DNA of 48,563 nucleotides from positions 1 to 48,563 of the forward strand of contig JASBSA010000157.1 in the NCBI GenBank assembly GCA_030149175.1, written 5' to 3'. A program made the position numbers and the translations under genes. A model generated the notes under the pieces. That model was not told the DNA's origin, searched no databases, and was given only the letters and a program-made list of their open reading frames with translations. The number at the start of each line of letters is the position of its first letter. The first letter of the stretch is position 1. Below, piece after piece: positions 1 through 48,563 of the stretch. This DNA comes from Winogradskyella sp. (lineage in GTDB: Bacteria > Bacteroidota > Bacteroidia > Flavobacteriales > Flavobacteriaceae).

Positions 1-950
1 TAAGCTTCATCATCTAAAACTGTTCCTGGTTGCACATAGTGCGATACGTCTGCAATATGGATTCCTATCTCATATAAGCCGTTTTCTAAAACTTTAAAGG
101 ATAATGCATCATCAAAATCTTTTGCATCTCTAGGATCTATAGTAAAGGTTAAATCCTTTCGCATATCTCTACGCTTAGCGATTTCGTCTTCTGTAATAGA
201 AATATCTAGGTTGTTAGCAAACTGCTCTACCTCATAAGGAAACTCGTGAGGTAATCCATATTCTGCTAAAATGGCATGAATTTCTGTACTATGTTCGCCT
301 GGTTTACCTAGAACTTGAATTACTTTTCCATAAGGAGAATCTGCCTTTTCTGGCCAATCTTCTAACGAGACTAAAACTTTATCACCATCTTCTGCTTTGT
401 TGGTTTTATTAATTGGTACAAAAATATCTGTATACATTTTTGGACTGTCTGCAATTACAAAAGCAAAATTCTTTTTATCATGAATTTGAATAGTACCAAC
501 ATATTCTGTCTTAGCTCGTTTGAGAATATTAGTGATTTCACCCTCTTGCTTTCCTCTATGTTTTCTTTTGTAAGCATAGAATTCTACTTCATCTCCATCT
601 AAAGCCTTATTAATATTATTTGAGGCTATAAATACATCTTCTTCAAAATCGTCTGAGATAATGTAACCGTTTCCTTTAGAACTTAAGTCTAAAATACCTG
701 TGTGATACTCTGCTGTAACTACTGCTTTAAACTTACCACGATCTATCTGTTCTATCTCTTGCTTAGCAGCAAGTTTAGCCAAGGTTTTTATAATTTGGTT
801 GCGACTGCTAGCGTCGTTAACACCAATAATAGCTGCGATTTGTTTATAGTTAAAAGTCTTGTTTCTTTCTTTTTTTAGAATACTTAAGATTGTATTTGTA
901 AGGTTAGAAATCTTGTTTTTACCAGATTTCTTTTTTCTTTTTCTTGTCAT
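1..950 (-). CDS. rnr: Ribonuclease R, N-terminal part (cut by window edge)
   Basis: Reading the minus strand from the ATG at 950 gives an open frame of 316 codons that runs off the left edge. It starts with a lysine/arginine-rich tail (MTRKRKKKSGKN), then a winged-helix segment (about residues 15-75), cold-shock/OB-like segments, and the start of the catalytic RNB domain, seen as TIDPRDAKDFDDAL followed by GIHIADVSHYV. Those aspartates are the metal-binding residues of RNase II/R exonucleases, which degrade structured RNA 3' to 5'. The usual protein is about 730 residues, so more than half lies outside the window. The identification is firm; only the C-terminal S1 domain cannot be checked. 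Confidence 0.93.
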   Translation of the reverse strand, partial: MTRKRKKKSGKNKISNLTNTILSILKKERNKTFNYKQIAAIIGVNDASSRNQIIKTLAKLAAKQEIEQIDRGKFKAVVTAEYHTGILDLSSKGNGYIISDDFEEDVFIASNNINKALDGDEVEFYAYKRKHRGKQEGEITNILKRAKTEYVGTIQIHDKKNFAFVIADSPKMYTDIFVPINKTNKAEDGDKVLVSLEDWPEKADSPYGKVIQVLGKPGEHSTEIHAILAEYGLPHEFPYEVEQFANNLDISITEDEIAKRRDMRKDLTFTIDPRDAKDFDDALSFKVLENGLYEIGIHIADVSHYVQPGTVLDDEA

Positions 951-1092
951 TTAATTTTGTAATCATATTCATTTCCTAAAAGTGTTAGGAATTCTTAATT
1001 TAAAACTTAATAAAGGTGGAAGTGAAGTTATTAAGTTTATTACAAAGCTACACTATTATAATTTAAAAGTGTTTAGATAAGGTTAAATAAAT

Positions 1093-1119
1093 GAAAAAGC
1101 ACTGCAAAATTGCAGTGCT
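1093..1119 (-). terminator. Rho-independent terminator of the propeller gene
   Basis: A near-perfect 22-base palindrome (AGCACTGCAA, two bases, TTGCAGTGCT) lies 25 bases after the stop of the minus-strand gene. On the minus strand it is followed by a run of five T. It probably ends transcription of that gene. Confidence 0.75.
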
Positions 1120-1143
1120 ATATTAAAAATAATATTGTTTAAG

Positions 1144-2604
1144 TTATTCGATAATTAGTTTCTTTATTCCCTTTGCTTCTGTGGTTACTACCTCAACTAT
1201 GTATAGACCAGAAGATAGTATGGAAGTATTGATAGTAGATTCTTTTGAAGTTAATACTAATTTTCCAAGATTATCATAAATATTCACATTATTTAGGGAT
1301 AGTGAGTTTTTTAGCTGAATTGTAAATTGATTTTTAGTTGGGTTTGGGAAAATACTAAAACTTAATTCTTTTTGTTCTTCTACTGATAATAGTGCTGATA
1401 AATCGTACGCTCTAACATGACCTGAATCATCTCCATTTCCATCATTATAAATAGAACCTATTGCAACAGTATTAGCATCTGAACTCAAACTTATTCTATA
1501 ACCTGATCTATCATCAGCTGCTTCACCGTCAATATTATTACCTACTTGTGTCCAAACACCAGATTGATTTTGAAATATTTTAACACGACCTGAATTATTG
1601 CCATTTCCATCATTATTAGTAGCACCTATTGCAACTATATCACCAGAAGAACTTAAACTTACAGAATATCCAAATAAATCACCATCAGCTTCACCGTCAA
1701 TATCAGAACCTATTTGCATCCAAACACCACCAATATTTTCAAAAATTCGTACATGACCTCGAGAATTTCCATTTTCGCTATTAAATATTGAGCCTATAGC
1801 TACAATACTACCATTAGCACTTAAACTCATTGTAGAACCAGATAGATCACCATCAGCTTCACCGTCAATATCAGAACCTATTTGAGTCCAAACACCACCA
1901 ATATTTTCAAAAATTCGTACATGGCCTCGAGAATTCCCACTACCATCATTATTTCTTGCTCCAATTGCTACAATGCTGCCGTCTGAACTTAAGTTTAAGG
2001 ACCATCCCGATAAGTCTCCTTGAAATTCACCTTCTATATCAGAACCTATTTGAGTCCAAACACCACTAATATTTTCAAAAATTCGTACATGGCCTCTACC
2101 ATTGTTATGATATAGTGAACTTACAGCAAGAATATTACCGTCAGCACTTAAACTCACCTCTCTTCCAAACCTATCCTGAGCTACTTCTCCAGAAATAGTT
2201 TGTCCTATTTGGATCCAACTACCAGATTGATTTTGATATACTTTAACTAAACCTGAAGAAGTACCATTTACACTACCATTACTTGCACCAACAGCTAAAA
2301 TATTTCCATTAGAATTTAAATTTAAAGAAACACCAAAAAAATCATTTGATAAATCACCATCTATATCATTCCCTATTTGAGTCCAAATACCACCAATATT
2401 TTCAAATACTCTAACGTGACCAGAATTATCACCATTAGCATCATTTCTAAAAGCACCAATTGCTAAAACACTACCATTATCACTAATACTAACTGAATAT
2501 CCAGATTGGTCACCTGTTGTTTCTCCATCAATATCTTGACCAATCTGAACTTGACCTAAACCTAAAAAAGGTAATAAAATAAAAAAGAGTAATATTTTTT
2601 TCAT
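1144..2604 (-). CDS. Secreted beta-propeller (FG-GAP-like) protein with T9SS sorting tail
   Basis: The 486-residue product begins with a signal peptide (MKKILLFFILLPFLGLGQ). Residues about 20-400 are seven imperfect repeats of roughly 55 residues with the shape GxxIDGExxGDxSGYSVSLS, then GxIVAIGAxxNDGNG, then GHVRIFENIGGVWTQIG, as in FG-GAP/integrin-alpha-like beta-propellers. The last 75 residues (from FSIFPNPTKNQF to KKLIIE) match the type A C-terminal sorting domain that sends proteins through the type IX secretion system to the surface. The function is unknown, but a surface or secreted adhesin-like or structural propeller is likely. Neighbouring repeats are almost identical at the DNA level, so copy number may vary between strains. 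It stands alone, with its own terminator. Confidence 0.85.
   Translation of the reverse strand: MKKILLFFILLPFLGLGQVQIGQDIDGETTGDQSGYSVSISDNGSVLAIGAFRNDANGDNSGHVRVFENIGGIWTQIGNDIDGDLSNDFFGVSLNLNSNGNILAVGASNGSVNGTSSGLVKVYQNQSGSWIQIGQTISGEVAQDRFGREVSLSADGNILAVSSLYHNNGRGHVRIFENISGVWTQIGSDIEGEFQGDLSGWSLNLSSDGSIVAIGARNNDGSGNSRGHVRIFENIGGVWTQIGSDIDGEADGDLSGSTMSLSANGSIVAIGSIFNSENGNSRGHVRIFENIGGVWMQIGSDIDGEADGDLFGYSVSLSSSGDIVAIGATNNDGNGNNSGRVKIFQNQSGVWTQVGNNIDGEAADDRSGYRISLSSDANTVAIGSIYNDGNGDDSGHVRAYDLSALLSVEEQKELSFSIFPNPTKNQFTIQLKNSLSLNNVNIYDNLGKLVLTSKESTINTSILSSGLYIVEVVTTEAKGIKKLIIE
1400..2560 (-). repeat. Tandem propeller repeats inside the T9SS gene
   Basis: About seven copies of a unit of roughly 165 bases. 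The stretches around 1680-1920 and 1850-2110 share long nearly identical blocks (for example the segment encoding GHVRIFENIGGVWTQIGSDI). This suggests recent duplication or gene conversion between blades. Confidence 0.7.
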
Positions 2605-3166
2605 ATGTGGCTATTTTTTAAAGATTTATCCTACAATAATAAAGCAAAAAAAAATCTAAACTAATTTTCTAAGGTTAAATAAATGAAAATTCACTTATTC
2701 ACATTTATATATACTATTATCATTTTTCTTTTAAAATTTTAAAAAATAAATAATGGTTATTATAGGGTGTTAATTACTAGTATAACTTTTTTAAATTTTA
2801 TTTTGATAAGTTGAAGTTTACACTTTATTACGGTTTAGTTAACATTAACTTTACATGTAAACACCTGATTTATAAGAAACGTAAAATTATTGTAAACAAC
2901 TGTTAATAACTGATGTTAATAGAAATGACTCATATTTTATTTTAAAAACACTGTTAATTTCGTCTGTTAGGAGTATGAATAACTTCCTCGAAAAAAATGA
3001 TTATTAAATTTTGATTTTAGAATTCAATTCTTGTTTGAAAAAATTCTGCTACAATCCTAATTTTTATTTTCAAAACTTGTGAACACTTATTAACAAGTAA
3101 TGAGAAATTCTATTAACCACATTTTATTATTTGTAATTTTGCAGAGCAATACAAACACTTATTAAC
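2605..3166. other. 562-base AT-rich intergenic region
   Basis: I see no gene or RNA here. It separates two divergent genes (propeller on minus, rpiB on plus). It is very AT-rich, with many GTTAAT/TTAAC-type words, and the 13-mer ACACTTATTAACA occurs twice (near 3083 and 3154). The end nearest rpiB carries a TAnnTTTG element. Confidence 0.5.
3134..3141 (+). promoter_or_regulatory. Putative -7 box for rpiB
   Basis: TAATTTTG matches the Bacteroidetes -7 consensus TAnnTTTG, 25 bases before the rpiB ATG. No clear TTG is seen at the expected upstream distance, so the call rests on the -7 box alone. Confidence 0.45.
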
Positions 3167-3601
3167 ATGACAATTTCAATCGGTAACGATCACGCAGGAC
3201 CAGAGTATAAACAAGCTATAATGCAACATCTTGAAAGTAAAGGATATACCATTACTAACTATGGTACAGACACTACTGATAGCGCAGATTATCCAGACTT
3301 TGTACATCCTGTTGCAAAAGATGTTAATGATGGAAATGCAGATCGAGGTATTTTAATTTGTGGTACTGCAAATGGTGTTGCTATGACCGCTAACAAATAT
3401 CAAAATGTAAGGGCAGCCATTTGTTGGATGGGTGAAATTGCAGAATTAGCGCGTCAACACAACGATGCTAATATTATTTGTATTCCTGCACGCTACACAT
3501 CCATTCCGCAGGCTATAAAAATGGTAGATATTTTTCTTAATACAGAGTTTGAAGGTGGTCGTCATAAAAGACGTATTGACAAAATTCCTTTATCTTGTTA
3601 A
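3167..3601 (+). CDS. rpiB: Ribose-5-phosphate isomerase B
   Basis: The 144-residue protein interconverts ribose 5-phosphate and ribulose 5-phosphate in the non-oxidative pentose phosphate pathway. It belongs to the RpiB/LacAB family: MTISIGNDHAGPEYK at the N-terminus carries the substrate-binding DHAG motif, and ILICGTANGVAMTANK (about residues 61-76) holds the catalytic cysteine and the anion hole. The length is normal. It stands 24 bases before the cation exporter and may lead a short plus-strand operon with it and the acetyltransferase. Confidence 0.95.
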   Translation: MTISIGNDHAGPEYKQAIMQHLESKGYTITNYGTDTTDSADYPDFVHPVAKDVNDGNADRGILICGTANGVAMTANKYQNVRAAICWMGEIAELARQHNDANIICIPARYTSIPQAIKMVDIFLNTEFEGGRHKRRIDKIPLSC

Positions 3602-3625
3602 TACCAATCTGTATATTGGTATGGC

Positions 3626-4531
3626 ATGAGTCATTCTCACACACATAATCACTCTAACCTAAAAGGTAAAAAGCTGTTATTAACAATAGTCTTAAATATT
3701 GTTATTACTGTAGCTCAAGTTGTAGGTGGCCTGGTTTCAGGGAGTCTATCACTTTTAAGTGATGCGCTTCATAATTTTAGTGATGTTTTATCGCTTATTG
3801 TGAGTTATGTTGCTGCAAAATTATCGCAACAAAAAGCCTCAATAAATAGAACGTTTGGTTATAAACGTGCGGAAATATTAGCAGCTTTTATTAATGCTTC
3901 TACTTTAATTATAGTTGCTATTATCTTAATAAAGGAAGCTATTGAACGTTTTCAAAATCCGCAGTCAATAGATTCTAATTTAGTGATATGGTTATCTTTA
4001 ATTGCCATTTTTGCTAATGGTTTTAGTGTTTTGTTATTAAGAAAAGAATCTACAAACAATATTAATATTCGTTCAGCTTATTTGCACTTATTGACAGATA
4101 TGTTGGCTAGCGTTGCAGTATTAATAGGTGGTTTATTAATGAAATATTATAATCTATTTTGGGTGGATAGTTTGTTGACACTATTAATTGCTTTGTATCT
4201 AATATATGTAGGGTATGATTTACTAAAAACATCTACAAAAATGTTGATGCTTTTTACACCAGAACATATCAATATAAAGGATGTTGTAAGAGCAGTAAAT
4301 AAATTACCAAAAGTTAATAAACTACACCATGTACATATTTGGAATTTAAGTGACCATGAGTTACATCTCGAAGCTCATTTAGATCTTACAGAAGATATTA
4401 GTACTACAGACTTCAATGCTTTGCTGTTACAAATAGAAGCTATTTTACATGATGAATTTGATATTAACCATGTTACTATACAACCAGAATATAACAAAGA
4501 AGATCCTAAAGAAGTTATTGTACAAGACTAA
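3626..4531 (+). CDS. Cation diffusion facilitator (zinc/cadmium/cobalt efflux)
   Basis: The 301-residue inner-membrane protein of the CDF family (CzcD/ZitB type) exports divalent metals in exchange for protons. It begins with a histidine-rich metal-binding tail (MSHSHTHNHSN). About six transmembrane segments follow. The first family signature is SLSLLSDALHNFSDVLSL (H and D of the HxxxD site) and the second is AYLHLLTDMLASV. The C-terminal cytoplasmic domain (from about residue 215) has HHVHIWNLSDHELHLEAH. Its stop overlaps the next ATG by one base (TAATG), so the two genes are translationally coupled. The metal specificity cannot be read from sequence. Confidence 0.92.
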   Translation: MSHSHTHNHSNLKGKKLLLTIVLNIVITVAQVVGGLVSGSLSLLSDALHNFSDVLSLIVSYVAAKLSQQKASINRTFGYKRAEILAAFINASTLIIVAIILIKEAIERFQNPQSIDSNLVIWLSLIAIFANGFSVLLLRKESTNNINIRSAYLHLLTDMLASVAVLIGGLLMKYYNLFWVDSLLTLLIALYLIYVGYDLLKTSTKMLMLFTPEHINIKDVVRAVNKLPKVNKLHHVHIWNLSDHELHLEAHLDLTEDISTTDFNALLLQIEAILHDEFDINHVTIQPEYNKEDPKEVIVQD

Positions 4532-4977
4532 TGCTAGAAATTAAGACTAAATCCTTTAATGAGTTAAATACTAAAGAACTGTATGATTTACTTCAATTAC
4601 GTTCTGAAGTTTTTGTGGTAGAACAAGACTGTGTTTACCAAGATATAGATGGAAAAGATCAAAAAGCTTTACATGTTTTAGGTTACAAAGAAGATAAATT
4701 AGTGGCCTACACACGTATTTTTAAACCAGGTGATTATTTTGAAGAAGCTAGTATTGGTAGAGTAGTGGTGAAAGAAAATCAGCGACAATATGGCTATGGT
4801 TACGATATTATGAATACATCTATACAAGCCATTCAAAAACATTTTAAAATTTCTGAGATAAGGATTTCTGCACAAACCTATCTTAAGAGATTTTATAACA
4901 ATTTAGGATTTAAAGAAGTAGGAAAGGAGTACCTAGAGGATGGTATTCCGCATGTTAATATGGTTTTAGAGTCTTAA
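4531..4977 (+). CDS. ElaA-type GNAT N-acetyltransferase
   Basis: The 148-residue protein has the ElaA signature LRSEVFVVEQDCVYQDIDGKD near the N-terminus and a GNAT acetyl-CoA loop around IGRVVVKENQRQYGYG (residues about 70-88). The substrate is unknown. The start overlaps the stop of the cation exporter in a TAATG junction. Its 3' end overlaps the convergent minus-strand gene by four bases. Confidence 0.88.
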   Translation: MLEIKTKSFNELNTKELYDLLQLRSEVFVVEQDCVYQDIDGKDQKALHVLGYKEDKLVAYTRIFKPGDYFEEASIGRVVVKENQRQYGYGYDIMNTSIQAIQKHFKISEIRISAQTYLKRFYNNLGFKEVGKEYLEDGIPHVNMVLES

Positions 4978-6338
4978 TTTTTAACTTTAGACATTATTAG
5001 ACCCCAGAGATTAGTAGATTCATTATAATCAAGGGCTGTGATTTCAAAACCATCTTTCCATCCTTTTTCAATTTCCTCTTTAGGAAAATAGGATCTAGTT
5101 CTCCACCTTTGTGTTGAATACTTGGTTCCTTTAGACATTACAACAATCCAATTACCATCTCCATAAGTAAATGAAGTGATATGTTTTCCTTCATCCCATC
5201 CTTTTTTTATTTTTTCTCTGGGTAATTCTTTAGCTCTTATAGTACTTTGAGCATAAAGTTCAGTTCCTTTAGACATTATTAAAACCCAAAGACCATCATG
5301 ATAACTAAGTTGAGTTATTTGCTTACCTTGTTGCCAAGCCTTGTCAATTTCTTCTTTTGGGTATAATTTCCTTGTTCTCCAAATTTGTTCATAATAACCA
5401 GTTCCTTTAGACATATTAACAGCCCATACACCATTACCATAAGTAATAGAGGAAATTGTATAGCCATCTTTCCAGCCTTTACCTATTTTTTCCTTAGGAA
5501 ACTCTTTGCTAGTAGACCATTTTTGGCTATTGTAAGTTTTCTTTTTTGTAAAATCTATTATCCATTTATTTTTACTGTAGGTTAATGAATTAATATCATA
5601 ACCACTATTCCATAAGTCATTTATATCAGTTTTAGGAAATTTGGATCTTATTATCCATTTTTCTTTGTAAGAGCCAATAGTATAATTAGAAATCGATCCT
5701 AAATCACTATCTTCTTGAATAGTAGTATTAGGTGAAGACTTTTTATTTGTATTGTATAAAGAATAAATATCTGTGTTGTATAAAGAATAAATACTATCGT
5801 TATATGGTGAATTTTTTGGATTTGAACTGTTTGTTAATTTTAACATCAATAGTTTGTCGTAATAATTTTCATAGGAGTAGAAAAAACTAGATACATAACT
5901 TTTCGTAAAACTATTAGGTTGAATTTCTTTCCAATAACTAACTTTATTATAGTAATTAGCTTTATTACTTTGACTCATCCCATAGTCATCTATGTGCATA
6001 GGTTTAGAGTAATATCCACCTTTATCTATAAAGTAAAAATTGTCTGCATTATAGCTTGATCCATTGCCTTTAATTAATTTAGCATTTCTACCATCCCAAT
6101 AGTAGCCTTTTATATCTCCATCACTAAAGGGAATTTTATAACATTTAAACTCTGCTACTTTATTTGAATTATTAACAGAATATTTTACACGCATTAATGC
6201 ATCATTATTATTGTTATATATTAATAATCCTGTATAGGTTATATTATTGGATTTCCAGCTTGTTTCGTAAAATTTTTGTTGAGCAATACTAATATTGCAA
6301 CCTACTAAAAGTGCAAAAAAGAAGTAAAGGTGTTTCAT
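4974..6338 (-). CDS. Secreted repeat protein, DUF7477-like
   Basis: The 454-residue product has a signal peptide (MKHLYFFFALLVGCNISIAQ). An N-terminal region of about 190 residues matches nothing I recognise and is rich in Tyr, Asn and Ser. The C-terminal half holds five repeats of about 46 residues with the pattern P-KE-I-KGWKDGY-ITSxTYGxGxWxVxMSKGT, followed by Q-WRTR. This is the DUF7477 pattern. The role is unknown; an extracytoplasmic repeat scaffold is likely. No T9SS tail is present, so it may stay in the periplasm. It converges on the acetyltransferase gene with a four-base overlap. Confidence 0.7.
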   Translation of the reverse strand: MKHLYFFFALLVGCNISIAQQKFYETSWKSNNITYTGLLIYNNNNDALMRVKYSVNNSNKVAEFKCYKIPFSDGDIKGYYWDGRNAKLIKGNGSSYNADNFYFIDKGGYYSKPMHIDDYGMSQSNKANYYNKVSYWKEIQPNSFTKSYVSSFFYSYENYYDKLLMLKLTNSSNPKNSPYNDSIYSLYNTDIYSLYNTNKKSSPNTTIQEDSDLGSISNYTIGSYKEKWIIRSKFPKTDINDLWNSGYDINSLTYSKNKWIIDFTKKKTYNSQKWSTSKEFPKEKIGKGWKDGYTISSITYGNGVWAVNMSKGTGYYEQIWRTRKLYPKEEIDKAWQQGKQITQLSYHDGLWVLIMSKGTELYAQSTIRAKELPREKIKKGWDEGKHITSFTYGDGNWIVVMSKGTKYSTQRWRTRSYFPKEEIEKGWKDGFEITALDYNESTNLWGLIMSKVKN

Positions 6339-6391
6339 TTTCAGTGAAATTAATAATCTAGATTAGAATATTGTTTATAAAAAGGATATCG

Positions 6392-7231
6392 TTAATTTTT
6401 AGATTTGATAACTCGTGTTACCACAATTTCTACACGTCGGTCCAATTCTGGCTCTCCACCTAGCGGAAATTTTCGTCTTTGTCCAACAAATTTCATCCTG
6501 TAACGTTTCACTCCTTTGTCTGCTAGATAATCATAAACCGTTTTAGCCCTTGCTAAAGATAGATTACGTTTTTTAGTTTTTCGGTCTATAGCATCGCGAG
6601 CTCCTTGAGTACAACAGACATGTCCCTCTATGTTAAAATAAATATCTGTTCGCTCTACTAATATTTTTGCAATATCATCAAGCTTAGCTTTAGACTCTTT
6701 TGTGAGGTAACTATAGCCTGTACGGAATAATATATTTTCCAACTGTATTTTATCACCCTCCTTTAAATTGCCACTTAAAAGTTCTTCTGTGGTTTCCTTT
6801 TTAGGTTGTTCTACTTTTTCTCTTGGAGGATCGTAAGGCTGTACAATGATTTCAACCTTTCTGTTTAAGCCACGTATCTTGTAAAGATCGTTATCATTAA
6901 CAACATTGAGTAAAATTTTACCTTTACCATCTACATTGGTAATTACGGATTCATCAAATTCGTTATTGGAAAATACTTCTTTTATAGCATCTGCGCGTTG
7001 TTGAGAAAGTACTAAATTATAAGAGTCGCTACCTCTATCATCACAAAAACCATATATAGATATTTTTTGAATATCCATATTTTCAATCTCTGATAGGAAT
7101 AATAACAAACGGCTTTCTTCAGTTTCGGGAATTTCGTATTCATCGGTTAAAAAATAAACCTGATGCTTTAATTCTTTTTGAGCTAAAGCAAACTGAAAAC
7201 TTAGGCATATGACAAAGAGTAGGGACTTCAT
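6392..7231 (-). CDS. OmpA-family protein with two OmpA-like domains
   Basis: The 279-residue protein has a signal peptide ending at FALAQ. Two OmpA C-terminal-like peptidoglycan-binding segments follow. The first (about 25-135) has IYGFCDDRGSDSYNLVLSQQRA and ends in RKVEIIVQP. The second (about 150-275) has IEGHVCCTQG, LSLARAKTVYDYLADKGV and DRRVEIVV. The family anchors the outer membrane to the cell wall. Two domains without an N-terminal barrel is unusual but not rare in flavobacteria. The role is inferred from the family only. Confidence 0.82.
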   Translation of the reverse strand: MKSLLFVICLSFQFALAQKELKHQVYFLTDEYEIPETEESRLLLFLSEIENMDIQKISIYGFCDDRGSDSYNLVLSQQRADAIKEVFSNNEFDESVITNVDGKGKILLNVVNDNDLYKIRGLNRKVEIIVQPYDPPREKVEQPKKETTEELLSGNLKEGDKIQLENILFRTGYSYLTKESKAKLDDIAKILVERTDIYFNIEGHVCCTQGARDAIDRKTKKRNLSLARAKTVYDYLADKGVKRYRMKFVGQRRKFPLGGEPELDRRVEIVVTRVIKSKN

Positions 7232-7331
7232 TTTTCTTTAAATTTTCATTTTATTAGAAAATTTACTTCACACTAAATATATGTATTTTTTTGTTATTTA
7301 CTTATTTGACTCGTTATTAGACCTTTATACA

Positions 7332-8966
7332 CTATTTTAAAATACTTCTATATTGATTAGGGTTATTGAATATGCTAATTGCTTTTTTTATCTCAGGATT
7401 ATTAGCTGTGTAATACGTATATAAGCCTTCGCTATAAAAATAGCGTTTTATAATTTCGTCCGTTAGCAGAGATTTTAATTGCATTTTATTGGCATCAATA
7501 GCATTAGATTTATAGGCTTGTAAGGCTGCTGATAAATTATGGTATTCTGAATTAATTACACCTTCTAATTCTTCTTCTTTAGCGATATCCATGGCATCGC
7601 TCAGGGCTTTTTCAGTTTTGGTTTCAAAATTAAAACCAGTTGTTTTTATAAAGTTTTTGAATTTTTTAAATTCATTATCAGAAAGCGTAAACGTCTTTAA
7701 ATCATCAACATTATTGTTATAATAGTAATCTGTAGCAAAGTTAAAAACTAGGTTCTCATTTAGAATTGCTTTTGTTATTGGTGTCTCTTTAGCAAATTCT
7801 ACTTCAATATCTGGTTGTACTCCACCTCCGTCATAAACAGGTCTTCCGTTACGTGTTTTAAACTCATTATAATTTTCTTTTTTTACACGAGTTGCTTTTC
7901 CGTTTTCATCTCTATTCCAATAGTCTAAGGCTTGTATACAACGACCAGAAGGTGTATAGTAACGCGAAATAGTAATTTTCATTTGCGTACCATATGTCAA
8001 TGGTTTTGGACGCTGAACCAGACCCTTACCAAAACTACGAGTCCCAACAACAACAGCTCTATCCATATCTTGTAATGCACCAGAAACAATCTCACTTGCA
8101 GATGCGCTACGACCATCTATTAAAACTACTAATGGTATTTCTGTATCAATAGCATCGCGCTTTGTGTAATATGTTTTGTTGTACTTCTTTACTTTAGATT
8201 TTGTAGTAACTACAAGTTGATTTTTCGGTACAAAAATGTTGGTAACATTAACAGCTTCGTTTAGTAGTCCACCAGGATTTCCTCTTAAATCTAGAATAAG
8301 TTGTTTAGCTCCTTGGTTTTTTAGTGCTCTGAGTGCTCCTAAGGTTTCTGAAGACGCTTTATTATTAAATTTTCTTAGTACAATGTAACCTGTTTTATCA
8401 TCTATCATTGAGTAATGAGGTACCGCTTTTATCTCTAAAGATTCTCTGATAATTTTTACGGTATTAGTTTTCCCCTGTCGTTTATAAGTGATACTAACTT
8501 CCGTACCAGCAGCACCTTGAAGTAGATTTGCGGCATCGTCCTTGAAGTCTGAAACCACAACATTATCAACTTTTATAATCTCATCACCAGCTTTTAATCC
8601 AGCCTTATCGGCAGCATAGTTTTTGTAAGGTTCTACAATGACTAATTTGTCTTTTAATGTTAAAACCTTAGCTCCAATACCTGTATAATCACCAGCATTG
8701 TTTATTCTAGAGGCTTCAACATCTTGTTCGTTATAAAATCGTGTGTAGGGATCTAAATCATCTAACATGCTTTTTATGGCAGTATCCATTAAATCACCAG
8801 GATTAGTTTCATCTACATAATTCATGTTTAACTCTTTAAACATGGTAGTGAAAATCTCAATCTGCTTGGCAATTTCAAAAAAGTCGTTTCTAAAAGCCGT
8901 TGTACTTAAAAAAACAATTATTGCAATTATTGGTAATACTATTCTTCTGTGTAGGATTTTCTTCAT
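7332..8966 (-). CDS. C-terminal processing peptidase, S41 family
   Basis: The 544-residue serine protease has an N-terminal membrane anchor (residues about 9-25), a PDZ domain (about 85-170, with GIGAKV and AGLKAGDEIIKVD) and the S41 catalytic domain. The nucleophile is Ser289 in GRSASASE, and the general base is Lys314 in SFGKG, at the spacing of 25 usual in CtpA/CtpB. It cleaves protein C-termini in the periplasm. The ATG overlaps the end of rnpA by four bases, a conserved flavobacterial pairing that suggests co-transcription. The C-terminal 150 residues are an extension of unknown function, common in Bacteroidetes members. Confidence 0.93.
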   Translation of the reverse strand: MKKILHRRIVLPIIAIIVFLSTTAFRNDFFEIAKQIEIFTTMFKELNMNYVDETNPGDLMDTAIKSMLDDLDPYTRFYNEQDVEASRINNAGDYTGIGAKVLTLKDKLVIVEPYKNYAADKAGLKAGDEIIKVDNVVVSDFKDDAANLLQGAAGTEVSITYKRQGKTNTVKIIRESLEIKAVPHYSMIDDKTGYIVLRKFNNKASSETLGALRALKNQGAKQLILDLRGNPGGLLNEAVNVTNIFVPKNQLVVTTKSKVKKYNKTYYTKRDAIDTEIPLVVLIDGRSASASEIVSGALQDMDRAVVVGTRSFGKGLVQRPKPLTYGTQMKITISRYYTPSGRCIQALDYWNRDENGKATRVKKENYNEFKTRNGRPVYDGGGVQPDIEVEFAKETPITKAILNENLVFNFATDYYYNNNVDDLKTFTLSDNEFKKFKNFIKTTGFNFETKTEKALSDAMDIAKEEELEGVINSEYHNLSAALQAYKSNAIDANKMQLKSLLTDEIIKRYFYSEGLYTYYTANNPEIKKAISIFNNPNQYRSILK

Positions 8967-9340
8967 TTTTTATTGGTTTTATCTAAGAACTTCTCAAATA
9001 GTAGTTTCATTTTGTTATCAATTTCATCAAAAGTTGTTCCATCTTTACTAAGATACAATATCATAAACGCATAAGATGTTGAACTATTGTTAAAATATAA
9101 AGCCTTGTTGAGTCGGTAAGCTTCTCTTAGTAATCGCTTTATTCTATTTCTTGCAACTGCAGTTTTATGAAGCCGCTTACTTACTGAAACACCTGTTTTT
9201 AATATGCTATTGTCTTTAAATTCTGTTTTAAGATAAATAAGCTTTAAAGGATAAGCCGTCACTGATTTACCTTCATTAAACAATTGTTCAATGTGTTTTT
9301 TACTTTTAAGCTTGTCTTTTTTCCCGTATTTAAATCGCAT
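8963..9340 (-). CDS. rnpA: Ribonuclease P protein component
   Basis: The protein subunit of RNase P helps the RNA subunit mature the 5' ends of tRNAs. The RNR signature is clear: SVSKRLHKTAVARNRIKRLL. An upstream in-frame ATG at 9424 exists, but the extra 28 residues are hydrophobic and unlike the family. The ATG at 9340 (MRFKYGKKDKLKS) gives the normal 125 residues and is chosen here. The gene overlaps the S41 protease by four bases. The usual partner rpmH is not next to it in this window. Confidence 0.93.
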   Translation of the reverse strand: MRFKYGKKDKLKSKKHIEQLFNEGKSVTAYPLKLIYLKTEFKDNSILKTGVSVSKRLHKTAVARNRIKRLLREAYRLNKALYFNNSSTSYAFMILYLSKDGTTFDEIDNKMKLLFEKFLDKTNKK

Positions 9341-9484
9341 GATTGAAAATAGTAGCTTGTAAAAATAGAACTGTATTTCCTCTTTACCAAAGGAAATGAA
9401 ACCTGATGCTATGATAAAAGTCATGTTTTAAGCACTTTATTTAGAGTAACTTACAAGATACTAATCAAATGAAGCCTTGTAATT

Positions 9485-11329
9485 ATGGGACATTTAGACG
9501 TAAAACAACTTAAAAGCCCCAAGGAAAAAGCATTGTATATTCACCATCTTATAAGAGATTTAGAGGCTTTAGATATAATGCTAAAACAAGGTTTGATTGA
9601 GAAAGAACCGATTAGAATAGGTGCAGAACAAGAGTTTTGTATTACAAACAACCGATTTTTTCCAAATAATAACAACACAGAAGTTTTAGAAGCTATTAAC
9701 GATAATCATTTTACTACTGAAATAGGAAGATATAATCTCGAAATTAACTCAGATCCTTTACTATTAAGAGATAATTGTTTTTCCCTTTTACAACAACAGC
9801 TCAAAGAGTTACTTAAAAAAGCAAAAAAAGGAGCTAAGGCAAAACATTCTAAAATTGTATTAACAGGTATTTTACCAACACTAAGATTGAAGCATATCGG
9901 TGAAAACTATATGACAGATAGACCTAGATACCACGTATTAAATAATTCGTTAAAATCTTCTAGGCGCGAACACTTTAATATTCATATAAAAGGTGTTGAT
10001 GAACTTAATTTAATTCACGACTGCGTAATGCTAGAAGCTTGTAACACAAGTTTTCAAACCCATTTACAAATTCATCCAAATGAGTTTGTAGAAAAGTATA
10101 ATTGGGCACAAGCCATTGCTGGGCCAGTGTTGAGTGTATGTAGTAATTCGCCAATACTTTTTGGAAGAGAATTGTGGGCAGAAACGCGTATTGCGCTTTT
10201 CACACAGAGCATAGATACTAGGAGAAATTCATTTATTCATAATGAAAAGCAATCTCGAGTAAGTTTTGGTGCCGATTGGGAGAAAGGAACAGTAACAGAT
10301 ATTTTTAGAGATCATATTTCGAGATTTAGAAGTTTGCTAACCTCAGATGAGCACGATGATAGCTTAGAAAAATTAGAACAAGGCAAAATTCCGAAACTTA
10401 GAGCGCTACAGTTACATAACGGAACGGTTTATAAATGGAACCGCGTCTGTTATGGTGTTGGAGGTGGAAAGCCACATCTTAGAATTGAGTGTCGTTATAT
10501 TCCTGCCGGACCAACACTAACGGATGAGATTGCAAACATGGTATTTTGGGTAGGCCTAATGTTAGGTCAATCAGAGCCATATCATAAAGTTGATGAAAAG
10601 ATGAATTTTAAAGACGTTAAAAATAACTTCTTTAAAGCAGCTCGTAATGGTATAGAAACACAATTTAAATGGAATAACAAACTTATCTCTGCCCACGATC
10701 TTATTTTGAATGAACTTTTACCTTTAGCCATAAAAGGATTGGAAAATGCAGATATTGCCTCCGCTGACATTTCAAAATATCTATCTATTATTGAAGCGCG
10801 AGTCAAATCCCATACAGGAGCACAGTGGCTTGTTGATAATTATAGAAACCTTCAAAAAACAAAGACCAATTTTGAAGCACTACAAAATATAACAGCTTAC
10901 ATGTATAAACATCAACTCAAAGACAAGACTGTAGACCAATGGGATATTTTTAATCCAGATGATAACTTAAAAATAGATGAGAGTCGTATAGTTAAGCACA
11001 ATATGAAAACCAATATACTTCTGGTAGACCAAAATGATAGTTTAGAATTGGTGAGCAGCATTATGCAATGGAAAAATATCCACCATTTGCCAATCATAAA
11101 CAAGAAAAAAGAACTTACAGGATTATTGACCTGGACAGATTTAATTAAACTTGGGGATAAGGATTTGGGCCTACGAATTAAAGACGTTATGACAACTAAT
11201 TTAATTACTATAACGCAAGAAGCTCCTTTAGATAAAGCAAAAAAATTAATGCAAAAGCATAAAATAAACTGTTTACCCGTAGTTAGAAAGAAGGAACTAC
11301 TTGGTATTATAACTTCAAGGGATTTTTAA
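9485..11329 (+). CDS. GCS2/YbdK-like carboxylate-amine ligase fused to CBS pair
   Basis: The 614-residue protein has a glutamate-cysteine-ligase-2-like catalytic region (about residues 25-400). IGAEQEFCI, GRYNLEINSDP and RPRYHVLNNSL fit the active-site pattern of the family, as does GGGKPHLRIECRYIPAGPT. Two CBS domains (about 500-555 and 560-614) follow: LPIINKKKELTGLLTWTDL and LPVVRKKELLGIITSRDF. CBS pairs sense adenine nucleotides, so the ligase may be energy-regulated. The substrate is unknown. The next gene, an aspartoacylase-like hydrolase, starts three bases after this stop. A ligase/hydrolase pair acting on an acylated or amide-linked small molecule is the natural inference. Confidence 0.8.
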   Translation: MGHLDVKQLKSPKEKALYIHHLIRDLEALDIMLKQGLIEKEPIRIGAEQEFCITNNRFFPNNNNTEVLEAINDNHFTTEIGRYNLEINSDPLLLRDNCFSLLQQQLKELLKKAKKGAKAKHSKIVLTGILPTLRLKHIGENYMTDRPRYHVLNNSLKSSRREHFNIHIKGVDELNLIHDCVMLEACNTSFQTHLQIHPNEFVEKYNWAQAIAGPVLSVCSNSPILFGRELWAETRIALFTQSIDTRRNSFIHNEKQSRVSFGADWEKGTVTDIFRDHISRFRSLLTSDEHDDSLEKLEQGKIPKLRALQLHNGTVYKWNRVCYGVGGGKPHLRIECRYIPAGPTLTDEIANMVFWVGLMLGQSEPYHKVDEKMNFKDVKNNFFKAARNGIETQFKWNNKLISAHDLILNELLPLAIKGLENADIASADISKYLSIIEARVKSHTGAQWLVDNYRNLQKTKTNFEALQNITAYMYKHQLKDKTVDQWDIFNPDDNLKIDESRIVKHNMKTNILLVDQNDSLELVSSIMQWKNIHHLPIINKKKELTGLLTWTDLIKLGDKDLGLRIKDVMTTNLITITQEAPLDKAKKLMQKHKINCLPVVRKKELLGIITSRDF

Positions 11330-11332
11330 AAA

Positions 11333-12523
11333 ATGAACCTAAACCTACAAGACCATATTAAAACATTAAAAGCCTCAAACAGGGTTTTTCACCATATCAA
11401 AGGAAAAGAGCCAGGAGCAACAGTTGTTTTTTTCGCAGGTATACACGGTAACGAATTTGCAGGAGTAAATGCACTCAACACTGTAATACCAAAGCTTAAT
11501 AAAAACGATATAAGAGGTGAAATATTTGGAGTTTATGGCAATATTAAAGCTCTAAAGGCTAATAGGCGATTTATAGATAAAGACCTCAATAGATTATGGA
11601 CTTCACAGCAACTAGAGCAATTAGAGAAGGAAAAGAATCCTGAAAACGAGCTCTTAGAGCAAATAGATTTATACAGGTTTATTAAATGCGTATTAGCTTC
11701 TACAGATCATCCAATTTATTTTATCGATTTACATACCACATCTAGTAAAACACTTCCTTTTATAACCATTAATGATGCTTTGATTAATCGTAAGTTTTCG
11801 GCTTGCTTTAACGTACCAGTAGTGCTTGGTATAGAGGAGTATTTAGAGGGCCCGCTTTTAAGCTATTTGAATACGCTTGGCTATGTATCTCTCGGTTTTG
11901 AGTCTGGTCAGCATACTGACCCACAAGCCATACAAAGCTGTGAAGCATTTGTTTATCTAGTTTTGAATTATACCAATAACTTAATAAATCCAGAAATAAA
12001 AAAAATTGAAGACTATAAAAACGAATTAAAAAGCGCTTCAAAATCCATTGATTCTATTTTTGAAGTTGTTTTTAAATATCACATTGAACCAGATGAAAAC
12101 TTTAAAATGTATCAGGGTTTTGAAAGTTTTCAACCCATAAAAAAGGGTACGCTTCTTGCTAATTCAGATGGAAAAGATATTTACTCAAATTACTCAGCTA
12201 AACTCTTTATGCCATTATATCAAAAGTCTGGTAAGGACGGTTTTTTCATAATTAAAACGATACCAAGGTTCTTTTTAAAATTATCAGAATTTCTAAGAAA
12301 AGTAAAAGCAGATCACGTGTTAACCTTTTTACCTGGTATTACTTGGCACAATAAGACTAAGGGTATTCTAAAGGCTAACTTAAAAGTTGCACGTTTTTTA
12401 ACAAAATCTATATTTCACCTTTTTGGATACAGAAACAAGCATATAGATAAAGATCACCTCTTACTATACAATAGAGAACGTGTTGCACAAAAAGAGAGAT
12501 ACAAAAACGAAAAATGGTATTAA
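11333..12523 (+). CDS. Succinylglutamate desuccinylase/aspartoacylase family protein
   Basis: The 396-residue zinc hydrolase of the AstE/AspA family shows GIHGNEFAG (zinc ligands His and Glu), a following NRRFIDKDLNR arginine segment, and the third zinc ligand in FIDLHTTSSK. The family cleaves N-acyl amino acids. The C-terminal 150 residues have no clear match. It is tightly linked to the preceding GCS2-CBS gene (gap of three bases), followed by a strong terminator. The substrate probably matches that of its neighbour. Confidence 0.82.
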   Translation: MNLNLQDHIKTLKASNRVFHHIKGKEPGATVVFFAGIHGNEFAGVNALNTVIPKLNKNDIRGEIFGVYGNIKALKANRRFIDKDLNRLWTSQQLEQLEKEKNPENELLEQIDLYRFIKCVLASTDHPIYFIDLHTTSSKTLPFITINDALINRKFSACFNVPVVLGIEEYLEGPLLSYLNTLGYVSLGFESGQHTDPQAIQSCEAFVYLVLNYTNNLINPEIKKIEDYKNELKSASKSIDSIFEVVFKYHIEPDENFKMYQGFESFQPIKKGTLLANSDGKDIYSNYSAKLFMPLYQKSGKDGFFIIKTIPRFFLKLSEFLRKVKADHVLTFLPGITWHNKTKGILKANLKVARFLTKSIFHLFGYRNKHIDKDHLLLYNRERVAQKERYKNEKWY

Positions 12524-12525
12524 AA

Positions 12526-12553
12526 AAAACCGTAGTTATTCAGCTACGGTTTT
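12526..12553. terminator. Bidirectional terminator
   Basis: A 10-base-pair stem, AAAACCGTAG paired with CTACGGTTTT around an eight-base loop, has A-rich and T-rich sides. It lies between convergent genes and can stop both. Confidence 0.85.
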
Positions 12554-12576
12554 AAAATCCTTAGTGATATAAATTA

Positions 12577-14385
12577 TTATTTTACGGTAAACGTATTATT
12601 TTCACGCTTAACATCTGCCATTAGTTGTGAGGGGTCAATCTCTATAGACTTAATAGCTTTATTAACCTCAAAAGAGTAAGTTGGCATTGCCCAAGCCCAA
12701 TCATCTATAATTGTTGCTGAGGTTGGTTTTTCGCCACGCATCATTTGTAATGGTATATAAAAATCTTCAGTAGTACCATCAGCGTAAGTAACAGAAAGGT
12801 CTAATGGCATTGGCATTAAACCTACACGCTCTAGTGTTACTGTATTTCCTTCAACCGATTTTACACTATAGTCTATGGTATTTGTGGTTTGCGAAAAATC
12901 GATGAGGTACCAATCTAATTCAAAATTTGTTACACGTTCTGCAGTGCGAATAAAGTCCATAGGTTTCGGGTGCTTAAACGAAAAATCCTCAAAGTATTTT
13001 TTTATGGTTTTATTTAAATTCTCCTGACCAATAACATACCCTAACTGTGCAATAAAGACACCACCTTTGTTGTATGCTGCTGAACCATAAACTTGGTTAT
13101 ATTTATAGCGGTCAGCATGGGTGGTTAAAGGCTGCTCGTAACCAGAGTTGGCTAAGCCAATATAGCCTCTGTATGTATATGATAAAGGGTTATCTCTTTT
13201 GTTACTACTAAGTTCATTTTCTGCCAAAGTAGAGATATAACTTGTAAAACCCTCATCCATCCATTCGTGCTTAGCTTCATTGGTTGCTAATAAAAACTGA
13301 AACCACGAGTGTGCCATTTCATGTGCTGTTACACCAAGTAAGCTTCCGTAAGATCTTTTTCCTGTAATCAATGTGCACATGGCATACTCCATTCCACCAT
13401 CACCTCCTTGTATTACAGAATATTGGTCATAAGGGTATTGTCCTATGTTTTCACTAAAATAGGTCATTAGTTTTGCAGTATCTGGTTGAAGTTTTTTCCA
13501 GTTTTCTATGTACTTAGGTTCTAAATCCTTTTTATAATAAAAATGTAAAGTTGGTCCATTCTCCATTTCAAATGTATCATGAATAAAATCCGGATCTGCG
13601 GCCCAAGTAAAATCATGAACTTTTGGTGCTTTAAAATGAACCGTTTTCTTTCCTTTTTTAGCCTTTACCTCACTTTGAATATACCCAGTGCCACCAACCA
13701 CATAATCCTTGTCTATGGTTAATTTTACATCGAAATCACCCCAAACACCATGAAATTCTCTACCTATATAAGGATCTGCATGCCAGCCCTCATCATCATA
13801 TTCAGCCAACTTAGGATACCACTGCGTCATAGAAAGTGCAACCCCTTCATTATTGTTTCTACCAGAACGACGGATTTGAACAGGGACTTGAGCATCAAAA
13901 TCCATATCAAATGTTACACTTTCACCTGGTTGAATCGGCTGGTTAAGTTTTACTTCAAGTACTGTGCCTACAGTTTCATGAGAGATGGCTTTACCATTTT
14001 GCTTTAATGAATTTACGTTTATATACCCTATTTCGTCTGGTTGAAGCTTACTTATTCTATCTCCAACTCTAGGATCTGGATCGGCTATGGTTCTAGATCT
14101 TACATCCATTTCACTTCCAGGCTGAAACGCATTAAAGTACAAGTGATAATACACACGATTAAGTACATCGGGTGAATTGTTAGTGTATATCAACTTTTGC
14201 TTGCCTCTGTATTGAAATGTCTCAACGTCCATATCTATGTCCATGGTATAATCTACATGCTGCTGCCAATAGCCATAAGACGATGTACTTTTAGTGGATT
14301 TTGATGTATTTTTAATTGGATTTTCAGTAGCACCACAAGAAAGCACTAGGGCAAGAAAGGTTAGATTAAAAAGTAATTTTTTCAT
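12577..14385 (-). CDS. M1 family zinc metallopeptidase, lipoprotein
   Basis: The 602-residue aminopeptidase-type enzyme has the zinc site HEMAH (355-359) with the distal Glu378 in WMDEGF, and the exopeptidase-type loop GGMEYAM (330-336). A lipobox ends at Cys17 (ALVLSCG), so it is a lipoprotein of the envelope. An N-terminal beta-saddle domain covers about 40-260. It probably trims peptides outside the cytoplasm. It lies in the same direction as the S8 protease gene upstream but is separated from it by a hairpin, so it may be transcribed on its own. Confidence 0.92.
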   Translation of the reverse strand: MKKLLFNLTFLALVLSCGATENPIKNTSKSTKSTSSYGYWQQHVDYTMDIDMDVETFQYRGKQKLIYTNNSPDVLNRVYYHLYFNAFQPGSEMDVRSRTIADPDPRVGDRISKLQPDEIGYINVNSLKQNGKAISHETVGTVLEVKLNQPIQPGESVTFDMDFDAQVPVQIRRSGRNNNEGVALSMTQWYPKLAEYDDEGWHADPYIGREFHGVWGDFDVKLTIDKDYVVGGTGYIQSEVKAKKGKKTVHFKAPKVHDFTWAADPDFIHDTFEMENGPTLHFYYKKDLEPKYIENWKKLQPDTAKLMTYFSENIGQYPYDQYSVIQGGDGGMEYAMCTLITGKRSYGSLLGVTAHEMAHSWFQFLLATNEAKHEWMDEGFTSYISTLAENELSSNKRDNPLSYTYRGYIGLANSGYEQPLTTHADRYKYNQVYGSAAYNKGGVFIAQLGYVIGQENLNKTIKKYFEDFSFKHPKPMDFIRTAERVTNFELDWYLIDFSQTTNTIDYSVKSVEGNTVTLERVGLMPMPLDLSVTYADGTTEDFYIPLQMMRGEKPTSATIIDDWAWAMPTYSFEVNKAIKSIEIDPSQLMADVKRENNTFTVK

Positions 14386-14408
14386 TTCAAAATGATTTAA
14401 AATTAAAA

Positions 14409-14441
14409 GGTAACTACTCTAGTACACCCAGAATAGTTACC
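14409..14441 (-). terminator. Hairpin after the S8 protease gene
   Basis: GGTAACTA and TAGTTACC form an eight-base-pair stem with a partly paired interior. On the minus strand it is followed by TTTTAATTTT. It lies 22 bases after the stop of the S8 protease and probably ends its transcript. Confidence 0.6.
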
Positions 14442-14462
14442 TCATAGAATTCCTAAAAAAGG

Positions 14463-16070
14463 CTATTTTATTTTAGAAGCCATAATTAAAGCATTGTATG
14501 CATTGGCAATCTTTCCAGATTTAGATAAATCAGCAAAAGGTTTTACATTACTAGCGTCACCTCCCACAACAACTTTGGTAGTTAAAGGCAAGCCAGAATC
14601 TAAGATAACTTGCTTTACCTGTGCTGCGGTTAGTTTTGGATATTGAGAACGAATTAATGCTGCAATACCAGCTACACCTGGAGCCGCCATCGATGTCCCA
14701 CCTTTAAAATCATACTCATTTTCTGGAGTTGTTGAGTATACTGATGAACCAGGCGCAAAAACATCTACATTTTTCTTTCCGTAATTAGAAAAGCCAGAGA
14801 CCATTTTAGACCCATAATTTTGGGTTAGTGAGCCAACTCTTATGTAATTATCAGATACTTCAACAAAATCCACATTATCATCAGGGAAATTAGGCTCCAC
14901 GTCAACATTATTGCTATCGTTTCCTGCGGCATGTACAAAAACAACATCATTATCCGCTGCGTATTTAATAGCATCTCTTACCCACGCACTATGTGGAGAG
15001 AATGATTTACCAAAACTTCCATTGATAACTTTGGCACCATTATCTACCGCATAACGAATAGATAACGCAACATCCTTATCGTATTCATCTCCGTTTGGAA
15101 CTACTCGTAACACCATAATTTCTACGTTGTTAGCTACTCCGTTAGCGCCAAGTCCATTATTGCGCTCAGCAGCAATAATGCCTGCTACATGCGTACCATG
15201 AGATTCTGATTTTTTTACATGCTTAACATTTCCATTTCCATAGCCAACATCAGATAAATCATTGATATCATCTTTGGTTGTTCGACCTGAAAAGTCAATA
15301 TTTAAATTATAATTTAAACGCTCATTAATAGACTCTAAAGCGTCATTTATTTCTTTTTTAGCATCTGCCATAGATTCAATGCCATTATTATACATGTATT
15401 GTGCAATACTTTTGGCTTGTTGCACGGCAGGATCTTCGGAGCTGATGGCATCAACATCTTCTTTAGTATAGTCTTTTTTGCCAGTTGCTTTCTCTAAAGT
15501 TTCGTCTGCAGAAACAACTTGTTGGTAAATTTGATCATACTGTGTTTTACGACCCAACCATTTTTCGTATTCAGATGCTTGTAGCGCTAGAGCTTCTTCA
15601 TATCTTGGGTTAGAGGTATCTTTAGCGGCAATCATACGCACGTACTCTAATTGCTCGTCGTAAGCATCTCCTAAGAAATTCCAACCGTGAATATCATCTA
15701 CATAACCGTTTTTGTCGTCATCTTTGCCGTTGTTTGGTACTTCGTCTTTGTTAGTCCAAATAACATCATCTAAATCTTCGTGGTCTATATCTATGCCAGA
15801 ATCGATTACTGCAACAATAACTTTTTTACCCTTTTTTCCCTTAATTATTTCCTCGTAAGCTCTGTCAACAGCCATACCAGGTATGGTGTCTTTTTCTAAA
15901 TCTAAATGTCCCCAGTTCTTCTTTTCTGCCTCGGTTAACTCAGTAACTTTTAATGGCGAAGTATCAATGTTTTCTATTGGTGTAGATAAAATATCTGCCG
16001 TACCGCCACAGCCCAAAAATAGTGCTGATGAAATAAGTAGGTACGCTAATGGTCTAATGTTAAATTTCAT
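14463..16070 (-). CDS. S8 subtilisin-like protease, lipoprotein
   Basis: The 535-residue serine protease has a lipobox ending at Cys21 (ALFLGCGG). The catalytic triad is Asp90 (AVIDSGIDIDHEDL), His291 (SHGTHVAGI) and Ser460 (GGTSMAAPGVAG), and the oxyanion Asn is in HAAGNDSNN. Between Asp90 and His291 are about 200 residues, far more than the 35-60 usual in subtilisins. The extra part is acidic, charged and probably helical (about 135-285). No separate propeptide or T9SS tail is seen. It probably acts at the periplasm or outer membrane. Confidence 0.92.
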   Translation of the reverse strand: MKFNIRPLAYLLISSALFLGCGGTADILSTPIENIDTSPLKVTELTEAEKKNWGHLDLEKDTIPGMAVDRAYEEIIKGKKGKKVIVAVIDSGIDIDHEDLDDVIWTNKDEVPNNGKDDDKNGYVDDIHGWNFLGDAYDEQLEYVRMIAAKDTSNPRYEEALALQASEYEKWLGRKTQYDQIYQQVVSADETLEKATGKKDYTKEDVDAISSEDPAVQQAKSIAQYMYNNGIESMADAKKEINDALESINERLNYNLNIDFSGRTTKDDINDLSDVGYGNGNVKHVKKSESHGTHVAGIIAAERNNGLGANGVANNVEIMVLRVVPNGDEYDKDVALSIRYAVDNGAKVINGSFGKSFSPHSAWVRDAIKYAADNDVVFVHAAGNDSNNVDVEPNFPDDNVDFVEVSDNYIRVGSLTQNYGSKMVSGFSNYGKKNVDVFAPGSSVYSTTPENEYDFKGGTSMAAPGVAGIAALIRSQYPKLTAAQVKQVILDSGLPLTTKVVVGGDASNVKPFADLSKSGKIANAYNALIMASKIK

Positions 16071-16086
16071 GTGTTAATGTTTAGTT

Positions 16087-16947
16087 TTAAATAAATATAT
16101 CTTTACAAGTATAATTTTCGTTGAGTCTAACACCTTTTTCGGTGTGTTTTACAGTAATAATTTCATTATGGGCGTCGTGCTCTAAAAACAGATAGAAATT
16201 GTTATCTGCAGCCATGTTTAGAAACAGTTCTTTTTCATCTAAAGTTAATAATGGTCTGGTATCATAGCCCATTACAAACGGTAATGGCAAATGCCCAGCT
16301 GTAGGTAATAAATCTGCCATAAAACAAATGGTTTTTCCTTTGTAATGTATCATAGGAATCATTTGTTTATCCGTGTGGCCGTCGGCATAAAAAATATCAA
16401 AACCTAAATCAAAGCCTTTTAAAATTTTATCTTTTGGCAATGCCGTAAACTTTAATTGACCGCTTTCTTCCATTGGTAAAATGTTTTCTTTTAAAAACGA
16501 TGCCTTTTCTCTTCTATTTGGTTCTGTTGCCCATTTCCAATGAGCTTCGTTACTCCAAAAATGTGCATTTTTAAAAGCAGGTTCGTAACCTGTCCTGTCT
16601 TTATTCCATTGTATACTACCGCCACAATGATCAAAGTGTAGATGCGTCATAAACACATCGGTAATATCATCTCTATGAAAACCGTACTTAGCGAGTGACT
16701 TATCTAAAGTGTCATCTCCCCACAAATAATAATAGCCGTAAAATTTTTCGCTTTGTTTGTTGCCCATTCCAGTATCGATCAAAATTAATCGATCGCTATC
16801 TTCAATTAACAAACAACGTGCCGCAATGTCTATCATGTTGTTGCTATCAGCAGGATTGGTACGTTGCCAAAGCGATTTTGGTACTACGCCGAACATGGCG
16901 CCTCCATCGAGTTTAAAATTACCTGCGTTTATAGGGTATAATTTCAT
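16087..16947 (-). CDS. Metallo-beta-lactamase-fold hydrolase
   Basis: This cytoplasmic protein (286 residues from the chosen start) has the zinc motif THLHFDHCGG, a later metal histidine in YADGHTDKQM, an aspartate in ICFMADLLPTAGH and a final His in FLEHDAH. It resembles the quorum-quenching lactonase/N-acyl hydrolase branch of the fold, but the substrate is unknown. A frame start at 16965 adds six residues; the ATG at 16947 (MKLYPINAGNF) fits family starts better. Confidence 0.85.
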   Translation of the reverse strand: MKLYPINAGNFKLDGGAMFGVVPKSLWQRTNPADSNNMIDIAARCLLIEDSDRLILIDTGMGNKQSEKFYGYYYLWGDDTLDKSLAKYGFHRDDITDVFMTHLHFDHCGGSIQWNKDRTGYEPAFKNAHFWSNEAHWKWATEPNRREKASFLKENILPMEESGQLKFTALPKDKILKGFDLGFDIFYADGHTDKQMIPMIHYKGKTICFMADLLPTAGHLPLPFVMGYDTRPLLTLDEKELFLNMAADNNFYLFLEHDAHNEIITVKHTEKGVRLNENYTCKDIFI

Positions 16948-17065
16948 AATTACGCAATTTACCAAATTAGCTTGTAAAAGAGAATATCCTTTTTGAATTT
17001 ATTAGGATTTTAGCGGTTATTAAAAAAAAGCTATTTTCACAAAAAATAACTTCTTCTGTCACACA

Positions 17066-17515
17066 ATGAAAAAACTACTTTTACTAATAACAGTTTTTGT
17101 TATAATAATATCTTGTTCTTCTGATGATAACGAGACTTCTCTAAATATAAACTTGTTATATGGCACATGGAATAGAGATAGCGAATATTTGTGCCCAAAC
17201 CAAAATAACATCACTTTTAATGAAGATGACACCTATGTAAAGATTTCTTCAGGAAATTCTTGTGATAATAATGAAAATGACACCTATCAATATACTGGAA
17301 CCTATGAATTAAGCAGCAATAATATTAGGTTTAATCAATTAACACAGGCAGTTATAGAGGAAGGAAGTGGCACATCAATTTCAGATTTTGAGACTATAGA
17401 ATTAATTAGTCAAAAAATTATAATTTTAACAGAGACTCAACTTGTCATTGAACGTGTTACAAGAAACGAGATAAGTAACGAAACAATCACCAATAATACA
17501 GCTTACATTAGGTAA
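17066..17515 (+). CDS. Small lipoprotein, lipocalin-like
   Basis: The 149-residue protein has a lipobox at Cys17 (VIIISCSSDDN). A beta-rich domain then starts with LLYGTWNRDSEYLC, as in lipocalin-like lipoproteins of flavobacteria. The function is not known. It precedes the antiporter gene by 24 bases and may be co-transcribed. Confidence 0.7.
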   Translation: MKKLLLLITVFVIIISCSSDDNETSLNINLLYGTWNRDSEYLCPNQNNITFNEDDTYVKISSGNSCDNNENDTYQYTGTYELSSNNIRFNQLTQAVIEEGSGTSISDFETIELISQKIIILTETQLVIERVTRNEISNETITNNTAYIR

Positions 17516-17539
17516 GCAAGTCTTTAAAACAATTTTTAC

Positions 17540-19375
17540 ATGGTAGAGCTAGCAGGTATCATTATTCTTGGAATATTAGCACAATGGGTAGCTTGGAAGT
17601 TTAAAATTCCAGCAATCCTACCTTTGATACTTATAGGCCTTTTAGTTGGTCCAATTGCAGCCGAATTTATTAATGCGGATGGCACAAAATGGATAGAGCC
17701 TATTTGGGATGAAGAGCAAAAAAAAGGATTATTCCCAGGGGAAGGTCTGTTTTACTTTGTGTCCTTAGCCATAAGCATCATTCTTTTTGAAGGTGGACTA
17801 ACTCTTAAACGAAGTGAAATACGAAACGTTGGGCCAGTTATAACAAAGTTGATCACAGTAGGTGCAGCCGTTACGTTTTTTGGAGCAGCCGTTTTAGCAC
17901 ATTATTTATTTGGTATTAGTTGGGACCTTTGTTTCTTGTTTTCAGGACTGATTATTGTTACAGGACCCACGGTTATAACACCTATACTAAGAAATATACC
18001 TTTAAAACGTGATGTGTCTACAGTTTTAAAGTGGGAAGGGATTTTGATCGACCCAATAGGAGCCCTTGTTGCTGTATTGGTGTTTGAGTTTATTTCTGTT
18101 GAAGGAGAAGCAGGCTTTACCAAAACGGCATTAATTGAGTTTGGTAAAATTATTCTCTTTGGAACAACGTTTGGTTTTACCTTTGCCCACGCCCTTGTGT
18201 TTGCAATAAATAAAAAATTCATTCCGCATTATCTTCTAAATGTTGCATCGTTGTCTGTTGTGCTTTTAGTATTTATAGAATCTGAGATTTTTGCTCACGA
18301 GTCTGGTTTATTGGCTGTTGTTGTAATGGGAATGGTTATAGGAAACAGTAAACTAGATAACATTAAAGAACTTCTGTACTTTAAGGAATCTCTAAGCGTA
18401 CTATTAATTTCAATTCTATTTATTCTCCTGGCTGCAAACATCAATTATCAAGATTTAATGTTATTGTACCGATGGGAAACTTTAGCACTTTTTTTAGCAG
18501 TAGTTTTGCTAATAAGGCCTTTGGCAGTATTTATTAGTGCTCAAGGCTCAACACTTAGAACTAATGAAAAAATGTTCATAAGTTGGGTGGGACCGCGAGG
18601 TATTGTTGCCGCAGGTATTGCCTCGCTCTTTGGTAGTAAGCTAAGATCAGCTGGTGTTACAGGTGCAGAATATATTACTCCTCTAGTGTTTATGATTGTG
18701 TTAGGAACTGTATTGCTTAATGCTACAACCGCACGATTGTTTGCAAGGATTTCAGGTGTTTTCTTATCAAAATCTGAAGGAATATTAATTATAGGAGCAT
18801 CTAGAGTCTCTCGTATTGTTGCGCAATACCTTATAGATAATGGAAGGCATGTTGTTTTGGTAGACAGTAACCAAAGTAATGTTAGTGAAGCCCAAAAAAT
18901 GGGGATCGAGGCACATACTGAAAATATATACTCAGAAACCTTGAAAGATAATGTTGAATTTAACGATATAGGGTACCTTTTAGCGTTAACAGGAAACGCA
19001 GACATTAATCGATATGCTGTAGAAAAATTTGGATCACAATTTGGTGAGAACGGCTCCTTTAGATTGGCATCTAAGGCTGAATTAGAGAATAGTTCCATTT
19101 CACCAGAAGATGGTGTATTTACTTTATCAGATGACTTTAACAATCTTATGGAAGTAACAGAGGCTTATCCGGAAATACACGAGGTTGCTGTAAAAGATTT
19201 AGAATCGTATAACAACATTCTTAATCAGATAAAATCGGATAGCGACCAGATCCCTCTATTTCTTAAAACTAGTAAAGGTGAAATACACATTATTCCTTCT
19301 TTAGATGACGATGTAGAAAAGGAGATTGATTCTAAAAGTCTATTAGTGTACCTTGGTAAAAGAACTACCGATTAA
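17540..19375 (+). CDS. CPA1-type cation:proton antiporter with TrkA-N domain
   Basis: The 611-residue protein has about 12 transmembrane segments (residues 1-400), with features of the Na+/H+ exchanger fold: [16 protein letters not shown] and [16 protein letters not shown] Rossmann-type RCK/TrkA-N nucleotide-binding region (about 415-530) begins [17 protein letters not shown], and VVLVDSN closes the nucleotide pocket. It exports Na+ or K+ for protons, with gating probably by NAD(H) or a similar ligand. Its stop overlaps the convergent lepA stop by four bases. Confidence 0.88.
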
Positions 19376-21168
19376 TCATTCAGTTTTAAAACAGCCATAA
19401 ATGCTTGTTGAGGTATTTCAACATTACCTACTTGGCGCATACGTTTTTTACCTTTTTTCTGCTTTTCCAGAAGTTTACGCTTACGAGAAATATCACCACC
19501 ATAACACTTTGCGGTTACGTCTTTACGTAGTGCTTTAATCGTTTCACGTGCAATTATTTTCGCTCCAATTGCTGCCTGAACAGGGATATCAAACTGTTGT
19601 CTTGGTATAAGTTCTTTAAGTTTTTCAGTCATCTTTTTACCAATTGTGTAGGCATTGTCAGCATGTACCAAAGCAGAAAGCGCATCCACAGTTTGAGCGT
19701 TTAATAAGATATCTACTCTTACAAGTTTAGAGGCACGCATACCAATTGGCGAATAATCAAAAGAAGCGTAACCTTTAGAAACTGTTTTTAAACGGTCATA
19801 AAAATCGAATACAATTTCGGCTAAAGGCATATCAAAACTCAACTCAACACGTTCAGTAGTCAAATAAGTTTGGTTAGTAATTTGCCCACGCTTTTCAATA
19901 CAAAGACTCATTACAGGACCAACAAAATCGGCTTTAGTAATGATTGTAGCTTTGATATATGGCTCTTCAACACGATTTAAGGTTGAGGGTTCTGGTAAGT
20001 CTGAAGGATTGTTTACTATAACAACTTCATCCGGGTTTTTATTTGTAAAAGCATGGTAACTAACGTTTGGTACAGTAGTAATCACCGTCATGTCAAACTC
20101 GCGCTCTAGTCGCTCTTGAATAATTTCTAAGTGAAGCATACCAAGGAATCCACAGCGGAAGCCAAAACCTAAAGCAGCAGAACTCTCGGGTGCAAATACC
20201 AATGAGGCATCGTTAAGTTGAAGCTTTTCCATAGAAGCGCGTAACTCTTCATAATCTTCGGTATCTACAGGATAAATACCAGCAAAAACCATAGGTTTTA
20301 CGTCCTCAAAACCAGAAATAGCATTTTTAGTAGGCTCTTTAGCATCAGTAATTGTATCACCGACTTTTACTTCGCGAGCATCTTTAATTCCTGTTATTAG
20401 GTAACCAACATCACCAGCTTTTATTTCTTGCTTTTTAACTTGGGTGAGCTTTAGCGTTCCTACTTCATCGGCAAAATAGTTTTTACCAGTGTTTATGAAC
20501 TTTATGTTTTGTCCTTTTTTAATAGAGCCGTTTATAACTCTAAAGTAGGTTTCTACGCCTCTAAAAGGGTTATAAACAGAATCGAAAATAAGTGCTTGTA
20601 ATGGTTCGTCTATATTCCCTTTTGGTGGAGGAATACGCTCTATAATTGCAGCCAAAATATCATCAACACCAAGACCTGTTTTTCCACTGGCAGGAATAAC
20701 TTCTGAAGGATCACAACCCAACAAATCTACGATATCGTCCGTTACTTCTTCTGGGTTTGCACTTGGTAAATCTATTTTATTGAGAATAGGAATAATTTCC
20801 AAATCATTTTCTAACGCTAAGTATAAATTAGAAATGGTCTGTGCTTGTATGCTTTGTGCCGCATCTACAATAAGAAGCGCTCCTTCGCAAGCAGCAATAG
20901 AACGAGAAACTTCGTATGAAAAGTCTACGTGACCAGGAGTGTCAATAAGGTTAAGGATATATTGTTCACCTTTATAGGTATATTCCATCTGAATGGCATG
21001 CGACTTTATGGTAATACCACGTTCGCGCTCCAAATCCATATTATCTAATAGCTGATCTTGCTTTTCTCTATCGGTCACAGAACCAGTAAAATCGAGTAGA
21101 CGATCGGCAAGTGTACTTTTTCCATGGTCTATATGTGCAATGATGCAAAAATTGCGAATATTCTTCAT
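19372..21168 (-). CDS. lepA: Elongation factor 4 (back-translocating GTPase)
   Basis: The 598-residue LepA has the G1 loop [10 protein letters not shown]3 DTPGHVDF and G4 NKIDLPSA. The EF-G-like domains and the LepA C-terminal domain ([20 protein letters not shown], then [20 protein letters not shown]) follow. The length is as usual. It binds ribosomes and affects translocation and assembly under stress. It is a single gene facing the antiporter gene. Confidence 0.97.
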
Positions 21169-21322
21169 TTCTCTTTTTCTAAAGCGACATTAAGTCTGCA
21201 AATATAATCGATTTCTTATGCTTTACAGCAACAAATAATAACAATTAAGAGCCGATAAACTACGCAAAAACCGTAATGCAAAGTAAAAAACAATGTTTAT
21301 ATTGCGACTACAAACCTAACTA

Positions 21323-23755
21323 ATGACTGTTTACCTACGTTCTCTTTTTAGCGCGGTTCTTTTTGTGCTTTCATTTAGTGCCTATGCCCAGAATTTTTCT
21401 ATTTTAGGCAAGGTCGTTGATGCCGAGAATACACCTATAGAATTGGCGAATGTCATTCTTTTGCAAGGGGAAGAAAAAGAATTTTTAATCGGTACATCTA
21501 CAGATGATAACGGCTATTTTAATCTGGTTAACTTAAGCCAAAATACATATTACCTTAAAATAAGTTTTATTGGTTTAGAGGAATTTGAGCAGAAAATTGT
21601 ATTAACAGGAGATTTAGATTTAAAAACGATATTGCTCAAAGAAATTTCTGAAAGTTTAGATGAGGTCACCATTGTAGCAAAGAAACCTACAATTACCAGA
21701 AAACCAGACCGTTTAGTTTTTAATGTTGAAAACACAGCATTGGTAGAAGGATCTACGCTTGGAGTTCTAAAAAGCACACCAGGTGTTATTGTAAGTGAAC
21801 AAGGAATTAATATTAAAAGTGCGCCCGCAGCAATTTATATTAATGAACGGCGAGTACAATTAACGTCTGATGAGTTAATGCAACTACTTGAGAGTGCTCC
21901 TGCCAATAGTATTAAATCTATAGAGGTTATTACCAATCCACCTGCGAGTTACGACGCAGATAGCGGATCGGTTATAAATATTATAATGAGTAAAAATTTA
22001 GCGACTGGTTACAGAGGAAGTGTTCAAACCAATTATACTCAAGGTGTTTTCCCCAGATATAATGCAGGTACAAGCCATTATTTTAAAAACAATAAAGTCA
22101 ATCTTAATCTTAATTATAATTACACAAACCAAAAGATCAATAGAGATCAAGACGACATTGTTAATTTTTTAGAAAACACAAATCCAAACCCAAACGGAGA
22201 AGAGATTTATGAAATAGACCAAATTTGGAAATCAAACACTAACAGAAATACATGGTCCGAAACCCACAACCTGAATGTAAATTTTGATTACTTCATTGAT
22301 GACAAAAACACCTTAAGTTTGACAAGTACAGGTTTATATATGCCTTATTTTAAATATAGAGTCAAAAACGAAACAGATAAGTTTGATGAAAATGGAAGCT
22401 TTGAATCGAGTTTTAAGGCAGATAATCTCTCTCTTGACAATAAGTATAACATTGGGACCGATTTGGTTTTTAGGCACAATTTTGATAATAACTCCAACAT
22501 AACGTTCAATGGTCATTTTACTATTTTTGACTACGAGCGCAATCAAGACGTGTTTCAAGACGAACCAGGAATTTTAAATGACTCAGAGTTTAATACATTG
22601 GCTAATCAGGATACAAAAATATTGACTGGACAAGTGGATTACAGTCTGCCGATTGAGGAGTCGTCTAGTTTTGATACTGGTGTAAAATATTCTAACGTTA
22701 ATACAGAAAGTGACATTGTACGATTGAATATCATCAATGGCAATGATGTTTTGGATGAGGATAATTCAGATGCCTTTAAATACAACGAAAAAGTACTTGC
22801 TGTTTACGCCAATTATAGTAAATCATGGGATACATGGGACTTAAGTTTAGGTGTTAGAACAGAACAAACCAATATTGAAGGGACATCAATATCATTAAAC
22901 GAAACAAATACGCAAGATTATTTTAATTGGTTTCCTAATGCTAGCTTAACTCACAATATTTCAGATGATGTAAGTATCTCAGCTAATTACAAAAGAAGCA
23001 TTACAAGGCCAAGCTACACAAACCTAAACCCATTTACTTTTTTTCTTAATGAAAACACTGTGGTTTTAGGAAACCCCAATTTATTACCCACTTACACGGA
23101 CAATTATAAGATTAGTTTAGATTTCTTAAAGAATTTCACTTTATCTGCATATTATACAAATTATGATGGTGCTATAGAAGAGTTACCGAGGCAGAACAAT
23201 GAAACCAATGTCGTTGCTTACACGCCAACCAATTTAGACAAGCGCGTAGATTATGGTTTTGATTTAGAGTTTAATTATTATCCGTCAAACAGGTTTAATA
23301 TTTATGCGGTCTCCTCTACTTATAATATTAATGAAGAGGTAAATTTTGGCAATGGATTTGTAGAACTAAATCAATGGTCTCAACTGTTTATTTTATCTTC
23401 TGGCCTCACGTTGCTTAAAGATAATAGCTTAAATGTCAATGCCACATTTTGGTGGCTTGGAAGAAACCTTCAGAATTTACAGAGTGTAGACGATAGATTA
23501 ATATCAACCCTTAGTATTTCAAAATCCTTACTAAAAGATAAGGCGGTTTTATCGTTAAGTGTAGATGATATTTTTAATATGCAAGATTATGATGTGTCTA
23601 TAAATTATCTCAATCAATCAAGTAGCAGATTTATAGACTCTGACAACAGATTCGTAAAAATAGGCTTTAGCTATAAGTTTGGTAACACCAAGCTTAACAC
23701 TAACGAGCGATCTACATCTGCAGAAGAGCGCGATAGATTAAAAGACTTGAATTAA
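21323..23755 (+). CDS. Outer-membrane beta-barrel receptor (TonB-dependent-like)
   Basis: The 810-residue protein has a signal peptide (ending near SAYAQN), a carboxypeptidase-regulatory-like domain (about 25-110: ILGKVVDAENTPIELANVIL), a plug-like segment (about 120-225, PGVIVSEQG and SIEVITNPPASYDADSG), and a long barrel of the 'outer membrane beta-barrel protein' family common in Bacteroidetes. The end, YKFGNTKLNTNERS, is typical of that family. No TonB box was identified. The cargo is unknown. It converges on the PD40 gene with a four-base overlap. Confidence 0.87.
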   Translation: MTVYLRSLFSAVLFVLSFSAYAQNFSILGKVVDAENTPIELANVILLQGEEKEFLIGTSTDDNGYFNLVNLSQNTYYLKISFIGLEEFEQKIVLTGDLDLKTILLKEISESLDEVTIVAKKPTITRKPDRLVFNVENTALVEGSTLGVLKSTPGVIVSEQGINIKSAPAAIYINERRVQLTSDELMQLLESAPANSIKSIEVITNPPASYDADSGSVINIIMSKNLATGYRGSVQTNYTQGVFPRYNAGTSHYFKNNKVNLNLNYNYTNQKINRDQDDIVNFLENTNPNPNGEEIYEIDQIWKSNTNRNTWSETHNLNVNFDYFIDDKNTLSLTSTGLYMPYFKYRVKNETDKFDENGSFESSFKADNLSLDNKYNIGTDLVFRHNFDNNSNITFNGHFTIFDYERNQDVFQDEPGILNDSEFNTLANQDTKILTGQVDYSLPIEESSSFDTGVKYSNVNTESDIVRLNIINGNDVLDEDNSDAFKYNEKVLAVYANYSKSWDTWDLSLGVRTEQTNIEGTSISLNETNTQDYFNWFPNASLTHNISDDVSISANYKRSITRPSYTNLNPFTFFLNENTVVLGNPNLLPTYTDNYKISLDFLKNFTLSAYYTNYDGAIEELPRQNNETNVVAYTPTNLDKRVDYGFDLEFNYYPSNRFNIYAVSSTYNINEEVNFGNGFVELNQWSQLFILSSGLTLLKDNSLNVNATFWWLGRNLQNLQSVDDRLISTLSISKSLLKDKAVLSLSVDDIFNMQDYDVSINYLNQSSSRFIDSDNRFVKIGFSYKFGNTKLNTNERSTSAEERDRLKDLN

Positions 23756-24858
23756 TCCTGCCACTCGGCAATAAACAAATTGGTATCTCTTGTGCCTCCG
23801 TTGTTTCGGTTAGAAGAGAAAATTAAATATTTACCATCGTTAGAAAACACAGGGAATGCCTCAAAGGTATTACCATGAGTAACACGCCTTAGGTTTTTCC
23901 CATCGACATCAATCATGTAAAGGTTAAACGGAAAACCAATTTCACTTTCAAAATTAGAAGAGAATAATATTTTTTCTCCACTTGGATGAAAAAACGGACT
24001 CCAATTCGCATTGCCAAGAAAGGTGAGTTGACGCATATCGCTACCATCGGCGTTGCAGATAAAAAGTTCCATGTCACTTGGTTCTACCAAGCCCTTGGCT
24101 AACAAATCTTTGTACTCTTTTTTCTCTTTTTCTGTTTTAGGGCGCGAAGCTCTAAAAATCAACTTCGTACCATCTGGCGAAAAGAATGCTCCTCCATCAT
24201 AACCTAGCTCATCTGTAATTTGTTTTACATCTGTACCATCTAAATTCATGGTATATAATTCTAAATCTCCACTCCTAGTAGAGGTAAAGACAATTTTATC
24301 CCCTTTTGGAGATACCGTAGGCTCGGCATCGTAGCCGTCTTCAAAGGTTAATTGTTTTACAATGTTACCCTCCAAATCCGCAACAAAAATGTCGTAAGTG
24401 TCATAGATTGGCCAAATGTATTTACCGTTTTCTTTTTTAGGCACTTCTGGGCACTCATCATCTCCCAAATGTGTAGAAGCGTAAATAATATGTTTGTTAT
24501 CTGGTAAAAAGTAAGAACAAGTGGTTCTCCCTTTTCCGGTGCTCACCATTGGTGGCGCAATGCTATCTGTAAAAGTTTCATTAGCATTCATCAAAAACAT
24601 TTGGTCGCAATTAACACCCCATTTTACATTGTTAGACTGAAACACCAATTGTTTATCATCAAAACTCCAGTAAGCCTCGGCATTATCTCCACCATAGGTA
24701 ACCTGCCTAAGCGATTTAAAGTTGGTTTCTTCAGGGTAGATTAAGGATTCATTCATTTTTGTAGCTCCAGAATACCCATCAGCCTCAGATGATTTTTTCT
24801 CGTTTTTACAGGATAAAATGGAAACACAAATAAGAAAAATAACAGCAAATCTGTTCAT
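23752..24858 (-). CDS. PD40/TolB-like beta-propeller lipoprotein
   Basis: The chosen ATG at 24858 (MNRFAVIFLICVSILSC) gives a clean lipobox; the upstream ATG at 24885 would put nine residues before it. Several PD40 blades are seen: AEPTVSPKGDKIVFTSTRSG, GGAFFSPDGTKLIFRASRP and FPVFSNDGKYLIFSSNRN. They form a TolB-like propeller in the periplasm. The role is unknown. It is divergent from the M28 peptidase. Confidence 0.85.
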   Translation of the reverse strand: MNRFAVIFLICVSILSCKNEKKSSEADGYSGATKMNESLIYPEETNFKSLRQVTYGGDNAEAYWSFDDKQLVFQSNNVKWGVNCDQMFLMNANETFTDSIAPPMVSTGKGRTTCSYFLPDNKHIIYASTHLGDDECPEVPKKENGKYIWPIYDTYDIFVADLEGNIVKQLTFEDGYDAEPTVSPKGDKIVFTSTRSGDLELYTMNLDGTDVKQITDELGYDGGAFFSPDGTKLIFRASRPKTEKEKKEYKDLLAKGLVEPSDMELFICNADGSDMRQLTFLGNANWSPFFHPSGEKILFSSNFESEIGFPFNLYMIDVDGKNLRRVTHGNTFEAFPVFSNDGKYLIFSSNRNNGGTRDTNLFIAEWQD

Positions 24859-24868
24859 GTTTTTATAA

Positions 24869-24900
24869 TTGTTATATATGGGCATTAATACTTAATTTTG
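24869..24900 (+). promoter_or_regulatory. Promoter of the M28 peptidase gene
   Basis: TTG at 24869-24871 and TAATTTTG at 24893-24900 are 21 bases apart, a good fit to the Bacteroidetes -33/-7 pattern. The ATG follows at 24919. Confidence 0.6.
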
Positions 24901-24918
24901 CAAAAATAGTATTAAACA

Positions 24919-26163
24919 ATGAAAAAAATAATGTTTTTGTGTCTTTTAGCAAGTGTATTTGCTTGTAAAAAAGAACCTAAAGTTGCAGAAAACAAAATAA
25001 AAGAAGACGTTTATTTTTTAGCAGATGATAAGCTAGAGGGTCGCCAAACAGGAACTGATGGCGAGAGGAAAGCTTCGGAGTTCTTAATAAAACGGTTTAA
25101 AGAAATTGGTCTAGAAGCAAAGGGAACAGAGGGTTATTTACAACCGTTTTCTTTTAAACCCAAAACAGATCCGCATAAAGAGGTTGAGTTTACTACAAAC
25201 ACAGATAGCACTATAACCGGAAACAACGTTATAGGTTATATCAATAACAATGCAGAAAAAACCATTGTTATTGGCGCACACTACGACCATTTAGGTTATG
25301 GAGGCGAGGGCTCACTTTACAGAGGTAAAGAAAAAGCAATACATAATGGTGCTGATGATAATGCAAGTGGTGTGGCTGTAATGTTGAACCTAGCAGAAAG
25401 ACTTAAAGTTAAGAACGACAACTCTGAGCTAAAAGATAAAAACAACTACCTGTTTATGGCTTTTTCTGGCGAGGAAATGGGCTTATTAGGCTCTAATTAT
25501 TTTTCAAAAAACCCAACGATTGATGCCAAGTCTATAAATTATATGATAAATATGGATATGGTAGGGAGATTGAAAGCAGACAGTACTTTAGCAGTTTATG
25601 GCGTAGGTACTTCACCGCTATTTAAACAAACGATTAAAGCCAATAACGATAGGTTTAAACTAGTTGAAAACGCAAGTGGAGTAGGCCCAAGTGACCACAC
25701 GTCCTTTTATCTCATAGATGTGCCTGTGTTGCACTTCTTTACGGGTCAGCACGAAGATTATCATAAACCAGCAGATGATTCGGATAAGTTGAATTACGAG
25801 GGAATGAATCTAATTTCAGATTATATTTTTAATATTATTACAGATTTAGATGACAATGGAGAACTAGCCTTTAGAACAACAAAAAATGAAAGTGAAGAAA
25901 CGCCAAGGTTTAAAGTTGGTTTAGGTGTTGTGCCAGATTATTTATTTGATGGAGAAGGCATGCGTATTGATGGTACCAGAGAAGAAACACCAGCCTTTAA
26001 TGCAGGGCTTCAAAAAGGTGATGTTGTTATAAAACTAGGAGATAGTACGGTAACGGATATGATGAGCTATATGCGAGCCTTGTCCGTTTTTGAAAAAGGA
26101 GATGAAGCCGCTATAACCGTTAAGCGCGGTGAGCAGACCATTGAGACTAAAGTGAATTTTTAA
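24919..26163 (+). CDS. M28 family zinc peptidase with PDZ domain, lipoprotein
   Basis: The 414-residue protein has a lipobox (LLASVFACKK). Its M28 catalytic domain (about 25-300) shows the zinc ligands in GAHYDHLGYGG, NGADDNASG, SGEEMGLLGS, NMDMVGR and FFTGQHEDYHKP. A PDZ domain (about 330-414) starts at KVGLGVVPDYLFDGEGM and includes AFNAGLQKGDVVIKLGD. It is an aminopeptidase-like enzyme of the envelope. It is followed at two bases by the DUF4345 gene, with which it probably shares a transcript. Confidence 0.92.
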   Translation: MKKIMFLCLLASVFACKKEPKVAENKIKEDVYFLADDKLEGRQTGTDGERKASEFLIKRFKEIGLEAKGTEGYLQPFSFKPKTDPHKEVEFTTNTDSTITGNNVIGYINNNAEKTIVIGAHYDHLGYGGEGSLYRGKEKAIHNGADDNASGVAVMLNLAERLKVKNDNSELKDKNNYLFMAFSGEEMGLLGSNYFSKNPTIDAKSINYMINMDMVGRLKADSTLAVYGVGTSPLFKQTIKANNDRFKLVENASGVGPSDHTSFYLIDVPVLHFFTGQHEDYHKPADDSDKLNYEGMNLISDYIFNIITDLDDNGELAFRTTKNESEETPRFKVGLGVVPDYLFDGEGMRIDGTREETPAFNAGLQKGDVVIKLGDSTVTDMMSYMRALSVFEKGDEAAITVKRGEQTIETKVNF

Positions 26164-26165
26164 AG

Positions 26166-26561
26166 GTGATTACAAGTAGGCAGGATTTCATTCTCAAAGT
26201 TCATTTGATTATATCTGTTTTAGTCGTAATTCCAGCTGCATTTATCTATGGTTTCGAGCCTCAGTTATTTTTAGATATTCGTAATGAGACCATTGATGAG
26301 CATAATTTTACAAGAGCCATAATGGGACTCTACTTAGCTTTTTCATTCTTGTGGATTCAAGGTGTCTTAAAAAGAAAATTTCTACATATTGCCTTATTCT
26401 CAAACACGCTGTTCATGTTGGGTTTGTGCTTGGGAAGAATCCTGAGTATTATACTTGATGGTTTCCCTTCTAAACCCTACATTCTAGGAACTTTAGGTGA
26501 ATTGGTTTTAGGATTTTACGGACTTTGGGTCTTAAACAGCAAATATTTTAAAAAGATGTAA
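26166..26561 (+). CDS. DUF4345 membrane protein
   Basis: The 131-residue protein has four predicted transmembrane segments. It contains the family pattern TRAIMGLYLAFSFLW and LGRILSIILDGFPS. It starts with GTG (26166), two bases after the M28 stop. The function is unknown. Confidence 0.68.
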   Translation: MITSRQDFILKVHLIISVLVVIPAAFIYGFEPQLFLDIRNETIDEHNFTRAIMGLYLAFSFLWIQGVLKRKFLHIALFSNTLFMLGLCLGRILSIILDGFPSKPYILGTLGELVLGFYGLWVLNSKYFKKM

Positions 26562-26583
26562 TTTTGCATCAAAACATAAAAAC

Positions 26584-27576
26584 TTGGTAAAAATAGGAGA
26601 CATAGAGTTGGGTGAGTTCCCACTGCTTTTAGCACCGATGGAAGATGTGAGCGACCCTCCATTTAGAGCATTGTGCAAAGAGCAGGGAGCGGATGTGGTG
26701 TATACGGAGTTTGTCTCTAGCGAGGGTCTTATTCGTAATGCCGCTAAAAGTGTCATGAAATTAGATATCTACGAAAAGGAGCGTCCTGTTGGTATTCAGA
26801 TTTTTGGAGCCAATATGGAAAGCATGCTCCAAACTATAGATATTGTTGAAAAATCTAACCCAGACATTATAGATATCAACTTTGGTTGTCCTGTAAAAAA
26901 AGTAGTTTCAAAAGGTGCGGGTGCAGGAATTCTGAAAGATGTCTGCCTGATGGAGCAACTTACTGCCGAAATGGTAAAACGCACCAATTTGCCAGTTACT
27001 GTAAAAACTAGATTGGGCTGGGATCACGATTCTATAAAAATCGTTGAGGTTGCAGAACGTTTACAAGACGTGGGTTGTAAAGCCATTGCTATTCATGGTC
27101 GCACAAGAGCACAGATGTATAAGGGTAATGCTGATTGGAAACCTATTGCAGAGGTAAAGAACAATCCAAGAATGCATATTCCTGTATTTGGTAATGGAGA
27201 TGTAAATACGCCTGAGCGTGCTGTAGAAATGAGAGATGAATACGGTTTAGACGGAGCAATGATTGGTAGAGCCACTATTGGCAATCCTTGGTTTTTTAAG
27301 CAGGTAAAGCATTATTTTAAAACAGGTAAACACTTAGCTCCTATTTCTATGCAAGAGCGTGTTGAGGCAGCCCGTCGTCACTTGCAAATGTCTATAGACT
27401 GGAAAGGAGAAAAACTCGGAGTTTTTGAAACTCGAAGACATTATACAAATTATTTTAAAGGCATTCCCGGTTTTAAAGAGTATCGTATGAAAATGGTAAC
27501 CAGTGACGACTCTAAAGATGTGTTTGACGCTTTTGATGAGGTTTTAGAAAAGTTTGGAGACTATCAGTTTGCTTAA
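26584..27576 (+). CDS. dusB: tRNA-dihydrouridine synthase B
   Basis: The 330-residue FMN enzyme reduces uridine to dihydrouridine in the D-loop of tRNA. It shows LLLAPMEDVSDPPFRALC, DINFGCPVKKV with the catalytic Cys, and VKTRLGWDH. The start is TTG at 26584 (MVKIGDIELGEF); no ATG lies close upstream and this N-terminus matches the family, so TTG is credible. It follows the DUF4345 gene by 22 bases. Its stop overlaps the convergent permease gene by four bases. Confidence 0.94.
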   Translation: MVKIGDIELGEFPLLLAPMEDVSDPPFRALCKEQGADVVYTEFVSSEGLIRNAAKSVMKLDIYEKERPVGIQIFGANMESMLQTIDIVEKSNPDIIDINFGCPVKKVVSKGAGAGILKDVCLMEQLTAEMVKRTNLPVTVKTRLGWDHDSIKIVEVAERLQDVGCKAIAIHGRTRAQMYKGNADWKPIAEVKNNPRMHIPVFGNGDVNTPERAVEMRDEYGLDGAMIGRATIGNPWFFKQVKHYFKTGKHLAPISMQERVEAARRHLQMSIDWKGEKLGVFETRRHYTNYFKGIPGFKEYRMKMVTSDDSKDVFDAFDEVLEKFGDYQFA

Positions 27577-28775
27577 TTCTGAATAAGCTTTTTCGTAATT
27601 CTTTGTGATGCCAAGCGTGAGGCTAAAATGCCAAGCGCAAAAATGGTAACTAAAACAACAAAAATATTTAAAGCATTTAATCTTACCGGATATGGTAATT
27701 CAGGCGTTAGCATTACGAGTTCAAATTGCTGTTGAAAAAACACAATAAACAATCCAAGAACCACTCCTATAACACCACTAATTATAGTCATAAGGCTTCC
27801 TTGCCAAAAGAAAATTGACTTTATGGTCTTCGGTTCTGTCCCTAAGTTAAATAATGTGTTCAGCGATTTTTTCTTGTCTAAAATCATCATAATAATAGCG
27901 CCAATAACATTAAACAGCGCAATAATGATAACTAGAGTGAAAATTAGGTAAATCGCCAGGTTTTCGGTATTCAACATTTTAAATAAAGCGTCATTGAGTT
28001 GTTCTCTGTTTTTTATGGAGAATCTATTTTTAAAACTTGTATTTATTGCCTCTCTAACAACACCCTCTTCAGCGTCAGAATTTAATTTAATTTCTAAAGC
28101 ACTAATTTGATTGTTCTTATAATTTAATAATTGTTTTGACAAAGAGATATCAGAAAACACATATTTATCATTTAACTCCTCATTAATATCAAATAAACCG
28201 ACATTATTAACAAAAACCGCATTGTAAGCTCCTTTAATAGAACTTATTTGACCCTTTCCTGGTTTAGGCACATACAGTGACAGGGATTTTCTGAAATCTA
28301 AAACTCCAAAAGAAAGGTTATGAGAAATGCCCCAACCAGAAACAACTTCGTTACTGTTTGGTGTAAACCAGTATCCTTTACTAACCATGGAATCGATTTG
28401 TGTTACGTTTAGGTAGTTGGAGTCTACACCTTTGAGCGTTGCTAGTAGATTTTTATTTTCGGATTTTATAATGATGCGTTCCTCAATAACTTCAGAAAAT
28501 GAAGAAATGCCTTCTAGGCTTTTCAATTGATTTCTATCGCCATCAGAAAACACAAATGATTTACCTTCTACAGGAAGCAACTTTAAATCTGGATCAACAA
28601 AAGATGAAAACTGAAGACTATAATCCTTTAAACCCGCAAATACTGATAGGACAATGAATAGCGCAGCTGATGCAATAATAACTCCACCAGAAGCTATTAA
28701 AGTCATAATATTTATAGCATTACTACTGCTTTTAGAAAGCAAATAACGTTTCGCTATATATAACGGAAAATTCAC
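27573..28775 (-). CDS. ABC transporter permease, LolC/LolE-like
   Basis: The 400-residue inner-membrane protein has an N-terminal segment (about 20-50) and three C-terminal helices (about 270-390) around a large periplasmic MacB/LolE-type domain. It probably belongs to the lipoprotein-release type. The ATPase partner is not in the window. It follows rbfA without a gap, so they are one transcript. Confidence 0.85.
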   Translation of the reverse strand: MNFPLYIAKRYLLSKSSSNAINIMTLIASGGVIIASAALFIVLSVFAGLKDYSLQFSSFVDPDLKLLPVEGKSFVFSDGDRNQLKSLEGISSFSEVIEERIIIKSENKNLLATLKGVDSNYLNVTQIDSMVSKGYWFTPNSNEVVSGWGISHNLSFGVLDFRKSLSLYVPKPGKGQISSIKGAYNAVFVNNVGLFDINEELNDKYVFSDISLSKQLLNYKNNQISALEIKLNSDAEEGVVREAINTSFKNRFSIKNREQLNDALFKMLNTENLAIYLIFTLVIIIALFNVIGAIIMMILDKKKSLNTLFNLGTEPKTIKSIFFWQGSLMTIISGVIGVVLGLFIVFFQQQFELVMLTPELPYPVRLNALNIFVVLVTIFALGILASRLASQRITKKLIQN

Positions 28776-29168
28776 TTAAGATTTTTTACGCTTATCTAAT
28801 AAGTCAGTATTATCAATAGGATTATCTCCCCTTTTAAGAGAGCGCTCTATGCCATCAATATATTCTAAAGAGTCGTCAATAAAAAATTCTAATTGAGGCA
28901 TTCGTCTTAATTGATGACGTGTGCGTTGAGACAATTCGTGTCTGATTAAGGGTGTATTAGATCGTATGCCTTCTAAAAGATCTTTGGCCTCTTTATTAGG
29001 AAAAATACTAAGATAAACCTTAGCAATAGACAAGTCTACGGTGACATTAACCTTGGATACAGAAATGATAACACCTTTTAACCCACCAGAAGAAGCCGCA
29101 CGCTGTAACACTTCTGCTAAATCTTGTTGTAAAATACCTGCTATTTTCTTTTGTCTATTACTTTCCAT
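28776..29168 (-). CDS. rbfA: Ribosome-binding factor A
   Basis: The 130-residue KH-fold protein is needed for 30S maturation. It shows RQKKIAGILQQDLAEVLQRA at the start and VYLSIFPNKEAKDLLEGI later, then LRRMPQLEFFIDDSLEY, all family traits. It is the first gene of a minus-strand pair with the permease. Confidence 0.94.
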   Translation of the reverse strand: MESNRQKKIAGILQQDLAEVLQRAASSGGLKGVIISVSKVNVTVDLSIAKVYLSIFPNKEAKDLLEGIRSNTPLIRHELSQRTRHQLRRMPQLEFFIDDSLEYIDGIERSLKRGDNPIDNTDLLDKRKKS

Positions 29169-29286
29169 AGTGCAAAAGTAGATGATATTTGAAGATTATG
29201 GTATTTTTATACAACAAAAATCATAGTTTCTGTGTTAGGAATTCATTTCTTTGAAAAAAAGATGAAATTAATTAAATGAAATTTTC

Positions 29287-29691
29287 ATGAAAAAAATTGA
29301 ACATATAGGTATTGCCGTAAAAGACATTGAAAAGTCTAATGAATTATTTAAAGCCTTATTCGATAAAGCCCACTACAAAATAGAAGACGTTGAAAGTGAA
29401 GGTGTGAAAACATCATTTTTTAAATGTGGTCCTAATAAAATAGAATTACTCCAAGCAACTAACGAAAATAGCCCTATAGCTAAATTTATTGAAAAGAAGG
29501 GCGAAGGTATACATCATATTGCTTTTGCTGTAGATAATATTGAAGAAGAAATTAAAAGATTAACAGAACAAGGCTTTGAAATGATTCATAATGTTCCCAA
29601 AAGGGGTGCGGATAACAAGATGATTGCTTTTTTACACCCAAAATCTTCAAATAGTGTTTTGATTGAACTATGCCAAGACATTAGAGATTAA
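29287..29691 (+). CDS. mce: Methylmalonyl-CoA epimerase
   Basis: The 134-residue vicinal-oxygen-chelate protein epimerises (2R)/(2S)-methylmalonyl-CoA in propionate metabolism. It has KIEHIGIAVKDIEKSNELF at the start, IELLQATNENSPIAKF, GIHHIAFAVDNIE and VLIELCQ at the end. The metal ligands are His and Glu in these motifs. It is the last host gene before the tRNA and the element. Confidence 0.93.
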   Translation: MKKIEHIGIAVKDIEKSNELFKALFDKAHYKIEDVESEGVKTSFFKCGPNKIELLQATNENSPIAKFIEKKGEGIHHIAFAVDNIEEEIKRLTEQGFEMIHNVPKRGADNKMIAFLHPKSSNSVLIELCQDIRD

Positions 29692-29696
29692 AATTC

Positions 29697-29727
29697 TTGT
29701 AGAGTTTTAAAATATATAGTAATATTG
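29697..29727 (+). promoter_or_regulatory. Putative promoter of the left tRNA gene
   Basis: TTG at 29697-29699 and TAATATTG at 29720-29727 are 20 bases apart, close to the Bacteroidetes consensus (one mismatch in the -7 box). It lies in host DNA, so the left tRNA copy keeps the original promoter. Confidence 0.5.
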
Positions 29728-29767
29728 CAAACTCTTTTAAAGAGAAAATGATTGGATAATACCAATA

Positions 29768-29841
29768 GGTCCTATAACTCAGTTGGTTAGAGTATCTGAC
29801 TCATAATCAGAAAGTCCCTGGTTCGAGCCCAGGTGGGACCA
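29768..29841 (+). tRNA. tRNA with CAU anticodon (elongator Met or Ile2), left copy
   Basis: A full cloverleaf of 74 bases: acceptor stem GGTCCTA paired with TGGGACC, anticodon stem TCTGA/TCAGA around loop CTCATAA, T-arm CTGGTTCGAGCCCAG, discriminator A. CCA is not encoded. G1-C72 pairing excludes an initiator. The C4-G69 and C5-G68 pairs agree with determinants of the lysidine synthase known from E. coli tRNA-Ile2, but Met versus Ile2 is not settled by sequence. This copy has host DNA on the left and element DNA on the right. Confidence 0.95.
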
Positions 29842-29842
29842 C
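29768..29842 (+). repeat. Left attachment repeat (attL)
   Basis: The 75 bases are identical to 45169-45243 and cover the whole tRNA plus one base. Upstream, the sequence stays similar for about ten more bases (ACCAAT then A or G). Downstream, it diverges at once. Confidence 0.9.
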
Positions 29843-29852
29843 TTTTTAAGGA

Positions 29853-29885
29853 AATCTGCCTTGTGTAAACAAGGTGGATTTTTTA
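29853..29885 (+). terminator. Terminator of the left tRNA, supplied by the element
   Basis: A 12-base-pair stem, AATCTGCCTTGT paired with ACAAGGTGGATT (two G-T pairs), with loop GTAA is followed by a T run. It lies just inside the element. Confidence 0.85.
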
Positions 29886-29968
29886 TTTTATCCCTTTAAT
29901 GATAAGGATTTCTAGAGTTTTCTACTTCATTGCTGATTTTTTGTAATAGTACCATAATCCCTAAAAAA

Positions 29969-29987
29969 GGTGTACAATTAGGTGTAC
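29969..29987. promoter_or_regulatory. Candidate integrase arm sites, left end
   Basis: GGTGTAC occurs twice in direct orientation (29969-29975 and 29981-29987). The first reads GGTGTACAATTAGG. A 12-of-14 match, GGTGTACTTTTAGG, lies at 45116-45129 near the right end. Also, TTTTTAAGGAAA and a CCTT-TGTAAA block occur both just after the tRNA (29843) and after these sites (29991). Arm-type binding sites or old attachment remnants are the likely reading. Confidence 0.4.
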
Positions 29988-30027
29988 CATTTTTTAAGGA
30001 AAACACCTTATGTAAAATAGCTGTAAA

Positions 30028-31242
30028 ATGAATTACAACAAGACAACAGTTTTATTCTTCTTACACAAAGTAAGGCTAAACAATCAAGGAACTTGCCCAT
30101 TAAGATGTAGAATAACTTACTTAAAAAAAAGAAAAGAGTTTTCTACAGGTATTTTTGTTAGTCCAAAAAGCTGGAACAGTAAAAAGCAAAAGTTACTTGA
30201 TAAAAACACCCAAGAAAAAAGCATTAATATACAGTTAAGCCTGATTAAACAAGAGATTAATCAGGCTTTTTTGTTTCTGCAAGTGAATAAAGAATTTTTT
30301 GATGTAGAAGATATATATCTTCATTACACAGGTAAAAGCATTAAGCAAGATGAAACTGTTCTACAAGTTTTTAAAACTCATAATGATAGGGTTGAAAAAC
30401 TAATAGGTAGAGAATATGTATTGCCTACCCTTTGGAAATTTAAACAAGCAAAAACACTACTAAAGGAATTTATATCTTATAAGTATTCCAAGAATGACTA
30501 TCAATTCAAAGATTTAGAATTAAAGTTCATTAAGGATTATGAGTTCTTTTTAAAATCTGAAAAGAAATTAGCTCAATCCACTATCTATAAAACCATTCAA
30601 AGATTCAGAAAAATCATTAAGATTGCAATTTCTGAAGGCTATTTAGACAAAGACCCTTTTATTCTTTACAAAAGCAAGAGATATAAACCTGAAGTGGTTT
30701 ACCTAACAGAAGAAGAGTTAAAATCTGTTGAAAGCTTTGTTTTTGAAGAAAAGAGGTTAGAAAGAACTAGAGATAGTTTTGTCTTTTGTTGTTATACTGG
30801 TTTAGCATTTTCTGAAATGGATTCTTTAAAAAAAGAGCATTTAAAAATAGGGTTTGATAAAAACCTGTGGATTCAACTTAAAAGGTCAAAAACAAGTAAA
30901 CTTATATCCATTCCTTTGTTACCAAAAGCAATTGAAATTATTGAGAAATATGATAGTTTTAATGAAATAAGAGTTTTACCTAAATTAAGTAATCAAAAGT
31001 TTAATAAAAATCTCAAAGAAATTGCAAGTAAGACTAAAATTAAAAAGAGACTTACACATCATATTGCTAGAAAAACTTTTGCTACTACTGTGTTGCTCTA
31101 TAATGATGTACCTATGGAAATAGTATCTGAATTGTTGGGTCATTCAAGCATAACTATTACAGAGGCTCATTATGGAAAGATTGTACAGAAAAAGGTAAGT
31201 GAACAGATGAAAAGTTTATCAAAGAAGTTAAATTCTAAATAA
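30028..31242 (+). CDS. Tyrosine recombinase (integrase), Bacteroidetes type
   Basis: The 404-residue integrase has an N-terminal arm-binding domain (about 8-60, ending WNSKKQKLL), a SAM-like core-binding domain (about 110-205) and the catalytic domain (about 220-400). Catalytic residues seen are Lys288, His345 and Arg348 (HHIARKTFAT), His372 (LLGHSS) and the nucleophile Tyr382 (EAHYGKI). The position of the first catalytic arginine is alanine (TGLAFSEM, Ala260), as is common in IntDOT-like Bacteroidetes integrases. It lies 186 bases from attL and reads inward. It presumably catalyses integration at the tRNA. Its stop overlaps the convergent HNH gene by eight bases. Confidence 0.93.
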   Translation: MNYNKTTVLFFLHKVRLNNQGTCPLRCRITYLKKRKEFSTGIFVSPKSWNSKKQKLLDKNTQEKSINIQLSLIKQEINQAFLFLQVNKEFFDVEDIYLHYTGKSIKQDETVLQVFKTHNDRVEKLIGREYVLPTLWKFKQAKTLLKEFISYKYSKNDYQFKDLELKFIKDYEFFLKSEKKLAQSTIYKTIQRFRKIIKIAISEGYLDKDPFILYKSKRYKPEVVYLTEEELKSVESFVFEEKRLERTRDSFVFCCYTGLAFSEMDSLKKEHLKIGFDKNLWIQLKRSKTSKLISIPLLPKAIEIIEKYDSFNEIRVLPKLSNQKFNKNLKEIASKTKIKKRLTHHIARKTFATTVLLYNDVPMEIVSELLGHSSITITEAHYGKIVQKKVSEQMKSLSKKLNSK

Positions 31243-32215
31243 CATAAACTTCCTTGTTATGCCATTCTAAGCTTTCAGGAGATGGATACCATTTAATGTT
31301 TTCTGGAAGCTTTATCTGTTTGCCATCAAATTGAGAAATTGAATAAACAGAATTACTTTCTGAGACAGTAGGTGAAACTCTTACTATATAGTCTTTGTTT
31401 ATTGTTATTAATCCTCTGTCAAATGCTCTGTGAAGATTTGGTGACAATGAAATACCATTTGGAATAGTATCATCTTTAGAAATACTGAAAGGGACAATAT
31501 GACAAGCATCTACCATTTGAGCATTAATGATTGTTTCTATCTTCATTTCAGAAATACAGCAGGAGTAATTATAGATTTTAGGAATATTTTTTTTAAATAA
31601 ACCACTTCTAACAAATATCTCTTCTTCAAATTCATCATCATTAAGCTTTGTTCTTAACTCAAAAATATGTTTTTGATATTCAGTTTTATTTTCATTTAGT
31701 AATTGACTTTCAATTTTAGATTCTGTTTCATTTCCTTGAATTAAATAATAATTGGCTTTGGTGTTGGGAAAATATTGATACAGAAGTAAATCTAAAAAAA
31801 AAGCAGAATGTATAGGGTTGCATAGGATTTTAAAAAGAACTTTATCTATTTCTGCAAAAGCAATGGTTTCATTAAGATTTTTAAAACTCTTTATGCTTTT
31901 AGAATTAGTTAATTTAAGCTCTAAACCTATTTTAGTAACCAAGTGCCAAAAAGGTTCACTTCTCATATGAAAAAAAGGAAGTGAAAAGTTTGATGTATGT
32001 TTAGTTTCAACCAGCTTATGCCAATTGTTCTTAAAAGCTAATAATAAATCTGTTGTTATGTAAATTCTATTAGTATTGATTTTTTCATTTTGGATTAATT
32101 CAATAATAGAAATTAGCAAAACAGGCTTATGAGGTGCTCTTCCAAGCCCCTTATTATAGCCTCTATTTAAGCTTTTAAAATAATTGGCATATATGCTGAC
32201 TGTTTTTTCATTCAT
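31235..32215 (-). CDS. HNH_2-family endonuclease, restriction-like
   Basis: The 326-residue protein has an N-terminal domain (about 8-140; RAPHKPVLLISIIELI, then NFSLPFFHMRSEPFWHL) and a C-terminal HNH_2 nuclease domain (CCISEMKIE, then DACHIVPFSISKDD and SLSPNLHRAFDRGL). This architecture is found in putative restriction endonucleases without a partner methylase. A GTG start at 32221 adds two residues; the ATG at 32215 is preferred. It lies 24 bases after the polymerase-like gene on the same strand, so they are likely co-transcribed. The target is unknown. Whether it cuts modified or unmodified DNA cannot be told. Confidence 0.8.
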   Translation of the reverse strand: MNEKTVSIYANYFKSLNRGYNKGLGRAPHKPVLLISIIELIQNEKINTNRIYITTDLLLAFKNNWHKLVETKHTSNFSLPFFHMRSEPFWHLVTKIGLELKLTNSKSIKSFKNLNETIAFAEIDKVLFKILCNPIHSAFFLDLLLYQYFPNTKANYYLIQGNETESKIESQLLNENKTEYQKHIFELRTKLNDDEFEEEIFVRSGLFKKNIPKIYNYSCCISEMKIETIINAQMVDACHIVPFSISKDDTIPNGISLSPNLHRAFDRGLITINKDYIVRVSPTVSESNSVYSISQFDGKQIKLPENIKWYPSPESLEWHNKEVYVI

Positions 32216-32239
32216 GACCACTAATATAGCTACATTTCT

Positions 32240-33712
32240 TTATGCAGACCAGCTTTCAACACTAAGAACAGGCTTAAATCCAATTGCTTCAAACAAAACC
32301 TCAGTTAGAACTTTATGGACTTTACCCTCATTACCTTTGGTTGTAACAATTGAATCATGAATTGTGTATATAGGTAAGTTTGGATACTCACATGCAATTT
32401 TTTTTGTTGCATTATCCAAAACTAGTTTAGCCTCAAAATTCTGGAGACTACATGCTAAAGCTCTATGGGCTCTTTTTTTGCCCTTTTTTATTTCATTAAA
32501 GATGTTGTAAACATCAGGAAATAAATCCTTAAATGCTTTCATGTATTTTTTATAACCAATAGAAGAGTTTTGACTGTAAATAGCTTCAATAACCCTTGTT
32601 TTGACAGCTTTTCTTAATGTAGCTCTATCATCAACTAAATCTAATTCTCCTATTTCATGCATGTAGTCAATGAATCTTTCATATAATTGCCCTTTTGAGA
32701 CAAGTTGAATGTACTCTTGAACATTTTTACTATCATAATAGAGCCAGAAAGAGAAGAGAATAGATTCATCAAAATCTTTATTATATAGTTTAATAGAATC
32801 TACTAATCCATATTTAATAATCAAATCAGGATTAAGGAAGGCTAATGACAAGTAAGGTTGAGAGTTTTTAATGTCAACAGCTACCAAATGTTGACCATCA
32901 TATCTTATAAACTGTCTCAAATCACTTTTAATTTGTGTTAATACAGTGTGCATTCTGCCAGCAGTTGTATCAATCTTATTTAAAAAGCTACTTTTGTGAA
33001 TTTTAAGTATCCCAATTTTCTTTAAATTATATCTATTTATAGCAGCACTATAGCCAATTTGTTCTGTTTCTGCTAAAAGTTGATTATGGATATAATTCAT
33101 TGCATTTGAGTAATCAATTGAGAGTTTACTGTCAAACCACTTTGTTAGATGCCCATATTCAGAAATATCATTATTAATCAATACTACTTTAGATTCACTA
33201 AAATCTAAGTGAAAATATTTAGAAATACTTTTTAGTAGTGTTTTTTTAGTGATATAACACTCCTTTACTGGAGAAAGGTAATTTACTGAAAATTTATAGC
33301 CTAAAGACTTCTCATTTGGAATATAAAAACCATCTGTCTCTAACACACCTATTTTAACAAAATACTCTAAATACTTGTTATAGTTCCTTACTCTCTTTTG
33401 AAGTAATTGAGCATTTAAGAATGTAAATGGATAGTTTTTCTTTTGCCATTTATAATGGCCAGACTTACTTTTTTTCTTATGAAATCTAATAGCAGTTATT
33501 TGATGAAGAATGTATATAGCCTCATCATTTTGGAACTTAAAGTTTGGTGGATAAACTTCTGTAAGTTTGTCCAAATTCACTTTTTCTGGGATGTAACAAG
33601 GAAAGCCTTGTTTACCAAACACTCTTGCCTGATTTACTCCTACAGGTGAGTTTTGCTTTGTTATTACCTCTGATTTTTCAAGAGTAAGAGGTTTTTCTTG
33701 GGTTTTTACCAT
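32240..33712 (-). CDS. Divergent family-A-like polymerase (PolA palm motifs)
   Basis: I do not recognise a named family, but the C-terminal half carries the ordered motifs of DNA polymerase I. Residue numbers below use the longer frame from the TTG at 33727. They are T-x-GR (TTAGR, 254-258), motif A with Asp285 (LVAVDIKNSQPYL), motif B R372-x3-K376-x7-Y384 (LRKAVKTRVIEAIY), a QGTAADII-like helix (LQNFEAKLVLD, 428-438) and motif C His457-Asp458 (YTIHDSIVT). Residues 1-240 show no exonuclease domain; 65-150 may be a winged helix. The ATG at 33712 is chosen because GAGGGGAG stands before it, giving 490 residues. It could replicate the element. A single-subunit RNA polymerase relative or inactive paralogue is possible. 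Confidence 0.72.
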   Translation of the reverse strand: MVKTQEKPLTLEKSEVITKQNSPVGVNQARVFGKQGFPCYIPEKVNLDKLTEVYPPNFKFQNDEAIYILHQITAIRFHKKKSKSGHYKWQKKNYPFTFLNAQLLQKRVRNYNKYLEYFVKIGVLETDGFYIPNEKSLGYKFSVNYLSPVKECYITKKTLLKSISKYFHLDFSESKVVLINNDISEYGHLTKWFDSKLSIDYSNAMNYIHNQLLAETEQIGYSAAINRYNLKKIGILKIHKSSFLNKIDTTAGRMHTVLTQIKSDLRQFIRYDGQHLVAVDIKNSQPYLSLAFLNPDLIIKYGLVDSIKLYNKDFDESILFSFWLYYDSKNVQEYIQLVSKGQLYERFIDYMHEIGELDLVDDRATLRKAVKTRVIEAIYSQNSSIGYKKYMKAFKDLFPDVYNIFNEIKKGKKRAHRALACSLQNFEAKLVLDNATKKIACEYPNLPIYTIHDSIVTTKGNEGKVHKVLTEVLFEAIGFKPVLSVESWSA

Positions 33713-33832
33713 ACTCCCCTCAACCAAGGGGTAACAACTACTGTAATTGTAATTGTTAGCTATAAGTGAAGTTGAAACTGAATAGAAAAACCACTAAATA
33801 TTCAGAGCACTCATTAGCTGCATTTGCATTAC

Positions 33833-33867
33833 AAAAATACAAAATTTGATAGAATTAACCTATCAAA
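33833..33867. promoter_or_regulatory. Divergent control region with palindrome
   Basis: TTTGATAG and CTATCAAA (33845-33852 and 33860-33867) form a perfect eight-base inverted repeat with a seven-base spacer. Next to it, on the minus strand, TATTTTTG (33832-33839) matches the -7 box and could drive the polymerase-like gene. The palindrome would then sit just upstream of that box and 29 bases before the ATPase gene on plus, so one regulator could govern both directions. Confidence 0.4.
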
Positions 33868-33895
33868 AAGTTAATAATTAATAAATTTTTTCAAT

Positions 33896-34759
33896 ATGGA
33901 ATTAAGAAAATCAGAAAGAAGAAATGCCAAGATTAAAATGGCATTACAAGCACCAAGTGGCGCAGGAAAAACTTACAGTTCACTACTAATTGCTAAAGGA
34001 CTTGTAAATGGTGACTTTTCAAAAGTTGCTATAATTGATACAGAAAATGGGAGTGCAGATTTGTATGCTCATTTAGGGGAATATAATGTGCTTTCATTGA
34101 AGCCACCTTTCTCACCAGAAAGTTATATTGAGGCAATTGATGTCTGTTTGAAAGCAGGGATTGAAGTCATAATTATTGATAGTATTTCTCATTGTTGGGA
34201 TTTCTTGATTGAGTATCATGCTTCTTTACCAGGTAACAGTTTTACCAATTGGAACAAGATTACACCAAGGCAGAAAGCTTTTGTAAATAAAATGCTTCAA
34301 GCCAATGCACACATTATTGCAACCATGAGAACTAAACAAGACTATGTTCTCAATCAAAAAGATGGAAAGTTCATTCCTGAGAAAGTTGGTCTTAAAGCAG
34401 TACAAAGAGATGGAGTGGACTATGAGTTTACCTTAGTATTTGACATTGATATCAAACACTTTGCTAAAGCTTCAAAAGACAGAACTGGACTCTATTCTGA
34501 TAAACCTGAATTTATTATCACATCAGGAGTAGGTAAGCAAATCAAAGAATGGTGTAATTCTGGAACTGACCTTGATGCAGTTAAGGAAGAGATTCAAAAT
34601 TGCTCAACAAATGAAGAGTTGAATGAGCTGTATCAAAAACATATAGTTTGGAAAGAGTTACTGAACCCAAATTTTATTAAAAAGCAACAAGAAATAAAAT
34701 CTAATCAATTGTCAAACCTAAATAATTTTAGTCAAAATGGAACTACAAATAGTCAATAA
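33896..34759 (+). CDS. Sak4-like phage-type RecA-fold ATPase
   Basis: The 287-residue ATPase has Walker A APSGAGKT (19-26), a strand with IIDTENGSADLYA (about 47-59) and Walker B EVIIIDSISHCWD (Asp96). It fits the phage nucleotide-binding/AAA_24 group that includes Sak4, short RecA-like proteins assisting single-strand annealing and replication. A low-complexity Asn/Gln tail ends it. The only CpG of the element lies in its Walker A codons (Gly22-Ala23). The next gene begins inside its last codons (23-base overlap), so they are coupled. It opens the plus-strand replication module. Confidence 0.78.
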   Translation: MELRKSERRNAKIKMALQAPSGAGKTYSSLLIAKGLVNGDFSKVAIIDTENGSADLYAHLGEYNVLSLKPPFSPESYIEAIDVCLKAGIEVIIIDSISHCWDFLIEYHASLPGNSFTNWNKITPRQKAFVNKMLQANAHIIATMRTKQDYVLNQKDGKFIPEKVGLKAVQRDGVDYEFTLVFDIDIKHFAKASKDRTGLYSDKPEFIITSGVGKQIKEWCNSGTDLDAVKEEIQNCSTNEELNELYQKHIVWKELLNPNFIKKQQEIKSNQLSNLNNFSQNGTTNSQ

Positions 34760-35720
34760 ATCAAAAAGTGCTAGCATAATAGAGGTCAAGGGGAGAGAAA
34801 TTCTTTCAAATCCTTTTATAGAGTCTAATACAAAAGAGATTAGTATAGATCATTTAAAGAGAGATTGTACTATACCTGTCTTTGCTAAGGATAATGAAAT
34901 CACTATAAGTCATCAGGATTTTATTGAAGGTGTTCAGCAGTCAGCAAAGGATGTTTTTAGCCATCAGGAGTTTTCTATGCCATCAATAAGGGTTTCCCAC
35001 ATCATTAAAGGAAGAACTCCAGAGGCTATAAGAAAACCAGCAAATGAACTACTGCCTCATGAAAAGACCATTTATTATGAAAGAATGGCTTTTAATATTG
35101 ACATTCCAACTATTCTGGAATCAATTTCTGGAAACAAATTGTCCTTATCAGTAGGAGGAGTAAGAGCTTACAACCAAGAGAACCTTTACTCAAAAAAATC
35201 ACTTGAAAAGTTTAAGGTCTTTGTAGGTTTCAAAAATTGGGTGTGTACCAACCTTTGTATATCTACAGATGGTTTTTCAGGAGAGATTAGAGCAAGTAAC
35301 ATAGATGATTTACAAAATCAGGTCTATCAATTGTTGTCTAGTTATAGTATGGAAAAGCACTTGGAACAGATGAGTAATTTACAGGAACAATTCTTAACTG
35401 AATCCCAATTTGCACAACTCTTAGGAAAAGCAAGATTATATAATCACTTACCTAAAAAGTTAAAGACTAATTTACCAGAATTGATTTTCAATGATGGTCA
35501 GTTAAATGCAGTAGCAAGAGATTATTATGAGGATGAAAGCTTCTGTAAAGATGAGGAAGGTAACATCAATCTTTGGAATGTTTATAACCTCTTTACAGGA
35601 GCTAATAAGAGCAGCTATATTGATTCTTTTTTAGAAAGAAATGTAAATGCTCACAACTTTACCAATTCAATTTCTGAAGCTTTAAAAGGCAACAGTAGTT
35701 ACCATTGGTTTTTGAGTTGA
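34737..35720 (+). CDS. DUF3871 family protein
   Basis: The 327-residue protein is of a family widespread on Bacteroidetes mobile elements: NPFIESNTKEISIDHLKRDC then PVFAKDNEITISHQDF near the start, and LSVGGVRAYNQENLY in the middle. It is distantly similar to DUF932 phage/plasmid proteins. The function is not known; the repeated company of recombination genes suggests DNA metabolism. It overlaps the Sak4-like gene and is followed by a strong hairpin. Confidence 0.72.
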   Translation: MELQIVNKSKSASIIEVKGREILSNPFIESNTKEISIDHLKRDCTIPVFAKDNEITISHQDFIEGVQQSAKDVFSHQEFSMPSIRVSHIIKGRTPEAIRKPANELLPHEKTIYYERMAFNIDIPTILESISGNKLSLSVGGVRAYNQENLYSKKSLEKFKVFVGFKNWVCTNLCISTDGFSGEIRASNIDDLQNQVYQLLSSYSMEKHLEQMSNLQEQFLTESQFAQLLGKARLYNHLPKKLKTNLPELIFNDGQLNAVARDYYEDESFCKDEEGNINLWNVYNLFTGANKSSYIDSFLERNVNAHNFTNSISEALKGNSSYHWFLS

Positions 35721-35721
35721 A

Positions 35722-35753
35722 AATATAGACCTCATAATTATGGGGTCTATATT
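35722..35753. terminator. Long hairpin between DUF3871 and the ATPase gene
   Basis: A 14-base-pair stem (AATATAGACCTCAT with ATGGGGTCTATATT, one T-G pair, loop AATT) starts two bases after the DUF3871 stop. There is no T run, so it may be a weak terminator, a processing site or a protein-binding cruciform that separates the replication module from the defence module. Confidence 0.55.
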
Positions 35754-35798
35754 GTATTAAAAGTAATTGAATTTGTAAATTTAAGTCAAATTAATTTT

Positions 35799-37376
35799 AT
35801 GAAACTTAGGATACAGAATTTCAGAAGCTTAAAAGATACTGGTGATATTGAAATAAAACCTATAACTATATTAGTAGGAAGAAACAGTTCAGGAAAGAGC
35901 TCTTTTTTAAGAACATTTCCTATGTTAAAGCAGAGTGTTCAAGAAAGAACCATTTCTCCAATTTTATTGTATGGTGATTATGTAGATTTTGGCTCTTATA
36001 AAGATATTAAACCACATTTTTCAAAAAAGTCTAATGAATTTTATGAACTGACATTTACTCTGAATAGTAAATATCTAGACACTAACTATTCAAAAAAAGC
36101 TGGTGGACTTGGTTTCAGAGGTAAGAAATTAAACAAGAATTTTGATTTTAAATACAGTTTGAAATTTAATGAAAATAGAAGGCAGTTAATTCAAATTTCC
36201 TGTATTAGATTTGAGGCTCTTGAGAACACAATTAAAATTGATTTAGACCAAGAGTCTAAAAAAATATCTTCTATATCTATAAATGGTGATAAACTGTATG
36301 GAGTTGAGGATAACCTGATTTTTTCTGATTATGGAGAATTTGATATAGATATCTATGCAGATAGAAAAAGTTCTGATAAATCAGAAAGATTTGTAAGAGC
36401 TAGAAGTTTCTTCACTCAGAGTATTATCAATTGTATTTCTAAGTATGTCCATGGAGCAACAAAAAACACAACCAAACTTAGAATTTTTAATAGCATATAT
36501 TTTGATGAAGATGAGGAGATGCTGAAATTAATGAAAGGCATTAGCTACCCTAGTGGTTGGAGGAAAAAAATAGCTAATTGGACTATTTCATCTAAAGAAT
36601 TTATTGAATTGAAGAACTATGTTTTTCTGCAACAATACATTGCATCAGCATTTTCAATAAACAACCACCTGAAAAATATTTTTTTAAATATGAACTATAT
36701 AGCCCCATTAAGGGCTACAGCAGAAAGATATTACAGAATACAACATCTTGCAGTGAATGAAGTTGACCCAAATGGAAAAAATCTACCAGCTTTTTTAGGA
36801 AGCTTAACAGATAGTCAATTACATAATTTTCAAAATTGGACTTATCAAAATTTTAGTTTTAAGACTAAAATATCAAAAATAGAGGGGCACTATTCTATTA
36901 AAATAGAGCATGATGGTGGATATGAGATTAATTTGTCAGATATGGGTTTTGGGTATTCTCAAATTTTACCAATTTTAACTCAAATATGGCATTCCACTTA
37001 TAGTAAAAACTATAGAAGAAATCCATTTTTATATTCTAACAATTTAGAAAAGATTATTGTAATTGAACAACCAGAACTTCACTTACACCCTGAATTTCAA
37101 GCAAAATTTGCTGATTCAATTGCAAAAATTATTACATTTTCCAAAAGAAGTGGGGTCTATGTAAAGTTGATTATTGAAACACATAGTGATATAATTATTA
37201 ATAGGCTAGGAGATTGTATACTGAATGAAAGTATATCAAATGATGATATTAATATTGTCATATTCAACAAAAAAAGTGAAATCAGTTCTACAGAAATAAG
37301 AACTTCACATTATGACAAAGAAGGTAATTTAGTAGATTGGCCATTAGGTTTTTTTCAACCTACATATTTATCATAA
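35799..37376 (+). CDS. ABC-type ATPase with DUF3696 tail, defence-type (AriA/OLD-like)
   Basis: The 525-residue protein has Walker A GRNSSGKSS (27-35) directly after MKLRIQNFRSL, a signature-like LSDMGFGYSQILP, Walker B IIVIEQPELHLHP (Glu423/Glu426) and an H-loop ETHSD (460-464). The end STEIRTSHYDKEGN then WPLGFFQ fits DUF3696. Such SMC/ABC-like ATPases pair with effector nucleases in anti-phage systems (OLD, AbiL, PARIS AriA). The next gene begins two bases downstream and carries TOPRIM-like motifs, so the pair is probably one sensor/effector system. It contains no CpG. Confidence 0.78.
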   Translation: MKLRIQNFRSLKDTGDIEIKPITILVGRNSSGKSSFLRTFPMLKQSVQERTISPILLYGDYVDFGSYKDIKPHFSKKSNEFYELTFTLNSKYLDTNYSKKAGGLGFRGKKLNKNFDFKYSLKFNENRRQLIQISCIRFEALENTIKIDLDQESKKISSISINGDKLYGVEDNLIFSDYGEFDIDIYADRKSSDKSERFVRARSFFTQSIINCISKYVHGATKNTTKLRIFNSIYFDEDEEMLKLMKGISYPSGWRKKIANWTISSKEFIELKNYVFLQQYIASAFSINNHLKNIFLNMNYIAPLRATAERYYRIQHLAVNEVDPNGKNLPAFLGSLTDSQLHNFQNWTYQNFSFKTKISKIEGHYSIKIEHDGGYEINLSDMGFGYSQILPILTQIWHSTYSKNYRRNPFLYSNNLEKIIVIEQPELHLHPEFQAKFADSIAKIITFSKRSGVYVKLIIETHSDIIINRLGDCILNESISNDDINIVIFNKKSEISSTEIRTSHYDKEGNLVDWPLGFFQPTYLS

Positions 37377-37377
37377 T

Positions 37378-38469
37378 ATGGTTTTTTTATTGGATGACAC
37401 TTTAATTGATAATATCAACAATGAGAATAATTTTAATACATTTTTTAGATTATTGATGATTTCTTATGTTGAGGGGAAGCATATTATAGTAATCTCACCA
37501 AAAAATGTAAAATTAATTCTTGATAGGAATATTTTAGATGAACAAACAAAAATATATTTAAACCATTATTCATTACATAATAAAGCAGCTATACAAAATC
37601 TTACAATCTTTGACAAAATATGTAAAATAGTTGCATCAAATATAGAAGAAACATACTTGACTGAGCTTTCAAGTGGTAAACAGTATTGGTTGTTAACAAT
37701 TAAAAATTTTCTTGATACAGCTAATTTTCAAAAAACAATTCTTTTAGGAGAAAATGGGAATGATATAAAAATATATGCTTTAATGGCTGATTTTTATAGA
37801 AATCAGGCAAACCTGACTTCTTTTAAATTAAGTTATAAAATCCAATCAGGTGGTGGGAGTACAATTGACAAAGAGTATGAAACTATACATAAGACAAATG
37901 AAGAGTTTTGTCACTGTATAATGGATTGTGATAAGAGGACACCAACAAAAGGACTTGGGAATACAGCCAAGGGTGTGACTAAGTATCACAAACAAAATTA
38001 TGACAGTATTTTGAAGTGTTCCTATCACATTTTAGAAGTTATGGAAATAGAGAATTTATTACCTAAAAGGTTTTATATAGATTATTATGAGAATCATCAG
38101 ATAGATAAAAGAGGTACTTTTGAAAAGATAGAAAAGCTCTTGGAGTTTGATGCTAATGCAATTTTTTATGTTGATTTTAAAAAGGGGTTGAAAAGTTTCA
38201 GTGAATATGAAGACTTTAACTTTTTGGAATATTGGTGCAGCTTAATATTACAAAGTAATACTAAATGTGACATTTGTGTAGATACACAAAACAATAGTTA
38301 TATTTATTTTCATGGCTATGGTGATAAAATTACTATTGACTTTATAAGTTTGAATGAAGATGTAATATTTCAGTTTGTTGAATCAAGTGAAGTAAATGAT
38401 GTATGGCTAGAAATAGGCAAGCATTTAAGCTCTTATATCTTTGGCACACCAAAAATAAGAGCAATATAA
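37378..38469 (+). CDS. TOPRIM-like effector nuclease (AriB/DUF4435-like candidate)
   Basis: The 363-residue protein is not clearly in a family I know. A TOPRIM-like core can be traced: Glu125 in ILLGENGNDIKIYALM, GGGS at 158-161, acidic pair Asp183/Asp185 in IMDCDKRTP, then EIENLLPKRF (223-232), which resembles the segment seen in DUF4435 TOPRIM proteins. The first 110 residues are unassigned. It is fused in operon to the ABC-type ATPase (gap of one base). In PARIS the matching subunit cuts a tRNA after release; here that is inference. Its stop touches the stop of the convergent nuclease gene. Confidence 0.6.
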   Translation: MVFLLDDTLIDNINNENNFNTFFRLLMISYVEGKHIIVISPKNVKLILDRNILDEQTKIYLNHYSLHNKAAIQNLTIFDKICKIVASNIEETYLTELSSGKQYWLLTIKNFLDTANFQKTILLGENGNDIKIYALMADFYRNQANLTSFKLSYKIQSGGGSTIDKEYETIHKTNEEFCHCIMDCDKRTPTKGLGNTAKGVTKYHKQNYDSILKCSYHILEVMEIENLLPKRFYIDYYENHQIDKRGTFEKIEKLLEFDANAIFYVDFKKGLKSFSEYEDFNFLEYWCSLILQSNTKCDICVDTQNNSYIYFHGYGDKITIDFISLNEDVIFQFVESSEVNDVWLEIGKHLSSYIFGTPKIRAI

Positions 38470-39102
38470 TTATGTTAATGATGAAAAGTCTAACATAAGA
38501 TGTTTTATATAAATTTCTTTTTGAGATATAGTTGAATGTACAGATGTGAGGTCAGCAAAAGAAATAGTATTAGTAGAAACATTATTGGTGGTAATTTGTA
38601 CTATTTTTTTTAGATTTTCAGAAATGTTTATCTCTTTTACTATAAATCCAATCATGCAGTTTGATTTCAAATTAGTAGGATATTTTTCTTGAACAAACCT
38701 TAGTACACCATTTTCCACATACTTTTCATTAAGAGAGGTTGTTCCATCAAGTCTTTTACATTCAAGAACATAATAAGCATTGGTGTTTTTTGAATATGTA
38801 GTAGCATTATAAACAATTAAATCTGTCCTTCCTTCTTCAAAATAGTCTTCATTTATTTCAGGCACTTCAGGGTGAAATATATAAGGGGTTAACCCTAACT
38901 GCTCTCTTATTAAATTATTTTTTAAAAAATCCTTATATAATCTGTTTCTAATTTTATTTTCATTGTTTTCAATAGAATCATATCTTTCAATCATCATTTC
39001 AGAGCACTCAGAAATTTTAGAAAGTATAAAGTTAAACTCTCTGGTATAATATGCTTTTGCTTGAGTTTTAAACTTATTGGAGTTTAACATTTTCAATATC
39101 AT
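38470..39102 (-). CDS. PD-(D/E)XK nuclease, restriction subunit
   Basis: The 210-residue protein carries a PD-(D/E)XK site: GRTDLIVYN (Asp94) and YYVLECKRLDG (Glu114, Lys116), with a preceding helix NENKIRNRLYKDFL (Glu48-like). It overlaps the end of the methyltransferase gene by 29 bases (17 if the second ATG at 39090 is used), so its synthesis follows that of the methylase. That order protects the cell from self-cutting. It is the likely cleavage partner of the methyltransferase. Confidence 0.75.
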   Translation of the reverse strand: MILKMLNSNKFKTQAKAYYTREFNFILSKISECSEMMIERYDSIENNENKIRNRLYKDFLKNNLIREQLGLTPYIFHPEVPEINEDYFEEGRTDLIVYNATTYSKNTNAYYVLECKRLDGTTSLNEKYVENGVLRFVQEKYPTNLKSNCMIGFIVKEINISENLKKIVQITTNNVSTNTISFADLTSVHSTISQKEIYIKHLMLDFSSLT

Positions 39103-42067
39103 TAATTTTATGAATCTCCTCTATGAACTCTCCTAAATCTAGGTGAGCAACTGCTTCATGCCAGCATTTATACTCATTAGGCTTTATGACATAAAAACTA
39201 TTTTCCTCAAATCCCTTTATGTCTTTTTGAATAAATAAATTATCTGTTTCTTTAGTAAAGCTTAAAACAGAGAACTTATTTAAAATATCATCAAAAGACT
39301 TATTAAGCCATTTGATTTGATTAGTGTTTTCTGATGGGTTTTTTATTATTTTAAAAAACACTGCAATAGCAAATTTAGAATACCATATTTCAACTTCAAA
39401 AAAGTTGTTTTCATACCCATAAATATTATTAAAATGCTTAATAAAAACATCTGCATACTTGTTTAATAAGATGTTTTTATACTCAACTCTACCAAAGATT
39501 TTTTCAGTTTCTCTTCTTTTAATCATTGGTATAGTAATTTCTTGGGAGTATTCAAATAAGCTTATTTCTTGGCTATTAAAATTGAAGACCTTAAGAAGTT
39601 CATCATCAATTGAAGCTTCCAATGCAATTCTATGAAATTTCAACTCTTGCTTTTCTATATCTTCAAAATCTTTCAGATGAATTTGTTTTTCTACTTCTTC
39701 AATAAATGTTGCCAACTTAACTAGTTTGGTATTACTTCCAAAAGGAGTAGACCATTTTTCCACATCATGAGTTTCTTCTCTTTCTATTCCAATTGAAGAG
39801 CCAATTGAAGTGATGTAGTATGAGAAAAAATTTGAATTTAAAATGACCATAAAAGCTTTTAAAAAAGATATAGATTCATCATCTATGACTTTAATTGCTG
39901 TTAAAGAACTTTTAAAGACACAGTCTGAATAAGAAATTCCAGAAACAGATTTAAACTCCTTATTTGTACCACCAGTTATTAAAAGTGCAGGAGCCTCAAA
40001 TAGAGCCTTCTTTTTAGGCAGGTAGCCCACATAATCATAATTGAATAATTCTTTAGGAGTACTTACAAAATAAGGTGAAATATTTTTTTTATTAGTTGTT
40101 AGAAAAGGTTTTCCAATTAATTCTGAGGACTCATTTTTTTTATCTCCATCAACTAGTTTTAGACCTTGACCTCTAATAAATCTATCTGTATTAGAAACAA
40201 CTTCATCTATAGAATCAAACTCATCTTTAAGTCTCTTTATTAATTGAAAATCTAATATATTACCATATACTAAAGTTTTCCATAACCAATCATGTTTTAA
40301 GAACAAGCATTGTGGAATATTCTTTACATCATACTTTTCAATTACTAGCAATTTGAAAACATTAAAAAATAAATTAGGCTTTAAGGAGATATGATTTATT
40401 AAGTCATTTGTATTATTCTTTTTTGATTTTGAGAAGAAAAGTATAGATGCTGGTGCAACTGCTTTATCATTTGACTTGTCAAAAATATAATGCCTGACTG
40501 AGGATAGTTCAAACACTTTCCTCAATGAATTATTATTCAAGAAATACTCTCTAAAAGCATCCCCATTTAAATTGTATAATACCTTACTTGTGACAATAAA
40601 AGCACACTCTTCAAATGTATAATCTTTAACTTTTATTAAAAAAGCTTGAGCAATCTCTTTACTACTAATTAAGTTTTTTAGTCTCTCTTCTTTTTGGAGC
40701 TTTTTAATATATGAAATATATGAATCTTGTTCTTTAGATAGATTACCCCATGGTGGGTTGCCTATGATAAACTGAAACTTTTTTTTAGTTAACATATTTT
40801 TATCATTGAAAAAATCATCAACAAAAAAATTAGTGTTAATTAATTCAGGAAATTTGAAGCTTGAAATATCAGGAGGAGTTAGATAATCCAATAGAGTAAT
40901 ATAAAGTGAGAATATTGCAACATTCACTGCATTTTCATCATTATCAATTCCAAAAATATTATCCTTAAGTAACTTTCTTAATGCTTTTTTATATTTAACA
41001 ATATCATCTTCATAATCTTGATTCAAATCTTGGTACTGATGAATGATTTTTCTTAATGTCTCTACTAGAAAGATTCCTGAACCACAAGCAGGGTCTAAAA
41101 CCTTACAATTGTATGAAGACTTATTTTTTTTGAAATATTGTGATACTGTATCTTTTTGTATATAGTCAACCAAAAAAAGAGGAGTATAATATGCTCCTTT
41201 ATCTTCTTGACCTGATTTCCCAATAAAAAATTCATAAATATGGCTCACCAATTCAATAGGAATTATTGAAAAGTCATAAATATCAAACAATGAGTATTGT
41301 CCTGTATTGAGGCTAATTCCTTGAAGAAACCATTTTATATTTTGAAGAGTATCTAATGAAACTTGAAGTAATTCATCACTGTCAACAGGAAATAGATTCC
41401 CATTGAACTCTTTTTCTAAATAGTCAAAAAACTGGTAAGTACCTCTTTTTGAATTTAAAATCTCAATTAAATCATCATTAGTAAAAGGTCTATTGTTTCC
41501 TTGATATTTTACTACTACCTTTCTATCAATCAAGTATCTAATAAAAATAATCCTACCAATTAGAAAATTAGCAGATTTAGATGATACATTAGTTGAGATA
41601 AGTTTTCTTCTTAAAACTTTAATGTCTTCAAGTAATTTATCATCAACCTTTGTTTTATCCTTTAATTTTTGCTGATACTTTTTCCAAGTAACCCCAGTTA
41701 TTAATTTAAAATATTCAAAATCACTTATATTGTCTTTGTCTGTTAGTATTTCAAGTTTTCTCTCTTGTTTTAAGAAAGAAAAGCCATTATAAATATGTGT
41801 TTGATTATTCTTGGTAACAAAAACAACAGGAGACTTATTGAAATTCCAACAATCTTTAGAGACTTTCTCTATACTTTCAGGATTATCAAAAAAAAGAATT
41901 AAAGGTTCATCTCCAAACAAATAAAATGCTGTTGGTTTTATTTTTTCATGGATAATATTTTTAATTCTCTTAGGTAAATTAGAATGCTCTAGCCAATCTT
42001 TATCTGAAGTGAAGGTTACTCCATTTTCTTTAGATAGACCAAGTTTATTTAAAATGTCTTCAAGCAT
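39074..42067 (-). CDS. Large N6-adenine DNA methyltransferase
   Basis: The 997-residue enzyme has a methylase core in the middle: motif X-like GAYYTP (291-296), motif I LDPACGSGIFLVE (324-336), a helical segment with NIFGIDNDENAVNVA and motif IV FIIGNPPWG (433-441). The target-recognition region is C-terminal (about 600-990). The layout is that of Eco57I/type IIG methylases, but the N-terminal 250 residues show no PD-(D/E)XK nuclease I can see; the nuclease is the separate downstream gene. The specificity is unknown. It lies in the element's defence cargo, convergent to the ATPase/TOPRIM operon. Confidence 0.85.
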   Translation of the reverse strand: MLEDILNKLGLSKENGVTFTSDKDWLEHSNLPKRIKNIIHEKIKPTAFYLFGDEPLILFFDNPESIEKVSKDCWNFNKSPVVFVTKNNQTHIYNGFSFLKQERKLEILTDKDNISDFEYFKLITGVTWKKYQQKLKDKTKVDDKLLEDIKVLRRKLISTNVSSKSANFLIGRIIFIRYLIDRKVVVKYQGNNRPFTNDDLIEILNSKRGTYQFFDYLEKEFNGNLFPVDSDELLQVSLDTLQNIKWFLQGISLNTGQYSLFDIYDFSIIPIELVSHIYEFFIGKSGQEDKGAYYTPLFLVDYIQKDTVSQYFKKNKSSYNCKVLDPACGSGIFLVETLRKIIHQYQDLNQDYEDDIVKYKKALRKLLKDNIFGIDNDENAVNVAIFSLYITLLDYLTPPDISSFKFPELINTNFFVDDFFNDKNMLTKKKFQFIIGNPPWGNLSKEQDSYISYIKKLQKEERLKNLISSKEIAQAFLIKVKDYTFEECAFIVTSKVLYNLNGDAFREYFLNNNSLRKVFELSSVRHYIFDKSNDKAVAPASILFFSKSKKNNTNDLINHISLKPNLFFNVFKLLVIEKYDVKNIPQCLFLKHDWLWKTLVYGNILDFQLIKRLKDEFDSIDEVVSNTDRFIRGQGLKLVDGDKKNESSELIGKPFLTTNKKNISPYFVSTPKELFNYDYVGYLPKKKALFEAPALLITGGTNKEFKSVSGISYSDCVFKSSLTAIKVIDDESISFLKAFMVILNSNFFSYYITSIGSSIGIEREETHDVEKWSTPFGSNTKLVKLATFIEEVEKQIHLKDFEDIEKQELKFHRIALEASIDDELLKVFNFNSQEISLFEYSQEITIPMIKRRETEKIFGRVEYKNILLNKYADVFIKHFNNIYGYENNFFEVEIWYSKFAIAVFFKIIKNPSENTNQIKWLNKSFDDILNKFSVLSFTKETDNLFIQKDIKGFEENSFYVIKPNEYKCWHEAVAHLDLGEFIEEIHKINDIENVKLQ

Positions 42068-42312
42068 TCTTTTTTGATGGAAAAATTAACTTTAAAGATA
42101 TATCTAATTTTTTTTAAAAAAAATTTTATACTCAAGAAATAGCTCATTTGCAATTTACCCTCTCAAACACCCCCACCCACTTTTGGATTGGGAAACATCC
42201 CTATGCCTTTTGGATTCAAGACAAAAAATTGACAGCAGTAAATTTATCAAGGTGATAGCTGATGTTTTCTTCTGTCAACAGAATCAAATGTTTAACTCAA
42301 AAATTATTTATT
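42068..42312. other. 245-base divergent gap with C-rich stretch and repeats
   Basis: There is no gene. It holds a C-rich run (near 42159-42180, ACCC/ACACCCCCACCC), two direct CTTTTGGATT copies about 28 bases apart, and an inverted pair TTGACAG (42229) / CTGTCAA (42272). It should contain promoters for the methylase (minus) and the small gene (plus). It may also serve as a replication or transfer signal. Confidence 0.4.
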
Positions 42313-42687
42313 ATGGTAACTGTTATTGGATATGACAAAAGACTATCAGAAGATGGTAGAGAATTTTTCACACTAACCATTCAAGGTGGTGTAGAAGTAG
42401 TGCAGTCTCAAAATGGGAATTTATATATGACTGCCAGAAAAACAAGCATTCCTTCAACTTTTGATGAAGAGGGTTGCAAATTAGCTGTTGGAACACAAAT
42501 TCCTGGCAATATTGAAAAAGTAGCTTGTGAAGAATATGAGTATGTAAATAAAGATACTGGGGAGGTAATTTCTCTTTCACATACCTATCAATATGTTCCA
42601 GAGGAAAAGAAACAGGAAAAGCAAAGTTCAATGCCTGAATTTATGCCTGTTGACTTTGAACAGAATGTTTCTGTAATGGCTCAATAA
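42313..42687 (+). CDS. Small hypothetical protein of the replication module
   Basis: The 124-residue product starts at the ATG 42313 (MVTVIGYDKRLSEDG); an earlier in-frame ATG at 42262 adds a poorly fitting leader. It is beta-rich in its first 100 residues and has an acidic, Gln/Pro-rich tail (EEKKQEKQSSMPEF). That shape recalls single-strand-binding proteins (OB fold with acidic tail), but no motif proves it. It lies before the hairpin region and the RadC-like gene. Confidence 0.45.
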   Translation: MVTVIGYDKRLSEDGREFFTLTIQGGVEVVQSQNGNLYMTARKTSIPSTFDEEGCKLAVGTQIPGNIEKVACEEYEYVNKDTGEVISLSHTYQYVPEEKKQEKQSSMPEFMPVDFEQNVSVMAQ

Positions 42688-42693
42688 TGTCTT

Positions 42694-42818
42694 TTCATGT
42701 CATGACTCTATATATAGTAGTTGTGACATGAATTTACATTTTATAACAATTTGTGATTTTATCTATATAGGAGAGAATCACAAATAGTACTACTAATGAT
42801 TTTATACCATTAGTAGTA
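42694..42818. repeat. Three consecutive inverted repeats
   Basis: TTCATGTCA/TGACATGAA (42694-42702, 42724-42732), TTTGTGATT/AATCACAAA (42750-42758, 42776-42784) and TACTACTAATG/CATTAGTAGTA (42788-42798, 42808-42818) stand in a row in a 240-base non-coding gap. Arms are perfect at 9, 9 and 11 bases. The first may end the upstream gene, but three in a row suggest a replication origin or a structured RNA. Confidence 0.7.
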
Positions 42819-42927
42819 ATTCTACTTTTCACTTACATGTGAGTTATCAAAAATTACCTCATTTATATCTTTTTTGGTGATATAATTTTATTCATACATT
42901 AATTAATATAGCTAAATATCAATCTTA

Positions 42928-43377
42928 ATGAAATTAAATGCAATTGCTGAAATTCAGATTAGCTACTCAGCAAAAGTGGCTAAACAATTCAGGATAAAAG
43001 TAAATAGTAGTGAGGATGCATATACCTCTTTTCTGAGTTCATGGAACCAGAACCTAATTGAACTTCAAGAGGAGTTTAAAGTGATGTTGCTCAACAACTC
43101 TAATGAGGTACTTGGAATACATAATTTGTCTAAGGGAACCATTACAGGAACAATAGTGGATGTCAAATTGGTTTTTGCCATTGCTTTAAAGGCATGTGCA
43201 TCAGCAATCATTTTGGCACATAACCACCCTTCAGGAAATCTTAAGGCAAGTCAAGCAGATATATCTTTGACAAGAAAAATCAAACAATGTTCAGACTTTT
43301 TGGATATTAAGCTTCTTGACCACTTGATTGTAACCAAAGATGGTTACACCAGTATGGCTGATAAAAATCTAATGTGA
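42928..43377 (+). CDS. RadC-like JAB-domain protein
   Basis: The 149-residue protein has the JAMM metal site H98-N-H100-P-S-G with Asp111 ten residues on, and a likely catalytic Glu near 48-49 (LQEEFKVMLL). It also has the RadC pattern LSKGTITGTIVDVKLVFAIAL. Short RadC proteins without the helix-hairpin-helix domain are common on mobile elements of Bacteroidetes; their biochemical role is unsettled. It is convergent with the repressor gene. Confidence 0.88.
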   Translation: MKLNAIAEIQISYSAKVAKQFRIKVNSSEDAYTSFLSSWNQNLIELQEEFKVMLLNNSNEVLGIHNLSKGTITGTIVDVKLVFAIALKACASAIILAHNHPSGNLKASQADISLTRKIKQCSDFLDIKLLDHLIVTKDGYTSMADKNLM

Positions 43378-43398
43378 TAAGTTAGAACTTTAGGAGTA

Positions 43399-43653
43399 TT
43401 AATTTTTATCTGAAGAATCTCTCATTTTCTGTAAGTCAGAAAAGTCAAATATTTCTTTCAATGGTATATCAAGAGCAACTGCTATCTTATTTAGAGTGGA
43501 TATTGTAGAGTTCACATTGCCAGCCTCTATTCTACTCATATTTGACTTTTCAAAATTACATTTTGCTGCAAGAACCTGTTGAGAAATATTGTGCTTATCC
43601 CTGAGCATTTTTATTCTCCTTCCTATCAGTTTATGTAGCTTATCAACAGCCAT
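43399..43653 (-). CDS. XRE-family transcriptional repressor
   Basis: The 84-residue protein has an HTH of the Cro/CI type in residues 8-65: GRRIKMLRDKHNISQQVLA, FEKSNMSRIEAG, then TISTLNKIAVALDIPLKEIF. No second domain is present. Its ATG is one base from a perfect palindrome that overlaps the divergent promoter, so it likely represses itself and the neighbouring lipoprotein. Confidence 0.88.
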   Translation of the reverse strand: MAVDKLHKLIGRRIKMLRDKHNISQQVLAAKCNFEKSNMSRIEAGNVNSTISTLNKIAVALDIPLKEIFDFSDLQKMRDSSDKN

Positions 43654-43654
43654 G

Positions 43655-43722
43655 GGGTTATCTTATTTGATAACCCAAAATTTCAATTATATTTGTGTTA
43701 ATCAGTTATCACAAATGATAAC
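43655..43722. promoter_or_regulatory. Twin operators and divergent promoters of the repressor/lipoprotein pair
   Basis: O1 is GGGTTATC-N6-GATAACCC (43655-43676); O2 is GTTATC-N6-GATAAC (43705-43722). The shared core is GTTATC-N6-GATAAC. On plus, TTTG (43666-43669, inside O1) and TATATTTG (43688-43695) are 18 bases apart; O2 covers the probable start of transcription. On minus, TATAATTG lies between the operators with TTG inside O2. Repressor binding should therefore shut both directions. Confidence 0.8.
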
Positions 43723-43732
43723 TAATATTATT

Positions 43733-44647
43733 ATGAAAAAAATCATATATGTATTAACCTCTTTTGTCATTTTCTCTTGTAATACAGAAAATCAAAGTAT
43801 AGAGGGTTATTACAAAAAAATCAACACACATAAATTATCAAGTCCTTCATTATATCTTTTTAGAAATGATACTTTAAGAATCACCTCTTCAAGTGGCATA
43901 GAATCATACTATTTATGGTCAAAAAAGAAGGAGAGATATTATAATCTTGATAATACTAAGAAAGGTAAACTAGGTTATTCTTATGGTGGGGCTTTCTATA
44001 AAATTGACTCTAAGCACATCACTTACAAACTTACTGAAGATGAAATTAAGTCAAACATACAAGAAGATTTATACAATGAAAGTGATACTGATGATATCAG
44101 AGATATGGCTGTTTTTCTTTTAAATGAGATTGGGACAGATACTTTAATGAAAATATCAGAAAATGAATTTAATCAATATGCTAATCATTTTTTAAGCAAT
44201 GAAAAGGTAAGAATAGACTATCATGGTTTGAGATTAGACCTGCCTAAAGCATGGAGTACAGAAAAAGTTGAAATTGTCAAAGACAGAGTATTTCAAGTAA
44301 ATTCTAAGAATATTAACCAATCAAATAGAAAAGGTATAGTATTTACTTTTGGAAATGAAGATGTATTTGGAAATTCTATTGAAAATTCTATTGAGAATTT
44401 TAAGAGTAATTTGAACAAACCAGGGGTTGTATTTCAAAGCATAAAAGATTCAGAGTATAAGGGAATAGAAGCAAAAGAATTGCCTTATGTTATCAATAAT
44501 GAGGTTATTAAAAAAGTGGTTGGCAAAGTGGTATTTTTCAAAGTTTCAGATATATCTTTTGCAGTTGATATCAAGTCTAATAATCTAGATGAAGAGGAAT
44601 TCAAAGATATTGAAGATAGTTTTAATTTCAACATAAGACATTTTTAG
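43733..44647 (+). CDS. Unknown lipoprotein of the element
   Basis: The ATG at 43733 (MKKIIYVLTSFVIFSC) gives a lipobox at Cys16; the longer frame from 43589 would run through the operator region and the repressor gene and is rejected. The 304-residue protein has an N-terminal part (IEGYYKKIN to about 180) and a C-terminal part (from VRIDYHGLRLDLPKAW) without a known family. It is regulated by the adjacent repressor. An envelope role such as superinfection exclusion is a guess based on context. Confidence 0.7.
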   Translation: MKKIIYVLTSFVIFSCNTENQSIEGYYKKINTHKLSSPSLYLFRNDTLRITSSSGIESYYLWSKKKERYYNLDNTKKGKLGYSYGGAFYKIDSKHITYKLTEDEIKSNIQEDLYNESDTDDIRDMAVFLLNEIGTDTLMKISENEFNQYANHFLSNEKVRIDYHGLRLDLPKAWSTEKVEIVKDRVFQVNSKNINQSNRKGIVFTFGNEDVFGNSIENSIENFKSNLNKPGVVFQSIKDSEYKGIEAKELPYVINNEVIKKVVGKVVFFKVSDISFAVDIKSNNLDEEEFKDIEDSFNFNIRHF

Positions 44648-44667
44648 ACAATTAAATATTTTCTAAC

Positions 44668-44694
44668 AACCACCTCATAGTAGGTGGTTTTTTT
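44668..44694 (+). terminator. Terminator of the lipoprotein gene
   Basis: AACCACCT/AGGTGGTT stem with a six-base loop followed by TTTTT, 21 bases after the stop. It also shows that an ATG at 44684 is not a real start for the next gene. Confidence 0.85.
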
Positions 44695-44707
44695 ATATCC
44701 AATAGTT

Positions 44708-45115
44708 ATGAGAATAGACTTTTTACCATTTCAATTAGGCATGCAATATGAGAATTGGGAATTTGATTTAGATGCTGGTAAAGATTTGATAATTTGTGAG
44801 AAGTATAAGTATATTAAAGATGATATTTTAGAAATATTAGGAGTGCCTGTGAGAAATATTTATCTTTATTTCAATGCTGATATTTTAGTAAGAGTAGATG
44901 TGTCTTTCCAAAAAGGAACACAACCTAAAACTTTTATTGATTTAGCAGTAAGCTTAGAAACAAAATATGGGAGACAGTTATTGTTTTCTAATAATGAAGA
45001 ATCAACACTTTATAAAAAATGGAAAGGTGTTAAGAAAAGCCTCTTTCTAAAACATTTTTTAGATAATAACTCTGTTTCAATTATATTAACTAAATATAAA
45101 TATATTAACCTATAA
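44708..45115 (+). CDS. Hypothetical protein, 135 residues
   Basis: The chosen ATG at 44708 (MRIDFLPFQLGMQYENWEF) lies just after the terminator; the earlier one at 44684 falls inside it. No signal peptide and no family recognised. The acidic, beta-rich middle and the small size recall immunity or antitoxin-like proteins, but this is not evidence. It is the last gene of the element, 53 bases from the right tRNA. Confidence 0.55.
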   Translation: MRIDFLPFQLGMQYENWEFDLDAGKDLIICEKYKYIKDDILEILGVPVRNIYLYFNADILVRVDVSFQKGTQPKTFIDLAVSLETKYGRQLLFSNNEESTLYKKWKGVKKSLFLKHFLDNNSVSIILTKYKYINL

Positions 45116-45129
45116 GGTGTACTTTTAGG
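45116..45129. promoter_or_regulatory. Candidate integrase arm site, right end
   Basis: GGTGTACTTTTAGG matches 12 of 14 positions of the left-end GGTGTACAATTAGG, in the same orientation. Confidence 0.35.
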
Positions 45130-45168
45130 ATACCCTGTAATATTATTAGCTTTAAGTAATAACCAATG

Positions 45169-45242
45169 GGTCCTATAACTCAGTTGGTTAGAGTATCTGA
45201 CTCATAATCAGAAAGTCCCTGGTTCGAGCCCAGGTGGGACCA
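45169..45242 (+). tRNA. tRNA with CAU anticodon (elongator Met or Ile2), right copy
   Basis: Identical in all 74 bases to the copy at 29768-29841, with the same complete cloverleaf. It has element DNA upstream and host DNA downstream. A TAATATTA box at 45138-45145 resembles the TAATATTG of the left copy, but there is no clear TTG before it, so expression of this copy is uncertain. Confidence 0.95.
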
Positions 45243-45243
45243 C
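45169..45243 (+). repeat. Right attachment repeat (attR)
   Basis: The 75-base direct repeat of 29768-29842. The first base after it differs (G here, T on the left), and CpG reappears exactly at this junction (45243-45244). Confidence 0.9.
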
Positions 45244-45244
45244 G

Positions 45245-45280
45245 AAAAGCCCTTCTAATTTAGAAGGGCTTTTGTTTTTT
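45245..45280 (+). terminator. Terminator of the right tRNA (host)
   Basis: A 12-base-pair stem AAAAGCCCTTCT/AGAAGGGCTTTT with a five-base loop, followed by G and a T run. Confidence 0.88.
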
Positions 45281-45452
45281 TAATAAGATTTGTTCAATTT
45301 AGGCTGGATTGGTCTTTTGGTGATTGGGAATAAATATTATATTTGTGTTAAATGTTCATGAAGTTTTGTGCGTATCTTCCCTAATTTTGGCACAAATCAA
45401 GCAGTTCATCGACAATATTTACCGTTCAAAGACGTTTTTTAATTAAAATTAT

Positions 45453-45482
45453 TTTGTTAAATAGGTTTTTTTCATACATTTA
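45453..45482 (+). promoter_or_regulatory. Promoter of the PID-CTERM-like gene
   Basis: TTTG (45453-45456) and TACATTTA (45475-45482), 18 bases apart, fit the -33/-7 pattern with one mismatch. Transcription would begin just before the ATG at 45502, which excludes the in-frame ATG at 45454. Confidence 0.5.
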
Positions 45483-45501
45483 CGCACCCTTAATTGATAA
45501 T

Positions 45502-45702
45502 ATGAAGAATAAAAAGGCTGTTGTCCTAATCTTGTTTTTATCCATGGGTTTTGCCTCTGTGGCACAAGGAGCTACACCTCCACCACCTATGCCTCCACCT
45601 CCGCCAGGTCTTCCGATTGATGGTGGACTTTTGCTGTTATTTGCTTTAGCTTTTAGTTTTGGGATTTATAAAGCGTATAAAATTGCTAATAAAACGGTCT
45701 AA
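45502..45702 (+). CDS. Tiny PID-CTERM-like sorted protein
   Basis: The 66-residue product has a signal peptide (MKNKKAVVLILFLSMGFASV), a proline run (TPPPPMPPPPPG), the motif PIDGG, one transmembrane helix and a short basic tail (KAYKIANKTV). This is the layout of PID-CTERM sorting tails in Bacteroidetes, here almost without cargo. The ATG at 45502 is chosen because the promoter lies after the earlier one. Its stop overlaps the convergent ribE stop by four bases. Confidence 0.65.
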   Translation: MKNKKAVVLILFLSMGFASVAQGATPPPPMPPPPPGLPIDGGLLLLFALAFSFGIYKAYKIANKTV

Positions 45703-46289
45703 CCTCTTAAGTCGTTTAGGCGCTTAACATATTTACCGATTACATCAAATTCTAGATTTACAATATCACCCTCCCTCAGTGTTTTGAATGTAGTGTGCTC
45801 ATATGTATAGGGAATAATTGCTACTGAAAATTCATTTAGTTTAGAATTAACAACAGTAAGACTTACGCCGTTTACGGTAATAGAGCCTTTTTCAATAGTA
45901 ATATTACTGAGAGATTCATCGTATTTAAACGTAAAAACCCAACTACCATTTTCTTCAATTACTGAAACACATTCCGCAGTCTGGTCAACATGTCCTTGTA
46001 CAATGTGGCCATCTAGCCTGTCGCCTAGCTTCATGGCACGCTCTATATTTACAATATCTCCCACTTTTAATTTTCCGAGATTGCTTTTGTCTAATGTTTC
46101 CTTAATTGCTGTTACCACATAATCATTTTCATCAATAGAAACAACGGTTAGGCACACTCCATTATGAGCTACACTTTGGTCTATTTTAAGTTCAGAAGTA
46201 ATAGAGCTGCTAACCTTAATATGAAGATTTTCGCCTTCGCCCTTAAGTTTTTTAATAGTTCCTAAATCTTCAATTATACCTGTAAACAT
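45699..46289 (-). CDS. ribE: Riboflavin synthase, alpha subunit
   Basis: The 196-residue enzyme joins two lumazines to form riboflavin. It has the tandem barrel repeat: MFTGIIEDLGTI and HNGVCLTVVSI in the first half, LDGHIVQGHVDQTA and VNGVSLTVVNS in the second. The length is usual. It is divergent from pdxA. Confidence 0.95.
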   Translation of the reverse strand: MFTGIIEDLGTIKKLKGEGENLHIKVSSSITSELKIDQSVAHNGVCLTVVSIDENDYVVTAIKETLDKSNLGKLKVGDIVNIERAMKLGDRLDGHIVQGHVDQTAECVSVIEENGSWVFTFKYDESLSNITIEKGSITVNGVSLTVVNSKLNEFSVAIIPYTYEHTTFKTLREGDIVNLEFDVIGKYVKRLNDLRG

Positions 46290-46385
46290 AGTATATGCTT
46301 TATTTAGTTAAATTTGTATCTGCAAAGTTAAGTACACAAATTAACACCGCTGTACGTTTTAATAAAAAAATAGGATAATCGTAAT

Positions 46386-47426
46386 ATGAAGAAAGAAGAA
46401 AAAGTTATTGTAGGTATTTCTGTTGGAGACCTTAATGGAATTGGTCCAGAAATTATCATCAAGGCTTATGAAGACAATAGATCTCTCGAGTTGAGCACTC
46501 CTGTAATTTTTGCATCCGGAAAAACCATGCAATTTTTCAAATCCCATTTTAATAGTAAGATAAACTTTTTCAATATTGATAAAGCCGAAAAATTAGTTCA
46601 CGGAAAGGTTAATGTAGTTAATGTATGGAAAGAGCCTGTTAAGATTGATTTTGGAAAGGAGGATAGAAAAATTGGTGAATACTCCATAAAATCTCTAGAG
46701 GCGGCAACAAATGCCCTAAAAAATGGAACAATAGATGTATTGGTTACAGCTCCAATCAATAAGCACAATATTCAATCAGACAAGTTTAAATTTCCGGGAC
46801 ATACAGATTATTTGGCCAAGGCTTTAAACGGAAAAAGTTTGATGTTTATGGTAGCTGGTAATTTGCGTGTTGGCTTACTTACAGATCATGTACCTCTTAA
46901 AGATGCGGCCAACCATATTACAGAAGACCTTATAAGAGAAAAAATTACTACCGTTACAGAATCACTGAAACAAGATTTTGCTATAAATAAACCAAGAGTT
47001 GCTGTATTGGCTATTAACCCTCACGCAGGTGACAATGGGGTAATAGGCAAGGAAGATGATATTGTTTTAAGACCAACTTTAGAAAAAATAAGAGAAGAAG
47101 GAACGCTAGTATATGGTCCTTATTCAGCAGACAGTTTTTTTGGTTCAAACAATTACAAAAGTTTTGATGCGGTTATTGCATCTTATCATGATCAAGGTTT
47201 AATCCCGTTCAAAACCATTGCTTTTGGTGGAGGCGTAAATTACACCGCAGGGCTAAGTAAAGTAAGAACCTCACCAGATCATGGAACTGCTTACGAAATA
47301 GCAGGAAAAGGCAAGGCAGACGAAAACTCCTTTGTGCAAGCAATCTACACTGCTATTAAAATTTTTAAGAATAGAGAAGAGTACAATTTTTATTCAAAAA
47401 ATCCGCTTGAGAAAACCTCAAAATAG
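46386..47426 (+). CDS. pdxA: 4-hydroxythreonine-4-phosphate dehydrogenase
   Basis: The 346-residue enzyme acts in the DXP-dependent pyridoxal phosphate pathway. It has VGISVGDLNGIGPEI, PINKHNIQ, FPGHTDYLAKAL with a metal His, AINPHAGDNGVIG and ASYHDQGLIPFKTI, and the RTSPDHGTAYEIAGKG end motif. The length is normal. Confidence 0.96.
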   Translation: MKKEEKVIVGISVGDLNGIGPEIIIKAYEDNRSLELSTPVIFASGKTMQFFKSHFNSKINFFNIDKAEKLVHGKVNVVNVWKEPVKIDFGKEDRKIGEYSIKSLEAATNALKNGTIDVLVTAPINKHNIQSDKFKFPGHTDYLAKALNGKSLMFMVAGNLRVGLLTDHVPLKDAANHITEDLIREKITTVTESLKQDFAINKPRVAVLAINPHAGDNGVIGKEDDIVLRPTLEKIREEGTLVYGPYSADSFFGSNNYKSFDAVIASYHDQGLIPFKTIAFGGGVNYTAGLSKVRTSPDHGTAYEIAGKGKADENSFVQAIYTAIKIFKNREEYNFYSKNPLEKTSK

Positions 47427-47475
47427 ATATTAACAAATTTTGTTCATATCTAGGCTTTAAATAAGCAAAAATTTA

Positions 47476-47483
47476 TATATTTG
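47476..47483 (+). promoter_or_regulatory. -7 box upstream of yceD-rpmF
   Basis: TATATTTG matches TAnnTTTG exactly. Its position implies a start of transcription near 47490, supporting the ATG at 47506 over the one at 47494. Confidence 0.55.
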
Positions 47484-47505
47484 CAGGCTCAAAATGAGTG
47501 TGGTA

Positions 47506-48045
47506 ATGAAGGCATTAAAAGATTATACAATCCAATTTGTTGGGTTAAAGGAAGGAGAGCACTGTTTTGATTATAGTATAGACAATACGTTCTTTAAAAA
47601 TTTTGAATTTGAAGAGTTTAATAATGTTAATGTAAAAATTGACCTAAAACTCATTAAAAAATCAACGTTGTTAGAGCTGTTTTTTAACGCCAAAGGTTTT
47701 GTTAATGTAAATTGCGATCTCACAAACGAACCCTACAATCAAGACATTAAAGATCAGTTTAAACTTGTCGTTAAATTTGGTTCAGAATACAACGATGAGA
47801 ACGAAGATATATTAATTATACCTCATGGTGAGTACGAGGTTAATGTAGCCCAATACATCTACGAACTCATAGTTTTAGCAGTACCAGTAAAGCGAGTACA
47901 TCCAGGTATAGAAGATGGTACATTAAAGTCTGAGATACTTTCAAAATTAGAAGAATTAAGCCCAAAAGAGGGAACAGAAGATAAAACATCAGAGGATATA
48001 GACCCTCGTTGGAATAATTTAAAAAAACTATTAACGGATAAATAA
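47506..48045 (+). CDS. yceD: YceD/DUF177 family protein
   Basis: The 179-residue protein ([19 protein letters not shown]) belongs to the DUF177/YceD family, linked almost everywhere with rpmF and thought to assist 23S rRNA or L32 function. The metal-binding cysteines are reduced: only one Cys remains near the typical site ([12 protein letters not shown]). It is followed by rpmF after eight bases. Confidence 0.88.
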
Positions 48046-48053
48046 CATTTAAA

Positions 48054-48257
48054 ATGGCACATCCAAAACGTAAAATATCTAAAACAAGAAGAGATAAAAG
48101 AAGAACACATTACAAAGCTTCTGTACCTCAAATAGCTACTTGCCCTACAACTGGTGAGCCACACTTATATCACAGAGCACACTGGCATGAGGGGAAATTA
48201 TACTATAGAGGACAAGTATTAATTGACAATTCTGTAGAAGAAGAAAACGTAGCATAA
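48054..48257 (+). CDS. rpmF: Ribosomal protein L32
   Basis: The 67-residue protein has [20 protein letters not shown] and [14 protein letters not shown]. Only one cysteine of the zinc ribbon is present, so it is a zinc-free form. It stands in the usual order yceD, rpmF, fabH. Confidence 0.96.
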
Positions 48258-48277
48258 GTATTATGCACGCATATAAT

Positions 48278-48305
48278 AAAACGCTCACTTGTGGGCGTTT
48301 TTTTT
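48278..48305 (+). terminator. Terminator after rpmF
   Basis: AAAACGCTCAC/GTGGGCGTTTT (one T-G pair) with a following T run, 20 bases after the rpmF stop. It separates the ribosomal gene from fabH. Confidence 0.8.
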
Positions 48306-48435
48306 ATTTAAATTTTCTGAATAAGTGAAAAACCACTTAATTTGCATAATTATTTGCTAAAAAATGCTAAAAACTGAATAGAAACAGTTCTTTTTTGTCA
48401 TTTTTCAATACTTTTAATTAATCTAAAAGCTAATA

Positions 48436-48563
48436 ATGAGTAAAATCACAGCGGCAATAACAGCTGTAGGAGGTTATCTACCGGACTACGTGCTTTCTAA
48501 CAAGATTTTAGAAACCATGGTAGATACCAACGACGAATGGATTACAACGCGTACAGGTATTAA
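48436..48563 (+). CDS. fabH: 3-oxoacyl-ACP synthase III, N-terminal part (cut by window edge)
   Basis: The first 42 codons read [20 protein letters not shown] and then [12 protein letters not shown], which is the FabH N-terminus including the loop before the catalytic domain. The enzyme starts fatty-acid synthesis from acetyl-CoA and malonyl-ACP. The rest lies outside the window. Confidence 0.9.

Follow-up and report, generated by a model that had tools for sequence, protein, structure and literature searches.

The 48,563-nucleotide stretch of Winogradskyella sp. DNA analyzed here (the window) carries an integrative element of 15,327 bp (29842/29843..45168) in which a recount of the letters finds a single CG dinucleotide, at position 33961, as the initial annotation had reported. 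The element belongs to a family of integrative elements inserted at tRNA genes, and this family looks to have lost most of its CG (almost the whole of it in certain members) through long-lasting selection. The pattern is supported as a better fit to selection against CG than to mutation; the CpG loss looks like avoidance rather than decay of methylated cytosine, and it points to a pressure that senses CG in DNA not part of the bacterial chromosome. Searches of a library of open-access papers turned up no description of bacterial elements void of CpG.

The CG void and its boundaries

The void spans the entire element, swapped cargo included, and its edges are sharp: they are the two tRNA-Met copies, which form an exact 75-bp direct repeat (29768-29842 vs 45169-45243), and the nearest CGs outside the void (29824 and 45225) each lie inside one of these copies. 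The observed/expected ratio (O/E) of CpG is 0.00 in the element against 0.77 in the left flank and 0.76 in the right flank, which agrees with the earlier remark that the host DNA alongside has plenty of CpG; the effect is also specific, as had been stated, the GpC O/E of the element being 1.07. Back-translation of the 14 element ORFs with the codon usage of the left-flank ORFs gives 291 CGs (sd 13.6; lowest count among 200 runs, 260) against the 1 observed, in line with the several hundred originally expected. The sole CG is formed where a Gly codon (GGC) meets an Ala codon (GCA) within the Sak4-like gene, so that the earlier statement that no codon pair joins C to G has one exception. An element of Chryseobacterium viscerum is more extreme than that of the window, with zero CG starts between 4802 and 14754.

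Gene content of the window element

29768..29842, + strand: tRNA-Met(CAT), left copy, attL side, left edge of the void (ARAGORN)
29843..45168, no strand: CpG-void integrative element, about 15.3 kb, 1 CG
30028..31242, + strand: tyrosine integrase (PF00589, E 2e-17; phrog_1)
31235..32221, - strand: HNH endonuclease-domain protein, cargo (PF13391, E 4e-11; PADLOC HNH)
32240..33727, - strand: divergent family-A polymerase-like protein, replication module (alignment, structure model)
33896..34759, + strand: Sak4-like AAA_24 ATPase, core, carries the sole CG (PF13479; phrog_1366, E 2e-73; phrog_124, Sak4-like)
34737..35720, + strand: DUF3871 protein, core (PF12987, E 1e-137)
35799..37376, + strand: AAA_15 ATPase, candidate defence cargo together with the gene that follows (PF13175; PADLOC NsnB, PDC-M55A)
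37378..38469, + strand: partner gene, weakly PDC-M55B-like, cargo (PADLOC, E 6e-4)
38470..39102, - strand: 210-aa gene adjoining the type IIG gene, found as well in the G247 element and in one G444 element
39074..42067, - strand: type IIG restriction-methyltransferase, cargo (PADLOC PDLC03603, E 9e-227; PF07669)
42262..42687, + strand: small protein p141, common in the family (cluster C3, 53 of 94 loci)
42928..43377, + strand: RadC-like JAB-domain protein (PF04002, E 3e-39)
43399..43653, - strand: XRE/Cro-type regulator (PF13443)
43589..44647, + strand: lipoprotein-like ORF, start uncertain (scanned from 43700)
44684..45115, + strand: p143, end gene in part of the family (cluster C8, 17 of 94 loci)
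45169..45243, + strand: tRNA-Met(CAT), right copy, attR side (ARAGORN)

The polymerase-like protein has no match in the Pfam search; D285, N288-S289-Q290 and H457-D458 are invariant among 14 aligned relatives, and Foldseek matches its model (pLDDT 79.7) to DNA polymerase I (best E 2.9e-6). The DUF3871 protein resembles phage DUF932 proteins in structure: the BFVD matches of its model (pLDDT 72.6), at best E 3e-6, include several named DUF932, and a fold search against the PDB gave no match at E 0.001 or better. The Pfam search gave no match for p143 and no family above its cut-off for p141, and likewise no family above its cut-off was found for the lipoprotein-like ORF.

The tyrosine integrase, tRNA att repeats and defence cargo are shared with the integrative mobilizable and conjugative elements of Bacteroidota, from which the window element differs in that Pfam detects no relaxase or conjugation family among its 14 genes and in that relaxase loci keep their CpG (see below). 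Phage satellites such as PICI, P4-like elements and PLE are small integrated elements with phage-type recombination genes and defence cargo. The window element is alike in its small size, integration and defence cargo, in combining an integrase with phage-type replication and recombination genes, and in its phage-like restriction avoidance, but it has no known helper and no capsid, terminase, packaging or capsid-remodelling gene was found (Pfam, 14 genes; PHROGs, 10 of the 14).

Survey of the family

The family is defined here by a tyrosine integrase, a Sak4-like ATPase and DUF3871 in one tRNA-adjacent segment, all of which are present in the window element, and its gene content further includes a replication module and defence cargo. 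Among the 94 loci surveyed, gene clusters for DUF3871, the integrase and Sak4 occur in 94, 88 and 86, respectively. The 80 genome loci are the best 80 of at least 570 confirmed, so the sample leans to relatives of the window element. Six matches of the phrog_2 search (E 1e-14 or better; L209-L214) were used and the rest, mostly weak and short, dropped; four fragmentary loci (L014-L017, O/E 0.50-0.70) were omitted from a list of 40 loci. A scan of viral_contigs with DUF3871 as the single protein gave no match. The FCL-2 terminase scan returned two contigs, each with 100% identity across the query.

By a fixed-window count over all 94 loci, CpG O/E around DUF3871 is below 0.4 in 69 and not below it in 25; counted separately, 15 of the 94 loci are at or over 0.4 near DUF3871. 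Near-zero CpG (<=0.06) is found in 8 loci, and this state changed (gains or losses) at least five times on the tree, 46 rows in no group being left out. Descent from a CpG-poor lineage, as considered in the initial annotation, holds insofar as CpG is scarce in most of the DUF3871 element family, which only shifts the question back. Flanks of depleted loci have a median of 0.86, with 0 of 77 below 0.4; these flanks were chosen outside the CpG-defined segment, so this contrast leans slightly toward the depletion reading, a lean that the relaxase and phage controls below do not share. Host-wide CpG poverty was dropped as an explanation on the flank values and the lack of correlation with host CpG.

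The loci fall into 8 extreme, 26 mid and 33 weak ones by a CpG-based segmentation with a minimum of 7 kb, which places 27 loci outside the codon, k-mer and phase tests; some of the segments contain a bit of flank. Across 61 elements, CpG level shows no relation to the CpG or GC of the host or to the avoidance of GATC, and element CpG climbs weakly with element GC (rho 0.31, p 0.015). Six core families lie under their own element's mean CpG, and certain cargo families match the core in CG poverty. Transfer between genera has been recent in one case, in which the element is 95.6% identical and the flank 76%.

Selection versus mutation

CG is kept out in every codon phase, mostly also between genes, and most of all in core genes. 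The inside/outside ratios of CG in phases 1-2, 2-3 and 3-1 are.020,.031 and.037 in extreme elements,.175,.159 and.144 in mid elements and.258,.284 and.260 in weak elements, and the trimmed intergenic CpG O/E is.04,.28 and.33, respectively; intergenic CG is less depleted than genic CG in the mid and weak groups. Codon bias alone, already doubted in the initial annotation, was dropped because every phase and the intergenic DNA are affected. The noted use of AGA/AGG for Arg extends to the extreme elements as a group, in which 8 of 864 Arg codons are CGN compared with 122 of 307 in the flanks of the same elements.

Long residence in CpG-methylating hosts, with deamination of methyl-cytosine to TpG and CpA, would be expected to leave traces of such decay, and there are some: TpG and CpA are slightly up in the window element (1.11/1.22 vs 1.00/1.08 in the left flank), NCN codons of the mid elements have an A excess in the decay-predicted direction (IN-OUT +0.246±0.065, z 3.8), and CG sites turn over faster than others. 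It had been proposed that the lack of a TpG/CpA excess would favor selection; the mild excess found is ambiguous as a discriminator because synonymous replacement creates TpG and CpA too, and the codon-phase and close-pair tests were therefore needed. These tests largely refute decay, which we regard as very improbable. T does not exceed A at four-fold sites that precede G (IN-OUT log odds -0.05±0.11, -0.10±0.06 and -0.16±0.05), whereas full C-to-T transfer would give about +0.24 by our own calculation, and CGN codons of Arg, which deamination cannot convert to AGR, are lost as fully as CG in the other phases. The NCN excess is not seen in the other two groups (extreme, -0.09±0.12; weak, 0.01±0.06). 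In 13 close pairs, differences at CG sites exceed those at other C/G sites 2.3-fold for transitions and 4.9-fold for transversions, so that transversions are raised more; excess CG turnover, transversions included, is likewise seen in four chromosomal flank pairs (1.61 and 2.23). Where the sister elements L126 and L138 differ just ahead of a shared G, C is involved in none of the 79 differences, compared with 314 of 599 ahead of other bases. The suggested search for CpG methylases in the hosts gave no match to the C5-methylase family PF00145 in 4 of the 7 genomes holding near-zero elements (the window's genome is 75% complete). Preferential loss of CG to TG/CA was not found, the mid-group NCN codons and the mild TpG/CpA excess being the contrary signs. 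Of the three explanations first offered, it is selection that the data favor.

Controls and other avoided motifs

A CG void as a general trait of mobile DNA in these hosts was rejected, since the pooled CpG is 0.87 (range 0.42-1.14) in 29 relaxase loci from the same bacterial family and 0.89 (0.59-1.11) in nine Flavobacteriia phages of related hosts. The elements do avoid restriction sites: GATC and GGCC are at 0.11-0.17 and 0.08-0.18, compared with 0.53 and 0.84 in the flanks, 0.80 and 1.50 in the relaxase loci and 0.34 and 0.44 in the pooled phages, and the window element has 1 GATC against 40 expected and 2 GGCC against 6.5. The 6-bp palindromes GGTACC, CTGCAG and GATATC are avoided by the Markov measure; the base-composition measure is less clear (GATATC 0.35-0.36 in mid and weak elements, 0.76 in extreme elements and 0.77 in flanks), and GAGCTC is not avoided. 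As the elements avoid GATC and GGCC like the phages do, a double-stranded form exposed to restriction is suggested, and on the favored reading this avoidance is distinct from the CG loss, a mark of ordinary restriction such as phages carry. Unlike the phages, which keep CG, the elements avoid a bare dinucleotide whatever its context, to the point of having none.

Proposed mechanism and alternatives

We propose, with about an even chance of being right, a mobile integrase-Sak4-DUF3871 family under selection against CG on its extrachromosomal DNA, with a CG-recognizing nuclease or restriction activity as the agent. Selection is placed outside the chromosome because the chromosomal DNA on either side is untouched; it would act while the element is excised, self-replicating, or on its way into a new cell in double-stranded form, and the excised element would replicate with its own recombination and replication genes. 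The agent may be a nuclease or restriction activity that recognizes the bare CG dinucleotide, supplied perhaps by recipient hosts or a helper phage; this is the part of the proposal of which we are least sure. The nine phages, though double-stranded, are not CG-poor, as they should be if hosts had a CG nuclease of general action, which favors a helper- or lifestyle-specific agent. An excised circle would retain the tRNA CG of the att site, so a CG cannot be lethal; a small cost per CG would account for members that span host-like CpG, 0.1-0.4 (most) and values down to 0.00. It is a more tentative idea, which we hold with some doubt, that Bacteroidota hosts or the phages that move the elements have an undescribed activity recognizing bare unmodified CG in extrachromosomal DNA, to which the elements' answer has been CG removal, almost complete in some lineages.

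The agent might instead be the sum of many ordinary restriction systems: CG sits in many recognition sites and would be lost by wide-ranging elements. The avoidance of GATC, GGCC and some 6-bp palindromes agrees with this, as does CCGG being the lowest CG tetramer in weak elements; we nevertheless consider it unlikely, if worth keeping in mind, as CG depletion is about equal in palindromic and non-palindromic contexts (mid group: CCGA 0.11, CCGG 0.14, ACGA 0.20) whereas the trimers of GATC and GGCC are near normal, it does not track GATC avoidance (rho 0.05, p 0.70), and the phages that avoid GATC and GGCC retain CG. Another possibility is that the element produces or sets off a nuclease that attacks phage or host DNA at CG, and lacks CG itself as a form of self-immunity; this would explain a strong effect in this family alone among the sampled mobile DNA. 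Sequence absence reportedly serves as self-protection in the case of the satellite nickase NixI. A passage of PMC8844924 describes NixI as a nickase that hinders phage replication. Self-immunity is nonetheless improbable: CG is retained at the att site, DUF3871 relatives with higher CpG exist, and the depleted elements share no candidate nuclease. In 23 segments ending inside their own locus, some of which may be pieces of larger elements, the only near-universal genes are DUF3871 (23), Sak4 (21) and the integrase (19), and a universal nuclease gene was rejected.

Spread through hosts with varied C5 methylases could also have exposed the elements to type IV (McrBC-like) systems of recipients, which restrict DNA with C5-methylated CG. 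McrC-like genes in 8 loci (cluster C20) and C5-methylase-like genes in 5 loci (cluster C33), both named by eye, and an entirely CG-free McrB/McrC-like cassette in L122 speak for it, but AGCT is over-represented in the elements (1.5-1.7) rather than avoided, PADLOC does not name the L122 cassette McrBC, pooled McrC genes are not below their own elements (1.19) and the phages have no comparable CG loss, which makes this quite improbable. The CG loss of the elements has a parallel in vertebrate RNA viruses, in which CpG is depleted under CpG-sensing immunity (ZAP). Both cases show context-independent CG loss with synonymous recoding; here the subject is an integrated bacterial DNA element with no known sensor, and intergenic DNA is affected too.

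Sequence avoidance preserves a record of past attack, much as fossils do, and the purge of one dinucleotide beside an unpurged chromosome implies that foreign or excised DNA may be read for CG by something in Bacteroidota. An undescribed CG-recognizing activity, if true, would be a prokaryotic counterpart of CpG sensing. Finding the CG reader might reveal a new principle of immunity and account for the spread of defence islands between genera, and the family is a source of natural CG-free restriction and defence genes.

CG content of the window element

The element lies between two copies of a tRNA-Met gene called by ARAGORN, which match exactly over 75 bp:

29768-29842, tRNA-Met
45169-45243, tRNA-Met

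The initial annotation had described a single CG between these copies, and our recount of 29842-45168 agrees: one CG is present, at 33961, giving an observed/expected (O/E) CpG ratio of 0.00 at 28.7% GC. The flanking host DNA has many CG, as had been stated (651 in the 29.8-kb left flank, O/E 0.77; 73 in the 3.4-kb right flank, O/E 0.76), and the loss is specific to CG, GpC having an O/E of 1.07 inside. The count is also far below expectation: when 14 ORFs of the element were back-translated using codon frequencies taken from left-flank ORFs, the mean was 291 CG (sd 13.6, lowest 260; 200 runs) against the one found. GATC (1 vs 40 expected), GGCC (2 vs 6.5) and CCGG (0 vs 6.5) are scarce in the element, and AGCT is not (60 vs 40).

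Gene content and mobility

The element, in a 2.5-Mb assembly of 160 contigs that is 75% complete, encodes a tyrosine integrase, a Sak4-like ATPase, DUF3871, a divergent polymerase, RadC and an XRE regulator. Its cargo is an HNH protein, a type IIG restriction enzyme and two genes that are a candidate defence pair. Relaxase, capsid and terminase families were found neither by Pfam in the 14 genes nor by PHROGs in 10 of them. The DUF3871 model (pLDDT 72.6) matches phage proteins in BFVD, several of them named DUF932. In the 495-aa polymerase-like protein, D, NSQ and HD motifs are conserved across 14 aligned relatives; its model (pLDDT 79.7) had 86 matches to DNA polymerase I chains with E of 0.001 or lower, the best at 2.9e-6. 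It is therefore an integrative element that combines recombination genes of phage type with a replication gene of its own, and the element type itself is of a known kind. The candidate pair (35799-38469) consists of an AAA_15 ATPase and a weakly PDC-M55B-like partner, and may be a defence system of two genes.

Direct repeats of 22-75 bp border 14 of the 27 family segments tested, many lying in tRNA 3' ends by eye. Elements of Winogradskyella wichelsiae and Olleya (L105/L107, from 6495) share 95.6% identity over 13.8 kb and their left flanks 76%, a disparity that points to recent transfer between the genera. Lower CpG goes with either of two replication modules, helicase-like (~823 aa) or polymerase (median CpG 0.18 in 45 loci, against 0.28 in 30 loci with two other modules; p 1e-4, by a statistic that ignores kinship).

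Extent of the void in the DUF3871 family

A search for DUF3871 had matches in 16 of 395 genomes at class level and in 45 of 397 at family level. Among 40 loci, measured over the gene ±1.5 kb where present, the two lowest O/E values were 0.01 (one being the window) and the others ran from 0.11 to 1.04. One relative (genome G247) is syntenic with the window in integrase, polymerase, Sak4, DUF3871, type IIG and RadC; its proteins are each 40-70% identical to the window's, and it has 5 CG in 13.6 kb. A scan of genome contigs confirmed at least 570 relatives, and in the best 80 of these plus 12 loci from viral contigs, 77 of 92 fell below 0.40 and 15 did not (gene ±1.5 kb). With the window and G247 added (94 loci, gene ±3 kb), O/E is below 0.4 in 69, below 0.2 in 29 and below 0.06 in 8. 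Comparison with related elements, as initially suggested, thus finds CpG poverty common to most of the family. In the 77 loci whose first 3 kb falls outside the CpG-defined segment, this flank has a median of 0.86, with none below 0.4; the void has sharp borders at the element ends and includes swapped cargo. No CG starts within 4802-14754 of the Chryseobacterium viscerum element (L126), and there is one within 4796-19008 of the C. oryctis element (L138). On the 94-row DUF3871 tree the 8 near-zero members require five changes of state, either gains or losses, each made necessary by branches with good support (labelled rows only).

The 4.3-kb human faecal record MT839478.1 (L019), filed as Bacteriophage sp., has an O/E of 0.09 and relatives of Sak4, DUF3871 and RadC, which suggests that the family extends to gut bacteria. 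Two CpG-poor DUF3871 elements (L168, L170) lie on one 86-kb contig, IMGVR_UViG_2847593706_000001, that is catalogued as viral. A CG-free block of 5,965 bp (11411-17376) in the Patiriisocius marinus element (L122; segment O/E 0.15) holds genes that by eye are McrB/McrC-like; the block looks like an import from a relative free of CG. The nearly CG-free C. oryctis element carries as cargo a cytidine/dCMP-deaminase-domain protein (14686-16290), possibly a nucleotide-depleting defence gene.

Other mobile DNA of such hosts

The CG void is absent from other mobile DNA sampled in such hosts. Pooled relaxase loci (n=29) have CpG 0.87 (lowest single value 0.42), GATC 0.80 and GGCC 1.50, and six terminase loci have CpG 0.53-1.08. 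In seven genomes with near-zero elements, 27 of 30 integrase loci (from 65 matches) have CpG of at least 0.48; lower values come from the integrase of the window itself and from two that, by position, belong to the elements in Myroides albus and C. viscerum. Nine Flavobacteriia phages (first 12 kb of each, pooled) have CpG 0.89 (0.59-1.11), GATC 0.34 and GGCC 0.44. Three scans yielded 91 loci on viral contigs, with a median CpG of 0.85; the two lowest are on the contig with two DUF3871 elements. The third-lowest, on the 129-kb contig IMGVR_UViG_3300032225_002102 (O/E 0.32, 24% GC; values from 16.7 kb), is the only other virus-like locus of the 91 below 0.4.

Restriction sites and CG as a separate unit

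Elements were grouped by CpG as extreme (near zero, 8 of the 94 loci), mid (26) and weak (33).

Composition of the element groups (extreme, mid, weak)
GATC (flanks 0.53): 0.17, 0.15, 0.11
GGCC (flanks 0.84): 0.13, 0.08, 0.18
Genic CpG O/E: 0.02, 0.16, 0.25
Trimmed intergenic CpG O/E: 0.04, 0.28, 0.33
In/out CG ratio, codon phase 1-2:.020,.175,.258
In/out CG ratio, codon phase 2-3:.031,.159,.284
In/out CG ratio, codon phase 3-1:.037,.144,.260
T over A at four-fold sites before G, inside minus outside log odds: -0.05±0.11, -0.10±0.06, -0.16±0.05

GATC and GGCC are avoided as in phages, so the elements look as if exposed to restriction as double-stranded DNA; six-base palindromes give a mixed picture. 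CG is avoided alike in every context, palindromic or not (NCGN 0.11-0.22 in the mid group), while the trimers GAT, ATC and GGC are near normal. CG is therefore a separate unit, avoided in addition to restriction sites. Those CGs that remain have somewhat AT-richer surroundings and no clear motif. AGCT, though a common 4-bp restriction site, is over-represented (1.5-1.7) in pooled elements.

Decay or selection

The void is real, and host composition, codon bias and methylation decay do not explain it. Against host composition stand the flank median and, in 61 elements, the lack of any relation of CpG level to the CpG or GC of the host. Nor does CpG level in these elements track GATC avoidance, but it climbs weakly with the GC of the element itself (rho 0.31, p 0.015). 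That codon bias alone could not be the cause, as first argued, is borne out by intergenic DNA, depleted only somewhat less than genic DNA, and by the much-alike ratios in all three codon phases. Methylation decay, also put forward initially, fares no better. C has nearly vanished from four-fold sites before G, and T has not gained on A there relative to outside; complete C-to-T transfer would, by our calculation, yield about +0.24 log odds. Decay should also leave Arg CGN intact, and these codons are lost (8 of 864 in extreme elements vs 122 of 307 in their flanks). An A excess at NCN codons in the mid group (0.246±0.065; none in extreme and weak) runs counter to this. As for the suggested check for CpG methylases in hosts, PF00145 C5 methylases gave no match in four of the seven genomes with near-zero elements.

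Selection against CG, another initial suggestion, should raise both substitution classes, and deamination transitions only. Across 13 close element pairs, CG sites exceed other C or G sites 2.32-fold in transitions (2.01-2.80) and 4.88-fold in transversions (3.67-6.86), which favours selection; in four chromosomal flank pairs the excesses are 1.61 and 2.23. The sisters L126 and L138 differ at 919 positions over 7.3 kb: 0 of 79 differences before a shared G involve C, compared with 314 of 599 where another base follows; 2 of 92 after a shared C involve G, compared with 241 of 567 where another base precedes. Long-resident genes seem to be purged most: among the core families, relative to their own element mean, CpG is 0.58 in p143 and 0.72 in p141 (small family proteins), 0.67 in Sak4, 0.74 in RadC, 0.77 in DUF3871 and 0.80 in integrase (24 of 30 families listed). 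Several cargo or replication families lie above the mean (1.1-1.5), and the low-CG families also include cargo (protein clusters C28, C33, C42, C48 and C50).

A nuclease encoded by the element itself might explain the void, and we think this improbable, as no candidate gene emerges: near-universal in 23 segments are only DUF3871 (23), Sak4 (21) and integrase (19), followed by p141 (13), XRE (13) and RadC (10). Most likely, with about an even chance, the extrachromosomal form is under purifying selection from a nuclease or restriction system, in recipients or helpers, that recognises CG. That purifying selection keeps CG out is well supported; that it would act on the extrachromosomal form we infer from the intact flanks; the selecting agent named here is a guess. 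No account of CpG-void bacterial elements was found in searches of open-access papers and, as far as could be seen, the near-total CG purge is new. The void is common to a widespread element family, in which each CG would be a per-site cost rather than death, because CpG values are graded and CG remains in the tRNA att sequence.
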